NCBI GenBank assembly: GCA_019359675.1
Contig: JAHHGX010000034.1
Span: forward strand, 1-41,262
Length of the DNA: 41,262 bases
Origin: Calothrix sp. FI2-JRJ7
Lineage (GTDB): Bacteria; Cyanobacteriota; Cyanobacteriia; Cyanobacteriales; Nostocaceae
Direction of reading: 5' to 3'
The translations under genes were made by a program, and so were the position numbers. Numbering within the stretch: position 1 is the stretch's first letter; every line of letters starts with the position of its first letter. Shown here piece after piece: positions 1-41,262 of the stretch. The notes below the pieces were generated by a model. It was given only the letters and a program-made list of their open reading frames with translations, was not told the DNA's origin and did not search any database.

Positions 1-191
1 TACGAATTAATATAATTAAAATTTATCATCTTAATATCTATAAACAATATAAACTTATAGTTAATTCTGCTTAAATAACTGCCCAACACTTGAGATTGCT
101 TTTCATGACTTTTTCAGCAAACCCTACTTAATGATGCGGTGAAAATTTCCACTAAGGATACTACCTCATGTGGAGTTGGAGGTGCTGCAAT

Positions 192-878
192 ATGGTACGA
201 CAAGTTACATATGGTTCGACCGCTGATGAAGGATTTATTTACCCAGAAAGCGACGGTCAACCAATGGCAGATAATACGTTACAGTATGAATAGATTGTTA
301 AAATAAAAGAAAATTTAGAAATGCTGTTTGCAGCAATTCAAGATGTATTCATTGCTGGAGACTTGTTATGGTATCATATTCAGGCAAATAAGAAATGCTG
401 TGCGCCAGATATAATGGTAGTATTTGGTAGACTAAAGGGTTATCGCGGCTCATATGTGCAGTGTCAAGAAGGAAATATTGCGCCGCAGGTGGTCTTTGAA
501 ATTCTGTCACCAAGCAATAATAAAGAAGAAATGGATATGAAGCGTGACTTTTATGAAAAATATGGTGTAGAAGAGTATTATCTTTATGACCCAGAAACAA
601 ATAACTTACAAGGTTGGACGCGCGCAAATAAAAGTTTAGTAGCAATTGCGAAAATTAATGGTTGGACAAGTCCACGTTTAAAAATTAGGTTTGTATTAAC
701 AACAACATTAGAAATTTATCGTCCAGATGGGCGCCTTTTTTTAACACCCGTTGAAATTGACCTTGAGCGTCAACTCGAAAAACAAAAGCGTGAAGAAGCA
801 GAAGAACAACTTGAACTTGAACGTCAGCGTTACCAAGAGTTGTTAAGGCAATTAAAAGGAAGAGGCATTGAACTATAA
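192..878 (+). pseudogene. Uma2-family (DUF820) restriction-endonuclease-fold protein, interrupted by an in-frame TAG
   Basis: A GGAGG ribosome site at 178-182 precedes an ATG at 192. The frame reads 33 codons typical of a Uma2 N-terminus (MVRQVTYG..., ...SDGQPMADNTLQYE) and then hits TAG at 291-293. The same frame continues uninterrupted to 878 with the rest of the domain (GDLLWYHIQ, PDIMVVFGR, VVFEILSP, GVEEYYLYDP, LEIYRPDG) and a charged C-terminal coiled tail rich in E, R, K and Q. Homologues I recall carry Trp at the TAG position (TGG to TAG), so this looks like a recent nonsense mutation. An internal Met at 321 could restart a 185-residue protein lacking the N-terminal strand region. Uma2 proteins have a PD-(D/E)XK-like fold, are hugely expanded in cyanobacteria, and have unclear function. 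The family call is confident; whether any product is made is uncertain. Confidence 0.8.
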
Positions 879-942
879 TGTTCGTCTAAAAACTCCTATC
901 GCGTTGGTCATTTAACATTATGTCCGGTTAATTACCTATAAT

Positions 943-970
943 GTAGAGACGTTACATGTAACGTCTCTAC
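943..970. repeat. Perfect 28-bp palindrome (GTAGAGACG...CGTCTCTAC family)
   Basis: The half-site GTAGAGACGTTACA is followed directly by its exact reverse complement. It lies between the Uma2 pseudogene and the MOSC gene, ending 11 bases before the MOSC ATG. Related AGAGACG/CGTCTCT hairpins occur at 16489-16538, 23474-23499 and 29329-29352, so this is a dispersed family. It may act as a transcription terminator or a structured 5' leader. Confidence 0.85.
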
Positions 971-981
971 GAGGTTTTTAA

Positions 982-1773
982 ATGAATGATATTAATGCTT
1001 TTGTTTCAAAATTATTTATTTATCCGGTTAAGGCTTTAGATGGAGTTGAAGTTGAGAGTGTAAAAATTCTGAATAGTGGCGCCTTACAATTTGACCGTGA
1101 GTTTGCTATTTTTGATGAATCGGGAAATTTTGTCAACGGTAAGTCTAATCAGCTTGTTCATGCTATACGTTCTCGATTTGATTTAAATAATAACACTGTT
1201 ACTGTGTCGGCGCCTAAATTTGATGAAGCAACGTTTCATATTAAGGATGAACACGAAGCTTTTGAAGGATGGTTGAGTGAGTATTTTGGTTTTCCTGTCC
1301 AGATAAGACAAAATTTAGATATGGGGTTTCCTGATGATACTGTTTCACCTGGTCCAACGATTATTAGTACTGCGACACTTGAAGCTGTTGCATCATGGTA
1401 TCCTGAACTTGATGTAGAAGAGGTGCGTTTACGGTTTCGTACCAATATTGAAATTAGTACTGTCCCTGCTTTTTGGGAAGATTGTTTGTTTACAGAAGCA
1501 AATCAAACTGTTGATTTTCAAGTTGGAAATGTAAAATTTATTGGTGTTAATCCTTGTCAACGCTGTATTGTTGTCACTCGGAACACTCAAACAGGTACAC
1601 AGTTACCTAATTTCCAAAAGACTTTTGTTGCACAAAGGCGCCAAACATTGCCAGAATGGTCAGATAAGTCGCGTTTTAATCATTTTTTCCGTTTGGCAGT
1701 TAATACTCGTATACCAACCTCTGAAGAAGGAAAATTAATTTCAGTTGGTGATACAATTCAGATTTTGCCATAA
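982..1773 (+). CDS. MOSC domain-containing protein
   Basis: A 263-residue protein with the two-part layout of MOSC proteins: an N-terminal beta-barrel domain (FIYPVKALDGVEVES near residue 12) and a C-terminal MOSC domain containing the conserved NPCQRCIVVTRNT block around residue 190. Such proteins are related to the C-terminal domain of molybdenum-cofactor sulfurase and to mARC, and are thought to bind or transfer sulfur on molybdenum cofactor through the conserved cysteine. The exact substrate is not predictable. The ATG follows a GAGG-containing leader just after a perfect palindrome. The TAA stop overlaps the first base of the repeat at 1773. It appears monocistronic, with no Moco genes nearby. 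Family assignment is confident; the reaction is inferred. Confidence 0.85.
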   Translation: MNDINAFVSKLFIYPVKALDGVEVESVKILNSGALQFDREFAIFDESGNFVNGKSNQLVHAIRSRFDLNNNTVTVSAPKFDEATFHIKDEHEAFEGWLSEYFGFPVQIRQNLDMGFPDDTVSPGPTIISTATLEAVASWYPELDVEEVRLRFRTNIEISTVPAFWEDCLFTEANQTVDFQVGNVKFIGVNPCQRCIVVTRNTQTGTQLPNFQKTFVAQRRQTLPEWSDKSRFNHFFRLAVNTRIPTSEEGKLISVGDTIQILP

Positions 1774-1839
1774 GAAACCGGGTTTCTTTGTTGAAAACTT
1801 GTAATAAAAATAAAGATTTTGCTTAGAAACCCGGTTTCT
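1773..1839. repeat. Paired-palindrome dispersed repeat, copy 1
   Basis: Two 15-bp near-palindromes, AGAAACCGGGTTTCT at 1773-1787 and AGAAACCCGGTTTCT at 1825-1839, bracket an AT-rich core containing AACTTGTAATAAAA and ATTTTGC. The reverse complement of 9500-9565 matches this layout and shares those core words, so the two are copies of one roughly 67-bp element in opposite orientation. Both copies lie immediately 3' of a coding region. Confidence 0.85.
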
Positions 1840-2002
1840 AGGTTGCTTGCTAAATTATTAAGTTTTTTTAAGTTTTGATTCATATGTACACTAGCTATAC
1901 AAAACTTAGTACAATGCGATGTATAGAAATATTGAAAAGTAAAGGGCTTTTCGGATAGATAAAGGTTTATATTCAAGTAATTATCAAACGCTAGGAGCAT
2001 CT

Positions 2003-2326
2003 ATGCAGACAGTTGCATACATTAAAGAAGAAGAATTTGACTCAATTATAACCGCTGATAGTGGAGTGGTTGTATTTGATTTTACAGCTAGTTGGTGCGG
2101 TCCATGTAAAATGGTCGCTCCAATGATGGATAAGTTAGCTCAAGAATTTGAAGGTACCGTCAAAGTAGCGAAAGTAGACTTAGACCAAAGTAAAACTCTT
2201 GCCAAAAGGTTAGGTATCCGCAGTATTCCAGCAGTAATGATTTATAAAGATGGAAACTTAATGGAAACCATTGTTGGAGTATCTCCTTATGAAAAATTCA
2301 GCGATGCTGTAAAAACTCTACTTTAA
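2003..2326 (+). CDS. trxA: Thioredoxin
   Basis: A 107-residue single-domain thioredoxin, the normal length for the family, with the classical active site WCGPCK (Cys32 and Cys35) and the cis-proline loop SIPAVMIYKDG near residues 74-84. It would be a soluble cytosolic dithiol-disulfide oxidoreductase, reduced by ferredoxin- or NADPH-dependent thioredoxin reductase. AGGAG sits about 6 bases before the ATG and supports the start. The first residues (MQTVAYIKEEEFD) differ from the main m-type thioredoxins, so this may be one of the minor cyanobacterial paralogues. No reductase gene is adjacent. It stands alone, flanked by dispersed repeats on both sides. Confidence 0.95.
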   Translation: MQTVAYIKEEEFDSIITADSGVVVFDFTASWCGPCKMVAPMMDKLAQEFEGTVKVAKVDLDQSKTLAKRLGIRSIPAVMIYKDGNLMETIVGVSPYEKFSDAVKTLL

Positions 2327-2338
2327 CAATGTAGAAAC

Positions 2339-2393
2339 GTAGGTTGGGTGTAAGCGAAGCTTTACCGTAGGGTAGCGACAGCGTAACCCAACA
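2339..2393. repeat. GTAGGTTGGGT...ACCCAACAT dispersed hairpin repeat
   Basis: GTAGGTTGGGTG at the left and AACCCAACAT at the right form an inverted repeat around a core containing GCGAAGC and GTAGCGACAGC. It lies just 3' of the thioredoxin gene and resembles repeats common between cyanobacterial genes. A shorter relative is at 7965-8002. Confidence 0.75.
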
Positions 2394-2494
2394 TAAAACT
2401 ACTTATCTAAGACATAGTACATTTCACCAAAATCAAAACATCAAACTCCTAAAAGCAAGTGATATTATAAAATATTTGAACTAGGCATTTTCTA

Positions 2495-2923
2495 ATGCAA
2501 TATTGGACTTTTCAAGCTAATCCCAAGTATAGCAATATTAAAGATGCTATATCTAAGTTAGATAGTATTTACTGGCTGGTAACTCGATACACTAAAGAGA
2601 TTAAACCATCAGATAATGTTTTAATTTGGATTGCTGGAAAAGATGCAGGAATTTATGCAACTGCTAAAGTCATTGATACTCCTAGCTTTATGGATGAACC
2701 TCCAGATATTGATATCTGGACAATGCCCATACGTGCAAAAGGCAAGTTTTACGCTCCAGTAAAATTCACTCAAAAACTCCTTGATAAACCGCTACTAAAA
2801 AATAAATTACAATTTGATTCTGTTTTATATAAATTACAAGTTATACAAAGACCATTTGGAACAAACTTTTCTGTTACTTATTCCGAATGGGAGCGAGTTC
2901 AAGAATTGATAACGAGCGTTTGA
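2495..2923 (+). CDS. EVE domain-containing protein
   Basis: A 142-residue protein consisting of essentially one EVE domain. It starts MQYWTFQANPKYSNI and carries an aromatic-rich first third (SIYWLVTRYTKEI), the strand DNVLIWIAGKDAGIYATA and a C-terminal aromatic segment (FSVTYSEWERV). EVE domains belong to the PUA/YTH-like superfamily and bind nucleic acid, several recognising modified bases. Bacterial members are often linked to restriction or toxin systems, but stand-alone copies like this one are also common. No restriction or methyltransferase gene lies next to it. The ATG at 2495 has no strong ribosome site. Domain call is confident; biological role is unknown. Confidence 0.82.
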   Translation: MQYWTFQANPKYSNIKDAISKLDSIYWLVTRYTKEIKPSDNVLIWIAGKDAGIYATAKVIDTPSFMDEPPDIDIWTMPIRAKGKFYAPVKFTQKLLDKPLLKNKLQFDSVLYKLQVIQRPFGTNFSVTYSEWERVQELITSV

Positions 2924-3091
2924 GTAGGATGGCGCCAATTTCACTATTTACTGAAAATTGGTTAAGTACCAATGAACTTTTGGTTAAGGTGCGGAATGTG
3001 GTTATTGCAACAACAAAAAAATTCACAAGTTAATCAAAAGATTGTTAATAGCAAACGAACTTAGGATTTGATATTTATTAATAGGTTGAGT

Positions 3092-3140
3092 AAAAAAAGC
3101 TATTTAATCATTAACTCGTATACGTTAAGATAGCCTTTTT
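3092..3140 (+). terminator. Possible hairpin terminator upstream of the PEP-CTERM gene
   Basis: AAAAAAGCTAT at 3093-3103 can pair with ATAGCCTTTTT at 3130-3140 with one mismatch, giving a long-looped stem followed by a T-run. It could end transcription from the EVE gene. The long loop makes this tentative. Confidence 0.35.
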
Positions 3141-3178
3141 GTGAAAATTAATATTCTTTCAATATTGGAGGCTTGCAA

Positions 3179-3829
3179 ATGATACTCCGACAACACGGTG
3201 TGTGGTTTTTTCCACTAGTCCTGACTTTACTTAATTTTGTTTCGGGTGCAGCTAGAACAAACGCGCAAACTATTTACCCATTTAGCGGTAATTACGAAAC
3301 AACAATAAAGATTAAGCCTATAGTTGACGACCTTGCAGAGGTAGTTGAGAGTGCTGTAAGTACTGACGCACCTTATGGCTTAGATACATACGGCGGGCTG
3401 GTATACTCTCAAACTAACCTAGCTACCGGAGAAGTCCGCTTTAACGTAGACCCAACAATATATGGTTTGCAGGGCTATCCACAAGGCTTTATTACCTTTG
3501 GAGACGGGGCAAACAAGTTATTTGGAACGGCTGATGCTGGGGCTAAAATTGACTTTGAAAAACTAACTGCTAAAGGCTCTGGTATTTTAAATATCACTGG
3601 CGGCGAGGGCATATTTCAAGGTGCTACTGGTATACTTGATTTTTCTGAAGAAGACAAAGTTACTTTGGGAGAAACTATTCTCTTGAGAGGGCAAGCTCTA
3701 GTGAGTGGTTCTATTCAAGTTCCGCAAAAAGTACCAGAACCAACAATTGGTTTGACTTTGCTTGCTGTGGGTATAACTTACGCTGGTTTGATACGGCACC
3801 GACGGCTAATAATGGGCGCCAGTAGATAA
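3179..3829 (+). CDS. PEP-CTERM sorting domain-containing protein
   Basis: A 216-residue exported protein. The N-terminus has a signal peptide (hydrophobic run FFPLVLTLLNFVSG followed by small residues). The C-terminus has the tripartite PEP-CTERM signal: VPEP, a hydrophobic helix (TIGLTLLAVGITYAGLI) and a basic end (RHRR). PEP-CTERM proteins are processed by exosortase and are usually associated with exopolysaccharide production or the cell surface. The mature domain resembles other beta-rich PEP-CTERM proteins with no assigned function. ATG 3179 is chosen because GGAGG at 3167-3171 lies 7 bases upstream; an in-frame TTG at 3173 would be only 1 base from it. No exosortase gene is visible in this window. 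Confidence 0.85.
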   Translation: MILRQHGVWFFPLVLTLLNFVSGAARTNAQTIYPFSGNYETTIKIKPIVDDLAEVVESAVSTDAPYGLDTYGGLVYSQTNLATGEVRFNVDPTIYGLQGYPQGFITFGDGANKLFGTADAGAKIDFEKLTAKGSGILNITGGEGIFQGATGILDFSEEDKVTLGETILLRGQALVSGSIQVPQKVPEPTIGLTLLAVGITYAGLIRHRRLIMGASR

Positions 3830-3843
3830 ACAGCTTAATTAGA

Positions 3844-3868
3844 ATCTCCGTTTTTTTAAAGCGGAGAT
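3844..3868. terminator. Hairpin between convergent genes
   Basis: ATCTCCG at 3844-3850 and CGGAGAT at 3862-3868 form a perfect 7-bp stem around a T-rich loop, 15 bases after the PEP-CTERM stop and 33 bases before the end of the convergent oxidoreductase gene. It could serve as a bidirectional terminator, although there is no long T-tail. Confidence 0.5.
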
Positions 3869-3900
3869 ATTTCAAGATATTGTAATGGATTAGATGCGAT

Positions 3901-5022
3901 TTATATAAGGGTGGTTAGGTCTGGAACGTTTACCCATTGAGATTTTTCGTTGGATTCGTGGGCTAAGTCCATTAATAATTGTGAATATACTCCTTCACGC
4001 AATGAGGGTGTGACTGGTTGTTGCTGGTCGATGGCTTTTACCCAGTTGTCGATGACGCGAATAAATGCTGATATTCTACCGTCTGCGTAATCTTTAGGGA
4101 ATAAGTAATGTGGTGGTATTTCTATTTCTGCTTGCGGTTTCCCTACTTTATTTCCTAGAACATGAAATCCATTTACATAATCTTTCTGGTTTTCGCTTCC
4201 TAATACTAATGTCCCTTCATCTCCATATACTTCTACCCAATGGGGACGATGTGCGTGTACGACTGCGCTAATTGTGAGTTGACACGGTGTTCCGTCTGCT
4301 AGTTTCAGCATCAACATACATGTGTCATCGCTATCTACTGCTTTTAGTTCCCCAGTACTGGGGTCTACACGATTTGGTATTGCGGTACTTAAATTCGCAC
4401 TAAGTTTATTTACTGGGCCAAATAACCAATGTATATAGTCAAATGCATGAGAACCTAATGAACCCAATGCTCCTCCTCCTTGGTCTTTACGTGAGTACCA
4501 GTTCCAAGGACGACCCGTATCTGCACGTGAGGCGCCTAACCAGTCTATTCTAATTAAACGCTTATTTCCTACATATTTTTGTTCTAACAGTTCTGCGAAG
4601 AATTGCCACCCAGGTATAAAGCGGAATTCAAAGTCTACTGTGGCAGTTACTCCTTTTTGATTTGCCAGATGATATAGTTCTATGGCTTCATTTACATTTA
4701 ACGTAACAGGTTTTTCTAGCAGTAGATGTTTACCTGCTTCTAAAACAGTTTTTGCCATTTCGTAGTGGAGAAATGGCGGCGTTGATATACTAACTGCGTC
4801 AACATCCGGTAAAGTTACAATATGATTTATATTATCGCTGGCATGAGGTATATTATTTTCTGTCGCAATTTGCTTCGCTTTTTCTAAATCGCGATGGTAA
4901 ACTGCTGCTACTTGGGTACGGTGGTGTGCTTGAAATCCAGGAATATGAACTTTATTCCCAAACCCCGTTCCAATTACTGCTACACCAATTGCACTTTGAT
5001 TTAATTCTGAAGCTGGCGCCAT
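3901..5022 (-). CDS. Gfo/Idh/MocA-family oxidoreductase
   Basis: A 373-residue protein, normal for the family. The N-terminal Rossmann domain binds NAD(P): VIGTGFGNKVHIPGF at about residues 16-30. The conserved EKP motif (LLLEKPVTLN, Glu103-Lys104-Pro105) carries the catalytic lysine that contacts the nicotinamide and substrate. The C-terminal alpha/beta domain contains the typical DWLGASR and GGGALGSLGSHAFDYIHWLFG segments. Members oxidise or reduce sugars, inositols or related polyols; the substrate cannot be told from sequence. The first codons read ATGGCGCCAGC, so a GGCGCC palindrome forms part of the start (Met-Ala-Pro). It is a single gene, convergent with the PEP-CTERM gene and divergent from the next small gene. 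Confidence 0.9.
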   Translation of the reverse strand: MAPASELNQSAIGVAVIGTGFGNKVHIPGFQAHHRTQVAAVYHRDLEKAKQIATENNIPHASDNINHIVTLPDVDAVSISTPPFLHYEMAKTVLEAGKHLLLEKPVTLNVNEAIELYHLANQKGVTATVDFEFRFIPGWQFFAELLEQKYVGNKRLIRIDWLGASRADTGRPWNWYSRKDQGGGALGSLGSHAFDYIHWLFGPVNKLSANLSTAIPNRVDPSTGELKAVDSDDTCMLMLKLADGTPCQLTISAVVHAHRPHWVEVYGDEGTLVLGSENQKDYVNGFHVLGNKVGKPQAEIEIPPHYLFPKDYADGRISAFIRVIDNWVKAIDQQQPVTPSLREGVYSQLLMDLAHESNEKSQWVNVPDLTTLI

Positions 5023-5134
5023 AAATAAACTTATTCTATAAACAAAATTCTTAATTCTCCTACTTTATATAACTCTACCTGAATAGGGCATATTAAAATA
5101 GCCTTTAAGTAATAGCTCTATAATCATAAAGCTT

Positions 5135-5500
5135 ATGGCAGATGTAAATGGCACTTGGTTAGGTACATACTGGCAACAAGGGACACCAACCCGCTTTGAA
5201 ATAGCACTTATTCAAAGCGGTAATACTTTAAGCGGTAGTGTTCTGGATGACTGCTATTTGGGGGAAGCACGTCTTCAAGGTAAAGTAGTTGGACGAAGTA
5301 TTAGTTTTATCAAACGTTATATTACTACTTCTTCCGCAGCAATAATATATACTGGCACAATTTCAGAAGATGACAATTATATGCACGGAGAGTGGAATAT
5401 AGGAAAGTGGGACTTCGGTGCCTGGGAAGCTCGACGTGATAGTGACAATTTGGTGATAGACTTACAAAAAAGTCGAGTTGTCGAAACTTTAAAATCTTAA
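5135..5500 (+). CDS. Conserved hypothetical protein, predicted all-beta
   Basis: A 121-residue protein I cannot assign to a named family. It starts MADVNGTWLGTYWQQGTPTR and consists of alternating short hydrophobic strands with glycine turns (FEIALIQSGNTLSGSV, GRSISFIKRY, AIIYTGTISEDD, HGEWNIGKWDFGAWEARR). This suggests a small beta-barrel or lipocalin-like sheet. It has no signal peptide and no transmembrane helix, so it is probably cytosolic. Its last 12 bases overlap the 3' end of the convergent DUF1822 gene, so both genes share their termination region. The codon usage and strand pattern argue that it is a real gene. Confidence 0.65.
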   Translation: MADVNGTWLGTYWQQGTPTRFEIALIQSGNTLSGSVLDDCYLGEARLQGKVVGRSISFIKRYITTSSAAIIYTGTISEDDNYMHGEWNIGKWDFGAWEARRDSDNLVIDLQKSRVVETLKS

Positions 5501-6634
5501 AATCTCTTGGTCATAATTTTCTGGAACTGGTTCAATTTCCCAAACTATTCCTTCCCCTGGTTCTAAAGCTACTTCTACGAACAAATGTTCTGTAGCTGTC
5601 GTGGCAATATCTTCGTTATCAGGAAACGCTTGTAAATCTTCGGTTAAAAGTCTCAGCTTAAAACCTCCAGGAATAATACCCACTCCGCCTGAGCGCAGTT
5701 CAAATCGCCATGTTGTATATTCTTCGTTAATTTGGGGAATTATCCGAAGTTCATATGATTGTCCTGCTATTGTTAATTGTCGTGCCAAAATACTCGTTGG
5801 CGCCATTTGCTCAATACTTCGTGCGGCGCCAACATGTTGTAAATTAAGATTGCTCCAACCTAGCTGTTGTGCAACTTGCGTCACACCGTTTCGCAGCCAT
5901 TCAATTATAGATTGTTCTGGTTGCCCAATTCGATGCTGATATAAACTTCGGCGCCAACCCCCATTTTGAATTAAGGCGCCCCATGTTTGAAAAGGAATTT
6001 CAAGACGAGGTGATACAATATCACAATTCCCAAGACGTGCAATTAAATTTTGAGCAACCGTAGTGGATAAAGCTGGTAAAGATGACACTTCTGCACGAGT
6101 TGGTTCAACAAATTCTGAAGATATAGCAAAAGTTAATATATTTATGTCATTAACATCACTCGCATCAACCGCATAAGTCCGAGTGTAAGAATTATATACA
6201 CCTAACGTCTTAAGTTGTAAATGTGTACAGTATCCCCAAACACGAATACATCTATCTTCAGGTATAATTTGCACTCCTAAATAATAATCTCCAACCCAAC
6301 CGGGTATATCTACCCATTCTTGAGGAACTCGTAACTCGCTCAAATCAATAGTTTCTTGTGGAACTAAAAGAATTCTCATCGAGTCTACATTTATAACGGT
6401 CCCATTAACCAGTTCCCAAAAACTGGGTGATGCAGTGGTATTATAAAATACCTTTGTCTGAGTAGCTAAATCTTGTTGTAACCAGGGCAAGATACTACTT
6501 AGGCAAAGTTCATTTATATACGCTTGATAACGTGCTATCGGGTTAGAATAAACTTGACTATCCCAAGCTTCGTCAAAAGCTTGCTGTGGTATTTCTAAAA
6601 TTAAATCGTTTGCGGATGCAAAATTTAATAACAT
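5489..6634 (-). CDS. DUF1822 family protein
   Basis: A 381-residue protein when started at ATG 6634 (MLLNFASANDLILEIPQQAFDEAW). An upstream in-frame ATG at 6745 would add 37 residues, but those codons read through the hairpin repeat at 6637-6703 and look non-native, so the shorter start is preferred. The body is typical of cyanobacterial DUF1822 proteins: a DLILEIP start, a central WVGDYYLGVQI segment and a C-terminal half ending in strands such as EHLFVEVALEPGEGIVWEI. Function is unknown. In many cyanobacteria DUF1822 genes follow a small sigma factor gene, as here, and are often followed by a CHAT or CHASE2 gene; that third gene is absent. The 3' end overlaps the convergent hypothetical gene by 12 bases. 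Confidence 0.8.
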   Translation of the reverse strand: MLLNFASANDLILEIPQQAFDEAWDSQVYSNPIARYQAYINELCLSSILPWLQQDLATQTKVFYNTTASPSFWELVNGTVINVDSMRILLVPQETIDLSELRVPQEWVDIPGWVGDYYLGVQIIPEDRCIRVWGYCTHLQLKTLGVYNSYTRTYAVDASDVNDINILTFAISSEFVEPTRAEVSSLPALSTTVAQNLIARLGNCDIVSPRLEIPFQTWGALIQNGGWRRSLYQHRIGQPEQSIIEWLRNGVTQVAQQLGWSNLNLQHVGAARSIEQMAPTSILARQLTIAGQSYELRIIPQINEEYTTWRFELRSGGVGIIPGGFKLRLLTEDLQAFPDNEDIATTATEHLFVEVALEPGEGIVWEIEPVPENYDQEILRF

Positions 6635-6636
6635 AA

Positions 6637-6703
6637 GTAGGGTGCGTGACGCGATAAAAATTTTAAAACGAAGCCAGTTATTTTGTAGCCTCACGCACCT
6701 TAC
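6637..6703. repeat. Hairpin element (GTAGGGTGCGTGACGC family) at the sigma-DUF1822 junction
   Basis: GTAGGGTGCGTGACGC at 6637-6652 pairs imperfectly with CTCACGCACCTTAC ending at 6703. The core contains AAAACGAAG, which matches the TTCGTTTT of related elements on the other strand. It belongs to the same family as the elements at 17272-17428 and 32164-32750. It overlaps the last roughly 8 codons of the sigma factor gene and ends 2 bases before the DUF1822 ATG. Confidence 0.8.
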
Positions 6704-7871
6704 TGGTGGCGCCACTACTATAATAAACCTGTAACCATTGTTCAATAACCGAGTTCATACTCTTTAGTATGTCCGACGTAATAATTATATGCAGTTTTTC
6801 TTTACTCCAAGTAAAAACAGCCTTGAGTAAAGCTTCGCGTATTTTATTCAGGCGCCGTGATACCGTATACTGTGGAATCTTAAGCTCTGAAGCAATTTGC
6901 TGCTGCGTAAGTCTTTGAATATAATAAAGCTTTAAAATTTGTTGCGCTTCTAGTTCAAGCTTATTAACTGCCTCAACTAACACTTGACCAATTTCAGAAA
7001 GCTGAGAATCACGAGCTTGCTGTTCTTCTTCGGCTATTATCTCTACTAATGGAGAATTTTCATTACTAGGTATATTATCGATAATTTCATAAGTATCCTC
7101 GTTTCCTGTGGGTGCATTTATAGAAGTTACTGGTGGATACAAAAAATTGCGTATCGATAAAGCACAGGTTTGCATCCAGCTTTCGAGAGTTTGGGCGCTG
7201 ACTTTAGAAGGCGCCTGCATATTGTATGCTTTTGTAATAGCATCCCACGTTTTATCATCGGGACGTGCAAGCTTACGGCTGGTATTGGTTTGGGATGGAA
7301 CGTATATTAATTGATAACAATGAAAAGCATTAGTATAGTTAGTTATCGTTTCTTTAGATAACCCTGCTGCTTCTAAAGACTCTATCAAACGTTTTTGGCT
7401 GGTTTTCCGCAACATTCCCCAAGTCGAACAAATATCAACTTCGTGACGTTGACGTAGTGTTTCGCGAATAACCGAACTAAAAATAGTACTAGCATAATTC
7501 TTAAGGATAAAACCCTGACTAGGATTAAACCCTTTGAGTATACGCTCAACTTGTGTAATTCCAATTTGGAAAAAGTCAGCTAAAGAATATTGAGTAGCAC
7601 TAAAACTTTGTGCTAGCTTCTGGGAACTCCAATAACAAGGTTCTTGGAGATATGCATTCAAATGTTGCTGGGCAATACTTAACTGTTCTTTTTGCCAGCG
7701 TTTATACCAATATATAGCCCAAACATTATCTGAAGTTTCTTCTGGATTTTTATTTATACAGCTTTGAATACTCCGACGCAACCTACCATCTTTTACCCAA
7801 GTTTGGAAACGCTCCGCGTCGAATTGGATAAAAGTCGAAAATTTGTCAATAATGCTTTGCCGGGAATGCAT
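6678..7871 (-). CDS. Sigma-70 family RNA polymerase sigma factor (DUF1822-associated type)
   Basis: A 397-residue protein. The clear part is a C-terminal sigma region 4 (about residues 305-350): LELEAQQILKLYYIQRLTQQQIA followed by the recognition-helix segment IPQYTVSRRLNKIREALLKAV. The N-terminal two thirds are helical and only weakly like sigma region 2; ILKGFNPSQGFILKNYAST at about 111-129 may be the remnant of the core-binding region. Such proteins occur in cyanobacteria directly upstream of DUF1822 genes, as here, and probably direct transcription of that locus or act in stress signalling. The last roughly 8 residues (...TSKVREATK) are read from the inserted repeat at 6637-6703, so the original C-terminus has been replaced. 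A GGCGCC lies about 37 bases upstream of the ATG. Confidence 0.75.
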   Translation of the reverse strand: MHSRQSIIDKFSTFIQFDAERFQTWVKDGRLRRSIQSCINKNPEETSDNVWAIYWYKRWQKEQLSIAQQHLNAYLQEPCYWSSQKLAQSFSATQYSLADFFQIGITQVERILKGFNPSQGFILKNYASTIFSSVIRETLRQRHEVDICSTWGMLRKTSQKRLIESLEAAGLSKETITNYTNAFHCYQLIYVPSQTNTSRKLARPDDKTWDAITKAYNMQAPSKVSAQTLESWMQTCALSIRNFLYPPVTSINAPTGNEDTYEIIDNIPSNENSPLVEIIAEEEQQARDSQLSEIGQVLVEAVNKLELEAQQILKLYYIQRLTQQQIASELKIPQYTVSRRLNKIREALLKAVFTWSKEKLHIIITSDILKSMNSVIEQWLQVYYSSGATSKVREATK

Positions 7872-7964
7872 AAACTCACGCTTAATATTAAATTATTTAG
7901 TTAGGCAGGCGCCTGTCCGTTAGTTTACTACAAGAATTCAATTATACATTCCGCCCTGATAGCA

Positions 7965-8002
7965 TGTAGGTTGGGTGGAGCGCGAGTGCGGAACCCAACA
8001 TT
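7965..8002. repeat. Short GTAGGTTGGGT...ACCCAACA repeat
   Basis: GTAGGTTGGGT (7966-7976) and ACCCAACA (7993-8000) pair around a GC-rich core. It is a minimal version of the element at 2339-2393 and lies upstream of higB, so it may be part of the toxin-antitoxin leader. Confidence 0.65.
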
Positions 8003-8054
8003 AAAAATCCTAGTAAATATGATATATATAAAGTGGGGAAGTATAATTGAGAAA

Positions 8055-8354
8055 ATGCACGTTATAAGTTTCAAAGCCTTAAGAGAATATGCTGAAATTC
8101 ATGCAGATAGTCGGGAAGCTCTAATTTACTGGTATAAAGTTGCAAGTAAGGCAAAATGGTCAAACATAGTTGAAGTGCAGGAGATTTTTTATAAAGCTGA
8201 AGCAGTCGGCAATTTTACAGTATTTAATATAAAAGGAAACAAATACCGATTGATTGTAAGTATAGACTATAAAGAAGAGTTAATTTATATTAAATATATT
8301 CTTACACACGCAGAATATGACAAGGATTATTGGAAAAATGACCCTCATTTTTAA
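8055..8354 (+). CDS. higB: HigB-family toxin (mRNA interferase)
   Basis: A 99-residue protein from ATG 8055 (MHVISFKALREYAEIHADSR). Reading from the upstream 7971 would add 28 residues translated from the dispersed repeat, so the internal ATG is chosen. It matches the cyanobacterial HigB_toxin family: ALIYWYKVASKAKWSN, IVEVQEIFYKAEAVG, FTVFNIKGNKYRLIVSIDY and the C-terminal ILTHAEYDKDYWKN. By family these are ribosome-dependent mRNA interferases of the RelE fold. The toxin-first order and the 17-base overlap with the next gene, whose product is antitoxin-like, are characteristic of higBA operons. The key conserved segments look intact, so the toxin is probably functional. Confidence 0.92.
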   Translation: MHVISFKALREYAEIHADSREALIYWYKVASKAKWSNIVEVQEIFYKAEAVGNFTVFNIKGNKYRLIVSIDYKEELIYIKYILTHAEYDKDYWKNDPHF

Positions 8355-8742
8355 TCAAGAAAAATATAGAGAGTTATTAATAACTTACCTTCCTAAACTT
8401 ATTAAGACTGAAGCTGAGAATGAAGAAGCGTTAGCTATTGTAGAAAATTTAATGCATCGTATACGAACTCCAGAAGAAAACGAACTTTATCAATTATTAA
8501 TTACCTTAATTGAAAAGTTTGAACAAGAAAATTATCATTTTGATGTGACTCCAAGCAGTCCTGAATCTTTATTATCATTTCTGTTTGAGCAATCTAATAA
8601 AACTAGAGATGATTTACAAGCATATTTAGGTTCTGAGATTTTGATTGATGATATATTAGCAGGCAAGCGGGCTATAACTCCAGAAGATGCTCAGAAACTG
8701 GGTTCATTTTTTCATGTCGAACCAAGCTTATTTACGGAATAA
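8338..8742 (+). CDS. higA: HigA-type antitoxin
   Basis: A 134-residue protein from ATG 8338 (MTLIFNQEKYRELLITYLPK); an in-frame ATG at 8317 lies deep inside higB and is less likely. The N-terminal half is an acidic helical region (AENEEALAIVENLMHRIRTPEENELYQ). The C-terminal part is a helix-turn-helix like other cyanobacterial HigA proteins (SLLSFLFEQSNKTRDDLQAYLG, ILIDDILAGKRAITPEDAQKLG, FFHVEPSLF). It should bind and neutralise HigB and autoregulate the operon. It overlaps higB by 17 bases and ends 5 bases before the ABC ATPase start, so read-through into that gene is likely. Confidence 0.9.
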   Translation: MTLIFNQEKYRELLITYLPKLIKTEAENEEALAIVENLMHRIRTPEENELYQLLITLIEKFEQENYHFDVTPSSPESLLSFLFEQSNKTRDDLQAYLGSEILIDDILAGKRAITPEDAQKLGSFFHVEPSLFTE

Positions 8743-8747
8743 AGTGT

Positions 8748-9491
8748 ATGACCCAAGAAAAGCAAGTAGCCGTTGAGTTTCGTAATGTTACACTGCGTCG
8801 TAATAATCGTGCTTTAGTATCTAATTTAAACTTTAGTATATATAAAGGTGAGGCGTTGGTGTTACTTGGCCGTAGTGGTAGCGGTAAGACTACGACGATG
8901 AAATTGATTAACCGACTTTTGGCGCCTACTGAGGGTGAGGTATTATTCGATGATATACCAACAACGCAATGGAATGAAATTAAACTTCGGCGCCGAATAG
9001 GGTACGTTATTCAAGAAACAGGCTTATTTCCACATTTTACAGTTGAACGTAATATTGGTTTAGTACCATCACTAGAAAAATGGAAACCAAAGCAAATTAA
9101 AACACGCGCACATGAGTTATTAAATTTGGTTGGTTTGGAACCTTCGACTTTTGCCCAACGTTATCCACATGAACTGTCGGGAGGACAAAGACAACGAGTT
9201 GGTGTTGCCAGAGCGCTTGCTGCTGACCCTCCTATGCTGTTAATGGATGAACCGTTTGGAGCATTAGACCCAATAACAAGGTTGGAAATACAAAGAGAAT
9301 TTAAACGTTTACAGCAAGATTTGGGAAAAACGGTTGTTTTTGTAACTCACGATATTCAAGAAGCGTTTGTTTTATCTTCGCGTATTGGGTTGATGCACCA
9401 AGGTGAACTAATTGTACTAGAGGCGCCGCAACAGTTCCGCAATTCACAACATCCTGAAGCTAAAGCTTTTTTACAATGTTTGGAATTGTAG
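8748..9491 (+). CDS. ABC transporter ATP-binding protein, osmoprotectant (OpuCA/ProV-like) type
   Basis: A 247-residue ATPase with all motifs: Walker A GRSGSGKT (41-48), Q-loop Gln89, signature LSGGQ (143-147), Walker B LLMDEP (to 168) and H-loop VTHDIQEAF. The phrasing GYVIQETGLFPHFTVERNIGLVP and the GALDPITRLEIQREFKRL block resemble ATPases of glycine-betaine/choline/carnitine uptake systems. It would energise a membrane permease at the cytoplasmic face. No permease or binding-protein gene is adjacent, so partners must lie elsewhere or be lost. It lacks the C-terminal CBS domains of classical ProV/OpuCA. It is 5 bases downstream of higA and followed by a paired-palindrome repeat. Substrate class is an inference. 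Confidence 0.85.
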   Translation: MTQEKQVAVEFRNVTLRRNNRALVSNLNFSIYKGEALVLLGRSGSGKTTTMKLINRLLAPTEGEVLFDDIPTTQWNEIKLRRRIGYVIQETGLFPHFTVERNIGLVPSLEKWKPKQIKTRAHELLNLVGLEPSTFAQRYPHELSGGQRQRVGVARALAADPPMLLMDEPFGALDPITRLEIQREFKRLQQDLGKTVVFVTHDIQEAFVLSSRIGLMHQGELIVLEAPQQFRNSQHPEAKAFLQCLEL

Positions 9492-9499
9492 AGACGTAC

Positions 9500-9565
9500 A
9501 GAAACCCGGTTTCTACGCAAAATGCTTGTTTTATTACAAGTTATCGGACAAGAAACCGGGTTTCT
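9500..9565. repeat. Paired-palindrome dispersed repeat, copy 2 (inverted)
   Basis: AGAAACCCGGTTTCT at 9500-9514 and AGAAACCGGGTTTCT at 9551-9565 flank a core with GCAAAAT and TTTTATTACAAGTT. Read on the other strand this matches copy 1 at 1773-1839. It lies between the convergent ABC ATPase and DUF5009-like genes and could form a bidirectional terminator. Confidence 0.85.
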
Positions 9566-9580
9566 AAGAGTCCTAATAAA

Positions 9581-10804
9581 TTATATTTTAATGAACCAGC
9601 GTTGACGGTACATTATCCAAGCGGCGCCGAACCATAATAATAAAGTAGCGAACGCAAATAGAAATGAACCGTTTACTGCTCCTGCCCAAGATGCAAAGTA
9701 GTTTTTATAGATGAAATTATATGCGCTAGGCGCCTCCAAACCCGTACCGATTACAGTTCTGACTAAGACTTTAATTAATAATACTGAGGCAACAAAAATG
9801 GCGATAGCGTTCATACCTAATATCTTAAAACTCTCTCCCCATTTTTTTATACCCTGTACTTCAATTAGTTCATAGCAAGCTGAAAGTAATAACAAAGCTG
9901 TTCCCGTTGTATATACTACGTATGAACTTGTCCAAAGTTTTTTGTTTATTGGGAATACAAAACTCCAAGCTAAACCTACTATTAAACAACCTATTCCAAA
10001 TAATGCTAATCCTATACTTGTACGTGTTTGAACAGGCTGTGTACGTATCCATTGACCTGTGAAAAAACCAAGCAAAACACTAACAATAGCAGGAATGGTA
10101 CTAAATAACCCTTCGGGGTCGCCTAAATTTTTAAAGCTCGCGTGTAAATGCGCGGCAGGTATAATAGAGCGGTCGATAAATGCTGCAAAATTTGCACCTG
10201 GGTTACTTTCATCTAAAACACCCGCTCCAAAACCTGGAACAGGTATATACATCATTGCTAACCAATAACCAACGAGTAGTAAACCAGCAACTACCCATGT
10301 TGCTTTTCTAGGTAATGTCAAAACAATGAGTGACGCAAACAAGTACGATAAACTAATGCGTTGCAATACTCCCATATAACGAAGACTTTCAAAATTGAAA
10401 GTCCACAGACCTTTATTCCAAAACCCGTTCAAAAATAATCCCAAGGCAAATAATATTAACGCACGACGAAATATTTTTCCATAAGGCGGACTTAAAGACT
10501 TGTGTTGTGCTGGTGCTTTAGATGACACTGATACACTGCCGCCAGAATTTTGATATGCTACATTCGCATCGCGTTCTCTTGCTACTTGGATTTTTGCATC
10601 AGTATACTTAGCGAACGAAAAAGCCATCGCTACACCAACAATGAATAAAAAGAAGGGAAACACTAAGTCAGCAAGTGTACACCCATTCCAACTAGCATGA
10701 ACCAAGGGAGCATATACATCCGGTTCAGCAATACTCGCCATATTAACAAGAATCATCCCAGCTATCGTGATGCCACGAAAGACATCAAGTGAAGTAAGTC
10801 GCAT
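9581..10804 (-). CDS. DUF5009 / heparan-alpha-glucosaminide N-acetyltransferase-like membrane protein
   Basis: A 407-residue polytopic membrane protein from ATG 10804 (MRLTSLDVFRGITIAGMILVNM), the usual beginning of this family; a 31-residue upstream extension is AT-rich and unlikely. Roughly ten hydrophobic segments follow. The N-terminal SLDVFRG motif and LADLVFPFFLFIVGVAMAFS are hallmarks of the acyltransferase-3/HGSNAT-like superfamily. Human HGSNAT moves acetyl groups from cytosolic acetyl-CoA to glucosamine across a membrane; bacterial homologues probably acylate sugars or cell-wall glycans, but substrates are unknown. Between the first helices there is an unusual Ser/Lys/Gln-rich insertion (SGGSVSVSSKAPAQ). 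The gene stands alone, convergent with the ABC ATPase gene. Confidence 0.82.
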   Translation of the reverse strand: MRLTSLDVFRGITIAGMILVNMASIAEPDVYAPLVHASWNGCTLADLVFPFFLFIVGVAMAFSFAKYTDAKIQVARERDANVAYQNSGGSVSVSSKAPAQHKSLSPPYGKIFRRALILFALGLFLNGFWNKGLWTFNFESLRYMGVLQRISLSYLFASLIVLTLPRKATWVVAGLLLVGYWLAMMYIPVPGFGAGVLDESNPGANFAAFIDRSIIPAAHLHASFKNLGDPEGLFSTIPAIVSVLLGFFTGQWIRTQPVQTRTSIGLALFGIGCLIVGLAWSFVFPINKKLWTSSYVVYTTGTALLLLSACYELIEVQGIKKWGESFKILGMNAIAIFVASVLLIKVLVRTVIGTGLEAPSAYNFIYKNYFASWAGAVNGSFLFAFATLLLWFGAAWIMYRQRWFIKI

Positions 10805-10987
10805 AATAATCAAATTTAAAATTAAGTACGTTATTAGGTAGGTTATTTTATGGGGAGGTAATTTATTACTCAACTGTAAAATACTACAACCATTCACCTA
10901 GACTCGCCAATATTACTTACGGAGCCAAAACTAAGTTAAAATTTTGTAAAGAAATATATCCAATCGTTAACGAACTTTAAATAACCT

Positions 10988-11446
10988 ATGGCTATCAAAG
11001 TTGGAGATACAGCTCCCGATTTTACCCTGACCGACCAAAATGGCGCCTCTGTAAGTCTCAGCAGCTATCGCGGTAAACCCGTCGTCTTATACTTCTACCC
11101 CAAAGACGACACACCCGGATGTACAAAAGAATCATGTGCTTTCCGTGACCAATACGAAGTCTTTAAATCAGCAGGCGCCGAAGTTATTGGTGTGAGCGCA
11201 GACTCTAATGAGTCACACCAAAAGTTTGCTGCCAAATACAAATTACCATTTACATTACTGAGTGACAAAGGTAACGCAGTACGTAATTTATATGGCGCCA
11301 AAGCGATGTTTGGATTATTTCCTGGTCGCATAACTTATATAATTGATGCTTCAGGTAAGGTTCAACTTGTGTTTGACTCAATGCTTAATTTTGAAGGACA
11401 TGTATCAGAAGCTTTGAAAACTATTCAAACACTTCAAACAGCCTAG
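10988..11446 (+). CDS. prxQ: Peroxiredoxin Q/BCP type
   Basis: A 152-residue thiol peroxidase, full length for the PrxQ/BCP class. The motif YPKDDTPGCTKESCAFRDQY holds the peroxidatic Cys45 and the resolving Cys50 four residues later, as in atypical 2-Cys PrxQ. It reduces hydrogen peroxide and organic hydroperoxides with electrons from thioredoxin; thioredoxins are encoded elsewhere in the window. There is no signal peptide, so it is cytosolic or thylakoid-associated. The conserved GRITYIIDASGKVQLVFDS strand is present. It is monocistronic and followed by a large inverted repeat that separates it from the convergent NACHT gene. Confidence 0.93.
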   Translation: MAIKVGDTAPDFTLTDQNGASVSLSSYRGKPVVLYFYPKDDTPGCTKESCAFRDQYEVFKSAGAEVIGVSADSNESHQKFAAKYKLPFTLLSDKGNAVRNLYGAKAMFGLFPGRITYIIDASGKVQLVFDSMLNFEGHVSEALKTIQTLQTA

Positions 11447-11457
11447 GCAACGGATAT

Positions 11458-11540
11458 AACGGATGTAACGGATGATGCGTTTTCTTTTATACTTATCTAA
11501 TTTGTTTGTAACGGATAATAAATCATCCGTTACATCCGTT
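11458..11540. repeat. ACGGATGTAACGGAT inverted repeat between convergent genes
   Basis: A perfect 19-bp inverted repeat: AACGGATGTAACGGATGAT at 11458-11476 and its complement at 11522-11540, with a 45-base AT-rich loop. It fills the gap between prxQ and the NACHT gene. The same sequence word recurs at 18632-18692. It may act as a bidirectional terminator or be a miniature dispersed element. Confidence 0.8.
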
Positions 11541-11546
11541 GCAAGT

Positions 11547-14471
11547 TTAACCATGCCAAGCTTGATAAAAATCAAGGTATGTCATTTTTTCCGCGCAATA
11601 CCAAATTAATTTATAGCAATGACGATGTTGTTCCATTTCTTCCTCGCTTTCTAGGTTAGAAAAGCAATCTTTTATTGATGCGATTAATTTAGGTATTTGC
11701 TGATCACGTAGCACTTTTTTGAAGTTGTCTGCTGCATGTTTGCGGGTGTTATTGCTTTTTCCATGCTTAACTAGTTCTATTAATGTATTAAAAGCTATTA
11801 CATTGTTAAGGTCAATCAGTGCTAGTTTTGCTGCTTTTTGTGCTTTTATGTCTTCGTTTTGAAGACGGGTTAATCCATTTTCCAATGCAGCTATTAGTCG
11901 AGTTATATCGATTTGTTTACAAGGTTTTCTTGATTGTCTTGATTTTTCTAGGTGTTTTTCGTTTTTTGTTTCTTCGTTTACATGAGAATTTAATAAGTTG
12001 GCTAAGGTGGGAATAGCCTTAATATGAGATAATATATTAGGGTTTTCTGTAATTAGTGCGCGAATGTTTTCGGCGACGAATGCGCGCATTACAGGATTTT
12101 CACTTTGAGCAAGTGTTTCAAATGTGGAAAATGCTGTTTTGTTTTCTGGGTCTATTTTCGCAAGTAGATAGGCGCCTTTACGACGCACAGAGTCTTTTTT
12201 GCTGGACTCAATAATTTCAGTTAGTGCATTAATGGCTGTTTTATTTCCTGGTTCTACTTTTCCTAAACTATCAGCAGCTTGTAAACGTAAAGGTTCTTGA
12301 CGAATGAATCTTACTAGTTTTTCGAGAGTCGCAATTGCTATTGTATTTCCTGGGTCAAATGTTCTACCTAAACTATATGCTGCGCTCCAGGTCTCAAACT
12401 CGTTTGGACAGTTTTGAATAAATTCTGATAATAGGGTAATTGCACATTTGCGGTCGGTTTTGAGCAATGCGACTCTTGCACCTTCTTGTACTGGCGCCGG
12501 AAAACGACACCATTTATTTTGTGCTACTGGATAACCAAACCGCCATTTAATTAAAGAATTTATTATCTCTGATGATAATGTACTAGGGAACTCAGCGACT
12601 CCCGCAGCAGCTAAGAAGTATGCTTGATAGCTGTAGTATTTACCAACACCATCGTCAAATTTAATTAAAGCGTTAATAAATTCGTCTTTAGTTTGCCCAG
12701 ATATATTATCCCTTCCTAACCATAGTAGTATGACTTCGCGCCATTGTGGTTCAAATATTCGATACGAAACTGGGGATACAGTATTAAAGAAAAATCGCCA
12801 GTCGTTTATTGCTAGTGCGGCGAAATATTCCTGGAATGTTGGATGATAGAAGGCGTAGACTTTTTCTCCTTGAGTGTCAGAAATACCTACTTGGTTCAGC
12901 CAACCTAATAATAATGCTAGTTGAAATAATCCTTCGTCCGGCGCCCCTAATACTTTACATACAAAACTATGACTGAGACGAAATTTTGTATCAGCAGTAG
13001 ATATTGCTTGTAGTGCCAACTCTCCCAAAGCTTGGTTTAACTGCTGTCGCTGTGTGGATGTTGTAGGAAACCTATCTTGCTTCCATTCGTAAATTGCTTC
13101 TACAAATTGTTTATATAGCGTAGCTTTCGTGGAAGGAAACTCACCTTGATTTAGTGCCCAAGTTCGACACATTAACGCTAAACGCAAAGGATTTTTTACT
13201 GCGTCTTTAATGCGTTGGCGCCCGGGTTGCTCTAATTCGGTTTGTAGTGTTTCTCCTAGTATAGGATTATCTTGGAACCAACGCTGAATAAATTGCCCTA
13301 CTAAATTGGGAGATTGATTAGATTTATAAGTAAAATTTAGGTTTCTATAGGTTTGAAAAGTTGAGAGTGCATTTTTACCTGCATCCCAAACATTTAAGCG
13401 ACAAGTTAATATAACGTTGGCAGTACCCACCCAACCAGTTAAAAAACTAGCAATTTTACTCAAAGCATAGCTTGATTCCATTGCCATTTCATCAACAGCA
13501 TCAAGTAATAACCATACACGTCCTTGATAAAATTGTTCGCAAAACTCTTCTTCAATTTCTACGGGAACGTGACGCTTACGAATAGCTGCACGTAACCAAT
13601 CTTGTATCAAATAATCTTCTAAACATTTCGCTTGTAAATCTGCTAACGTTACCCAAATAGGTAAATCTTCACTGTTTTCCAGTATCCAACAAGCAACTTT
13701 CTGTAACAACGTTGTTTTACCCGCACCTGGTTCTCCAACTACCGCTATTCGATGTAACTCTTGACTATTGTTTGAAGCTAGCTGTTTCAAAAATGAATCG
13801 AGCGTAAAATGCATGATTTCTGTTTCTTCAGACTCATACAAACGCGAACCTTGTGTAGGTAGTATATCTTCCCGGCGCCTATCTCGTTGCTTACGCTCAA
13901 CCAAACCCAATGGTACATAAACAGCATCTAGCTCAAAATTCATCCCATCTATACTAGTCAACGGGTTAGTCGTTAACCGTAGCTGATTATGTAACATTCC
14001 TTTACATATATCTTTCCAAGGGTCTTTTTCTTCTACTGCACTCGAAACTTCTAATACTTTCCCTGAACGGCGCCGTTCCCATTCAAGGTCAAAGCGTTGT
14101 AAATTAGCTTCAGTATCGTGACGATGGTGCCATAGATTGAGAGTAAAATGCCAATTTTCGGAACCAGCACGAGTAGAGCGGTTATCTTCTAATATTTCGA
14201 CAAAATCAGCCAAACGTCTTAGACTTTCTTTGATTTGCTCTGCATTAAGTGGGTTTTGGTTTGTTTGCAGTCCAGTTAATGCTTGTAAAAACCTAACTTT
14301 AGTACGTATAACCAAACGAGTCTCAGACAACCAGCGAATTTGAATATTTGGTTGCAGCGCATTAAGTACCAACTCATCGCAGTCCAACGCATCGTTCGCA
14401 TAAGCCAACAATGCTTCAAACAAACGACACGTGCGTTTTTTCGCTTCCGGTCCTAAGCTAACTCTTGCCAT
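11547..14471 (-). CDS. NACHT-domain STAND NTPase with HEAT-like repeats
   Basis: A 974-residue cytosolic protein. Residues 1-140 are a cyanobacterial N-terminal module (SLGPEAKKRTCRLFEALLAY, IEILEDNR-like segment, GSENWHFTLNLW, FDLEWERRR) that I recall in front of other NACHT, NB-ARC and repeat proteins. The NACHT domain follows: Walker A GEPGAGKT (246-253), Walker B VWLLLDAVDE (319-328), sensor-like VILTCRLN (353-360), and winged-helix region YHPTFQEYFAALAI (542-555). The C-terminal third consists of alpha-helical repeats of HEAT type (for example TAINALTEIIESSKKDSVRRKGAYLLAKIDPENKTAF, written here only as a landmark, around residues 710-760). STAND proteins are ligand-gated ATPase switches that oligomerise; bacterial NACHT proteins include anti-phage sensors. 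No effector enzyme domain is evident. It is monocistronic, convergent with prxQ. Confidence 0.88.
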   Translation of the reverse strand: MARVSLGPEAKKRTCRLFEALLAYANDALDCDELVLNALQPNIQIRWLSETRLVIRTKVRFLQALTGLQTNQNPLNAEQIKESLRRLADFVEILEDNRSTRAGSENWHFTLNLWHHRHDTEANLQRFDLEWERRRSGKVLEVSSAVEEKDPWKDICKGMLHNQLRLTTNPLTSIDGMNFELDAVYVPLGLVERKQRDRRREDILPTQGSRLYESEETEIMHFTLDSFLKQLASNNSQELHRIAVVGEPGAGKTTLLQKVACWILENSEDLPIWVTLADLQAKCLEDYLIQDWLRAAIRKRHVPVEIEEEFCEQFYQGRVWLLLDAVDEMAMESSYALSKIASFLTGWVGTANVILTCRLNVWDAGKNALSTFQTYRNLNFTYKSNQSPNLVGQFIQRWFQDNPILGETLQTELEQPGRQRIKDAVKNPLRLALMCRTWALNQGEFPSTKATLYKQFVEAIYEWKQDRFPTTSTQRQQLNQALGELALQAISTADTKFRLSHSFVCKVLGAPDEGLFQLALLLGWLNQVGISDTQGEKVYAFYHPTFQEYFAALAINDWRFFFNTVSPVSYRIFEPQWREVILLWLGRDNISGQTKDEFINALIKFDDGVGKYYSYQAYFLAAAGVAEFPSTLSSEIINSLIKWRFGYPVAQNKWCRFPAPVQEGARVALLKTDRKCAITLLSEFIQNCPNEFETWSAAYSLGRTFDPGNTIAIATLEKLVRFIRQEPLRLQAADSLGKVEPGNKTAINALTEIIESSKKDSVRRKGAYLLAKIDPENKTAFSTFETLAQSENPVMRAFVAENIRALITENPNILSHIKAIPTLANLLNSHVNEETKNEKHLEKSRQSRKPCKQIDITRLIAALENGLTRLQNEDIKAQKAAKLALIDLNNVIAFNTLIELVKHGKSNNTRKHAADNFKKVLRDQQIPKLIASIKDCFSNLESEEEMEQHRHCYKLIWYCAEKMTYLDFYQAWHG

Positions 14472-14680
14472 CGCAGCGCTTTTTAAGGAATTTAACCAAG
14501 TTTAACAACTTTTTTGGGAACAATATAGTCAAGGGATTCCCTTGGGTTGTTGACTTCCCCCAGGTTTAAAGTCTTGAGGAAAGCTGAGGTTTTTATGCTG
14601 GCGCCTTAAGAGCGTTGGCTAGGGGAAGAGGGTGCGTTTATATTCAGTTTATATTCAAAACAATATAAAGAGTGATAATT

Positions 14681-15058
14681 ATGTTAAAACTTACCTACGC
14701 AGAAAACAGCTTTGACCTTGAATATATTGACCAACCTTGGGAAAATTGGATAAATATTAGAGTTGCTTTAGCTTTGCAAAGCGGTTGTAATATTCACGTA
14801 CAAAATATTACAGCTTCTTTTACAATCAAATTAGACTCGTTTGAATTCGCTGAGTTGAGCAAAGCTGTTCAAAATGATAATAGAATTAAAATTTGTTATT
14901 GCGATGTTAATGTCGTTGAGGTTTCGCTTAAAGGTGTGTGGTTAAGCTCAAATGTTGACAGCGAAGAAGGTGTATTTGTCACTACGCTTAATACTTTGAC
15001 AGAGTTTTACTTAATTGCTATAGAACAAAAGCAACATTCTTGTTATTCTGCATTGTAA
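14681..15058 (+). CDS. alr0857-family conserved cyanobacterial hypothetical protein
   Basis: A 125-residue protein from ATG 14681 (MLKLTYAENSFDLEYIDQPW); a GTG nine bases upstream (14672) is an alternative, but AAAGAG at 14667-14672 spaces better with the ATG. The sequence follows a small cyanobacteria-specific family beginning MLKLTY-ENSF, with RVALALQSG near residue 30 and VEVSLKGVWLSSNVDSEEGVFVTT in the second half. Function is unknown. It has no signal peptide or membrane helix and is predicted mixed alpha/beta. It ends 8 bases before the 3' end of the convergent kinase-like gene. Family memory is reasonably firm; no functional inference is offered. Confidence 0.75.
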   Translation: MLKLTYAENSFDLEYIDQPWENWINIRVALALQSGCNIHVQNITASFTIKLDSFEFAELSKAVQNDNRIKICYCDVNVVEVSLKGVWLSSNVDSEEGVFVTTLNTLTEFYLIAIEQKQHSCYSAL

Positions 15059-15066
15059 TGTTGGTG

Positions 15067-15771
15067 TTATATGTTGCCTATTATCCCTATAACACCTGCT
15101 GCCACTAACGGTACGCTAAAGTTATCTGTACCGTGTGGTGATATTGCTTCAACAAGTGTTGCGACACCTGCACTTAGTAATGATGCAAGAACTATCTTCC
15201 ACATTTCCCACTGTAATGAATTCTGACTTAATAATGAACCCGGTAATAGTTTCAACACTATGAAAACTACTATTGTGCTAACTACAAACATTACTGCTGA
15301 ACCTTCAAACGATTTAATACTTTGCCCAAATTGATACTTATTTTTACCGTAATATTTCCCAATTAATGCAGCTAGTGCATCACCCCAAGTCATTACCATT
15401 ATCCCAGCAACCGCAATTGGTACTTCGTCATCATGAAGCGGGCGCCAAAATACCGCAAATAATAATGTCACAGAAATCGCAAAATACACAGTTCCTGGTG
15501 AAGAGTTAGAAGAATCTAGCGCACGCACAACTTTATAACGATATAGTATAAAATTAATAACTATAAATGAAGCAAAAGGTATTATACCGATTTGCCATGT
15601 ATTAAATAGTGCTAGTATTCCGAAAACCCACATTCCGGCGCCAATGTGTACAAATTTTCGTGTTAAATCAGCTTTTATACCTACAATTCGTTGCAGCGCT
15701 TCGCCAATTAACAGCAATGTTACTGCATAAGCATAAGAAATTCCTAGACCAACAAAATCACTGGCTGTCAT
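15067..15771 (-). CDS. Phytol/polyprenol kinase-like membrane protein (VTE5 / DGK1 family)
   Basis: A 234-residue integral membrane protein with about seven hydrophobic helices. The diagnostic segments are DLTRKFVHIGAGMWVFG near residue 35, then ALDSSNSSPGTVYFAIS, VMTWGDALAALIGKYYGKNKY and KSFEGSAVMFVVS, which form the CTP-dependent lipid kinase signature of phytol kinase and diacylglycerol/dolichol kinases. In cyanobacteria and plastids VTE5-type enzymes phosphorylate phytol released from chlorophyll, feeding tocopherol and chlorophyll synthesis. The C-terminus carries VEAISPHGTDNFSVPLVAAGV, also conserved. Phytol as substrate is inferred from the phylogenetic context, not shown. It is divergent from the universal stress gene, with a 120-bp shared upstream region. 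Confidence 0.85.
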   Translation of the reverse strand: MTASDFVGLGISYAYAVTLLLIGEALQRIVGIKADLTRKFVHIGAGMWVFGILALFNTWQIGIIPFASFIVINFILYRYKVVRALDSSNSSPGTVYFAISVTLLFAVFWRPLHDDEVPIAVAGIMVMTWGDALAALIGKYYGKNKYQFGQSIKSFEGSAVMFVVSTIVVFIVLKLLPGSLLSQNSLQWEMWKIVLASLLSAGVATLVEAISPHGTDNFSVPLVAAGVIGIIGNI

Positions 15772-15891
15772 TGCTTTGATATTATGTAACGATTGATGTA
15801 TTAATTCTATATTTTTATGACCACAATTACGCGGCGCAGAAGAAAGCAGTTACATTAAATTTATCTCTCTTATAGTTTTGGGGGATTTAGT

Positions 15892-16428
15892 ATGCATAGT
15901 AAAATATTGGTTGCGGTTGAAAATAATCAAATTGGTGAAGCTGTTTTTAACGAAGCGTTATCAATGGCAAAAACAAACGGTGCCTGCTTAATGTTATTAC
16001 ATGTAACATCACCGTTTGAAGAACGATATGTAAATCCAATTTCAATAGACCCGTATAGCTTTTACCCAACGATGCATTCAGAAGCTATACTGCAAAGCCT
16101 CAAAAAGTGGGACGCATTGAAACAAGAATGCACAGACTTTTTAATGGCATTATCACAACGTGCTGCTTCATATGGTATTAGCGCCGAATTTACACAAAAT
16201 CTTGGCGACCCAGGACGTATAATTTGCGATATGGCTCGAAACTGGCAAGCTGATTTAATTATTGTCGGGCGCCGTGGACGTGTTGGACTTAGCGAATTTT
16301 TCTTGGGTAGCGTCAGTAATTATGTGCTACATCATGCCCACTGTTCAGTGTTAACTGTTCAAGGAACGTTAAAAAATACAGAAGAAACCTTGGCACAATC
16401 TTGCCAAATAGCAGGAACAACCTTCTAG
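15892..16428 (+). CDS. Universal stress protein (UspA family)
   Basis: A 178-residue single-domain USP. It opens with MHSKILVAVE and has the second strand MLLHVTSPFEERY. The nucleotide-binding motif is VGRRGRVGLSEFFLGSVSNYV, with Gly126, Gly129 and Gly139-Ser140 matching the G-2X-G-9X-G-S/T pattern of ATP-binding USPs. An insertion (YVNPISIDPYSFYPTMH) after strand 2 is common in cyanobacterial members. It probably acts as a cytosolic homodimeric nucleotide-binding stress protein; its signal is unknown. A GGGGGA-rich leader precedes the ATG. The gene stands alone; a hairpin repeat lies 60 bases downstream. Confidence 0.9.
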   Translation: MHSKILVAVENNQIGEAVFNEALSMAKTNGACLMLLHVTSPFEERYVNPISIDPYSFYPTMHSEAILQSLKKWDALKQECTDFLMALSQRAASYGISAEFTQNLGDPGRIICDMARNWQADLIIVGRRGRVGLSEFFLGSVSNYVLHHAHCSVLTVQGTLKNTEETLAQSCQIAGTTF

Positions 16429-16488
16429 CAGTAAAATATAAATTGTCTTTAAATTTATAGGTATTCAATTATACATTATTGATTTACA

Positions 16489-16538
16489 GTAGAGACGCGA
16501 TTTATTCCCTGGGGGACACTCCGTGAACGCGTCTCTAC
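16489..16538. repeat. GTAGAGACGCG...CGCGTCTCTAC hairpin
   Basis: Perfect 11-bp inverted repeat arms (16489-16499 and 16528-16538) enclose a loop containing CCCTGGGGGACACTCCGTG. It is another member of the GTAGAGACG family and lies between the USP and pentapeptide genes. Confidence 0.8.
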
Positions 16539-16602
16539 ATTTATGGCGTGCTAAATGATGTTTAATGGTTAATGAATAATTATTGAGTTTTGTTAAGTTA
16601 AT

Positions 16603-17100
16603 ATGACTAGGTTTTGGCAAGTCTTAGCTTCTATCGTTTTAGTATTTGTATTGCTGTTCCCTATGGAAGCAAACGCTGCGAGTTCATCGGGTGTTACTAG
16701 TACAAAAGTTGGGGGGAGTCTTATCGGTAAAGATTTCTCTGGGCAGAGTTTAATTGCAGAGGAGTTTACTAGCGTTAATTTAGAGAAGGCTAATTTTAAC
16801 AATGCTGATTTACGGGGTGCAGTATTTAATGGTGCTTCAGTCCACGATGCTAATTTGCACGGTGTAGATTTTAGCGAAGGTATTGCCTATTTGTCTGACT
16901 TTAAAGGTGCCGATTTTAGCGATGGTATATTTACTAATGCGATGATGCTGCGTTCGGTTTTCAATGGTGTGAATGTTACCAATGCTGATTTCACCAATGC
17001 TGTACTCGATAAACCTGAGATTATCAAGCTTTGTGTAAATGCAAGTGGCACCAATCCTAAGACAGGTGTATCAACACGCGAGTCACTGGGATGTAAGTAG
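16603..17100 (+). CDS. Exported pentapeptide repeat protein, thylakoid-lumen type
   Basis: A 165-residue protein with a cleavable signal peptide (LASIVLVFVLLFPMEANA then ASSSG). It contains about twelve tandem A(D/N)LXX-type pentapeptides between residues 45 and 135 (LEKANFNNADLRGAVFNGAS, DANLHGVDFSEG, TNADFTNAVLDKP), which fold as a right-handed quadrilateral beta-helix. The C-terminus has two cysteines (IIKLCVNASGTNPKTGV...SLGCK) that may form a disulfide, as in lumenal pentapeptide proteins of plants and cyanobacteria. It likely resides in the thylakoid lumen or periplasm. Function is unknown. The stop codon TAG directly abuts the heptamer array beginning at 17101. Confidence 0.87.
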   Translation: MTRFWQVLASIVLVFVLLFPMEANAASSSGVTSTKVGGSLIGKDFSGQSLIAEEFTSVNLEKANFNNADLRGAVFNGASVHDANLHGVDFSEGIAYLSDFKGADFSDGIFTNAMMLRSVFNGVNVTNADFTNAVLDKPEIIKLCVNASGTNPKTGVSTRESLGCK

Positions 17101-17149
17101 AGTTAGGAGTTAGGAGTTAGGAGTTAGGAGTTAGGAGTTAGGAGTTAGG
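17101..17149 (+). repeat. Heptameric tandem repeat (AGTTAGG) x7
   Basis: Seven uninterrupted copies of AGTTAGG start immediately after the stop codon of the pentapeptide gene. It is a short tandemly repeated repetitive (STRR) sequence of the type known from heterocyst-forming cyanobacteria. Confidence 0.95.
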
Positions 17150-17271
17150 AGTTGCTAGAAATTGTCATTCAGAGCGCAGCGTAAACGGAGTTTTCCCGCA
17201 GGGTAGAATCTCTAAAAACTAGTGTTCTGTGTCATAAAATTTAGGGTGTTGGCGCCTGCCGTTACGGTATG

Positions 17272-17428
17272 GTAGGGTGTGTGATGCCACTGAAAAATTC
17301 CATGTTTCACGACAAGACTAGTAGCATCACGCACCAGCATTTCTCCGTGGCTAGCATTTCTCCGTGGTGCGTCAAAGCACATAATTTTTCGTTTTATTGA
17401 AGATTGTAACGGCTTTGACACACCCTAC
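17272..17428. repeat. Composite of two hairpin elements (A then B)
   Basis: Element A: GTAGGGTGTGTGATGC (17272-17287) pairs with GCATCACGCACC (17324-17335). Element B: GGTGCGTCAAAGC (17366-17378) pairs approximately with GCTTTGACACACC (17412-17424) around a core containing TTTTTCGTTTTATT. Between them AGCATTTCTCCGTGG is directly repeated. The same A-then-B order occurs at 32164-32750, where A is amplified. Outside, TGTCATTCAGAGCGCAGCG near 17163 and its inverted relative near 17435-17458 bracket the composite. Confidence 0.8.
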
Positions 17429-17493
17429 CCAAGATGCTTCACTACGTTCAGCATGACACTTACGACTCAGCACCTAGTACTCAGCATTCCTAA

Positions 17494-17549
17494 CACCCAA
17501 CACCCAACACCCAACACCCAACACCCAACACCCAACACCCAACACCTAA
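17494..17549 (+). repeat. Heptameric tandem repeat (CACCCAA) x7 plus one variant
   Basis: Seven perfect CACCCAA units followed by CACCTAA. On the opposite strand the unit reads TTGGGTG, which differs at two positions from TTAGGAG, the phase-shifted unit of the array at 17101-17149. The two arrays therefore sit as inverted relatives at the two ends of the repeat island. Confidence 0.93.
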
Positions 17550-17655
17550 CAGCTAACAGCAAACTTTTAGTCAGTTGTTATTATTGGTCGATATCTGGGT
17601 AACTTGTAATTGGAATGGTATAGTTGTGTGGCAAAAGGCACAATCCCAAAATACG

Positions 17656-18621
17656 ATGAAGTCTGTTGCAGATGCTCCCCAGTTTGAATTAGATAGTCAA
17701 GAGAACCCACCTGTTGTTCTTACGTCTGAGCTACGAAAAGTCTATACTACTGGCTTTTTTCTTAACCAAAAGGTTGAGTCGCTTAAAAGTTGCTCGCTGA
17801 CTGTTTACAAAGGTGAGACTTTTGGTCTGCTTGGCCCTAATGGCGCCGGCAAGACTACGCTGTTAAAGTTGTTACTTGGAATTATTCGTCCTACGTCAGG
17901 ACGAGGTTTGCTGCTGGGTAAACCTTTGGGCGACCATACTGTTAAGCAACGCATTGGGTATTTACCCGAAAATGCATATCTATATGACTTTTTAACTGGT
18001 TGGGAATTTTTAGAGTTTGCTGCTGGTATATTCCAAATTCCTAAGAAAATACAGCGAGAACGTATTCCTCAGTTGTTTGAGTTAGTTGGTTTATCGCTTA
18101 AAGATGCGCGTAAAAAACAAATGCGTCGCTACTCTAAAGGGATGTTACAGCGTGTGGGAATGGCACATGCTTTGATTAATGACCCGGAATTGGTATTTTT
18201 AGATGAACCAATGTCTGGTCTTGACCCTTTGGGACGCTATCAAATGCGCGAAACTATTTTAACTCTCAAAGCTTCTGGTAAGACTATTTTTTTTAACAGT
18301 CATATTCTTAGCGAGGTTGAAAAAATTTGTACCCGTGTCGCTATTCTTGCTAAAGGTGAGTTAGTTTGCTCTGGTTCGCTTGATGAATTACTCGGCAGCA
18401 CCAATACTTATCGTGTTAAAGGTACTGGTGGTGACTGGGAAGTCCTCAAAAAGTGGGCGCCTAATATCCAGTTCGGAAGAGATGGTTTATGGGAAGGTGA
18501 GTTAGAGGGAGATTACTATGATTTTCTCGCTAGTCTCCGCTTAATGGGTGGCAGTGTTGTTTCTATGAATTTATCCCGTCCTTCGTTGGAAGAATTTTTT
18601 ATACACAAAATCCAAGGGTAA
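17656..18621 (+). CDS. ABC transporter ATP-binding protein, ABC-2 (drug/polysaccharide export) type
   Basis: A 321-residue ATPase from ATG 17656 (MKSVADAPQFEL). The frame extends upstream to a TTG at 17575, but that stretch begins right after the heptamer array and looks non-native. Motifs: Walker A GPNGAGKT (about 60-67), signature YSKGMLQRVG, Walker B LVFLDEPMSGLDP, H-loop FFNSHILSEVEK. The YSKGM signature, the GYLPENAYLYDFLTG segment and the roughly 80-residue C-terminal extension ending PSLEEFFIHKIQG are typical of ABC-2 exporter ATPases. The cognate ABC-2 permease gene is not adjacent; downstream lies a polysaccharide-export gene 484 bases away. Substrate is unknown. Confidence 0.88.
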   Translation: MKSVADAPQFELDSQENPPVVLTSELRKVYTTGFFLNQKVESLKSCSLTVYKGETFGLLGPNGAGKTTLLKLLLGIIRPTSGRGLLLGKPLGDHTVKQRIGYLPENAYLYDFLTGWEFLEFAAGIFQIPKKIQRERIPQLFELVGLSLKDARKKQMRRYSKGMLQRVGMAHALINDPELVFLDEPMSGLDPLGRYQMRETILTLKASGKTIFFNSHILSEVEKICTRVAILAKGELVCSGSLDELLGSTNTYRVKGTGGDWEVLKKWAPNIQFGRDGLWEGELEGDYYDFLASLRLMGGSVVSMNLSRPSLEEFFIHKIQG

Positions 18622-18631
18622 TCTGGCAGAT

Positions 18632-18692
18632 GCAACGGATGTAACGGATAATACAGAAAAATGATCCGTTACATCCGTTCATAATCCGTTGC
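18632..18692. repeat. ACGGATGTAACGGAT inverted repeat, second locus
   Basis: AACGGATGTAACGGAT (18634-18649) pairs perfectly with ATCCGTTACATCCGTT (18664-18679). An outer GCAACGGAT pairs with ATCCGTTGC near 18684-18692. It sits 10 bases after the ABC ATPase stop and shares its word with 11458-11540; it is a likely terminator or dispersed element. Confidence 0.75.
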
Positions 18693-19105
18693 CAATTTGG
18701 CACCAATTTGAATTTGAAAGTCGGTATTGTTAAAATGGTGTTCAATTAAATAATATTTATATAAATGTTCGATAAAGTAGTGACTATTGACAAGAAATTA
18801 AGCTATAAATACTTAATCTATAATTTTATCTGTCAGTTTGTATGTAAAACACATGCGCGTAATTAGTGTCAACTTAATTTAGTTAAATAAATGAGCTTGA
18901 CAAATAGACAATTTTAGTATTTGGAGATGTGAAATTATTAAAGTTTAAGGTAGCTTCATTAAGATTTTAAGGAGGCTGAATGTTCTAGTTCCTGATTGTT
19001 GAGTATTTTTCAAGAATACAAAAATGATAGGGAACTTGGATACTTACGTATAGTCAAGATTACAATGTTTGGAGCAGAATTACTTATCTATGCTGTTGGG
19101 AAATT
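18693..19105 (+). other. Long leader/intergenic region upstream of the polysaccharide export gene
   Basis: No protein-coding gene is seen. TTGACA occurs near 18897 without a convincing -10. At 18970-18975 a strong AAGGAGG-like ribosome site precedes ATG TTC TAG (18980-18988), a two-codon open frame. The rest is AT-rich and unremarkable. The length suggests a regulated 5' leader. Confidence 0.4.
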
Positions 19106-20593
19106 ATGATTAATACAAAAACGTTGAAATTATTGTCTAAGCCTGTTTCTGGGCTGATGGTGTTAACGGCAATTACTGCGACATTTCCTAACCCAAGCTT
19201 CGCTCAAAGACCACGAACGCAACAGCGTCCCCCTGCCCGCACGGCGCCTTTTTCTACTGGTGCAGCTTCTGGTGTCTTGAACACAAACTATACACTAGGT
19301 GGGGGCGACTTAATACGGGTCAATGTTTTTGAAGTCGAAAATTACAATGGTGACTATCAAGTTCCACCCGGTGGCTCTATCAACTTACCTTTAATTGGTA
19401 GTGTTAATGTACTAGGTTTAACCATTGAAGAAGCTTCGGATGAAATAACTCGTCGATATGCGAGATTTCTCAAACGTCCGATTATTTCTATAAATTTACT
19501 TTCACCACGTCCAATCAACGTAGTAGTATCAGGTGAAGTTACACGCCCTGGTTCTTACAGTTTAAGTTTACAAGGTGGTGCAGGTAACAATCCTGGTGTC
19601 CAGTATCCAACTATTTTAGCGGCAATTCAAACTGCACAAGGTTATACACTCAGTGCTGATATTACGAGTGTACAAGTACGGCGCCGTTTAGGACGCAGTG
19701 GTGAGCAATTAGTTAATCTCAATTTAAGACAGCTCATTGAAACAGGTCGCACACCACAAGATATTACTTTACGTGATGGCGATACTATTTTTATTCCTAG
19801 AGCTACAAACTTTGATTTAGCAACCTCACGTAATTTGGCAGCATCTAGCTTTGCCGCTGACCCAACTCGTCCACGTTCAGTTGCGGTTATTGGCGAAGTT
19901 TTGCGTCCAGGTTCTTATTTAGTTACCCCAGGTTCAACTGAAGCAGGTGCTGGAACTACACAAACTAATTTGCCAAGTGTGACTGGCCAACCAACTGTAA
20001 TGCGTGCGCTACAGCTTGCAGGGGGTATTGGTGCTAGAGCAGATGTACGTAACGTAATTATTCGTCGTCAAACACGAACTGGGGCGCCGCAAGATATTAA
20101 TATCAACTTGTGGCAACTACTCCAAGGTGATATCGACCAAGATGCAATACTTCAAGATGGTGATACTATCTTTGTTGCCACAGCTACCGAAGTCAACCGC
20201 GCTGAAGCAACCCAACTAGCAACGACAACTCTATCACCAACCAGAATTCAAGTTGGTGTAGTTGGAGAAGTTAAACGTCCAGGCCCTGTAGATATTCAAC
20301 CTAATAGTTCTTTGAACCAAGCTCTACTGGCAGCAGGAGGGTTTAACGACGCACGTGCATCACGACAAACTGTTGACTTAGTGCGTCTCAACCCTGATGG
20401 GTCAGTAACTAAGCGTGAAGTCAAAGTTGACTTAGCAGCAGGTATCAACGAACAAACTAATCCTATTCTCAGCAATAACGACGTTGTAATCGTTAGCCGT
20501 AACGGTATCACCAAAACAGGTGACACTCTTGGTACGGTTCTTAACCCATTGGGAGGTTTGCTCGGTATTTTCCGCGCGCTGATTGGGTTCTAA
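19106..20593 (+). CDS. SLBB-domain polysaccharide biosynthesis/export protein (Wza-like)
   Basis: A 495-residue exported protein: signal peptide (VSGLMVLTAITATFPNPSFA), a Gln/Pro/Arg-rich linker (about 34-48), then a Poly_export domain (YTLGGGDLIRVNVFEVENYN) with the PPGGSINLPLIGSVNVLGLT strand, followed by three SLBB beta-grasp repeats, each with a GEV-RPG motif (VVSGEVTRPGSYSL, AVIGEVLRPGSYLV, GVVGEVKRPGPVDI). The C-terminus ends in a hydrophobic stretch (GTVLNPLGGLLGIFRALIGF). It should line the periplasmic/outer-membrane conduit for exopolysaccharide. No lipoprotein Cys is visible. Polymerase, Wzc-type and glycosyltransferase genes are not in the window. A strong terminator follows. Confidence 0.92.
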   Translation: MINTKTLKLLSKPVSGLMVLTAITATFPNPSFAQRPRTQQRPPARTAPFSTGAASGVLNTNYTLGGGDLIRVNVFEVENYNGDYQVPPGGSINLPLIGSVNVLGLTIEEASDEITRRYARFLKRPIISINLLSPRPINVVVSGEVTRPGSYSLSLQGGAGNNPGVQYPTILAAIQTAQGYTLSADITSVQVRRRLGRSGEQLVNLNLRQLIETGRTPQDITLRDGDTIFIPRATNFDLATSRNLAASSFAADPTRPRSVAVIGEVLRPGSYLVTPGSTEAGAGTTQTNLPSVTGQPTVMRALQLAGGIGARADVRNVIIRRQTRTGAPQDININLWQLLQGDIDQDAILQDGDTIFVATATEVNRAEATQLATTTLSPTRIQVGVVGEVKRPGPVDIQPNSSLNQALLAAGGFNDARASRQTVDLVRLNPDGSVTKREVKVDLAAGINEQTNPILSNNDVVIVSRNGITKTGDTLGTVLNPLGGLLGIFRALIGF

Positions 20594-20622
20594 TTTAACT
20601 CACTTAATTACAAATCCAAATC

Positions 20623-20664
20623 AAACGCGCACTCTACAATTCATGATGTAAAGTGCGCGTTTTG
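20623..20664 (+). terminator. Rho-independent-type terminator of the SLBB gene
   Basis: AAACGCGCACT (20623-20633) pairs perfectly with AGTGCGCGTTT (20652-20662); the loop can add a few more pairs. A short T-run (TTTTGTT) follows. It lies 30 bases after the SLBB stop codon. Confidence 0.8.
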
Positions 20665-20844
20665 TTAAATATTCTTATGTCATGAGTCGCGCACGTTAAC
20701 GCAGTTTTCCAGCCTTCGCGCGCATCTTAAATATTTTTAACCCAATTGTGAACAGGCGCCTTTTTTGACGATTAGAAGGAACAAATTTACCATAGTTAAG
20801 TCTGACAAACAGGTGTGTCAACGCACGTGTCATCTATAATAATT

Positions 20845-22500
20845 ATGGTTTTATTTATGAGTTCTATTCTTCGGCAGAAAAAGGTATCTTTTTTTAAGGG
20901 GTTTTTGTGCAGCTTAGGTATAATTTGCAGTTGGGGTACGGTGGTGCCTGCGAATGCAGCAGAAACTATTACTATACAATTGGGACTATTCGAGCAAAAA
21001 ATCGATGTTGATGATTTAGAAAATTTTGCCAAGAATGGGAAATTACCTAAAGACTTAGAAGTATTTTCGTCTTTTTTAACACCACAAGTCAAGGAAGTAC
21101 TGAATCAAAGGCTACAATTAAATCCAGAGTTTGCCGATAAGTTTATTGATGGACTTGCTAGAACTTCTCAAGGTCAGCGATTAATTTCTTCTTTGGGTGG
21201 AATAATCCCCGGTAGCACGAGTCAAAGTCTTAAGGATACCCTGAATTTAACTGCTCGTCGTTTTAATGGTTTGACGGTTTTAGGATTTATACGTTCCTAT
21301 CCTGGTGAGAATATTACCGTCGATGCGACAAAAGCGATTGGCTTATCACTCGAACTGAATGCGAATAATTTACAGAGTCAAGCGTTCGCTGCCTTACTCG
21401 AACGTGAGTTACCCAAAAATGATATAATATCATTACCTAGAAACATCAATCCAGGTAGAACAGGAAACGAACAAGTACAATTAACTAGTTTTACATTCCA
21501 AGACCGTCAAAGAAATCGCACGATTCCAGTTGATATTTATTCTACTACGGGTACAACACAGAAACCATTGATTGTAATATCTCATGGTTTTGGAGCAAAC
21601 AGGCGCCATTTACAGTATTTAGCGCAGCATTTAGCTTCGTATGGTTTTACTGTCGCAGCTTTAGAGCATCCTGGTAGTAATGCAGTCGCAGTTAACCGTG
21701 TCACAAACAGTAGTTCTGACTTATCAAAACTTATTAGTGCCAAAGAATTTATCGACCGTCCCCAAGATGTCACCTTTTTACTCAACGAACTTTCAAAATT
21801 AAACCTACAACCCGGTCAACTCCAAAATAAACTCAATACCGATAATGTCACCGTTGTTGGTCACTCTTTAGGAGGTTATACTGCATTAGCTTTAGCTGGA
21901 GGTAAATTAGACTTAGATAGTCTACGTAAATTCTGTAAAAATTCACCTTTGTTTGGTGAGGCGCCTGGAGACTGGTTACAATGTGCAGCAGTGGAACTTA
22001 AAGATAGTGATATCGGAACCCCACTTCAAGATAAACGCATTAAAGGCGCCATTGTTTTAAACCCACTAGTAGGTAACTTATTTGGTAGAAAAGGGTTAGA
22101 AAATATTAATACTCCTGTATTAATGTTAGCAAGCAGTGATGATGCTTTAACACCAGCATTAAAACACCAATTTGCACCATTCACAGAATTAAGAGGCAAT
22201 AAATATTTAATTACAGCAATTGGAGGTACACACCTAAGCGTCAGTGATCCCACATACCAAACAGCCAATATTACCAATATAGTAAAAGAACGACGCGGCA
22301 CCGAAACAAACAACCTGCGCGAATTAGTATCTGGAGTCAGTGTAGCGTTTATTAAACAGCAAACCGATGAAGCAAAAACATATCAACCGTTTTTAACCCC
22401 CCTCTACGCGAAATCACTATCCACAACACAGTTACCACTACGCTTAGTATCAGAACTACCAGGTAACTTGAAAAAATGGGCAGAGTTCGCGGCAAATTGA
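20845..22500 (+). CDS. Exported alpha/beta hydrolase with DUF1400 domain
   Basis: About 551 residues from ATG 20845; ATG 20857 and GTG 20815 are alternatives and no clear ribosome site decides. A signal peptide (FFKGFLCSLGIICSWGTVVPANAA) leads to the DUF1400 domain (about 50-190 in GTG numbering), which occurs in cyanobacterial lipase-like proteins. The hydrolase core has the oxyanion-region ISHGFGANRRH, the nucleophile elbow VVGHSLGGYTAL (Ser351 in GTG numbering), an acid candidate in LASSDDALTP and the histidine in IGGTHLSVSD. It is therefore probably a periplasmic or lumenal esterase/lipase of unknown substrate. The start region follows a GGCGCC at 20755. It is monocistronic. Confidence 0.87.
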   Translation: MVLFMSSILRQKKVSFFKGFLCSLGIICSWGTVVPANAAETITIQLGLFEQKIDVDDLENFAKNGKLPKDLEVFSSFLTPQVKEVLNQRLQLNPEFADKFIDGLARTSQGQRLISSLGGIIPGSTSQSLKDTLNLTARRFNGLTVLGFIRSYPGENITVDATKAIGLSLELNANNLQSQAFAALLERELPKNDIISLPRNINPGRTGNEQVQLTSFTFQDRQRNRTIPVDIYSTTGTTQKPLIVISHGFGANRRHLQYLAQHLASYGFTVAALEHPGSNAVAVNRVTNSSSDLSKLISAKEFIDRPQDVTFLLNELSKLNLQPGQLQNKLNTDNVTVVGHSLGGYTALALAGGKLDLDSLRKFCKNSPLFGEAPGDWLQCAAVELKDSDIGTPLQDKRIKGAIVLNPLVGNLFGRKGLENINTPVLMLASSDDALTPALKHQFAPFTELRGNKYLITAIGGTHLSVSDPTYQTANITNIVKERRGTETNNLRELVSGVSVAFIKQQTDEAKTYQPFLTPLYAKSLSTTQLPLRLVSELPGNLKKWAEFAAN

Positions 22501-22615
22501 GCCATCTTGTGATAAGAACTTTACAATATCAACTTATTAGACTTAAAGTAGGGCACAATCTACGTGTTGTCCCATAAACGATATAATTCCTCAAACACCA
22601 TTCTAAGGAGTATAC

Positions 22616-23470
22616 ATGGAAGCATTTGCAGCTATTGTGTTAGTGCTTATCGGCTATGCATTAGGTTCGGCTAAACTAATTAATGAAGGAAACGAAGCAC
22701 TTGTAGAGCGGTTAGGTCGATACCACCGTAAGCTTCGACCCGGAATGAACTTTATTGTTCCCCTTATCGATTCCATTGTGATGGAAGATACAACAAGGGA
22801 ACAAATACTCGATATCAAACCCCAAAACGTCATTACCGCTGATAACGTTTATATCGAAGTTGACGGTGTGATATTCTGGCGTATCAATGATATGGAGAGA
22901 AGCTTCTACCGAATTGATGATATTCAAGTAGCACTAGGTAATTTAATTCAAGTTGAACTGCGTGCAAACCTTGCAGAACGTAGCTTTGAACAAGTAATTA
23001 CCTCACGTACCGAAGTCAACCAAGCTTTACTCAAAACAGTAAACGTAACTGCTGCTGACTGGGGAGTTCAAATTATTCGGGTAGACATTCAAAGCATCAC
23101 ACCTCCAGAAAGCGTTCAAAAATCTATGGCAGACCAAAACGCTGCTGTAATTAGAAAACGTGCAGCAATCACAGCAGCAGAAGGTGAGCAAGAAGCAGCT
23201 ATTAAACGCGCACAAGCAACTAGAACATCCGTTCAAATTCTTTCCGAAGCATTGCGTACCAACCCTGAAAGCAAAGAGATTTTAAAATACTTGGTAGCTC
23301 AAGAACAGGTAGAAGCAAGTCACAGGTTAGGTACAAGCACCAACGCAAAAGTTGTTTTCCTCAACCCTGGTGTCAACTCAGATGCTTATGCTCAAATGGT
23401 TGGTGACATTGGTGGTAACGATGTAGCAGAGAATAAGAACCCCCCCGAAAATGGTTCTGCAACCGCATAA
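22616..23470 (+). CDS. SPFH/Band 7 (stomatin, slipin-like) protein
   Basis: A 284-residue membrane-anchored protein. An N-terminal hydrophobic segment (AFAAIVLVLIGYALGSA) is followed directly by the SPFH domain (NEGNEALVERLGRYHRKLRPG, VITADNVYIEVDGVIFWRI, VELRANLAERSFEQVITSR). Then comes an Ala/Glu-rich coiled coil (KRAAITAAEGEQEAAIKRAQ) and a C-terminal YLVAQEQVEA helix. Prokaryotic stomatins oligomerise on membranes and are often paired with an NfeD protease partner, which is absent here. Cyanobacterial slipins have been linked to membrane organisation and stress. AAGGAG is about 6 bases before the ATG. The stop is 3 bases before a perfect palindrome shared with folP. Confidence 0.92.
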   Translation: MEAFAAIVLVLIGYALGSAKLINEGNEALVERLGRYHRKLRPGMNFIVPLIDSIVMEDTTREQILDIKPQNVITADNVYIEVDGVIFWRINDMERSFYRIDDIQVALGNLIQVELRANLAERSFEQVITSRTEVNQALLKTVNVTAADWGVQIIRVDIQSITPPESVQKSMADQNAAVIRKRAAITAAEGEQEAAIKRAQATRTSVQILSEALRTNPESKEILKYLVAQEQVEASHRLGTSTNAKVVFLNPGVNSDAYAQMVGDIGGNDVAENKNPPENGSATA

Positions 23471-23473
23471 ATT

Positions 23474-23499
23474 TAGAGACGTGATTAATCACGTCTCTA
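23474..23499. terminator. Perfect 26-bp palindrome between convergent stomatin and folP genes
   Basis: TAGAGACGTGATT followed by its exact reverse complement. The folP stop codon (TAG on the minus strand, 23497-23499) is the outermost base triplet of the palindrome. It belongs to the AGAGACG family and most likely acts as a bidirectional terminator. Confidence 0.75.
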
Positions 23500-24342
23500 C
23501 GTGTTTCTGGTTAACGCATCTGTAACTAGGCAAACATCGCGTATTTCTTTGACATCGTGAACTCTAACGATATCAGCACCTTGAGAAATAGCAGCACTAC
23601 ATGCTGCTGCTGTTCCCATCAGGCGCCCTTTGGGGTCAGGTTGGTTTAGAATACGACCAATGAAACTTTTACGCGATGGGCCTATTAATATCGGACAATC
23701 AAGTTGATGCAATTCTTTTAAACGATGAAATATTTCTAGGTTTTGCTCGTAGTTTTTGGCAAATCCGATTCCTGGGTCTATAATTATTTGATTACGTTTT
23801 ATACCTGTGTTTACAGCGATTTCTATTTTCTCATTTAAAAAGCTGATTATCTCCCCTACTACATCATCATAATTTGTTAACTTTTGCATCGTTGCGGGTG
23901 TGCCCCTGATATGCATTAAAATAATAGGCGCCTGCATAGAAAAAGCAACTTTAAATATTTCAGGGTCATATGTACCGCCCGAAATATCATTTATTATATC
24001 TCCACCAGCTTCTATTGCTAATTTTGCTACTTCTGAACTAGTTGTATCTACTGATATTATTTGATCTGTAACTGCACGAATTGCACTGATTACAGGTATA
24101 ACTCGATTTAATTCTTCTTGTAAAGAAATTTGTTCGGCGCCAGGTCTTGTGGATTGTCCACCAATATCAATTATATCGGCGCCTGATGATACCATTTCTT
24201 GCGCTTGAATTACAGCAGCATCAACGCTGTTAAATTCACCACCATCACTAAAACTATCGGGCGTAACATTTAATACACCCATAATATAAGTTTTAGCTCC
24301 CCAATCAAAAGTATGATTACGTATATGTAGTTGACTGGACAT
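23497..24342 (-). CDS. folP: Dihydropteroate synthase
   Basis: A 281-residue full-length enzyme that condenses p-aminobenzoate with 6-hydroxymethyl-dihydropterin pyrophosphate in folate synthesis (sulfonamide target). Conserved motifs are all present: IMGVLNVTPDSFSDGGEF (about 21-38), DIIDIGGQSTRPGA, the second strand IISVDTTSSEVAKLAIEAG, DISGGTYDP, ILMHIRGTPATMQ, DPGIGFAKNYEQNLE, GPSRKSFIG and the C-terminal RVHDV. It follows tpiA on the same strand with a 41-base gap containing a small hairpin (24357-24376), indicating a tpiA-folP transcription unit as I recall from other cyanobacteria. Its stop codon is embedded in a palindrome shared with the convergent stomatin gene. Confidence 0.96.
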   Translation of the reverse strand: MSSQLHIRNHTFDWGAKTYIMGVLNVTPDSFSDGGEFNSVDAAVIQAQEMVSSGADIIDIGGQSTRPGAEQISLQEELNRVIPVISAIRAVTDQIISVDTTSSEVAKLAIEAGGDIINDISGGTYDPEIFKVAFSMQAPIILMHIRGTPATMQKLTNYDDVVGEIISFLNEKIEIAVNTGIKRNQIIIDPGIGFAKNYEQNLEIFHRLKELHQLDCPILIGPSRKSFIGRILNQPDPKGRLMGTAAACSAAISQGADIVRVHDVKEIRDVCLVTDALTRNT

Positions 24343-24356
24343 AAGAATAAATTTTG

Positions 24357-24376
24357 CCTAGGGTTTGACCCCTAGG
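24357..24376 (-). other. Small intercistronic hairpin between tpiA and folP
   Basis: CCTAGGG (24357-24363) and CCCTAGG (24370-24376) pair perfectly around a 6-base loop. It lies in the 41-base gap of the tpiA-folP unit, with no T-tail, so it may stabilise or process the transcript instead of terminating it. Confidence 0.45.
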
Positions 24377-24383
24377 GTATGTA

Positions 24384-25109
24384 TTATTGATAATTGACAA
24401 TTCTGGCAAAGCTGTCTGCTTCGAGACTTGCACCTCCTACTAAAACCCCGTCTATTTGGGGTTGTGCCATAATTTCGTCGATGTTATTTGGTTTGACTGA
24501 ACCACCGTATTGAATAGGAACATTTTGGTTTGTAAGTTGGTTACGAATCATTCCAATCATATGGTTTGCTTCTTTTGTTTCGCAGGTGTCACCAGTTCCA
24601 ATAGCCCAAATTGGTTCGTAAGCAATAATTAAATTACTTTGGTCAACATCTACCAAGTCTTTTTTGAGTTGCATCGATATCAACGCTTCTGCTTCTCCTG
24701 CATCACGCTGCTGTTTGGTTTCACCCACACACAAAATTGGTGTTAACCCGTATTTTTGCGCTGCTCTCAAACGTAAATTAACTGTTTCGTCGGTTTCTCC
24801 GAAAAATTGGCGCCTTTCGCTATGCCCGATAATAACGTAGCGTACACCAATTTCTGTCAGCATTTCGCCCGAAATCTCACCTGTATAGGCGCCGTTTTCT
24901 GCCCAGTGGACATTTTGGGCACCAAGTTGGACTCGACTACCATGTAGATTTCTCGATAATACGTTCAAATCTGTGAAGGGGACGCACAAAATTATTTCGC
25001 GTCCAGAGGGTGTTTCCTCCAACGTAGGCAGAAATCCTTTTAAAAACATTTCGGACTCTGCCTGGGTTTTGAACATTTTCCAGTTACCAGCAAGAACTTT
25101 CTTTCGCAC
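24384..25109 (-). CDS. tpiA: Triosephosphate isomerase
   Basis: A 241-residue TIM-barrel enzyme interconverting dihydroxyacetone phosphate and glyceraldehyde 3-phosphate in glycolysis and the Calvin cycle. The start is placed at GTG 25109 ([18 protein letters not shown]), because this matches the family N-terminus and a GAAGG site lies 6 bases upstream; an ATG at 25190 would add 27 atypical residues. Catalytic residues are present: Asn9 and Lys11 (GNWKM), His96 ([13 protein letters not shown]) and Glu165 ([11 protein letters not shown]), with the phosphate-binding YGGSVKPNN and GVLVGGASL loops. It is the first gene of the tpiA-folP unit. Confidence 0.95.
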
Positions 25110-25245
25110 AGGCGCCTTCGTCAAGATTAAATTAATATTAAATGCATCTTTTACTTTAAACCATGACGTTACACGTGCGCTAGCTTTCACCCGATGCGGT
25201 TATAATTAGCTCCTATAAATACAAATTGACGAACAAATTTTGATT

Positions 25246-25593
25246 ATGAAGTTACCTAATCATCAGCAGCTACGCGAATTCGTCAACATGAGTTGTTTAC
25301 TCACTTCTCATAAATTCACGCTGAATATGATTACCACTGACGAGATGACTATGAATGTCTTAATTCTCGCAGGTGATGAGTTGGAGATACTTATACCGAC
25401 AGATGGTCAAGTTTATTACAATACCACTCTCAGTGATGATAATACAGGTAAATTGGAACTAAAAAATTATGTTCTGCGACACCGAGAGGATATGAATGAG
25501 ATACATAAGCTGTGTGAAGCAATAAAGATGGACGCTAAACTTTTAGATGCACATGATTTTATCGAGATTTTGCATCATCAAAGTCAATTTTAA
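25246..25593 (+). CDS. Small hypothetical protein
   Basis: A 115-residue protein from ATG 25246 (MKLPNHQQLREFVNMSCLL); a TTG six bases upstream is possible. I do not recognise a family. It is methionine-rich in the first half (LNMITTDEMTMNVLILAGDELEILIPTDG) and acidic-helical in the second (EDMNEIHKLCEAIKMDAKLLDAHDFIEILHH). There is no signal peptide and no clear membrane helix. A TATAAT at 25200-25205, about 40 bases upstream, is a possible -10 element. It is divergent from tpiA and convergent with the MATE gene. Its reading frame is intact and composition resembles neighbours, so it is probably real. Confidence 0.6.
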   Translation: MKLPNHQQLREFVNMSCLLTSHKFTLNMITTDEMTMNVLILAGDELEILIPTDGQVYYNTTLSDDNTGKLELKNYVLRHREDMNEIHKLCEAIKMDAKLLDAHDFIEILHHQSQF

Positions 25594-25617
25594 TTAAATG
25601 CTTAATAAAATGTAGGA

Positions 25618-26994
25618 TTAACTTTCTAATTTTACAATCAAACGACGCAGGCGCCAAATGAACGCTCCTGCTGATGTACCTACACCAATAGCTTGTCCTA
25701 TCCACAAACCTACACCATCTAAACCCAAGTGGAATCCTAGAAAATAACCGCTTGCTAACCCAACTAGCCAAAATGCAGCGAAACTTAATAACATTGGTAC
25801 TTGTGTGTCTTTAAGTCCACGCAAGGCGCCTTGTGCTGTGGTCTGCACTCCGTCTAAAATTTGTGATACTGCTGCCACGGCTAACATTGATGTAACTAAT
25901 GGTATCAATTTTGCGTTCTCTGGTTTGTTAATATCCAAGTAAAGACTAATAATAGGGCGTGGAAATGCTAGTAATAGCACTGCCATCAAAGTCATAAATA
26001 TTGCACCCATACACATACTAATATTAGCTGTACGTCGCACTCCATCAGAATTATTTTGTCCATTCCACCATCCCACTCTAATTGTTGTGGCAAAGGATAT
26101 TCCTAAAGGAACCATGAATAGTACAGCAATAGTTTGAAATACAATTTGGTGTGCAGCAAGTGTTTCAGTACCTAACAACCCCATTAAATACGTTGTAATA
26201 CTAAACAATCCCACCTCAAAACCAAATGATATACCAATCGGCACCCCAATCCATATCATTTCACGTAATATCTTGGGTTCAATTTGATATAACTTTTTAA
26301 ATAACCGAAAACTTCTCAGTTCTGAATGCTTGAGCGTATAAACAATCAAAGACACTAGCATTACCCACTGTGATAATACACTTGATACAGCAATCCCTGA
26401 TAACCCCAGCGCTGGAAATCCTAACTTGCCAAACCCTAGTATGTAATTACCAACTGCATTTAACAGAGTTCCGATAACAACAATAGTAATGATGGGTCGA
26501 ACCTGAGAAAGCGAAGATAAAACGCTTTTGAGCATTGAAAAAGTTAAAGCTGGTAGAAAACCCCAAACGATAAAATCAAGGTACTTTTTTGCTAAACTTA
26601 CAACTTGTGGCGCCTGACCCAATTGCAACATCAGCGAATCAGCATGTGCAAGTAGTATCATCAAAGGTATCGATAAAAGTAAACATAACCAAAATCCTTG
26701 TCGTGTAACTTGTTGAATTTTGGCATTATTACCACTCCCAAACGCTTCTGCAACTAGGGGACTAACACCCACAACCACACCTGTTGCCATAACCAACAAT
26801 GTCATAAACGTAGTAGTTGCCAAACCTCCTGCTGCAAGGGTATCAGTACCCAACCAACCCATCATTACAGTATCAACAAAACCAGTAGCAGCTTGAGCTA
26901 TTTGTGCAGATGCCAAAGGAATAGACAAATCTAACAGTGAACTGATTTCTGTACGAGTATTAGGTTTTATAGGTTTTATAGGCAAATGCACCAT
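25618..26994 (-). CDS. MATE-family multidrug/metabolite efflux transporter
   Basis: A 458-residue transporter from ATG 26994 (MVHLPIKPIKP); a TTG three codons upstream is less likely. It has twelve predicted transmembrane helices in two MatE repeats. The first begins LLDLSIPLASAQIAQAATGFVDTVMMGWLG and the second EMIWIGVPIGISFGFEVGLFS. GVVVGVSPLVAEAFGSG and the C-terminal DGVQTTAQGALRGLKDTQVPM are characteristic of the NorM/DinF branch. It would expel cationic or organic compounds using a Na+ or H+ gradient at the plasma membrane. Substrate is unknown. The short linker PIKPIKPNTRT near the N-terminus arises from a small direct repeat. Confidence 0.92.
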   Translation of the reverse strand: MVHLPIKPIKPNTRTEISSLLDLSIPLASAQIAQAATGFVDTVMMGWLGTDTLAAGGLATTTFMTLLVMATGVVVGVSPLVAEAFGSGNNAKIQQVTRQGFWLCLLLSIPLMILLAHADSLMLQLGQAPQVVSLAKKYLDFIVWGFLPALTFSMLKSVLSSLSQVRPIITIVVIGTLLNAVGNYILGFGKLGFPALGLSGIAVSSVLSQWVMLVSLIVYTLKHSELRSFRLFKKLYQIEPKILREMIWIGVPIGISFGFEVGLFSITTYLMGLLGTETLAAHQIVFQTIAVLFMVPLGISFATTIRVGWWNGQNNSDGVRRTANISMCMGAIFMTLMAVLLLAFPRPIISLYLDINKPENAKLIPLVTSMLAVAAVSQILDGVQTTAQGALRGLKDTQVPMLLSFAAFWLVGLASGYFLGFHLGLDGVGLWIGQAIGVGTSAGAFIWRLRRLIVKLES

Positions 26995-27284
26995 ATATAT
27001 CAAGATAATAAAATTGCGATATGACTTTCAATATAGAGAATAAACCGTTGTAAAAAGCGCATCATCTATCCTAACGCTAAATATAATCACAAAGAATAGG
27101 TCAAAAAATTGATGAAGATTGCTTGAAGAACCAAGTATAATCACTTAGATTGAGACATCAATGATATATTTGAGTGAAATTATTGGTATAAAAGCTCAAA
27201 GGGTTCATCCACCACTTAAATATCAAGCTTACGCAATTGGCAAATAATAAGTAAAAAAATAAATGTGGAGTGGAGGATATAAAA

Positions 27285-28214
27285 GTGTCAAAGTCAAAAT
27301 TGAGATTACCATTATTAGGATTAACACTAGCCAGTTTAGCATCAACATCATTAACTAATCGCGTCATTGCCAACGAAATCAATATAGAGCCTACACAATC
27401 ACCTAATAATACTCTAAATCAAACCATAGAAACTACACAAACTCAAAAAATTACAATTAACTCAAAGGTGCCAGAATTATTAGACAATACATTTAGTTCA
27501 GATGTGGTGCCTATACCTGGAGAAATATCTTATCAAGCTACTGATTTACAAGTAAGTTCCAATTTAAAATCAACAAGTCACACTACCAATAATAGCAGTG
27601 GATGGGCAGTAACACCAGAAATTGGTACACTAGGCATTGGTGCCTCAGTAACAAAATCATTAACACCGAATTTAAACGCACGAGTCGGTATTAATGCAGC
27701 ATCGATAAGTGTCGGTGGTTATCAGAAGCGTCGAAATGAAGTTACCTACGATGCTAACTTAGATTTATTGAACGTCTCGACCTTGGTTGATTACCATCCA
27801 TTTAAAAATTCTGGATTTAGAGTTAGTGGTGGTTTGGTATTCAACGATAATAAAGTTGAAGGCACAGCAAGAATTAGAGACGATGTAGAATTTGAGTACA
27901 ACAATAACCGCTATACCAGCAAAGATATTTCTTCTGTAAAGGGTAAAGTTTCATTCCCCAATAATATTGCACCATATTTAGGCATTGGTTGGGGTAATGC
28001 TGTTAAACCAGGAAACCGTTGGGGATTCTCTGCTAACCTAGGAGTTATTTTTGCAGGGGCGCCGCAAGTTAATCTAGATGCTGATATAGTGAACGAAAGC
28101 TTACGCGAACAAATTAACCGCGACTTGAGAGTTGAAGAAAGAGAGCTTGAAGACGATATTAAAGGATTTAAATTTTATCCAGTTATTTCAGTTGGTGTTT
28201 CGTATCAGTTCTAA
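27285..28214 (+). CDS. Predicted outer-membrane beta-barrel protein
   Basis: A 309-residue protein from GTG 27285, chosen because GGAGG (27272-27276) lies 8 bases upstream; the in-frame GTG at 27270 overlaps that site. The N-terminus is a signal peptide (LPLLGLTLASLASTSLTNRVIA). Residues 35-110 are Thr/Asn/Gln-rich and probably disordered. The remainder alternates amphipathic strands (ARVGINAASISVGGYQKR, GFRVSGGLVFNDNKVEGTA, GNRWGFSANLGVIF) and ends FYPVISVGVSYQF, with the terminal phenylalanine that BAM-inserted porins carry. It is probably a small outer-membrane barrel of unknown function. I recall similar cyanobacterial hypothetical proteins but no named family. It stands alone. Confidence 0.72.
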   Translation: MSKSKLRLPLLGLTLASLASTSLTNRVIANEINIEPTQSPNNTLNQTIETTQTQKITINSKVPELLDNTFSSDVVPIPGEISYQATDLQVSSNLKSTSHTTNNSSGWAVTPEIGTLGIGASVTKSLTPNLNARVGINAASISVGGYQKRRNEVTYDANLDLLNVSTLVDYHPFKNSGFRVSGGLVFNDNKVEGTARIRDDVEFEYNNNRYTSKDISSVKGKVSFPNNIAPYLGIGWGNAVKPGNRWGFSANLGVIFAGAPQVNLDADIVNESLREQINRDLRVEERELEDDIKGFKFYPVISVGVSYQF

Positions 28215-28253
28215 CTAAAATTATTGGCAACGGAGTATATCCGTTGTCAAATG

Positions 28254-28658
28254 TTATAAGTTTGTAGAAATTGCCTGTACTGGACAAGTAGGTATACATT
28301 GTTCGCAAACGATGCAACGTGAGCGTGTAAATACTAGTTTATAAGTTTCTGGGTTGAGGGTCAGCGCTTCTGTAGGGCAAACCCCAGTGCATAACCCACA
28401 GTCTACACAAATATCTTCATCTACACATATTTCGCCAAGTGTCAACGATACAGCAATATTTTGAGCGCGCATCCAGTCTATAGCTGCATCTAACTGGTCG
28501 ATATCTCCCGAAAGCTCTACTACTAGTTTACCAATTTGATTTGGCGCCACTTGTGCGCGAATGATATTTGCCGCAACGTTAAAGTCTTTTGCCAGTCGGT
28601 ATGTAACAGGCATTTGCACTGCGCGTTTGGGAAAGGTGAGCGTAACTCGTTTTTTCAT
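28254..28658 (-). CDS. NIL domain protein with two [4Fe-4S] clusters
   Basis: A 134-residue fusion. Residues 1-75 form a NIL domain (VTLTFPKRAVQMPVTYRLAK, ANIIRAQVAPNQIGKLVVEL), the ferredoxin-fold ligand-sensing module of methionine ABC ATPases. Residues 76-134 are a bacterial-type 2[4Fe-4S] ferredoxin with CxxCxxCxxxCP twice: Cys84-87-90-94 and Cys115-118-121-125. Such proteins are widespread in cyanobacteria and have been proposed in sulfur or methionine metabolism and electron transfer; the role here is not determined. It is divergent from the membrane thioredoxin gene, with 67 bases between start codons including an alternating AT stretch. Confidence 0.9.
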   Translation of the reverse strand: MKKRVTLTFPKRAVQMPVTYRLAKDFNVAANIIRAQVAPNQIGKLVVELSGDIDQLDAAIDWMRAQNIAVSLTLGEICVDEDICVDCGLCTGVCPTEALTLNPETYKLVFTRSRCIVCEQCIPTCPVQAISTNL

Positions 28659-28725
28659 ATATATATATGTATATTTCGTTAAACTAAATGATGATAGTAC
28701 CTTAATATGTTTTAATAATTTTGCT

Positions 28726-29310
28726 ATGGCTGGTGAAGAGCAAATTAATACGCAGCAAAGCGCTGTGTCAGGAACGCGCGTTAGAAATTTCCTAATTGCA
28801 ATCGTAGCAATTGTTTTGAGTGTTGCGCTAGTTTTGGGTTTACGTACTGAAACAACTACTGCAACATTGACTACTTTAGGTGAACAGTCTACACCATTGG
28901 ATGTGGCTTTGAGTAACGGTAAACCTTCTATGGTAGAGTTTTATGCTAACTGGTGTACAGTTTGTCAAAAAATGGCGCCGGATATTGCAGCGCTAGAGAA
29001 AGAGTACGCAGGCAAACTTAATTTTGTGATGCTGAATGTAGATAATACTAAGTGGTTGCCCGAAATGCTGCGCTACCGAGTAGACGGTATACCTCATTTT
29101 GTGTTTCTTGATAAAAATGGAGAAGCACTTGCTCAAGCAATTGGCGACCAACCGCGCGTTATTATGGCTAATAATCTTAGTGCATTAGCCAATAACTCTC
29201 CTCTACCTTACGCTCAAGCTAGTGGAGAAGTTTCTAAATTTTCTGCACAGGTGGCGCCTACGGGTAGCGAAGAAGACCCTCGCAGTCACGGTAGTCAAGT
29301 TGTAAATTAG
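28726..29310 (+). CDS. Membrane-anchored thioredoxin-like protein (HCF164/TxlA type)
   Basis: A 194-residue protein from ATG 28726 (MAGEEQINTQ); upstream in-frame codons lie inside the divergent NIL gene and are not used. A single transmembrane helix (FLIAIVAIVLSVALVLGL, about 22-39) anchors the thioredoxin domain, which has the redox motif ANWCTVCQKMAPDI (Cys77, Cys80) and the cis-Pro loop VDGIPHFVFLDKNGEAL. This arrangement matches plant HCF164 and cyanobacterial TxlA, which face the thylakoid lumen or periplasm and pass reducing equivalents for cytochrome c/b6f assembly. The C-terminal tail is Ser/Gln/Pro-rich. A bidirectional palindrome follows 18 bases after the stop. Confidence 0.9.
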   Translation: MAGEEQINTQQSAVSGTRVRNFLIAIVAIVLSVALVLGLRTETTTATLTTLGEQSTPLDVALSNGKPSMVEFYANWCTVCQKMAPDIAALEKEYAGKLNFVMLNVDNTKWLPEMLRYRVDGIPHFVFLDKNGEALAQAIGDQPRVIMANNLSALANNSPLPYAQASGEVSKFSAQVAPTGSEEDPRSHGSQVVN

Positions 29311-29328
29311 TCAACAAATAACTAATTA

Positions 29329-29352
29329 AGAGACGTGATTTATCACGTCTCT
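29329..29352. terminator. AGAGACGTGAT hairpin between convergent genes
   Basis: AGAGACGTGAT (29329-29339) pairs perfectly with ATCACGTCTCT (29342-29352). It sits between the convergent membrane thioredoxin and hypothetical genes, nearly identical to the palindrome at 23474-23499. It is probably a bidirectional terminator. Confidence 0.75.
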
Positions 29353-29365
29353 ACGATAATTGATT

Positions 29366-30028
29366 TTATTGATTTTGACATTTTTTTAGAGTGTCGCGGT
29401 CAATTTTGCTCATTTGATCAATTTGATGAAAATCGCGCAACGCTATTGAGTAAGCGTAGCTTGTTGGTTCATCAGTATTGAGTTTGGGTTCTTCTTGGTC
29501 TGTAGCAACTTCAGTTTGACCACTTTCTGATGCGTTGGGGTTAACAGTCATTGCTATTTCTCCTGCTTCGTCAACGCTACCGTTAAAACAACTATATTCT
29601 GAGTCTGGCATATATAAGGCGCCGACTACACGACCTTGTTTTTTCTCAAATACTACATAACCTTGTCCCAATTGTCCTGGTTGAGGTGATTGTCCGTAAA
29701 GATATATCCCGTCTCGTTGAGGATAATTACTACTAGTTCTAACTGTTGACTTGCTTCTAGGAGTCTCGACTTCGGGAACAATTGCTGTTACCATTGACTG
29801 TTCAGAGTTAGGCACATTTTGAGCTACAGTTGAGGGTTGGTCTTTCCACGTTTCAAAATATGCTCCTGAGTCAGGTAATTGCACTCTATAAGAATATGGG
29901 TCGTTATCGAGTTGATTACTAAGTACTGGTTTTGAGCGGTCTGTTACTATGCCCAATACCAATGCTAATCCGACTAAAGGAAGTCCCCAACGACGAAATA
30001 ATTTTGTGTTCTGTGTAAATTTTCGCAC
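29366..30028 (-). CDS. Conserved cyanobacterial hypothetical protein with one N-terminal membrane segment
   Basis: About 220 residues from GTG 30028. AGGAGG lies 8 bases upstream of that codon but overlaps the alternative GTG at 30037, so the downstream start is preferred. A basic N-terminus and one hydrophobic helix (WGLPLVGLALVLGIV) suggest a signal anchor or signal peptide. A Pro/Ser/Thr-rich linker follows. The conserved part is GIYLYGQSPQPGQLGQGYVVFEKKQGRVVGALYMPDSEYSCF (mentioned as positions about 110-150), then an acidic Glu/Thr linker and YAYSIALRDFHQIDQMSKID near the C-terminus. Two cysteines remain in the exported part. I know of related cyanobacterial hypothetical proteins but no function. 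Confidence 0.7.
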   Translation of the reverse strand: MRKFTQNTKLFRRWGLPLVGLALVLGIVTDRSKPVLSNQLDNDPYSYRVQLPDSGAYFETWKDQPSTVAQNVPNSEQSMVTAIVPEVETPRSKSTVRTSSNYPQRDGIYLYGQSPQPGQLGQGYVVFEKKQGRVVGALYMPDSEYSCFNGSVDEAGEIAMTVNPNASESGQTEVATDQEEPKLNTDEPTSYAYSIALRDFHQIDQMSKIDRDTLKKCQNQ

Positions 30029-30037
30029 CCTCGGCAC

Positions 30038-30416
30038 CTCCTCACAAATCTATATCTAAACTTTTAAGCCTTTACATTAGACTTTATATGTTTTTGTTTT
30101 AACTTACATAAATATACCTAAGTTAATGTACGTAGACACTCGGTCTAAGGTTTGATATTTTATTCTCTCAGAAAAACAATATTAGTAGGTAAATTTTTTA
30201 TAATATTTTGACGATAATGATTAAAATACCATGTTTTTAGGTCTTTTTTGCTGTTCCCGCACGATTATTTACACAACAACCAGCTTTACTTAAAAAATGA
30301 TTAGTTATCTAAATATTTCAACGAATTACATAATTATTTTTAATGAACAATATTTATATGTTCTTCAGATTTTTTAAATAAATATCTTCAAAAATCTATT
30401 AAAAGACAGTTTTTAC
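30038..30416. other. AT-rich intergenic region, nothing assigned
   Basis: About 380 bases with no open frame of note and no GGCGCC. It holds the upstream region of the hypothetical gene on the minus strand and the 3' flank of the sigma factor terminator. I see no RNA gene or repeat. Confidence 0.5.
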
Positions 30417-30449
30417 AAAAAAAACCATAGGCTTCGGTTAGCCTATGGG
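30417..30449 (-). terminator. Intrinsic terminator of the group 2 sigma factor gene
   Basis: Read on the minus strand, CCATAGGCT...AGCCTATGG-type arms (30425-30448, short loop around CCGAA) are followed directly by eight T residues (A-run at 30417-30424 on the plus strand). It is about 40 bases past the sigma gene stop and is a textbook rho-independent terminator. Confidence 0.93.
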
Positions 30450-30486
30450 TTAATTAATTAAGCCTAGTGGGGCTTTGCCCAAAAAT

Positions 30487-31473
30487 CTAGCTAGCTACAT
30501 ACTCTTTAACGTTAGCTCGGCGCCGACGTAAGTGAGCAAGAGCTTGATGCTCTAATTGACGGACGCGCTCACGGCTTAAATTTAAACGTTCGCCAACTTT
30601 GGCAAGCGATAATTCGTGACCGTCTTCTAAACCAAAACGTAAAGCAAGAACTTCGCGCTGCTGAGGAGTTAGCTCAGAAAGCAAGTTGTTTAAATCTTGA
30701 CGTAGAAACTCTTGAGTGGTGTAATACTCAGGTGATGGACCATCATCCTCAAGCATTTCTTGCAACTCAGTATCTTGGTTGTCACCAACTCGCACATCTA
30801 AAGAAACTGGCTGACGAGCCATATTCATGTACTCACGGATTTGCGCTGGCTCTAATTCGAGTTCCTTGGCAATTTCCCCAGGTGTTGGGGATCGACCTAG
30901 CTGTTGCGCTAACTCTCGTTGTACTTTTTTGATTTTGTTGAGTTTTTCGGTGATGTGAATTGGTAAGCGAATAGTGCGTCCTTGCTGGGCAATAGCACGG
31001 GTAATAGCTTGACGAATCCACCAGTAAGCGTAGGTAGAGAATTTATAACCGCGAGTAGGGTCAAATTTCTCAACTCCTCGCTCTAAACCAAGCGTTCCTT
31101 CCTGAATTAAATCCAGAAATTCCATATTCCGCTTTTGGTATTTTTTAGCAATAGCTACTACCAAGCGCAAATTGGCTTCTATCATCTTCTGCTTGGCTCG
31201 CTTACCTTGATGCACAGTCTGGTTGACATCAGCTTCTGGCTGTTTGACATGTTCTGCCCATTCTTTTAAGCTAGCTTCGCGACGTAGTTTTTTCTCTAAA
31301 GCTTCTTTGGCTTCAACAAGCGTCATCATTTGCTGGACTTGCTTACCGAAAACAATTTCTTGCTCGCGGGTTAATAACGGTACACGACCAATCTCGCGCA
31401 GATAGGTTCGCACCATATCAGCCGTGAATTTGGCGTTCGTATTTTCTTCGGTTGAAATGTTTACTATAGGCAT
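30487..31473 (-). CDS. Group 2 RNA polymerase sigma-70 factor (RpoD-like)
   Basis: A 328-residue primary-like sigma factor. Region 1.2 is [20 protein letters not shown] (20-39). Region 2 runs from about 96 to 165, including [39 protein letters not shown] and the -10-binding [19 protein letters not shown]. Region 3 follows. Region 4 is near 268-318 ([38 protein letters not shown]). It lacks the long acidic region 1.1 of the principal SigA and has the C-terminal [13 protein letters not shown] ending typical of cyanobacterial group 2 factors (SigB-SigE). I cannot safely name which one. These factors redirect transcription under light, carbon or nitrogen stress. A strong terminator follows. Confidence 0.95.
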
Positions 31474-32163
31474 TGGTGCGCTTTTCCTCTACTCGCATTA
31501 AAGAATAAATATTGAATTATTAAGGCTGGTTGGGAAAGGCAGTTATAATCTTACGCAGCTGTTGGGTAACACGGGTGTGACAAGAGTGTCTATACAGGTT
31601 TTGTCAAGACGAGCGGTTATCCAAGTTTGTTCCCCTACTTTCCCACTAGTTGAAAATTATTTAGAAGCACGCTGTTTTTCGTTTAAGAGTATCTATAGCT
31701 CTTAGTCGCTGGCGGCGACGGTAAAATACGAAGTCAGTATGAGTTTTGCTTTAATCTAATAGTACGATAAATTTTAGCGTTAGTAAAGTAGCATAGCCAA
31801 AACTTATTATTATAGTTTAAAAAGTGTACTTACCAAAAAATCTGGTTGAGAAAATACAGTTCCTCACAGCTCACTATATATATACTGACGTGAAAACCCC
31901 TAGTTCTATACTTACTCTCTATCCGGATAACCGTAATGATAAAGCTGGAATATGGGGGGGATGTTACTAAACATAGGAATTCTGGAATTGCTTATGGTGC
32001 TGTTGTAGTTTATAGACTTTTACACTAAACATTTTTACTAAGATTTATAAAGAAACTTCTCTGCCTTCAGAGTGGTTTATTCTCTAAACTGTTCCCGCTT
32101 TTGTATGTAACCGCTCTCACGCGCGGTTTTGAACCTAGGGTATATGACTTTTGGCATAGAATG
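31474..32163. other. Gene-poor region upstream of the sigma factor
   Basis: About 690 bases without a convincing gene. It must contain the sigma factor promoter. A short open frame at 31936-32028 (30 codons, MIKLEYGGDVTKHRNSG...) has no clear ribosome site and is not called. AACCGC (32109-32114) and GCGGTT (32123-32128) form a perfect small hairpin next to the tandem array. Confidence 0.5.
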
Positions 32164-32685
32164 TACGGCGCCATCACAAAAATTTAACGTAGGGTGTGTG
32201 ACGCCATTACAAAATTTCAACGTAGTAACAAAACTTATAGCGTCACGCACCTTACGAGCGTAGTACGGTGCCATCACAAAATTTTAACGTAGGGTGTGTG
32301 ACGCCATTACAAAATTTCAACGTAGTAACAAAACTTATAGCGTCACGCACCTTACGAGCGTAGTACGGCGCCATCACAAAATTTTAACGTAGGGTGTGTG
32401 ATGCCATTACAAAATTTCAACGTAATAACAAAACTTATAGCGTCACGCACCTTACGAGCGTAGCCATCACGAAATTTTAACGTAGGGTGTGTGACGCCAT
32501 TACAAAATTTCAACGTAATAACAAAACTTATAGCGTCACGCACCTTACGAGCGTAGCCATCACAAAATTTCAACGTAATAACAAAACTTATAGCGTCACG
32601 CACCTTACGAACATAGTACGGCGCCATTACAAAATTTCAACGTAATAACAAAACTTATAGCGTCACGCACCTTACGAGAATTAGA
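32164..32685. repeat. Tandem array of hairpin element A (units of about 100, 93 and 55-67 bp)
   Basis: Units starting TACGG(C/T)GCCATCAC recur at 32164, 32264 and 32364 with an exact 100-bp period; the next begins at 32464 after a 7-bp loss, and two shorter units follow at about 32557 and 32617. Each full unit contains GTAGGGTGTGTGACGC and, about 35 bases later, GCGTCACGCACCTTAC, an imperfect 16-bp inverted repeat, with CCATTACAAAATTTCAACGTA between. The right half-element (CATTACAAAATTTCAACG to CACCTTACGA) occurs six times. There are no unique spacers, so it is not a CRISPR. Confidence 0.92.
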
Positions 32686-32686
32686 T

Positions 32687-32750
32687 GGTGCGTGAAAGCA
32701 CTTTAATTTCGTTTTACTTCTGGATTGTCATGGCTTTCACGCACCCTACG
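32687..32750. repeat. Hairpin element B at the 3' end of the MBL gene
   Basis: GGTGCGTGAAAGC (32687-32699) and GCTTTCACGCACC (32733-32745) form a perfect 13-bp inverted repeat around a core with TTTCGTTTTACTT. It closes the A-array exactly as element B follows element A at 17366-17428. Its edge abuts the minus-strand stop codon of the MBL gene at 32746-32748, so it may terminate that transcript. Confidence 0.85.
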
Positions 32751-33522
32751 TACCAATTGCGTGAGCAAGCTCAACTTCAAAGCGTTGACCTGGCGCCACT
32801 TCTATTACTTTTGTAGAAAGATTTTTCTGTGCGAGAAGATTACGCAGTTCTGCGGCGCCCCCTTTTGCTCGTAGTGCTGATGCTAACAACCCGTCAAATT
32901 TAACATCTCCACCTGCTGCTGTATTCATTATTACTTGTGGTTTTAACCACTCGATTAATTCTAGGGCACTGCTTACACCTTTAATAAATGACCCAAGTAA
33001 TACTATTTCTATATCTACTATTGGGGTTATAACTACATCGATTGGTGCCAGTTCTTTGAGGCTCGGTGAGTGATAACCATGAGGTTCGTAGTATAAACTA
33101 GTTTGATTAGTTATATCTACCAACACATAGCCGTTTTCTGTAAGCATTGGGCCAATTGGTGAACCTGGAGTTGCTTTGATAGTGACTTTATCTGCAAAAG
33201 TAAATGATTCTCCATGCGCTAGAGTTGTGATTTTGGTGTAACCCAATTTTGATACTACCTTGGCTGCATTTACAGAAGCAATAACTGGTATGTTACGGTC
33301 AAGCTGTTCTAATGTTGGTGGATGAGCGTGGTCTTCTAAACCTTGTGATAATAAAATTAAGTCTATTTTTTCTGGTATTGAACGTTGTTGGGTTCGTTCT
33401 CCTTTAAAAAACCAAGGTGCATTCCCAAACACTAATGGACCTACTAGCCAAGGGTCAAGCAAAATTTTTAAATCTGCTATTTCAATTAGCCATGAATTGC
33501 TATCAAGCCAAGTTAGATACAT
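32746..33522 (-). CDS. Metallo-beta-lactamase-fold protein with degenerate metal motif
   Basis: A 258-residue MBL-fold protein of the UPF0173/UlaG-like type (MYLTWLDSNSWLIEIADLKILLDPWLVG). In the usual HxHxDH signature, the corresponding segment is LLSQGLEDHAHPPTL (residues 58-71): Gln60 and Leu62 replace the first two histidines, while Asp64 and His65 remain and His67 follows. I recall the same SQGLEDHAH sequence in cyanobacterial and plant homologues, so the change seems to be a subfamily trait, not a local mutation. It may bind one metal or none. Later segments IKATPGSPIGP and SLYYEPHGYHS are retained. Enzymatic function is unknown. Its stop adjoins a hairpin repeat. Confidence 0.82.
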   Translation of the reverse strand: MYLTWLDSNSWLIEIADLKILLDPWLVGPLVFGNAPWFFKGERTQQRSIPEKIDLILLSQGLEDHAHPPTLEQLDRNIPVIASVNAAKVVSKLGYTKITTLAHGESFTFADKVTIKATPGSPIGPMLTENGYVLVDITNQTSLYYEPHGYHSPSLKELAPIDVVITPIVDIEIVLLGSFIKGVSSALELIEWLKPQVIMNTAAGGDVKFDGLLASALRAKGGAAELRNLLAQKNLSTKVIEVAPGQRFEVELAHAIGT

Positions 33523-33729
33523 ATTTTTGTGCTTTTTGGTAGTGTTTGCTAAAACTAATTAATTAAACAATTAACACAAATTGTGTAGTTTTGTAACTTG
33601 TACGGTAATTAGTATACGAACGGTTGTGGAATCCAGACGCGCGCTATCAGGGCTATAAGTGTTACCCTAGGAATAATAGAGCAATGACTATATACGCCAC
33701 TTTATATATTAATTTGGAATTTCAGTACT

Positions 33730-34233
33730 ATGGCGCCTTCAGATAACAAACCTATACGCTCTTATACCCAAGAAGACATACAGCAAATTCTTCACCTGGC
33801 AATTACACGTCAAGCTTCAGACCAGGAAAAAGAGTTTAGTTACGAACAATTACGAGAAATTGCCTCAGAATTAGAAATTTCTCCAGAATTGCTTAAGCAA
33901 GCTGAAGGTGACTGGATAGTTCAACAAGGTGATGTACAGCAACGACTCGCATTTTCTAAGTACCGTCAAAAACAGTTTCATAAACGTATAGGTAATTATG
34001 CTATAGTAAATACGTTCTTTTTAATGGTGGATTTTGTCGGTGGTTGGAATATTTCTTGGGCGCTGTATCCTTTGCTAATATCAGTTTTGGCAGTTGGACT
34101 AGACGGATGGAACAAGTTCAACAAAAATACCGAAGAGTACGAGTTGGAGTTTCAGAAGTGGAATCGTAGACACCAACTCAAAAAGTCATTTAATACTTTG
34201 CTGTCGAAGTTTATCCGAATCGTGAATGGATAA
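33730..34233 (+). CDS. 2TM domain-containing protein
   Basis: A 167-residue protein. Residues 1-60 form a soluble helical region (SYTQEDIQQILHLAITRQASDQ, FSYEQLREIASELEISPELLKQAE) resembling the N-terminal helices of cyanobacterial 2TM proteins. Two hydrophobic segments follow (GNYAIVNTFFLMVDFVGGW and ISWALYPLLISVLAVGLDGWN), then a basic/acidic amphipathic tail (EYELEFQKWNRRHQLKKSF). It belongs to the PF13239-like 2TM family, of unknown function. The start reads ATGGCGCCTTCA, so a GGCGCC palindrome makes the Met-Ala-Pro beginning, as for the oxidoreductase at 3901-5022. It is a single gene divergent from the MBL gene. Confidence 0.75.
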   Translation: MAPSDNKPIRSYTQEDIQQILHLAITRQASDQEKEFSYEQLREIASELEISPELLKQAEGDWIVQQGDVQQRLAFSKYRQKQFHKRIGNYAIVNTFFLMVDFVGGWNISWALYPLLISVLAVGLDGWNKFNKNTEEYELEFQKWNRRHQLKKSFNTLLSKFIRIVNG

Positions 34234-34367
34234 TATTAAACAATTAATGGATAATAGTTAGACGGCTAATTGTCGATAGCTAATTGGCGATAGAGAATTA
34301 ACACGTTGATTCTTTATCTGTCTAGTCACCTATTACATCCAAGCCATTTTTTAATGTAGTGTTTAGA

Positions 34368-34373
34368 TATAAT
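34368..34373 (+). promoter_or_regulatory. TATAAT -10 element of the MarR gene
   Basis: A perfect TATAAT ends 7 bases before the GTG start codon at 34381. If used, transcription would begin at or next to the start codon, giving a leaderless mRNA. No good -35 hexamer is visible about 17 bases upstream. Confidence 0.5.
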
Positions 34374-34380
34374 CAAGCCT

Positions 34381-34845
34381 GTGACCACAATCGATGGAAA
34401 AAAATCTGTAGATATTGCCGCGTCTGAAACGTTTTACCCCACTTTAAGCGCGCTAGTTTCTGCATATCATGCATACCGCAGTTATTCTGATGCTCACGTT
34501 CGTCAGCTTGGTTTAACTTCGTCCCAATTCGATGTGATTTGCACTCTGGGCAATACTTCAGGTATGACTTTTAATAAGTTAGCAAAGAAAACCCTAACAA
34601 CTAAGGGTGAGTTAACTGGTATTATCGACCGTCTGGAAAAAAAAGGTTTGGTGCGTCGCGAGGTTCCCCCAAATGACCGTCGTAGCTTTTTAGCTGTTTT
34701 GACTCCAGAGGGTGAGCAAATATTTGAAGAAGTTTTCCCTGCACACACCGAATATCTTAAGGAGTGCTTCGCGACTCTCGAAATTCAAGAACTTGAAGAA
34801 ATTCGTCTGGCCATAGAAAAACTCAGAAGCTTTTTCCCTAACTAA
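34381..34845 (+). CDS. MarR-family transcriptional regulator
   Basis: A 154-residue winged-helix repressor of normal length. Dimerisation helices flank the DNA-binding domain (QLGLTSSQFDVICTLGNTSGM, FNKLAKKTLTTKGELTGIIDRLEKKGLVRRE, PNDRRSFLAVLTPEG). The recognition helix and the wing DRRS motif are intact. Ligand is unknown; the family usually senses phenolics or oxidants. The GTG start lacks a ribosome site but has TATAAT just upstream, suggesting leaderless translation. The next gene, an NDH-2-like oxidoreductase, begins 218 bases downstream on the same strand and is a possible but unproven target. Confidence 0.9.
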   Translation: MTTIDGKKSVDIAASETFYPTLSALVSAYHAYRSYSDAHVRQLGLTSSQFDVICTLGNTSGMTFNKLAKKTLTTKGELTGIIDRLEKKGLVRREVPPNDRRSFLAVLTPEGEQIFEEVFPAHTEYLKECFATLEIQELEEIRLAIEKLRSFFPN

Positions 34846-35063
34846 CTCTAGCTTATATCCTCCCTTCCCTCTCTGTGAATCTTTGTATTAATTATATCCA
34901 TACACTTAGGTAATTAGACTTATGTATCTAGCTGTATTGATTGTAAATACTCGAAATTTCCCAGTTGCGGAATTACTCCTTAGCACATAAGATTACTCGT
35001 AAGAACAATAATTATTGTTTGAGCCATGTGGAAATTTTTTAAGCATTTGGTGTTGGGGGGATA

Positions 35064-36359
35064 ATGGCACGTCAAAGGGTTGTGATTGTAGGAGGTGGGT
35101 TTGCTGGACTATCAGCAGCACGCGCTTTAGGAAATTCCCCTTGTGAGGTGCTGCTAGTCAACCGCGAAAACTATCATACTTTTGTACCTTTACTGCATCA
35201 AGTGGCAACCTGTGGACTGGCGCCAGAACACATTGTTTGCTCGATTCGGAATTTAATTAAAAAATATAAAAATGTAAAATTTGTAACCGCCGAAGTTCAC
35301 AAAATCAATTTAGAAACCAAAACTATCGAATTCAATGGTGTTGTAATTAGCTATGATTACTTAGTTTTAGCCTGTGGCAGTACTTCGCGTTTTTTTGGAG
35401 TACCTGGTGCTTTCGAGTATTCATTAACGCTAAAATCTTTGAATAATTCAGTAAATATACGTAATCACATATTACATTGTTTTGAGGTAGCGCAAGAGGA
35501 AGTACGGGTATCTCGACAACAGCAGCAATTGACATTTACAATTGTGGGAGGAGGCACCACTGGGGTTGAGATGGCAGCAGAGTTAGCGACCTTAGTTTAC
35601 GGAACGCTAAGTAAAGATTATCCAAATTTAGATTTTCGTCGAGTTAGAGTTTTATTACTGCATTCAGGAGAAAGACTACTTCCAGAAATGCCGACTCGTT
35701 TGAGTAATTATACTGCGCGACAATTACGGCAGTTAGGAGTAGAGGTACAATTAAATTCTCGTGTAACTGGGGTGACAGAAAACGCGATTCATTTAGAAGA
35801 CTCGCGCGTTATTCCTTGCCATACAGTAATATGGACTGCGGGAGTTGAGGGAGATAAAAAACTTAATAAATGGGGACTGTTAACAAATCGCAACAATCAA
35901 GTGAAGGTTTTCTCGACATTACAGGTTCCTGAACATCCCCAAGTATATGCCGTTGGAGATTTAGCAGCACTTCACGATAAACAATTACCAATGGTGGCGC
36001 CAGTAGCAATACAACAAGGAATAACTGCCGCAAATAATATTTTACGGCAAATTAAAGGTAAAAATCCGCAACCACTGCATTATCAACATCAAGGTTCAAT
36101 GGTCATTATTGGGCGCCATGCAGCAGTGGCTCATATTGGTAAAGTTAAATTAACAGGGTTTCCTGCTTGGTTTTTGTGGTTAGTAATTCACCTCGCTTGT
36201 TTACCAGGAAATCTAAATCGTTTACACGTTTTAATTAGCTGGGGATGGATATACTTTTTGCGTACACATCCAATGCGATTAATCTTTAGGCAAGCTAATT
36301 TAGCTAAATATCATGACATCCCACTTCCTAACCTCGACCGTGTACAGGGGAAGGATTGA
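35064..36359 (+). CDS. NAD(P)/FAD-dependent oxidoreductase, type II NADH dehydrogenase-like
   Basis: A 431-residue flavoprotein. FAD-binding RVVIVGGGFAGLSAARAL (4-21) and the second Rossmann motif FTIVGGGTTGVEMAAELATL (NADH site, near 155) are intact, as is the C-terminal FAD motif VYAVGDLAAL. The HTFVPLLHQVATCGLAPEHI segment is typical of NDH-2/Ndb proteins. A C-terminal amphipathic region (FPAWFLWLVIHLACLPGNLNRL) would attach the enzyme to the membrane. It likely oxidises NAD(P)H and reduces quinone without proton pumping, and in cyanobacteria Ndb proteins may act as redox sensors. GGGGGG-rich sequence 4-9 bases upstream of ATG acts as a ribosome site. It overlaps the convergent hydrolase gene by 32 bases. 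Confidence 0.92.
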   Translation: MARQRVVIVGGGFAGLSAARALGNSPCEVLLVNRENYHTFVPLLHQVATCGLAPEHIVCSIRNLIKKYKNVKFVTAEVHKINLETKTIEFNGVVISYDYLVLACGSTSRFFGVPGAFEYSLTLKSLNNSVNIRNHILHCFEVAQEEVRVSRQQQQLTFTIVGGGTTGVEMAAELATLVYGTLSKDYPNLDFRRVRVLLLHSGERLLPEMPTRLSNYTARQLRQLGVEVQLNSRVTGVTENAIHLEDSRVIPCHTVIWTAGVEGDKKLNKWGLLTNRNNQVKVFSTLQVPEHPQVYAVGDLAALHDKQLPMVAPVAIQQGITAANNILRQIKGKNPQPLHYQHQGSMVIIGRHAAVAHIGKVKLTGFPAWFLWLVIHLACLPGNLNRLHVLISWGWIYFLRTHPMRLIFRQANLAKYHDIPLPNLDRVQGKD

Positions 36360-37179
36360 TTTTTTTGGCAGTATCAAATTCAATGGCATCATGACTACAA
36401 AACAAACGTACCTCATTACTATGTGCTACAGATAACGCACGTAATCGTTCTTGATTCAAAAGTCGAGTCTTGCGGTCAACTTCCATAAACCACTGATAAG
36501 CGCGTAAACCAGGTGTACAGTTTGGTTTATTTGTTCCGACTTCATCTCGGTAAAAATAAGCATCACCTGCGTGTAAAAGCCAACCTGAAGATGTTTCTAT
36601 AGCAATACCAGCATGACCGCGCGTATGACCTGCCAAAGGAATCATTAAAATAGATTCAGGTAATCCATCGAGGTCGCGAACTGCTTCAAAACCATACCAA
36701 GATTCACCCAATGCACTATATAACTTCCACTGTTTAACTTCATCCCATTGATTAGGACGGTAGCGTTGCGATGATATAAAACCTTTTCGTTCCTGTGCTG
36801 CATCAAGCTCTGCTTGCATTACATGTATGGTGGCTTCTGGAAAATCTTCCAATCCTCCAGCATGGTCAAAGTCTAAATGCGTAAGCACAATATGACGTAC
36901 ATCACTGACTTTGAATCCAAGTTGCTCTATTTGAGCGCGTGCGGTATATTTTTCTTCAAATTGAATTCGATTCACATTCATGAAAAATGGGCTTAATCGT
37001 GATAATGGCGCCTTAACATCACGTACCCCAAACCCAGTATCAATTAGAACTAATCCCTGATTAGTCTCAATTAGCAAACAATGACAAACTAGACACGCTG
37101 TAAGTCCACGACTAAAACCGTCAAAAAGGGCGCCTCCTATAGGGCACATACAACCGCAGTTTAAATGGTGAATACGCAT
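36328..37179 (-). CDS. Metallo-beta-lactamase-fold hydrolase (N-acyl homoserine lactonase-like family)
   Basis: A 283-residue MBL hydrolase. The metal motif reads LTHLDFDHAGGL (His101, Asp103, Asp105, His106), that is HxDxDH in place of HxHxDH, a variant known in this subfamily. Further ligands appear in IPLAGHTRGHAGIAI, LLHAGDAYFY and LFCSHDAIEF. The N-terminal CMCPIGGALFDG and the long loop are typical of cyanobacterial proteins annotated as AHL-lactonase-like; true lactonase activity is not implied. The last residues (KINPSPVHGRG) are encoded in the region overlapping the convergent NDH-2 gene by 32 bases, so its native C-terminus may have been extended. The leader has a GAAGGATTG site. 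Confidence 0.85.
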   Translation of the reverse strand: MRIHHLNCGCMCPIGGALFDGFSRGLTACLVCHCLLIETNQGLVLIDTGFGVRDVKAPLSRLSPFFMNVNRIQFEEKYTARAQIEQLGFKVSDVRHIVLTHLDFDHAGGLEDFPEATIHVMQAELDAAQERKGFISSQRYRPNQWDEVKQWKLYSALGESWYGFEAVRDLDGLPESILMIPLAGHTRGHAGIAIETSSGWLLHAGDAYFYRDEVGTNKPNCTPGLRAYQWFMEVDRKTRLLNQERLRALSVAHSNEVRLFCSHDAIEFDTAKKINPSPVHGRG

Positions 37180-37306
37180 GAAGCAATCCTTCTATAATTC
37201 ACAACTACTACATTGCATTGCGAAAAGGGCTATTACATCTAACTATTGGGGGAAAGAAGAGTAGAATACTTAATGATTACAGCCAACATGTAAAGAGGGG
37301 AATTTT

Positions 37307-37650
37307 ATGCAATTGACAGATTTTCTTGGACTGGTTCATCCTGTACTTGCTGTTATGTGTGTTTTCCCCTTAGTTGGTATCGTAGTTAACTACGCATGGG
37401 CAACACGTCAGCGTCGTTTACAAGCTAAAAGTGGTGATAAAAGTAAAATCCCTGCTTCTTCTGGTTTGGAACACAAGGGCGCCTGATTGACACTATCCTA
37501 AATTGTATTGCCTTATTATTTTTAGGGCAAGCAATGACAGGAACGCGCGACTTATTAGAGATTCCTTTAAGCTGGCAAGAACCTTACATATATAAATTTG
37601 ATTTTGTGAATAAAATTTGTCCTACACCTCAACCGCAAGTGACAAAGTGA
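37307..37650 (+). pseudogene. DUF4079 gene collapsed by internal deletion
   Basis: A good ribosome site (GAGGGG, 37295-37300) precedes ATG 37307. The first 57 codons encode the DUF4079 N-terminus (MQLTDFLGLVHPVLAV, VFPLVGIVVNYAWATRQRR, KIPASSGLEH) and then read GGC GCC TGA, stopping at 37486. From the same GGCGCC, in another frame, codons run to 37650 and give the family's C-terminus (ILNCIALLFLGQAMTGTRDLLEIPLSWQEPYIYK). The intervening roughly 120 or more residues, including most membrane helices and the haem-like region of the normal 230-250-residue protein, are missing. Only a 59-residue stub would be translated. The family comparison is from memory; the two-frame split is directly visible. 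Confidence 0.8.
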
Positions 37651-37694
37651 AGTTATATATACCTAAATTTTAATTTCATATATCATATTGGGTT

Positions 37695-37815
37695 TTAATA
37701 TGTAAGTTGCTAGTTATGGAAACTACTGAAAGTTTAGGAAAGTTAGTTGACGCTTATTTAATTAGTGTTAGCACAATTTGCTGTGGACGTAGATGTATTT
37801 AAATTGATATATTCC
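37695..37815 (-). pseudogene. Decayed fragment related to the gene at 40489-41025
   Basis: On the minus strand this segment encodes HLRP-QQIVLTLIK*ASTNFPK, nearly the same as LRPHAQILQTLIKEASTNFPK of the protein at 40489-41025, with one codon lost and Glu replaced by a stop. At DNA level 37740-37795 parallels 40801-40857. Flanking similarity fades out quickly. It is therefore a short relic of a duplicated or recombined copy, 3 kb from the intact 3' portion. Confidence 0.7.
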
Positions 37816-38200
37816 TTAAGTAGTATTATATGGAAAAAATTGTAAATTATAACACAAATTTGTGATGTGGGTGTTATCTATCTTATTTATTTGCTATCAA
37901 TACTTTATTTTTTATATTATTTCCGGTTTATAAAAATCTATAGCGAATGATTTGTTTACGTTGGTGCATTAATAACTTTGAGCAAGTTGCAATCATGAGT
38001 TAGTGCGTGATTACTAGTTAGTGTATGACGCTACTAGTTTAATAATTACGTTGAAGTTTTTGGTATTGTCATGTACCCCACGAAATGTCTGTGATACAAA
38101 TCACTCTATTTCAGTAAGCTCTTAACTACGGGCAAATACTGACATTACTACTATTTTATGTATAATTATTTGTCAAAATAATTAGTCAAAATTTTGAGTT
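37816..38200. other. AT-rich intergenic region before the histidine kinase
   Basis: No gene recognised. A degenerate repeat-like stretch near 38000-38040 (AGTGCGTGATTACTAG then GTGTATGACGCTACTAG) recalls element A of the hairpin family. The kinase promoter presumably lies here. Confidence 0.4.
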
Positions 38201-39487
38201 ATGTGCAAAGGGGCATCTACACTTGTAACTGTAATCTATCCAATATTGGCAGATATGTTAGGACATAGCTTTTACATGAAAAAAAATCAATCTAATTTTC
38301 TAGAATTCTATAAAATTAATGGTTTATTAGTACCTTTGTTTAGATTGTTAGTAATAACATTAGGGCTAACGCTCCTGTTTTTTATTTCAGGAAAATTAAG
38401 TGTATTGTTAGCGTTATTTATACTATTAGGTATGGTTATTGCGGAGTATATACGTTCTAAAAAAGCACTCATCGCATCAAACGAACATCTCGAAACCGAT
38501 GTTGAAGAGCGAACAGTCGCACTTGTGCATGTAAATGAGCAATTAAAGAAGGAGATAATAGAACGAAAACAAGCAGAAACAGCTTTGCGTCAGTTGGAGA
38601 CTGAAAAAAATAAATTAATTGCTTCGTTGCAAGCACAAACACAACAGTTAGAAACAACCTTACAAAATTTAAAGAAAACGCAAACGCAACTAATCCAAAA
38701 TGAAAAAATGTGGAGTTTAGGGCAGTTAGTTGCAGGTGTTGCCCATGAAATTAATAATCCTATTAGTTTTATCTATGGTAATTTAACTTACGTTCGTGAA
38801 TATACAGATTATTTATTAAAATTAGTTTTGCTTTATCAAAAACACTATCCATGTCCTTTAGCAGAAATAACAGCGCTATTGGCAGGAAGTGAGATAGATT
38901 TTATTATTGAAGATTTACCTAAAATTTTAGAATCAATGAATACAGGCGCAAATCGTATTTCTAATATAGTTCAAAATTTAAAACAATTTTCGCGTTTACA
39001 TGAGACGGGGATGAAAGCAGTTGATATCAACGAAAGTATTACTAGTACACTATTAATATTAGAGCATCGTCTTAAATTTGGCATACAGCAGTCAATTGGA
39101 GTAATTAAACAATATGGAGTTTTACCGAAAGTAAAATCTTATCCAGGAGAATTAAATCAAGTATTTATGCATATTATTAATAACGCAATTGATGCATTAC
39201 AAGAATCAGTAAAATCTAAAAATAATCCCCAAATTATAATTAATACCCAGTTAAAGAATAATCAAAAGGTAAGTATTAGTATTAAAGACACAGCTTTAGG
39301 AATGACAGAAGAAGTCAGGCGCCAAATATTTAATCCATTTTTCACAACAAAACCAGTGGGAAAAGGAACAGGTTTAGGTTTAGCAGTCAGTCATGAAATT
39401 ATAGCCGAAAAACACAAGGGTGAAATTACATGCATCTCGACACTAGGAGAAGGAACAGAATTTATCATCGAAATACCCCTCGGTTAG
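38201..39487 (+). CDS. Sensor histidine kinase
   Basis: A 428-residue protein from ATG 38201; ATG 38276 (MKKNQSNFLEFYKING) is an alternative start and no ribosome site decides. Two adjacent membrane helices (about 41-63 and 66-84) carry almost no external loop. A long coiled coil (95-170, ERKQAETALRQLETEKNK) leads to the HisKA helix with His182 (VAGVAHEINNPISF). The HATPase domain has the N box NQVFMHIINNAIDAL (319-333), a modified G1 box DTALGM (363-368, usually DNGxGM), the F box FNPFFTTKPVGKGTGLGL (377-394) and the G2 GKGTGLG. It lacks an input PAS/GAF domain and a fused receiver. Stop overlaps the convergent reductase stop by 3-4 bases. Confidence 0.92.
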   Translation: MCKGASTLVTVIYPILADMLGHSFYMKKNQSNFLEFYKINGLLVPLFRLLVITLGLTLLFFISGKLSVLLALFILLGMVIAEYIRSKKALIASNEHLETDVEERTVALVHVNEQLKKEIIERKQAETALRQLETEKNKLIASLQAQTQQLETTLQNLKKTQTQLIQNEKMWSLGQLVAGVAHEINNPISFIYGNLTYVREYTDYLLKLVLLYQKHYPCPLAEITALLAGSEIDFIIEDLPKILESMNTGANRISNIVQNLKQFSRLHETGMKAVDINESITSTLLILEHRLKFGIQQSIGVIKQYGVLPKVKSYPGELNQVFMHIINNAIDALQESVKSKNNPQIIINTQLKNNQKVSISIKDTALGMTEEVRRQIFNPFFTTKPVGKGTGLGLAVSHEIIAEKHKGEITCISTLGEGTEFIIEIPLG

Positions 39488-40443
39488 GAATTTAAATCCC
39501 TCACTTCCACTCTTCTAATCTCATCTAAAAACTTTAGCTGCTGGTATATGCAACTAATTTGCGGTAAATTCACACCTAAGAAATGGGCTTTCCGTAATGG
39601 GTTTCCAAAAATTGCTTCTACTTCTAAAGGGCGCCTTTCATCATAATCAATTTTCATACTGGTACGATAAGGCTTCATATTTACGGTGTAATTTAGCATT
39701 GTTTGAATAAAGCTATCAGGAATGATGCGTCCATAACTAGATGAGCCTAATGCAACTTCATGCATCAACTGTTCAACTAATTGGCGAGTATGAACATAAG
39801 ACATTAATTCATCTGTTCTAGCGTTGAGAATTACAGACAAGCCATTATAGGGAATATTCCATACTAATTTTTTCCATCGAGCTAGTAATAAGTCTTCAGC
39901 TAATTCCATTGAGATTCCAGCACTAGCAAAATCATTGGCAATTTGCTGCATATAATGTGTAATCCCAGTTGAATTATAGTCATTTGCATATCCCCCTAGG
40001 GTAATTTGTCCATAGTCAAGGTGACGGATATGTCCTGCTCCAACTTTATTGGAACAGAGAAAACACAACCCACCAATAATGTTGACATTACCAACTATTT
40101 TGGCAACTTCTTCTTCAACCGCTAGTCCATTTTGCAAGACCAACACTACCCCATCATCTCTGACGACAGGCAGTAACATCTGCGGCAATAAATGGTTTTG
40201 TGTCGTCTTGAGTGCTATCACCACAACATCGCATTGTGGCATTTTTTCTACATCATTGTAGGCATTGACTTGAGGAAGGGTGAAATCACCATCTTTTGAC
40301 TCAATAACTAAACCATGTTTACTAACATATTCGTAATCACTGTTCAGCAAAAAGTGAACATCTTTACCAGCTTTTTGGAGTTTGGCGCCGTAAAAGCCAC
40401 CTAATGCACCAGTTCCCAGAATGGCGTAACTACGGTTCGACAT
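39484..40443 (-). CDS. Putative 2-dehydropantoate 2-reductase (ApbA/PanE family)
   Basis: A 319-residue protein with the two-domain ketopantoate reductase fold. The NADPH site is YAILGTGALGGFYGAKLQKAG (residues 6-26). Central motifs VVVIALKTTQNHLL and VLVLQNGLAVEEEVA match the family, as does the catalytic-lysine region ARWKKLVWNIPYNGLSVI in the all-helical C-terminal domain. It could supply pantoate for coenzyme A, but cyanobacteria usually carry several such paralogues and no panB/panC genes are nearby, so the substrate is open. ATG 40443 is well placed. The gene converges on the histidine kinase with a 4-base overlap. Confidence 0.87.
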   Translation of the reverse strand: MSNRSYAILGTGALGGFYGAKLQKAGKDVHFLLNSDYEYVSKHGLVIESKDGDFTLPQVNAYNDVEKMPQCDVVVIALKTTQNHLLPQMLLPVVRDDGVVLVLQNGLAVEEEVAKIVGNVNIIGGLCFLCSNKVGAGHIRHLDYGQITLGGYANDYNSTGITHYMQQIANDFASAGISMELAEDLLLARWKKLVWNIPYNGLSVILNARTDELMSYVHTRQLVEQLMHEVALGSSSYGRIIPDSFIQTMLNYTVNMKPYRTSMKIDYDERRPLEVEAIFGNPLRKAHFLGVNLPQISCIYQQLKFLDEIRRVEVRDLNS

Positions 40444-40488
40444 GGTTGGTTAAATAAGGGTTGTAACACTTTTATTTTCTTTAATATC

Positions 40489-41025
40489 TCACATTTTGTA
40501 CACGAGACACAAATGTTTTAAGGTGGCTGGATTTGCAACTATTAATTGTTGGATTTTAGCTTCGGTTTCTAATAATTTAGTTTGATTGTTACCATTATCG
40601 TGTGTTTCCCAATCTATGTTTTCTACTCCTAGTAGATGTACTAATGTATTTGTTACTGTTTTTTGATTGTATAATAATTTCTGGATTTTAAGTTGTTGTT
40701 CGTTAAGTACTGGCGCCGATTTTTGTGTAGTAATTATATCTGGTTGTTTGTTTGTCCATGTAGGTTGCCAGTTATTGAAACCACTAAGCGTTTTGGGAAA
40801 GTTGGTTGATGCTTCTTTTATTAGGGTTTGCAGAATTTGCGCGTGTGGACGTAGACGTAATATAAGTGTGGGTAGCCAAGGTAATAATATAGTGTCGGGC
40901 ACCGTGGCAAAGACTTTACTTAACAGTTCTACTACAAACCGACTAATACGGGGAGCAAACGTTAACGATAATATAAACCCGTTGAGATAATCTGGAAAGG
41001 CGCCTATAAGCATTGGGTTATCCAT
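40489..41025 (-). CDS. Conserved cyanobacterial protein, probably 5'-truncated by IS630 insertion
   Basis: A 178-residue frame from ATG 41025 (MDNPMLIGAFPDYLNGFILS). It is mostly alpha-helical (RISRFVVELLSKVFATVPDT, LPWLPTLILRLRPHAQILQ, ASTNFPKTLSGFNNW) with a Gln/Asn-rich C-terminus. I do not recognise a named family, though it looks like the C-terminal part of a longer cyanobacterial protein. The same frame is open upstream for 30 more codons (…STWLLSLRTIEQIRNFFNQV) to a TAG at 41116-41118, without an ATG, and those residues look native. An IS630-type transposase starts 76 bases beyond that stop. The simplest reading is a gene cut by the insertion. A decayed relative lies at 37695-37815. 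Confidence 0.6.
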   Translation of the reverse strand: MDNPMLIGAFPDYLNGFILSLTFAPRISRFVVELLSKVFATVPDTILLPWLPTLILRLRPHAQILQTLIKEASTNFPKTLSGFNNWQPTWTNKQPDIITTQKSAPVLNEQQLKIQKLLYNQKTVTNTLVHLLGVENIDWETHDNGNNQTKLLETEAKIQQLIVANPATLKHLCLVYKM

Positions 41026-41118
41026 GACTTGATTAAAAAAGTTACGAATTTGTTCTATGGTTCGCAGTGATAGTAACCATGTGCTTTTCTTATTGCATAC
41101 ACCTATACTATACAGCTA

Positions 41119-41262
41119 CAATTTAGTCAACTATAGATACAGCAGATTGCGGGTAAATGAGGTACAATTATAATTGGTGCATCAATTACGATAATGAAAG
41201 CTTACTCCATCGACTTCCGGTTAAAAATTGTTCAAGCCTACGAGCAAGGGGACACTTCAATC
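41119..41262 (+). mobile_element. Left end of an IS630-family insertion sequence (continues past the window)
   Basis: The transposase frame at 41194 defines the element. Its left end must lie between the truncated gene (coding resemblance to about 41100) and 41194. IS630 elements insert at TA dinucleotides; several TA sites occur in 41100-41130 (CTATACTATACAG). The terminal inverted repeat cannot be confirmed because the right end is outside the window. Confidence 0.6.
41194..41262 (+). CDS. IS630-family transposase, N-terminal part only
   Basis: The last 23 codons of the window read MKAYSIDFRLKIVQAYEQG then DTSI. This is the standard beginning of cyanobacterial IS630/Tc1-mariner transposases, where the first helix-turn-helix of the DNA-binding domain starts. 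The frame is open to the window edge. The catalytic DDE domain is outside, so whether the transposase is intact is unknown. Confidence 0.85.
   Translation, partial: MKAYSIDFRLKIVQAYEQGDTSI

Follow-up and report, generated by a model that had tools for sequence, protein, structure and literature searches.

Distribution of GGCGCC in the window

The window, by which we mean the whole 41,262-nt stretch of Calothrix sp. FI2-JRJ7 DNA analysed here (38.2% GC), carries 77 copies of the hexamer GGCGCC dispersed along positions 1..41262, the first at 730 and the last at 40999, with a mean gap of 530 nt and a largest gap of 1,840 nt. A sequence-only reading of this DNA had estimated about 77 sites where chance would give about two, had seen no copy of the highly iterated palindrome HIP1 (GCGATCGC) and had proposed that GGCGCC takes its place. 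Exact counting returned the same 77 against 1.99 expected from base composition, and a HIP1 count of zero. A first-order Markov model sets the expectation at 3.23, and a maximal-order model, which already includes the site's own overlapping 5-mers, at 40.5. Among the 64 palindromic 6-mers, GGCGCC ranks first in count. The accompanying claim that other GC-only palindromes are rare held for GCCGGC and CCCGGG (one copy each) and for CCGCGG (none), but not for CGCGCG and GCGCGC, which occur 10 and 7 times, respectively. CGATCG is absent.

As had been described from the letters, the neighbouring bases vary and the sites fall both in genes and between them: the two halves of the window hold 40 and 37, and open reading frames of at least 100 aa (plain longest-ORF calls) contain 65 of the 77, the other 12 lying outside. 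Tandem repeats with periods of 100 and 60 occupy 32163..32678 and, because the 100-nt unit contains GGCGCC, the few sites there may have multiplied with the repeat instead of having been gained independently.

A word enriched at the level of DNA

The whole genome (8,663,394 nt) contains 14,889 GGCGCC sites, or one per 582 nt (1,719 per Mb), against 8 copies of the reversed word CCGCGG, while its 31 copies of HIP1 are fewer than the 51 of HIP1's own reversed control. In a 400-kb sample from another contig, GGCGCC is the foremost palindromic hexamer, with an observed-to-expected ratio of 31.3 by composition and 20.4 against the first-order Markov background; the runner-up, CGCGCG, reaches 7.5. 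Words that miss GGCGCC by a single base are depleted, an observation on which no reading rests here.

An excess of this kind might be a compositional or protein-level artefact, produced by codon usage, by a frequent dipeptide or by repeats. The GGCGCC-bearing repeat in the window is of the type that such an account would call upon, yet it accounts for few sites. In 400-kb samples, the excess was present in all three reading phases and also in non-coding DNA, where the observed-to-expected ratio was 38-47. Codon shuffles, which yielded 5-13 sites per phase against the 107-296 seen, reject a codon or peptide cause, and the reversed word occurs only 1-8 times in each genome of the genus. We consider an artefact to be extremely improbable; the enrichment is that of a DNA word.

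The exchange of HIP1 for GGCGCC is genus-wide

Each of the seven genomes of this genus of filamentous cyanobacteria carries 7,475-20,380 GGCGCC and 31-163 HIP1, with GGCGCC densities of approximately 1,150-1,720 per Mb, and none of the remaining 210 genomes of the family exceeds 1,053 GGCGCC. Most relatives iterate another word. The exchange of HIP1 for GGCGCC is thus genus-wide, and the counts bear out the proposed replacement in the genome and in the genus alike. The switch itself is already known from one strain, Calothrix PCC 7103 (G061), another species of the genus to which the window's genome belongs. Elhai 2015 had been cited for the concept of alternate HIPs only; the concept is indeed known, but the paper, in the part of its text covered here, reports GGCGCC itself as the alternate HIP of both Calothrix PCC 7103 and D253, on the basis of a single full genome plus 19 kb from D253, and describes PCC 7103 as having two methylases and no HIP1 (PMC4390886). 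Our genome resembles PCC 7103, as presented there, in the hexamer, the loss of HIP1, the depletion of GATC and two GRCGYC-class methyltransferases, and the top 8-mer of PCC 7103, CAGGCGCC, is also that of 400 kb of our genome. The features by which Elhai recognised an alternate HIP recur here, namely a palindrome in excess, low HIP1, a density of 1,000-2,000 per Mb and an encoded methylase, the specificity of which is predicted. Where the covered text calls alternate HIPs sporadic and not found in clades (PMC4390886), however, GGCGCC is common to all seven genomes of this genus.

Two further candidates for a switch were rejected. G194, which is low in HIP1, has 2 GGCGCC in 100 kb and 326 in 10.7 Mb. 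G420 has 2,493 GGCGCC against 38 of the reversed word, but also 2,362 HIP1; its GGCGCC count is near expectation at a GC content of approximately 49% (estimated from 3.5 kb), and its best match to the methylase P0002 described below is 37% identical over half of the protein. In a sample of the phylum, where an excess of GGCGCC was assessed by eye relative to the reversed word, G284 from another family may represent an independent switch to GGCGCC, with a distantly related methylase.

Candidate methylases and a GATC endonuclease

The sequence-only reading had called for a search for an orphan methyltransferase of GGCGCC, and the genome encodes two candidates. P0001 and P0002 are m5C methyltransferases with a HaeIII-like m5C methylase domain, assigned by similarity and motif to the GRCGYC class, a predicted range that is wider than GGCGCC. 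Full-length similarity to plasmid genes, one of which is annotated hindVM (a GRCGYC-class methylase), is 54.6%. P0001, P0002 and the G284 enzyme each have an Arg followed by Gly/Ala upstream of the TL motif, with positions counted on the alignment. Neely and Roberts 2008, in the part covered, describe this arrangement for GRCGYC enzymes and give M.BsaHI, a member of the class, as methylating the central C (PMC2413257). P0001 and P0002 are accordingly comparable with the BsaHI, HgiDI and HindV restriction-modification systems, as described in that text, in methylase class by full-length similarity, in TL-motif features and in the likely choice of the central C. Both are predicted to be able to methylate GGCGCC. 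For three further proteins, P0003, P0004 and P0005, NCBIfam and PADLOC returned general methylase names only.

Genes of the P0002 type (81-100% identity) are present in all seven genomes of the genus, and the seven sequences form one clade with support of 100/99. The HK-06 member of this clade is a second copy (83%), the true orthologue being likely cut at contig ends, in pieces of 94-97% identity. The copy in G064 is flagged '1 TGA' but reads as intact, because by its position the flagged stop lies just before the 327-aa open frame. For the P0001-like gene, neither G060 nor G064 appears among the matches listed. P0002 has a RuBisCO-like gene and an SLH gene as neighbours by Pfam in PCC 7103, PCC 7716 and our own genome, and the neighbourhoods in PCC 7102, NIES-4105 and C42 have the same look, as judged by eye. 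Unlike the BsaHI, HgiDI and HindV systems, no restriction gene adjoins P0002 by Pfam in the three loci tested, nor did PADLOC give a hit in six neighbouring ORFs; two ORFs farther away (436 and 203 aa) had no match at all. The usual effect of such systems is to deplete the genome of their own sites. Here this is reversed for GGCGCC only, GACGTC occurring 1-2 times per 400 kb.

A P0002-like enzyme alone is insufficient for an excess of GGCGCC. Beyond the genus, such an enzyme is encoded in at least 50 genomes of the family (57% identity or higher across some 290 or more residues, chosen by eye, two being flagged with an internal stop), and their GGCGCC counts have a median of 6.5 and do not exceed 277. 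The second component that marks the genus is a DpnII-type (GATC) endonuclease gene of full or nearly full length, found in 7/7 genomes of the genus against 12/210 elsewhere in the family (Fisher p 1.2e-8); in the five samples from the genus that were counted, GATC has observed-to-expected ratios of 0.07-0.18. Seven of the carriers outside the genus (G027, G029, G096, G134, G187, G189 and G203) also possess a DpnII-type gene and still have 1,973-7,545 HIP1.

A C-to-T footprint at the central C

Within the window, site states were read from an alignment of six species. Of the five other species, four retain the site at 9729..9734, among them NIES-4105 (approximately 85% identical DNA); HK-06 has GACGCC. 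Other loci have decayed. At 5417..5422 our genome has GGTGCC where D. desertica PCC 7102 and PCC 7103 have GGCGCC, HK-06 has GGCACC and PCC 7716 GGTGCT, NIES-4105 being unaligned. GGCACC stands at 22297..22302 (GGTGCC in HK-06, GGCGCC in three other species), at 26240..26245 (GGTGCC in PCC 7103, GGCGCC in four other species) and at 35553..35558 (GGTGCC in PCC 7103 and PCC 7716, GGCGCC in three other species). The intact GGCGCC at 22045..22050 is matched in HK-06, PCC 7716 and NIES-4105, and is GGTGCC in PCC 7102 and GGCACC in PCC 7103, which on the alignment are separate C-to-T losses at one locus.

The same pattern is seen on a larger scale between PCC 7103 and PCC 7716, which have 308 GGCGCC sites in common and 177 present in one only. 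Of 150 single-base differences, all unpolarised, 117 are C-to-T at the third position (GGTGCC/GGCACC), against 14 and 8 transitions at the other two C residues. Because the single-base differences are mostly of this form, the central C is probably 5-methylated. When polarised, the change at this position is only 1.7 times as frequent as at codon-matched GGC elsewhere and the difference is not significant (23/312 against 6/132, p 0.30; against 3/68, p 0.59). The T-only character of changes at the central C is significant at approximately 94% identity (p 0.001) and absent at approximately 86% (p 0.69).

Conservation of sites and its possible causes

GGCGCC sites in genes are conserved beyond codon-matched controls, their synonymous positions being much less prone to change than those of identical codons elsewhere. 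At approximately 86% identity, GCC codons are retained in 247/267 cases within sites (92.5%) against 279/624 elsewhere (44.7%), GGC codons in 237/270 against 235/515, GCG codons in 121/139 against 449/830 and CGC codons in 118/125 against 539/837; these counts come from the alignable part of the genome, which is biased to conserved genes, and are not fully independent, as the codon-matched and T-state pairs partly overlap and the comparisons of our own genome and of PCC 7716 with NIES-4105 share regions. Outside genes, 7/15 alignable sites are retained against NIES-4105 (125 more being unalignable) and 34/47 within the ingroup (93 unaligned); for overlapping pairs the figures are 11/24 for GGCGCC and 12,353/28,143 for all hexamers.

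One conceivable cause is a thymine-guanine repair bias of the very-short-patch type, which would return GGTGCC and GGCACC to GGCGCC and so raise the word. The preponderance of C-to-T among one-base differences is in keeping with this, as is the T state, which does not build up with divergence: at the Gly wobble within sites it stays at about 10% (47/425 at approximately 94% identity and 25/270 at approximately 86%), while in other GGC codons it rises from 157/856 to 200/526. By parsimony, T-to-C gains number 0 among 24 ancestral GGTGCC loci, too few for a gain rate. Vsr (PF03852), however, occurs in 0/7 genomes of the genus and in 1/217 of the family, on which ground we reject it as the driver, and the outer C is protected as well, as the GCC wobble shows, beyond the reach of such repair. 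We regard this bias as very improbable.

A more substantial alternative is the ratchet put forward by Elhai, in which mismatch repair steered by G-m5C fixes mutations that create G-m5C, so that GGCGCC would be a functionless by-product of a GRCGYC methylase accumulating to about one per kb. The model requires a methylated position, left unspecified in the text covered, and the footprint here, together with M.BsaHI, points to the central C. The density of 1.15-1.72 per kb also agrees, non-coding sites are not clearly conserved, and gaps shorter than 100 nt are fewer than under random placement, as expected of a saturating process (7 against 13±3 in the window, 78 against 110±9 in our own contig, 49 against 83±8 in PCC 7103, 55 against 104±9 in PCC 7716 and 62 against 83±8 in NIES-4105). 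The ratchet should nevertheless shield any base within about 1 kb, yet the same codons inside and outside sites differ strongly, and the argument made in the covered text from sporadic, non-clade alternate HIPs fails in a genus where the word is present in 7/7. On balance this explanation appears unlikely, although it retains appreciable weight.

Uptake words are dispersed, GC-rich and conserved in genes. GGCGCC, which lies in and between genes, shares these properties and might have been spread by recombination if a competence system favoured DNA that contains it. Such an origin would leave unexplained both the tie to a cognate methylase and the exchange with HIP1, and we consider it highly unlikely.

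A proposed methylated landmark in the role of HIP1

The account that we favour, at about an even chance, is that GGCGCC is a methylated landmark in the role of HIP1, kept mainly by selection, after GATC restriction had removed HIP1. The ancestor of the genus would have carried a GATC-cutting restriction system of the DpnII type, which would have emptied the genome of GATC and hence of HIP1. P0002, a GRCGYC-class enzyme encoded at one chromosomal place, would methylate the central C to give GG-m5C-GCC, the same G-m5C-G mark that HIP1 bears in other cyanobacteria. Sites would be lost constantly as the methylated C is deaminated to T, and purifying selection on the landmark would keep approximately 1,150-1,720 of them per Mb, its use being most plausibly in DNA repair or chromosome organisation.

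The comparison made here suggests that GGCGCC is a chemically marked signpost and not an accident. GGCGCC and HIP1 are both hyperabundant GC-rich palindromes, spaced at approximately one per kb, and each has a cognate m5C methylase that gives, or for GGCGCC is predicted to give, G-m5C-G; for HIP1 this product is stated in the covered part of PMC6604393, which also cites Xu 2018 for the maintenance of HIP1 by selection. They differ in that HIP1 has CGATCG and GATC methylases, whereas GGCGCC is another word, without GATC, and has a GRCGYC-class enzyme. Between-species conservation of GGCGCC sites is not in the main text of Elhai 2015 as far as covered.

A broader proposition, to which we would lend a little less than half of our confidence, is that HIPs are interchangeable: a cell would need G-m5C-G about once per kb in any word, and this genus, after GATC restriction, would have transferred the mark to GGCGCC by means of an unrelated methylase and kept it through its radiation. 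G284 may have done likewise.

Whether HIPs are functional, or a by-product of methylation and repair, is a question of long standing, and a genus with an exchanged word allows the word and the mark to be told apart. Although GGCGCC is not HIP1, its conservation in genes resembles that of a functional site; the spectrum of its decay points to a methylated base, and its persistence in a clade goes against the argument in Elhai 2015, as covered, that only HIP1 persists. The close relatives, at approximately 94% and 86% identity over aligned DNA, allow selection and continual replenishment to be tested directly against each other by whole-genome alignment. PCC 7103 and PCC 7102 carry culture-collection designations, so that deleting the methylase in a live culture could be feasible.

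GGCGCC as the iterated palindrome of the genus

The excess of GGCGCC is a true and already known phenomenon, seen here in another species of the same genus. The description of GGCGCC as an alternate highly iterated palindrome comes from Calothrix PCC 7103 (Elhai 2015, PMC4390886), and that paper alone emerged from our search of the open literature, excluding subscription papers, on GGCGCC in Calothrix or alternate palindromes of this kind in cyanobacteria; the one further open paper to mention GGCGCC together with HIP1 concerns cancer. The sequence-only reading had put the window at about 77 sites against some 2 by chance; the exact count is 77, with 1.99 expected from base composition and 3.23 from a first-order Markov model. 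HIP1, not noticed in that reading, is indeed found 0 times, as is CGATCG, and the other stated observations were likewise correct. The excess holds genome-wide, with 14,889 copies of GGCGCC in 8,663,394 nt (91 contigs) against 8 of the reversed control word CCGCGG, and in 400 kb of another contig GGCGCC reaches 31 times expectation, the runner-up palindromic hexamer, CGCGCG, standing at 7.5. The same 400 kb have observed/expected ratios (O/E) of 0.095 for GATC and 0.16 for GGCC.

Within the family, 217 genomes were counted. All seven of the genus carry 7,475-20,380 copies of GGCGCC and 31-163 of HIP1. Besides our genome, the contig positions of the P0002 methylase gene identify four of them as Dulcicalothrix desertica PCC 7102 (G060), Calothrix PCC 7103 (G061), NIES-4105 (G063) and PCC 7716 (G065), and sequence identity with partial matches points to HK-06 (NIES-2101; G062) and the metagenome-assembled C42_A2020_038 (G064). 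The other 210 carry 0-1,053 copies of GGCGCC, the highest being G084, where CCGCGG is the more numerous (1,270). The lowest HIP1 counts among these 210 are 30 (G182; 3.2 Mb, 88% complete), 535 (G194) and 574 (G191), the rest having at least 990. In the HIP1-poor G194 (GATC O/E 0.014), the 8-mer CCTCGCGG occurs 101 times in 100 kb (L159-L163, the first 20 kb of five contigs), apparently inside a longer repeated stretch.

Other palindromes also depart from expectation. CGCGCG and GCGCGC are in excess in our genome's G000:C20 and in 400 kb each of PCC 7103, PCC 7716 and NIES-4105, the excess of CGCGCG being 4-16 times and highest in NIES-4105. Conversely, 400 kb of G000:C20 contain no copy of TTCGAA, GTCGAC, CCATGG, GAGCTC, GTGCAC, TGCGCA or GCATGC and two of GACGTC, a depletion that, by analogy with many restriction systems, is considered avoidance.

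Placement of the word

GGCGCC was mapped in the window and in 400-kb stretches of our genome, PCC 7103, PCC 7716 and NIES-4105, five samples in all. It is present in all three reading phases, each phase of the four 400-kb stretches holding 107-296 copies against 5-13 after within-gene codon shuffling, and its O/E is 28-36 inside ORFs and 38-47 outside them. These observations rule out a codon, peptide or repeat origin. Gaps below 100 nt are rarer than under random placement in all five samples. Stretches free of GGCGCC extend to 6.7 kb in our 400-kb sample and 8.7 kb in that of PCC 7103, and are perhaps recently acquired DNA.

The window also holds heptanucleotide tandem repeats of GAGTTAG (7.7 copies, 17100-17153) and AACACCC (8.6 copies, 17492-17558), and longer tandem repeats (32163-32678) whose units measure roughly 100 and 60 nt, the 100-nt unit containing GGCGCC. 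Domain matches identify an EAD4-NACHT-HEAT protein (11547-14471, minus strand), a STAND NTPase of a kind met in defence and signalling. A HigB-like toxin gene (PF09907) is followed by an overlapping ORF lacking a Pfam match (7971-8742, plus strand), perhaps its antitoxin.

Decay at the central C

We aligned PCC 7103 with PCC 7716 (231 of 400 kb, 94.1% identical) and with NIES-4105 (97 kb, 85.7%). Five genomes were aligned to the window, covering 25-36 of its 41 kb, and stretches of five genomes to 400 kb of our genome. PCC 7103 and PCC 7716 have 308 sites in common and 177 in one species only, of which 27 differ at more than one base and 150 at a single base. Among the latter, 117 are changes of the central C to T (GGTGCC or GGCACC), transitions at the other two C accounting for 14 and 8 and the remainder for 11; the central C-to-T class is the most frequent in nine of nine pairs compared. 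Across six species, 46 of 96 window loci have GGCGCC in every aligned species; T states lie scattered, and at five loci the affected strand differs between species. Polarising the one-base losses by the outgroup NIES-4105 gives 56, of which 43 are the central C to T or its mirror. Of four lineages compared, that of PCC 7103 alone accounts for 27 of the 56, and site maintenance may have weakened there.

We read this footprint as loss through deamination of a putatively methylated central C; alternatively, the word would be under selection with GGTGCC simply tolerated. C-to-T change is found at 23/676 central and 20/676 mirror positions, compared with 18/1,384 in other GCG trinucleotides, and within sites such change is more frequent at the central than at the outer C (23/312 versus 5/312, p 7e-4). 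At about 94% identity, glycine wobble changes go to T in 47/49 cases in sites versus 157/205 elsewhere (p 0.001). The excess of central C-to-T change is not significant relative to codon-matched GGC outside sites (23/312 versus 6/132, p 0.30), and at about 86% identity the wobble contrast is gone (25/33 versus 200/283).

Conservation within genes

The conserved fraction of GGCGCC sites hardly differs between 94% identity (0.79) and 86% (0.80); over the same drop that of all hexamers falls from 0.73 to 0.43, and that of other hexamers of three G and three C from 0.70 to 0.53. Holding amino acids constant, codons at about 86% identity are retained more often in sites than elsewhere: GGC 237/270 versus 235/515 (leaving out 11 GGC codons preceding another GCN, 8 of them retained), GCC 247/267 versus 279/624, GCG 121/139 versus 449/830 and CGC 118/125 versus 539/837. 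The corresponding values at about 94% are 376/425 versus 636/840, 399/414 versus 798/1,017, 210/242 versus 1,025/1,397 and 187/192 versus 1,073/1,308. Since an outer position is protected too, T:G-mismatch repair bias alone is not enough, and Vsr is absent from the genus. The T state at glycine wobble positions stays near 10% in sites at both distances and doubles in control codons; loss of sites and removal of the T state, by selection or reversion, seem to be in balance. Non-coding sites provide no conservation support, either in the ingroup (34/47 kept, 93 unalignable, versus 42,690/64,101 for all non-coding hexamers) or against NIES-4105 (7/15 kept, 125 unalignable, versus 12,353/28,143).

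HIP1 is reported to be conserved (Xu 2018, as cited in PMC6604393), and GGCGCC of the genus is likewise conserved, in genes. We favour a methylated landmark under selection, at about an even chance, over Elhai's repair ratchet, which we consider rather improbable as the cause of the excess.

Candidate methylases and a GATC endonuclease

Five longer m5C methylase genes, along with several fragments, are encoded in our genome. The search for a GGCGCC-type enzyme, proposed in the sequence-only reading, yielded P0001 and P0002 (60% identical to each other), putatively of the GRCGYC class by similarity and motif. P0002 is 54.6% identical, over its full length, to methylases of small plasmids, one annotated hindVM; HindVP is named among homologues of the GRCGYC system BsaHI (PMC2413257), and H. 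influenzae Rd is listed with motif GRCGYC (PMC8565308). Residues counted by hand on the alignment match the class description (Arg then Gly/Ala upstream of the TL motif) in both enzymes and in that of G284, a genome outside the family.

P0002-type genes, 81-100% identical, occur in all seven genomes of the genus, and their seven rows form one clade (support 100/99). For HK-06 this row represents a second copy located elsewhere; the true orthologue is likely the 94-97% pieces split by contig ends. P0002 is flanked by a RuBisCO-like gene, directly beside it (L041:4676-5920, L042:4664-5920, L002:2511-3773), and by an SLH gene on the other side, by Pfam in PCC 7103, PCC 7716 and our genome and by eye in PCC 7102, NIES-4105 and C42_A2020_038. 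No restriction gene adjoins it at these loci, and six neighbouring ORFs have no PADLOC match. Upstream, PCC 7102 and PCC 7103 carry a further, 661-aa cytosine methylase (L040 and L041, about 1213-3207; Pfam match shown for PCC 7103), not seen at other P0002 loci.

A full-length or nearly full-length member of the DpnII family, a GATC cutter (PMC2413257), is present in 7/7 genomes of the genus versus 12/210 others (p 1.2e-8). Neither enzyme is sufficient, since P0002-like genes (at least 57% identity) occur beyond the genus in at least 50 genomes of the family (two of them with a flagged stop), these carriers having a median of 6.5 GGCGCC among the matches listed, and at least seven of them add a DpnII-type gene yet retain HIP1.

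A possible second switch

Among 386 genomes of the phylum, counts were judged by eye against CCGCGG, those of high-GC genomes being uncorrected for composition. G284 (another family, 3.8 Mb) has 9,489 GGCGCC versus 2,450 of the reversed word and 74 HIP1 versus 174 reversed; at a GC of 52.6%, taken from one 3.9-kb piece, GGCGCC would be about 7.5 times expectation. It encodes a full-length P0002-like enzyme (on piece L204, 54% identity) that the tree places in a distant clade, among genes of Planktothrix, Pseudanabaena and Helicobacter (support 98/96), which would make it an independent gain; an independent switch to GGCGCC is possible. Its two congeners differ from it, G281 having 320 GGCGCC, 3,110 HIP1 and no P0002 match above 37%. 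G230 has 343 GGCGCC, 134 HIP1 and no match above 38%, a caution that low HIP1 need not go with a replacement word.

Taken together, our findings add to the known palindrome that its excess is genus-wide, that it is paired in all seven genomes with a P0002-type methylase and a DpnII-type gene, that its sites are lost mainly by change at the base predicted to carry the methyl group, and that it is conserved in genes.
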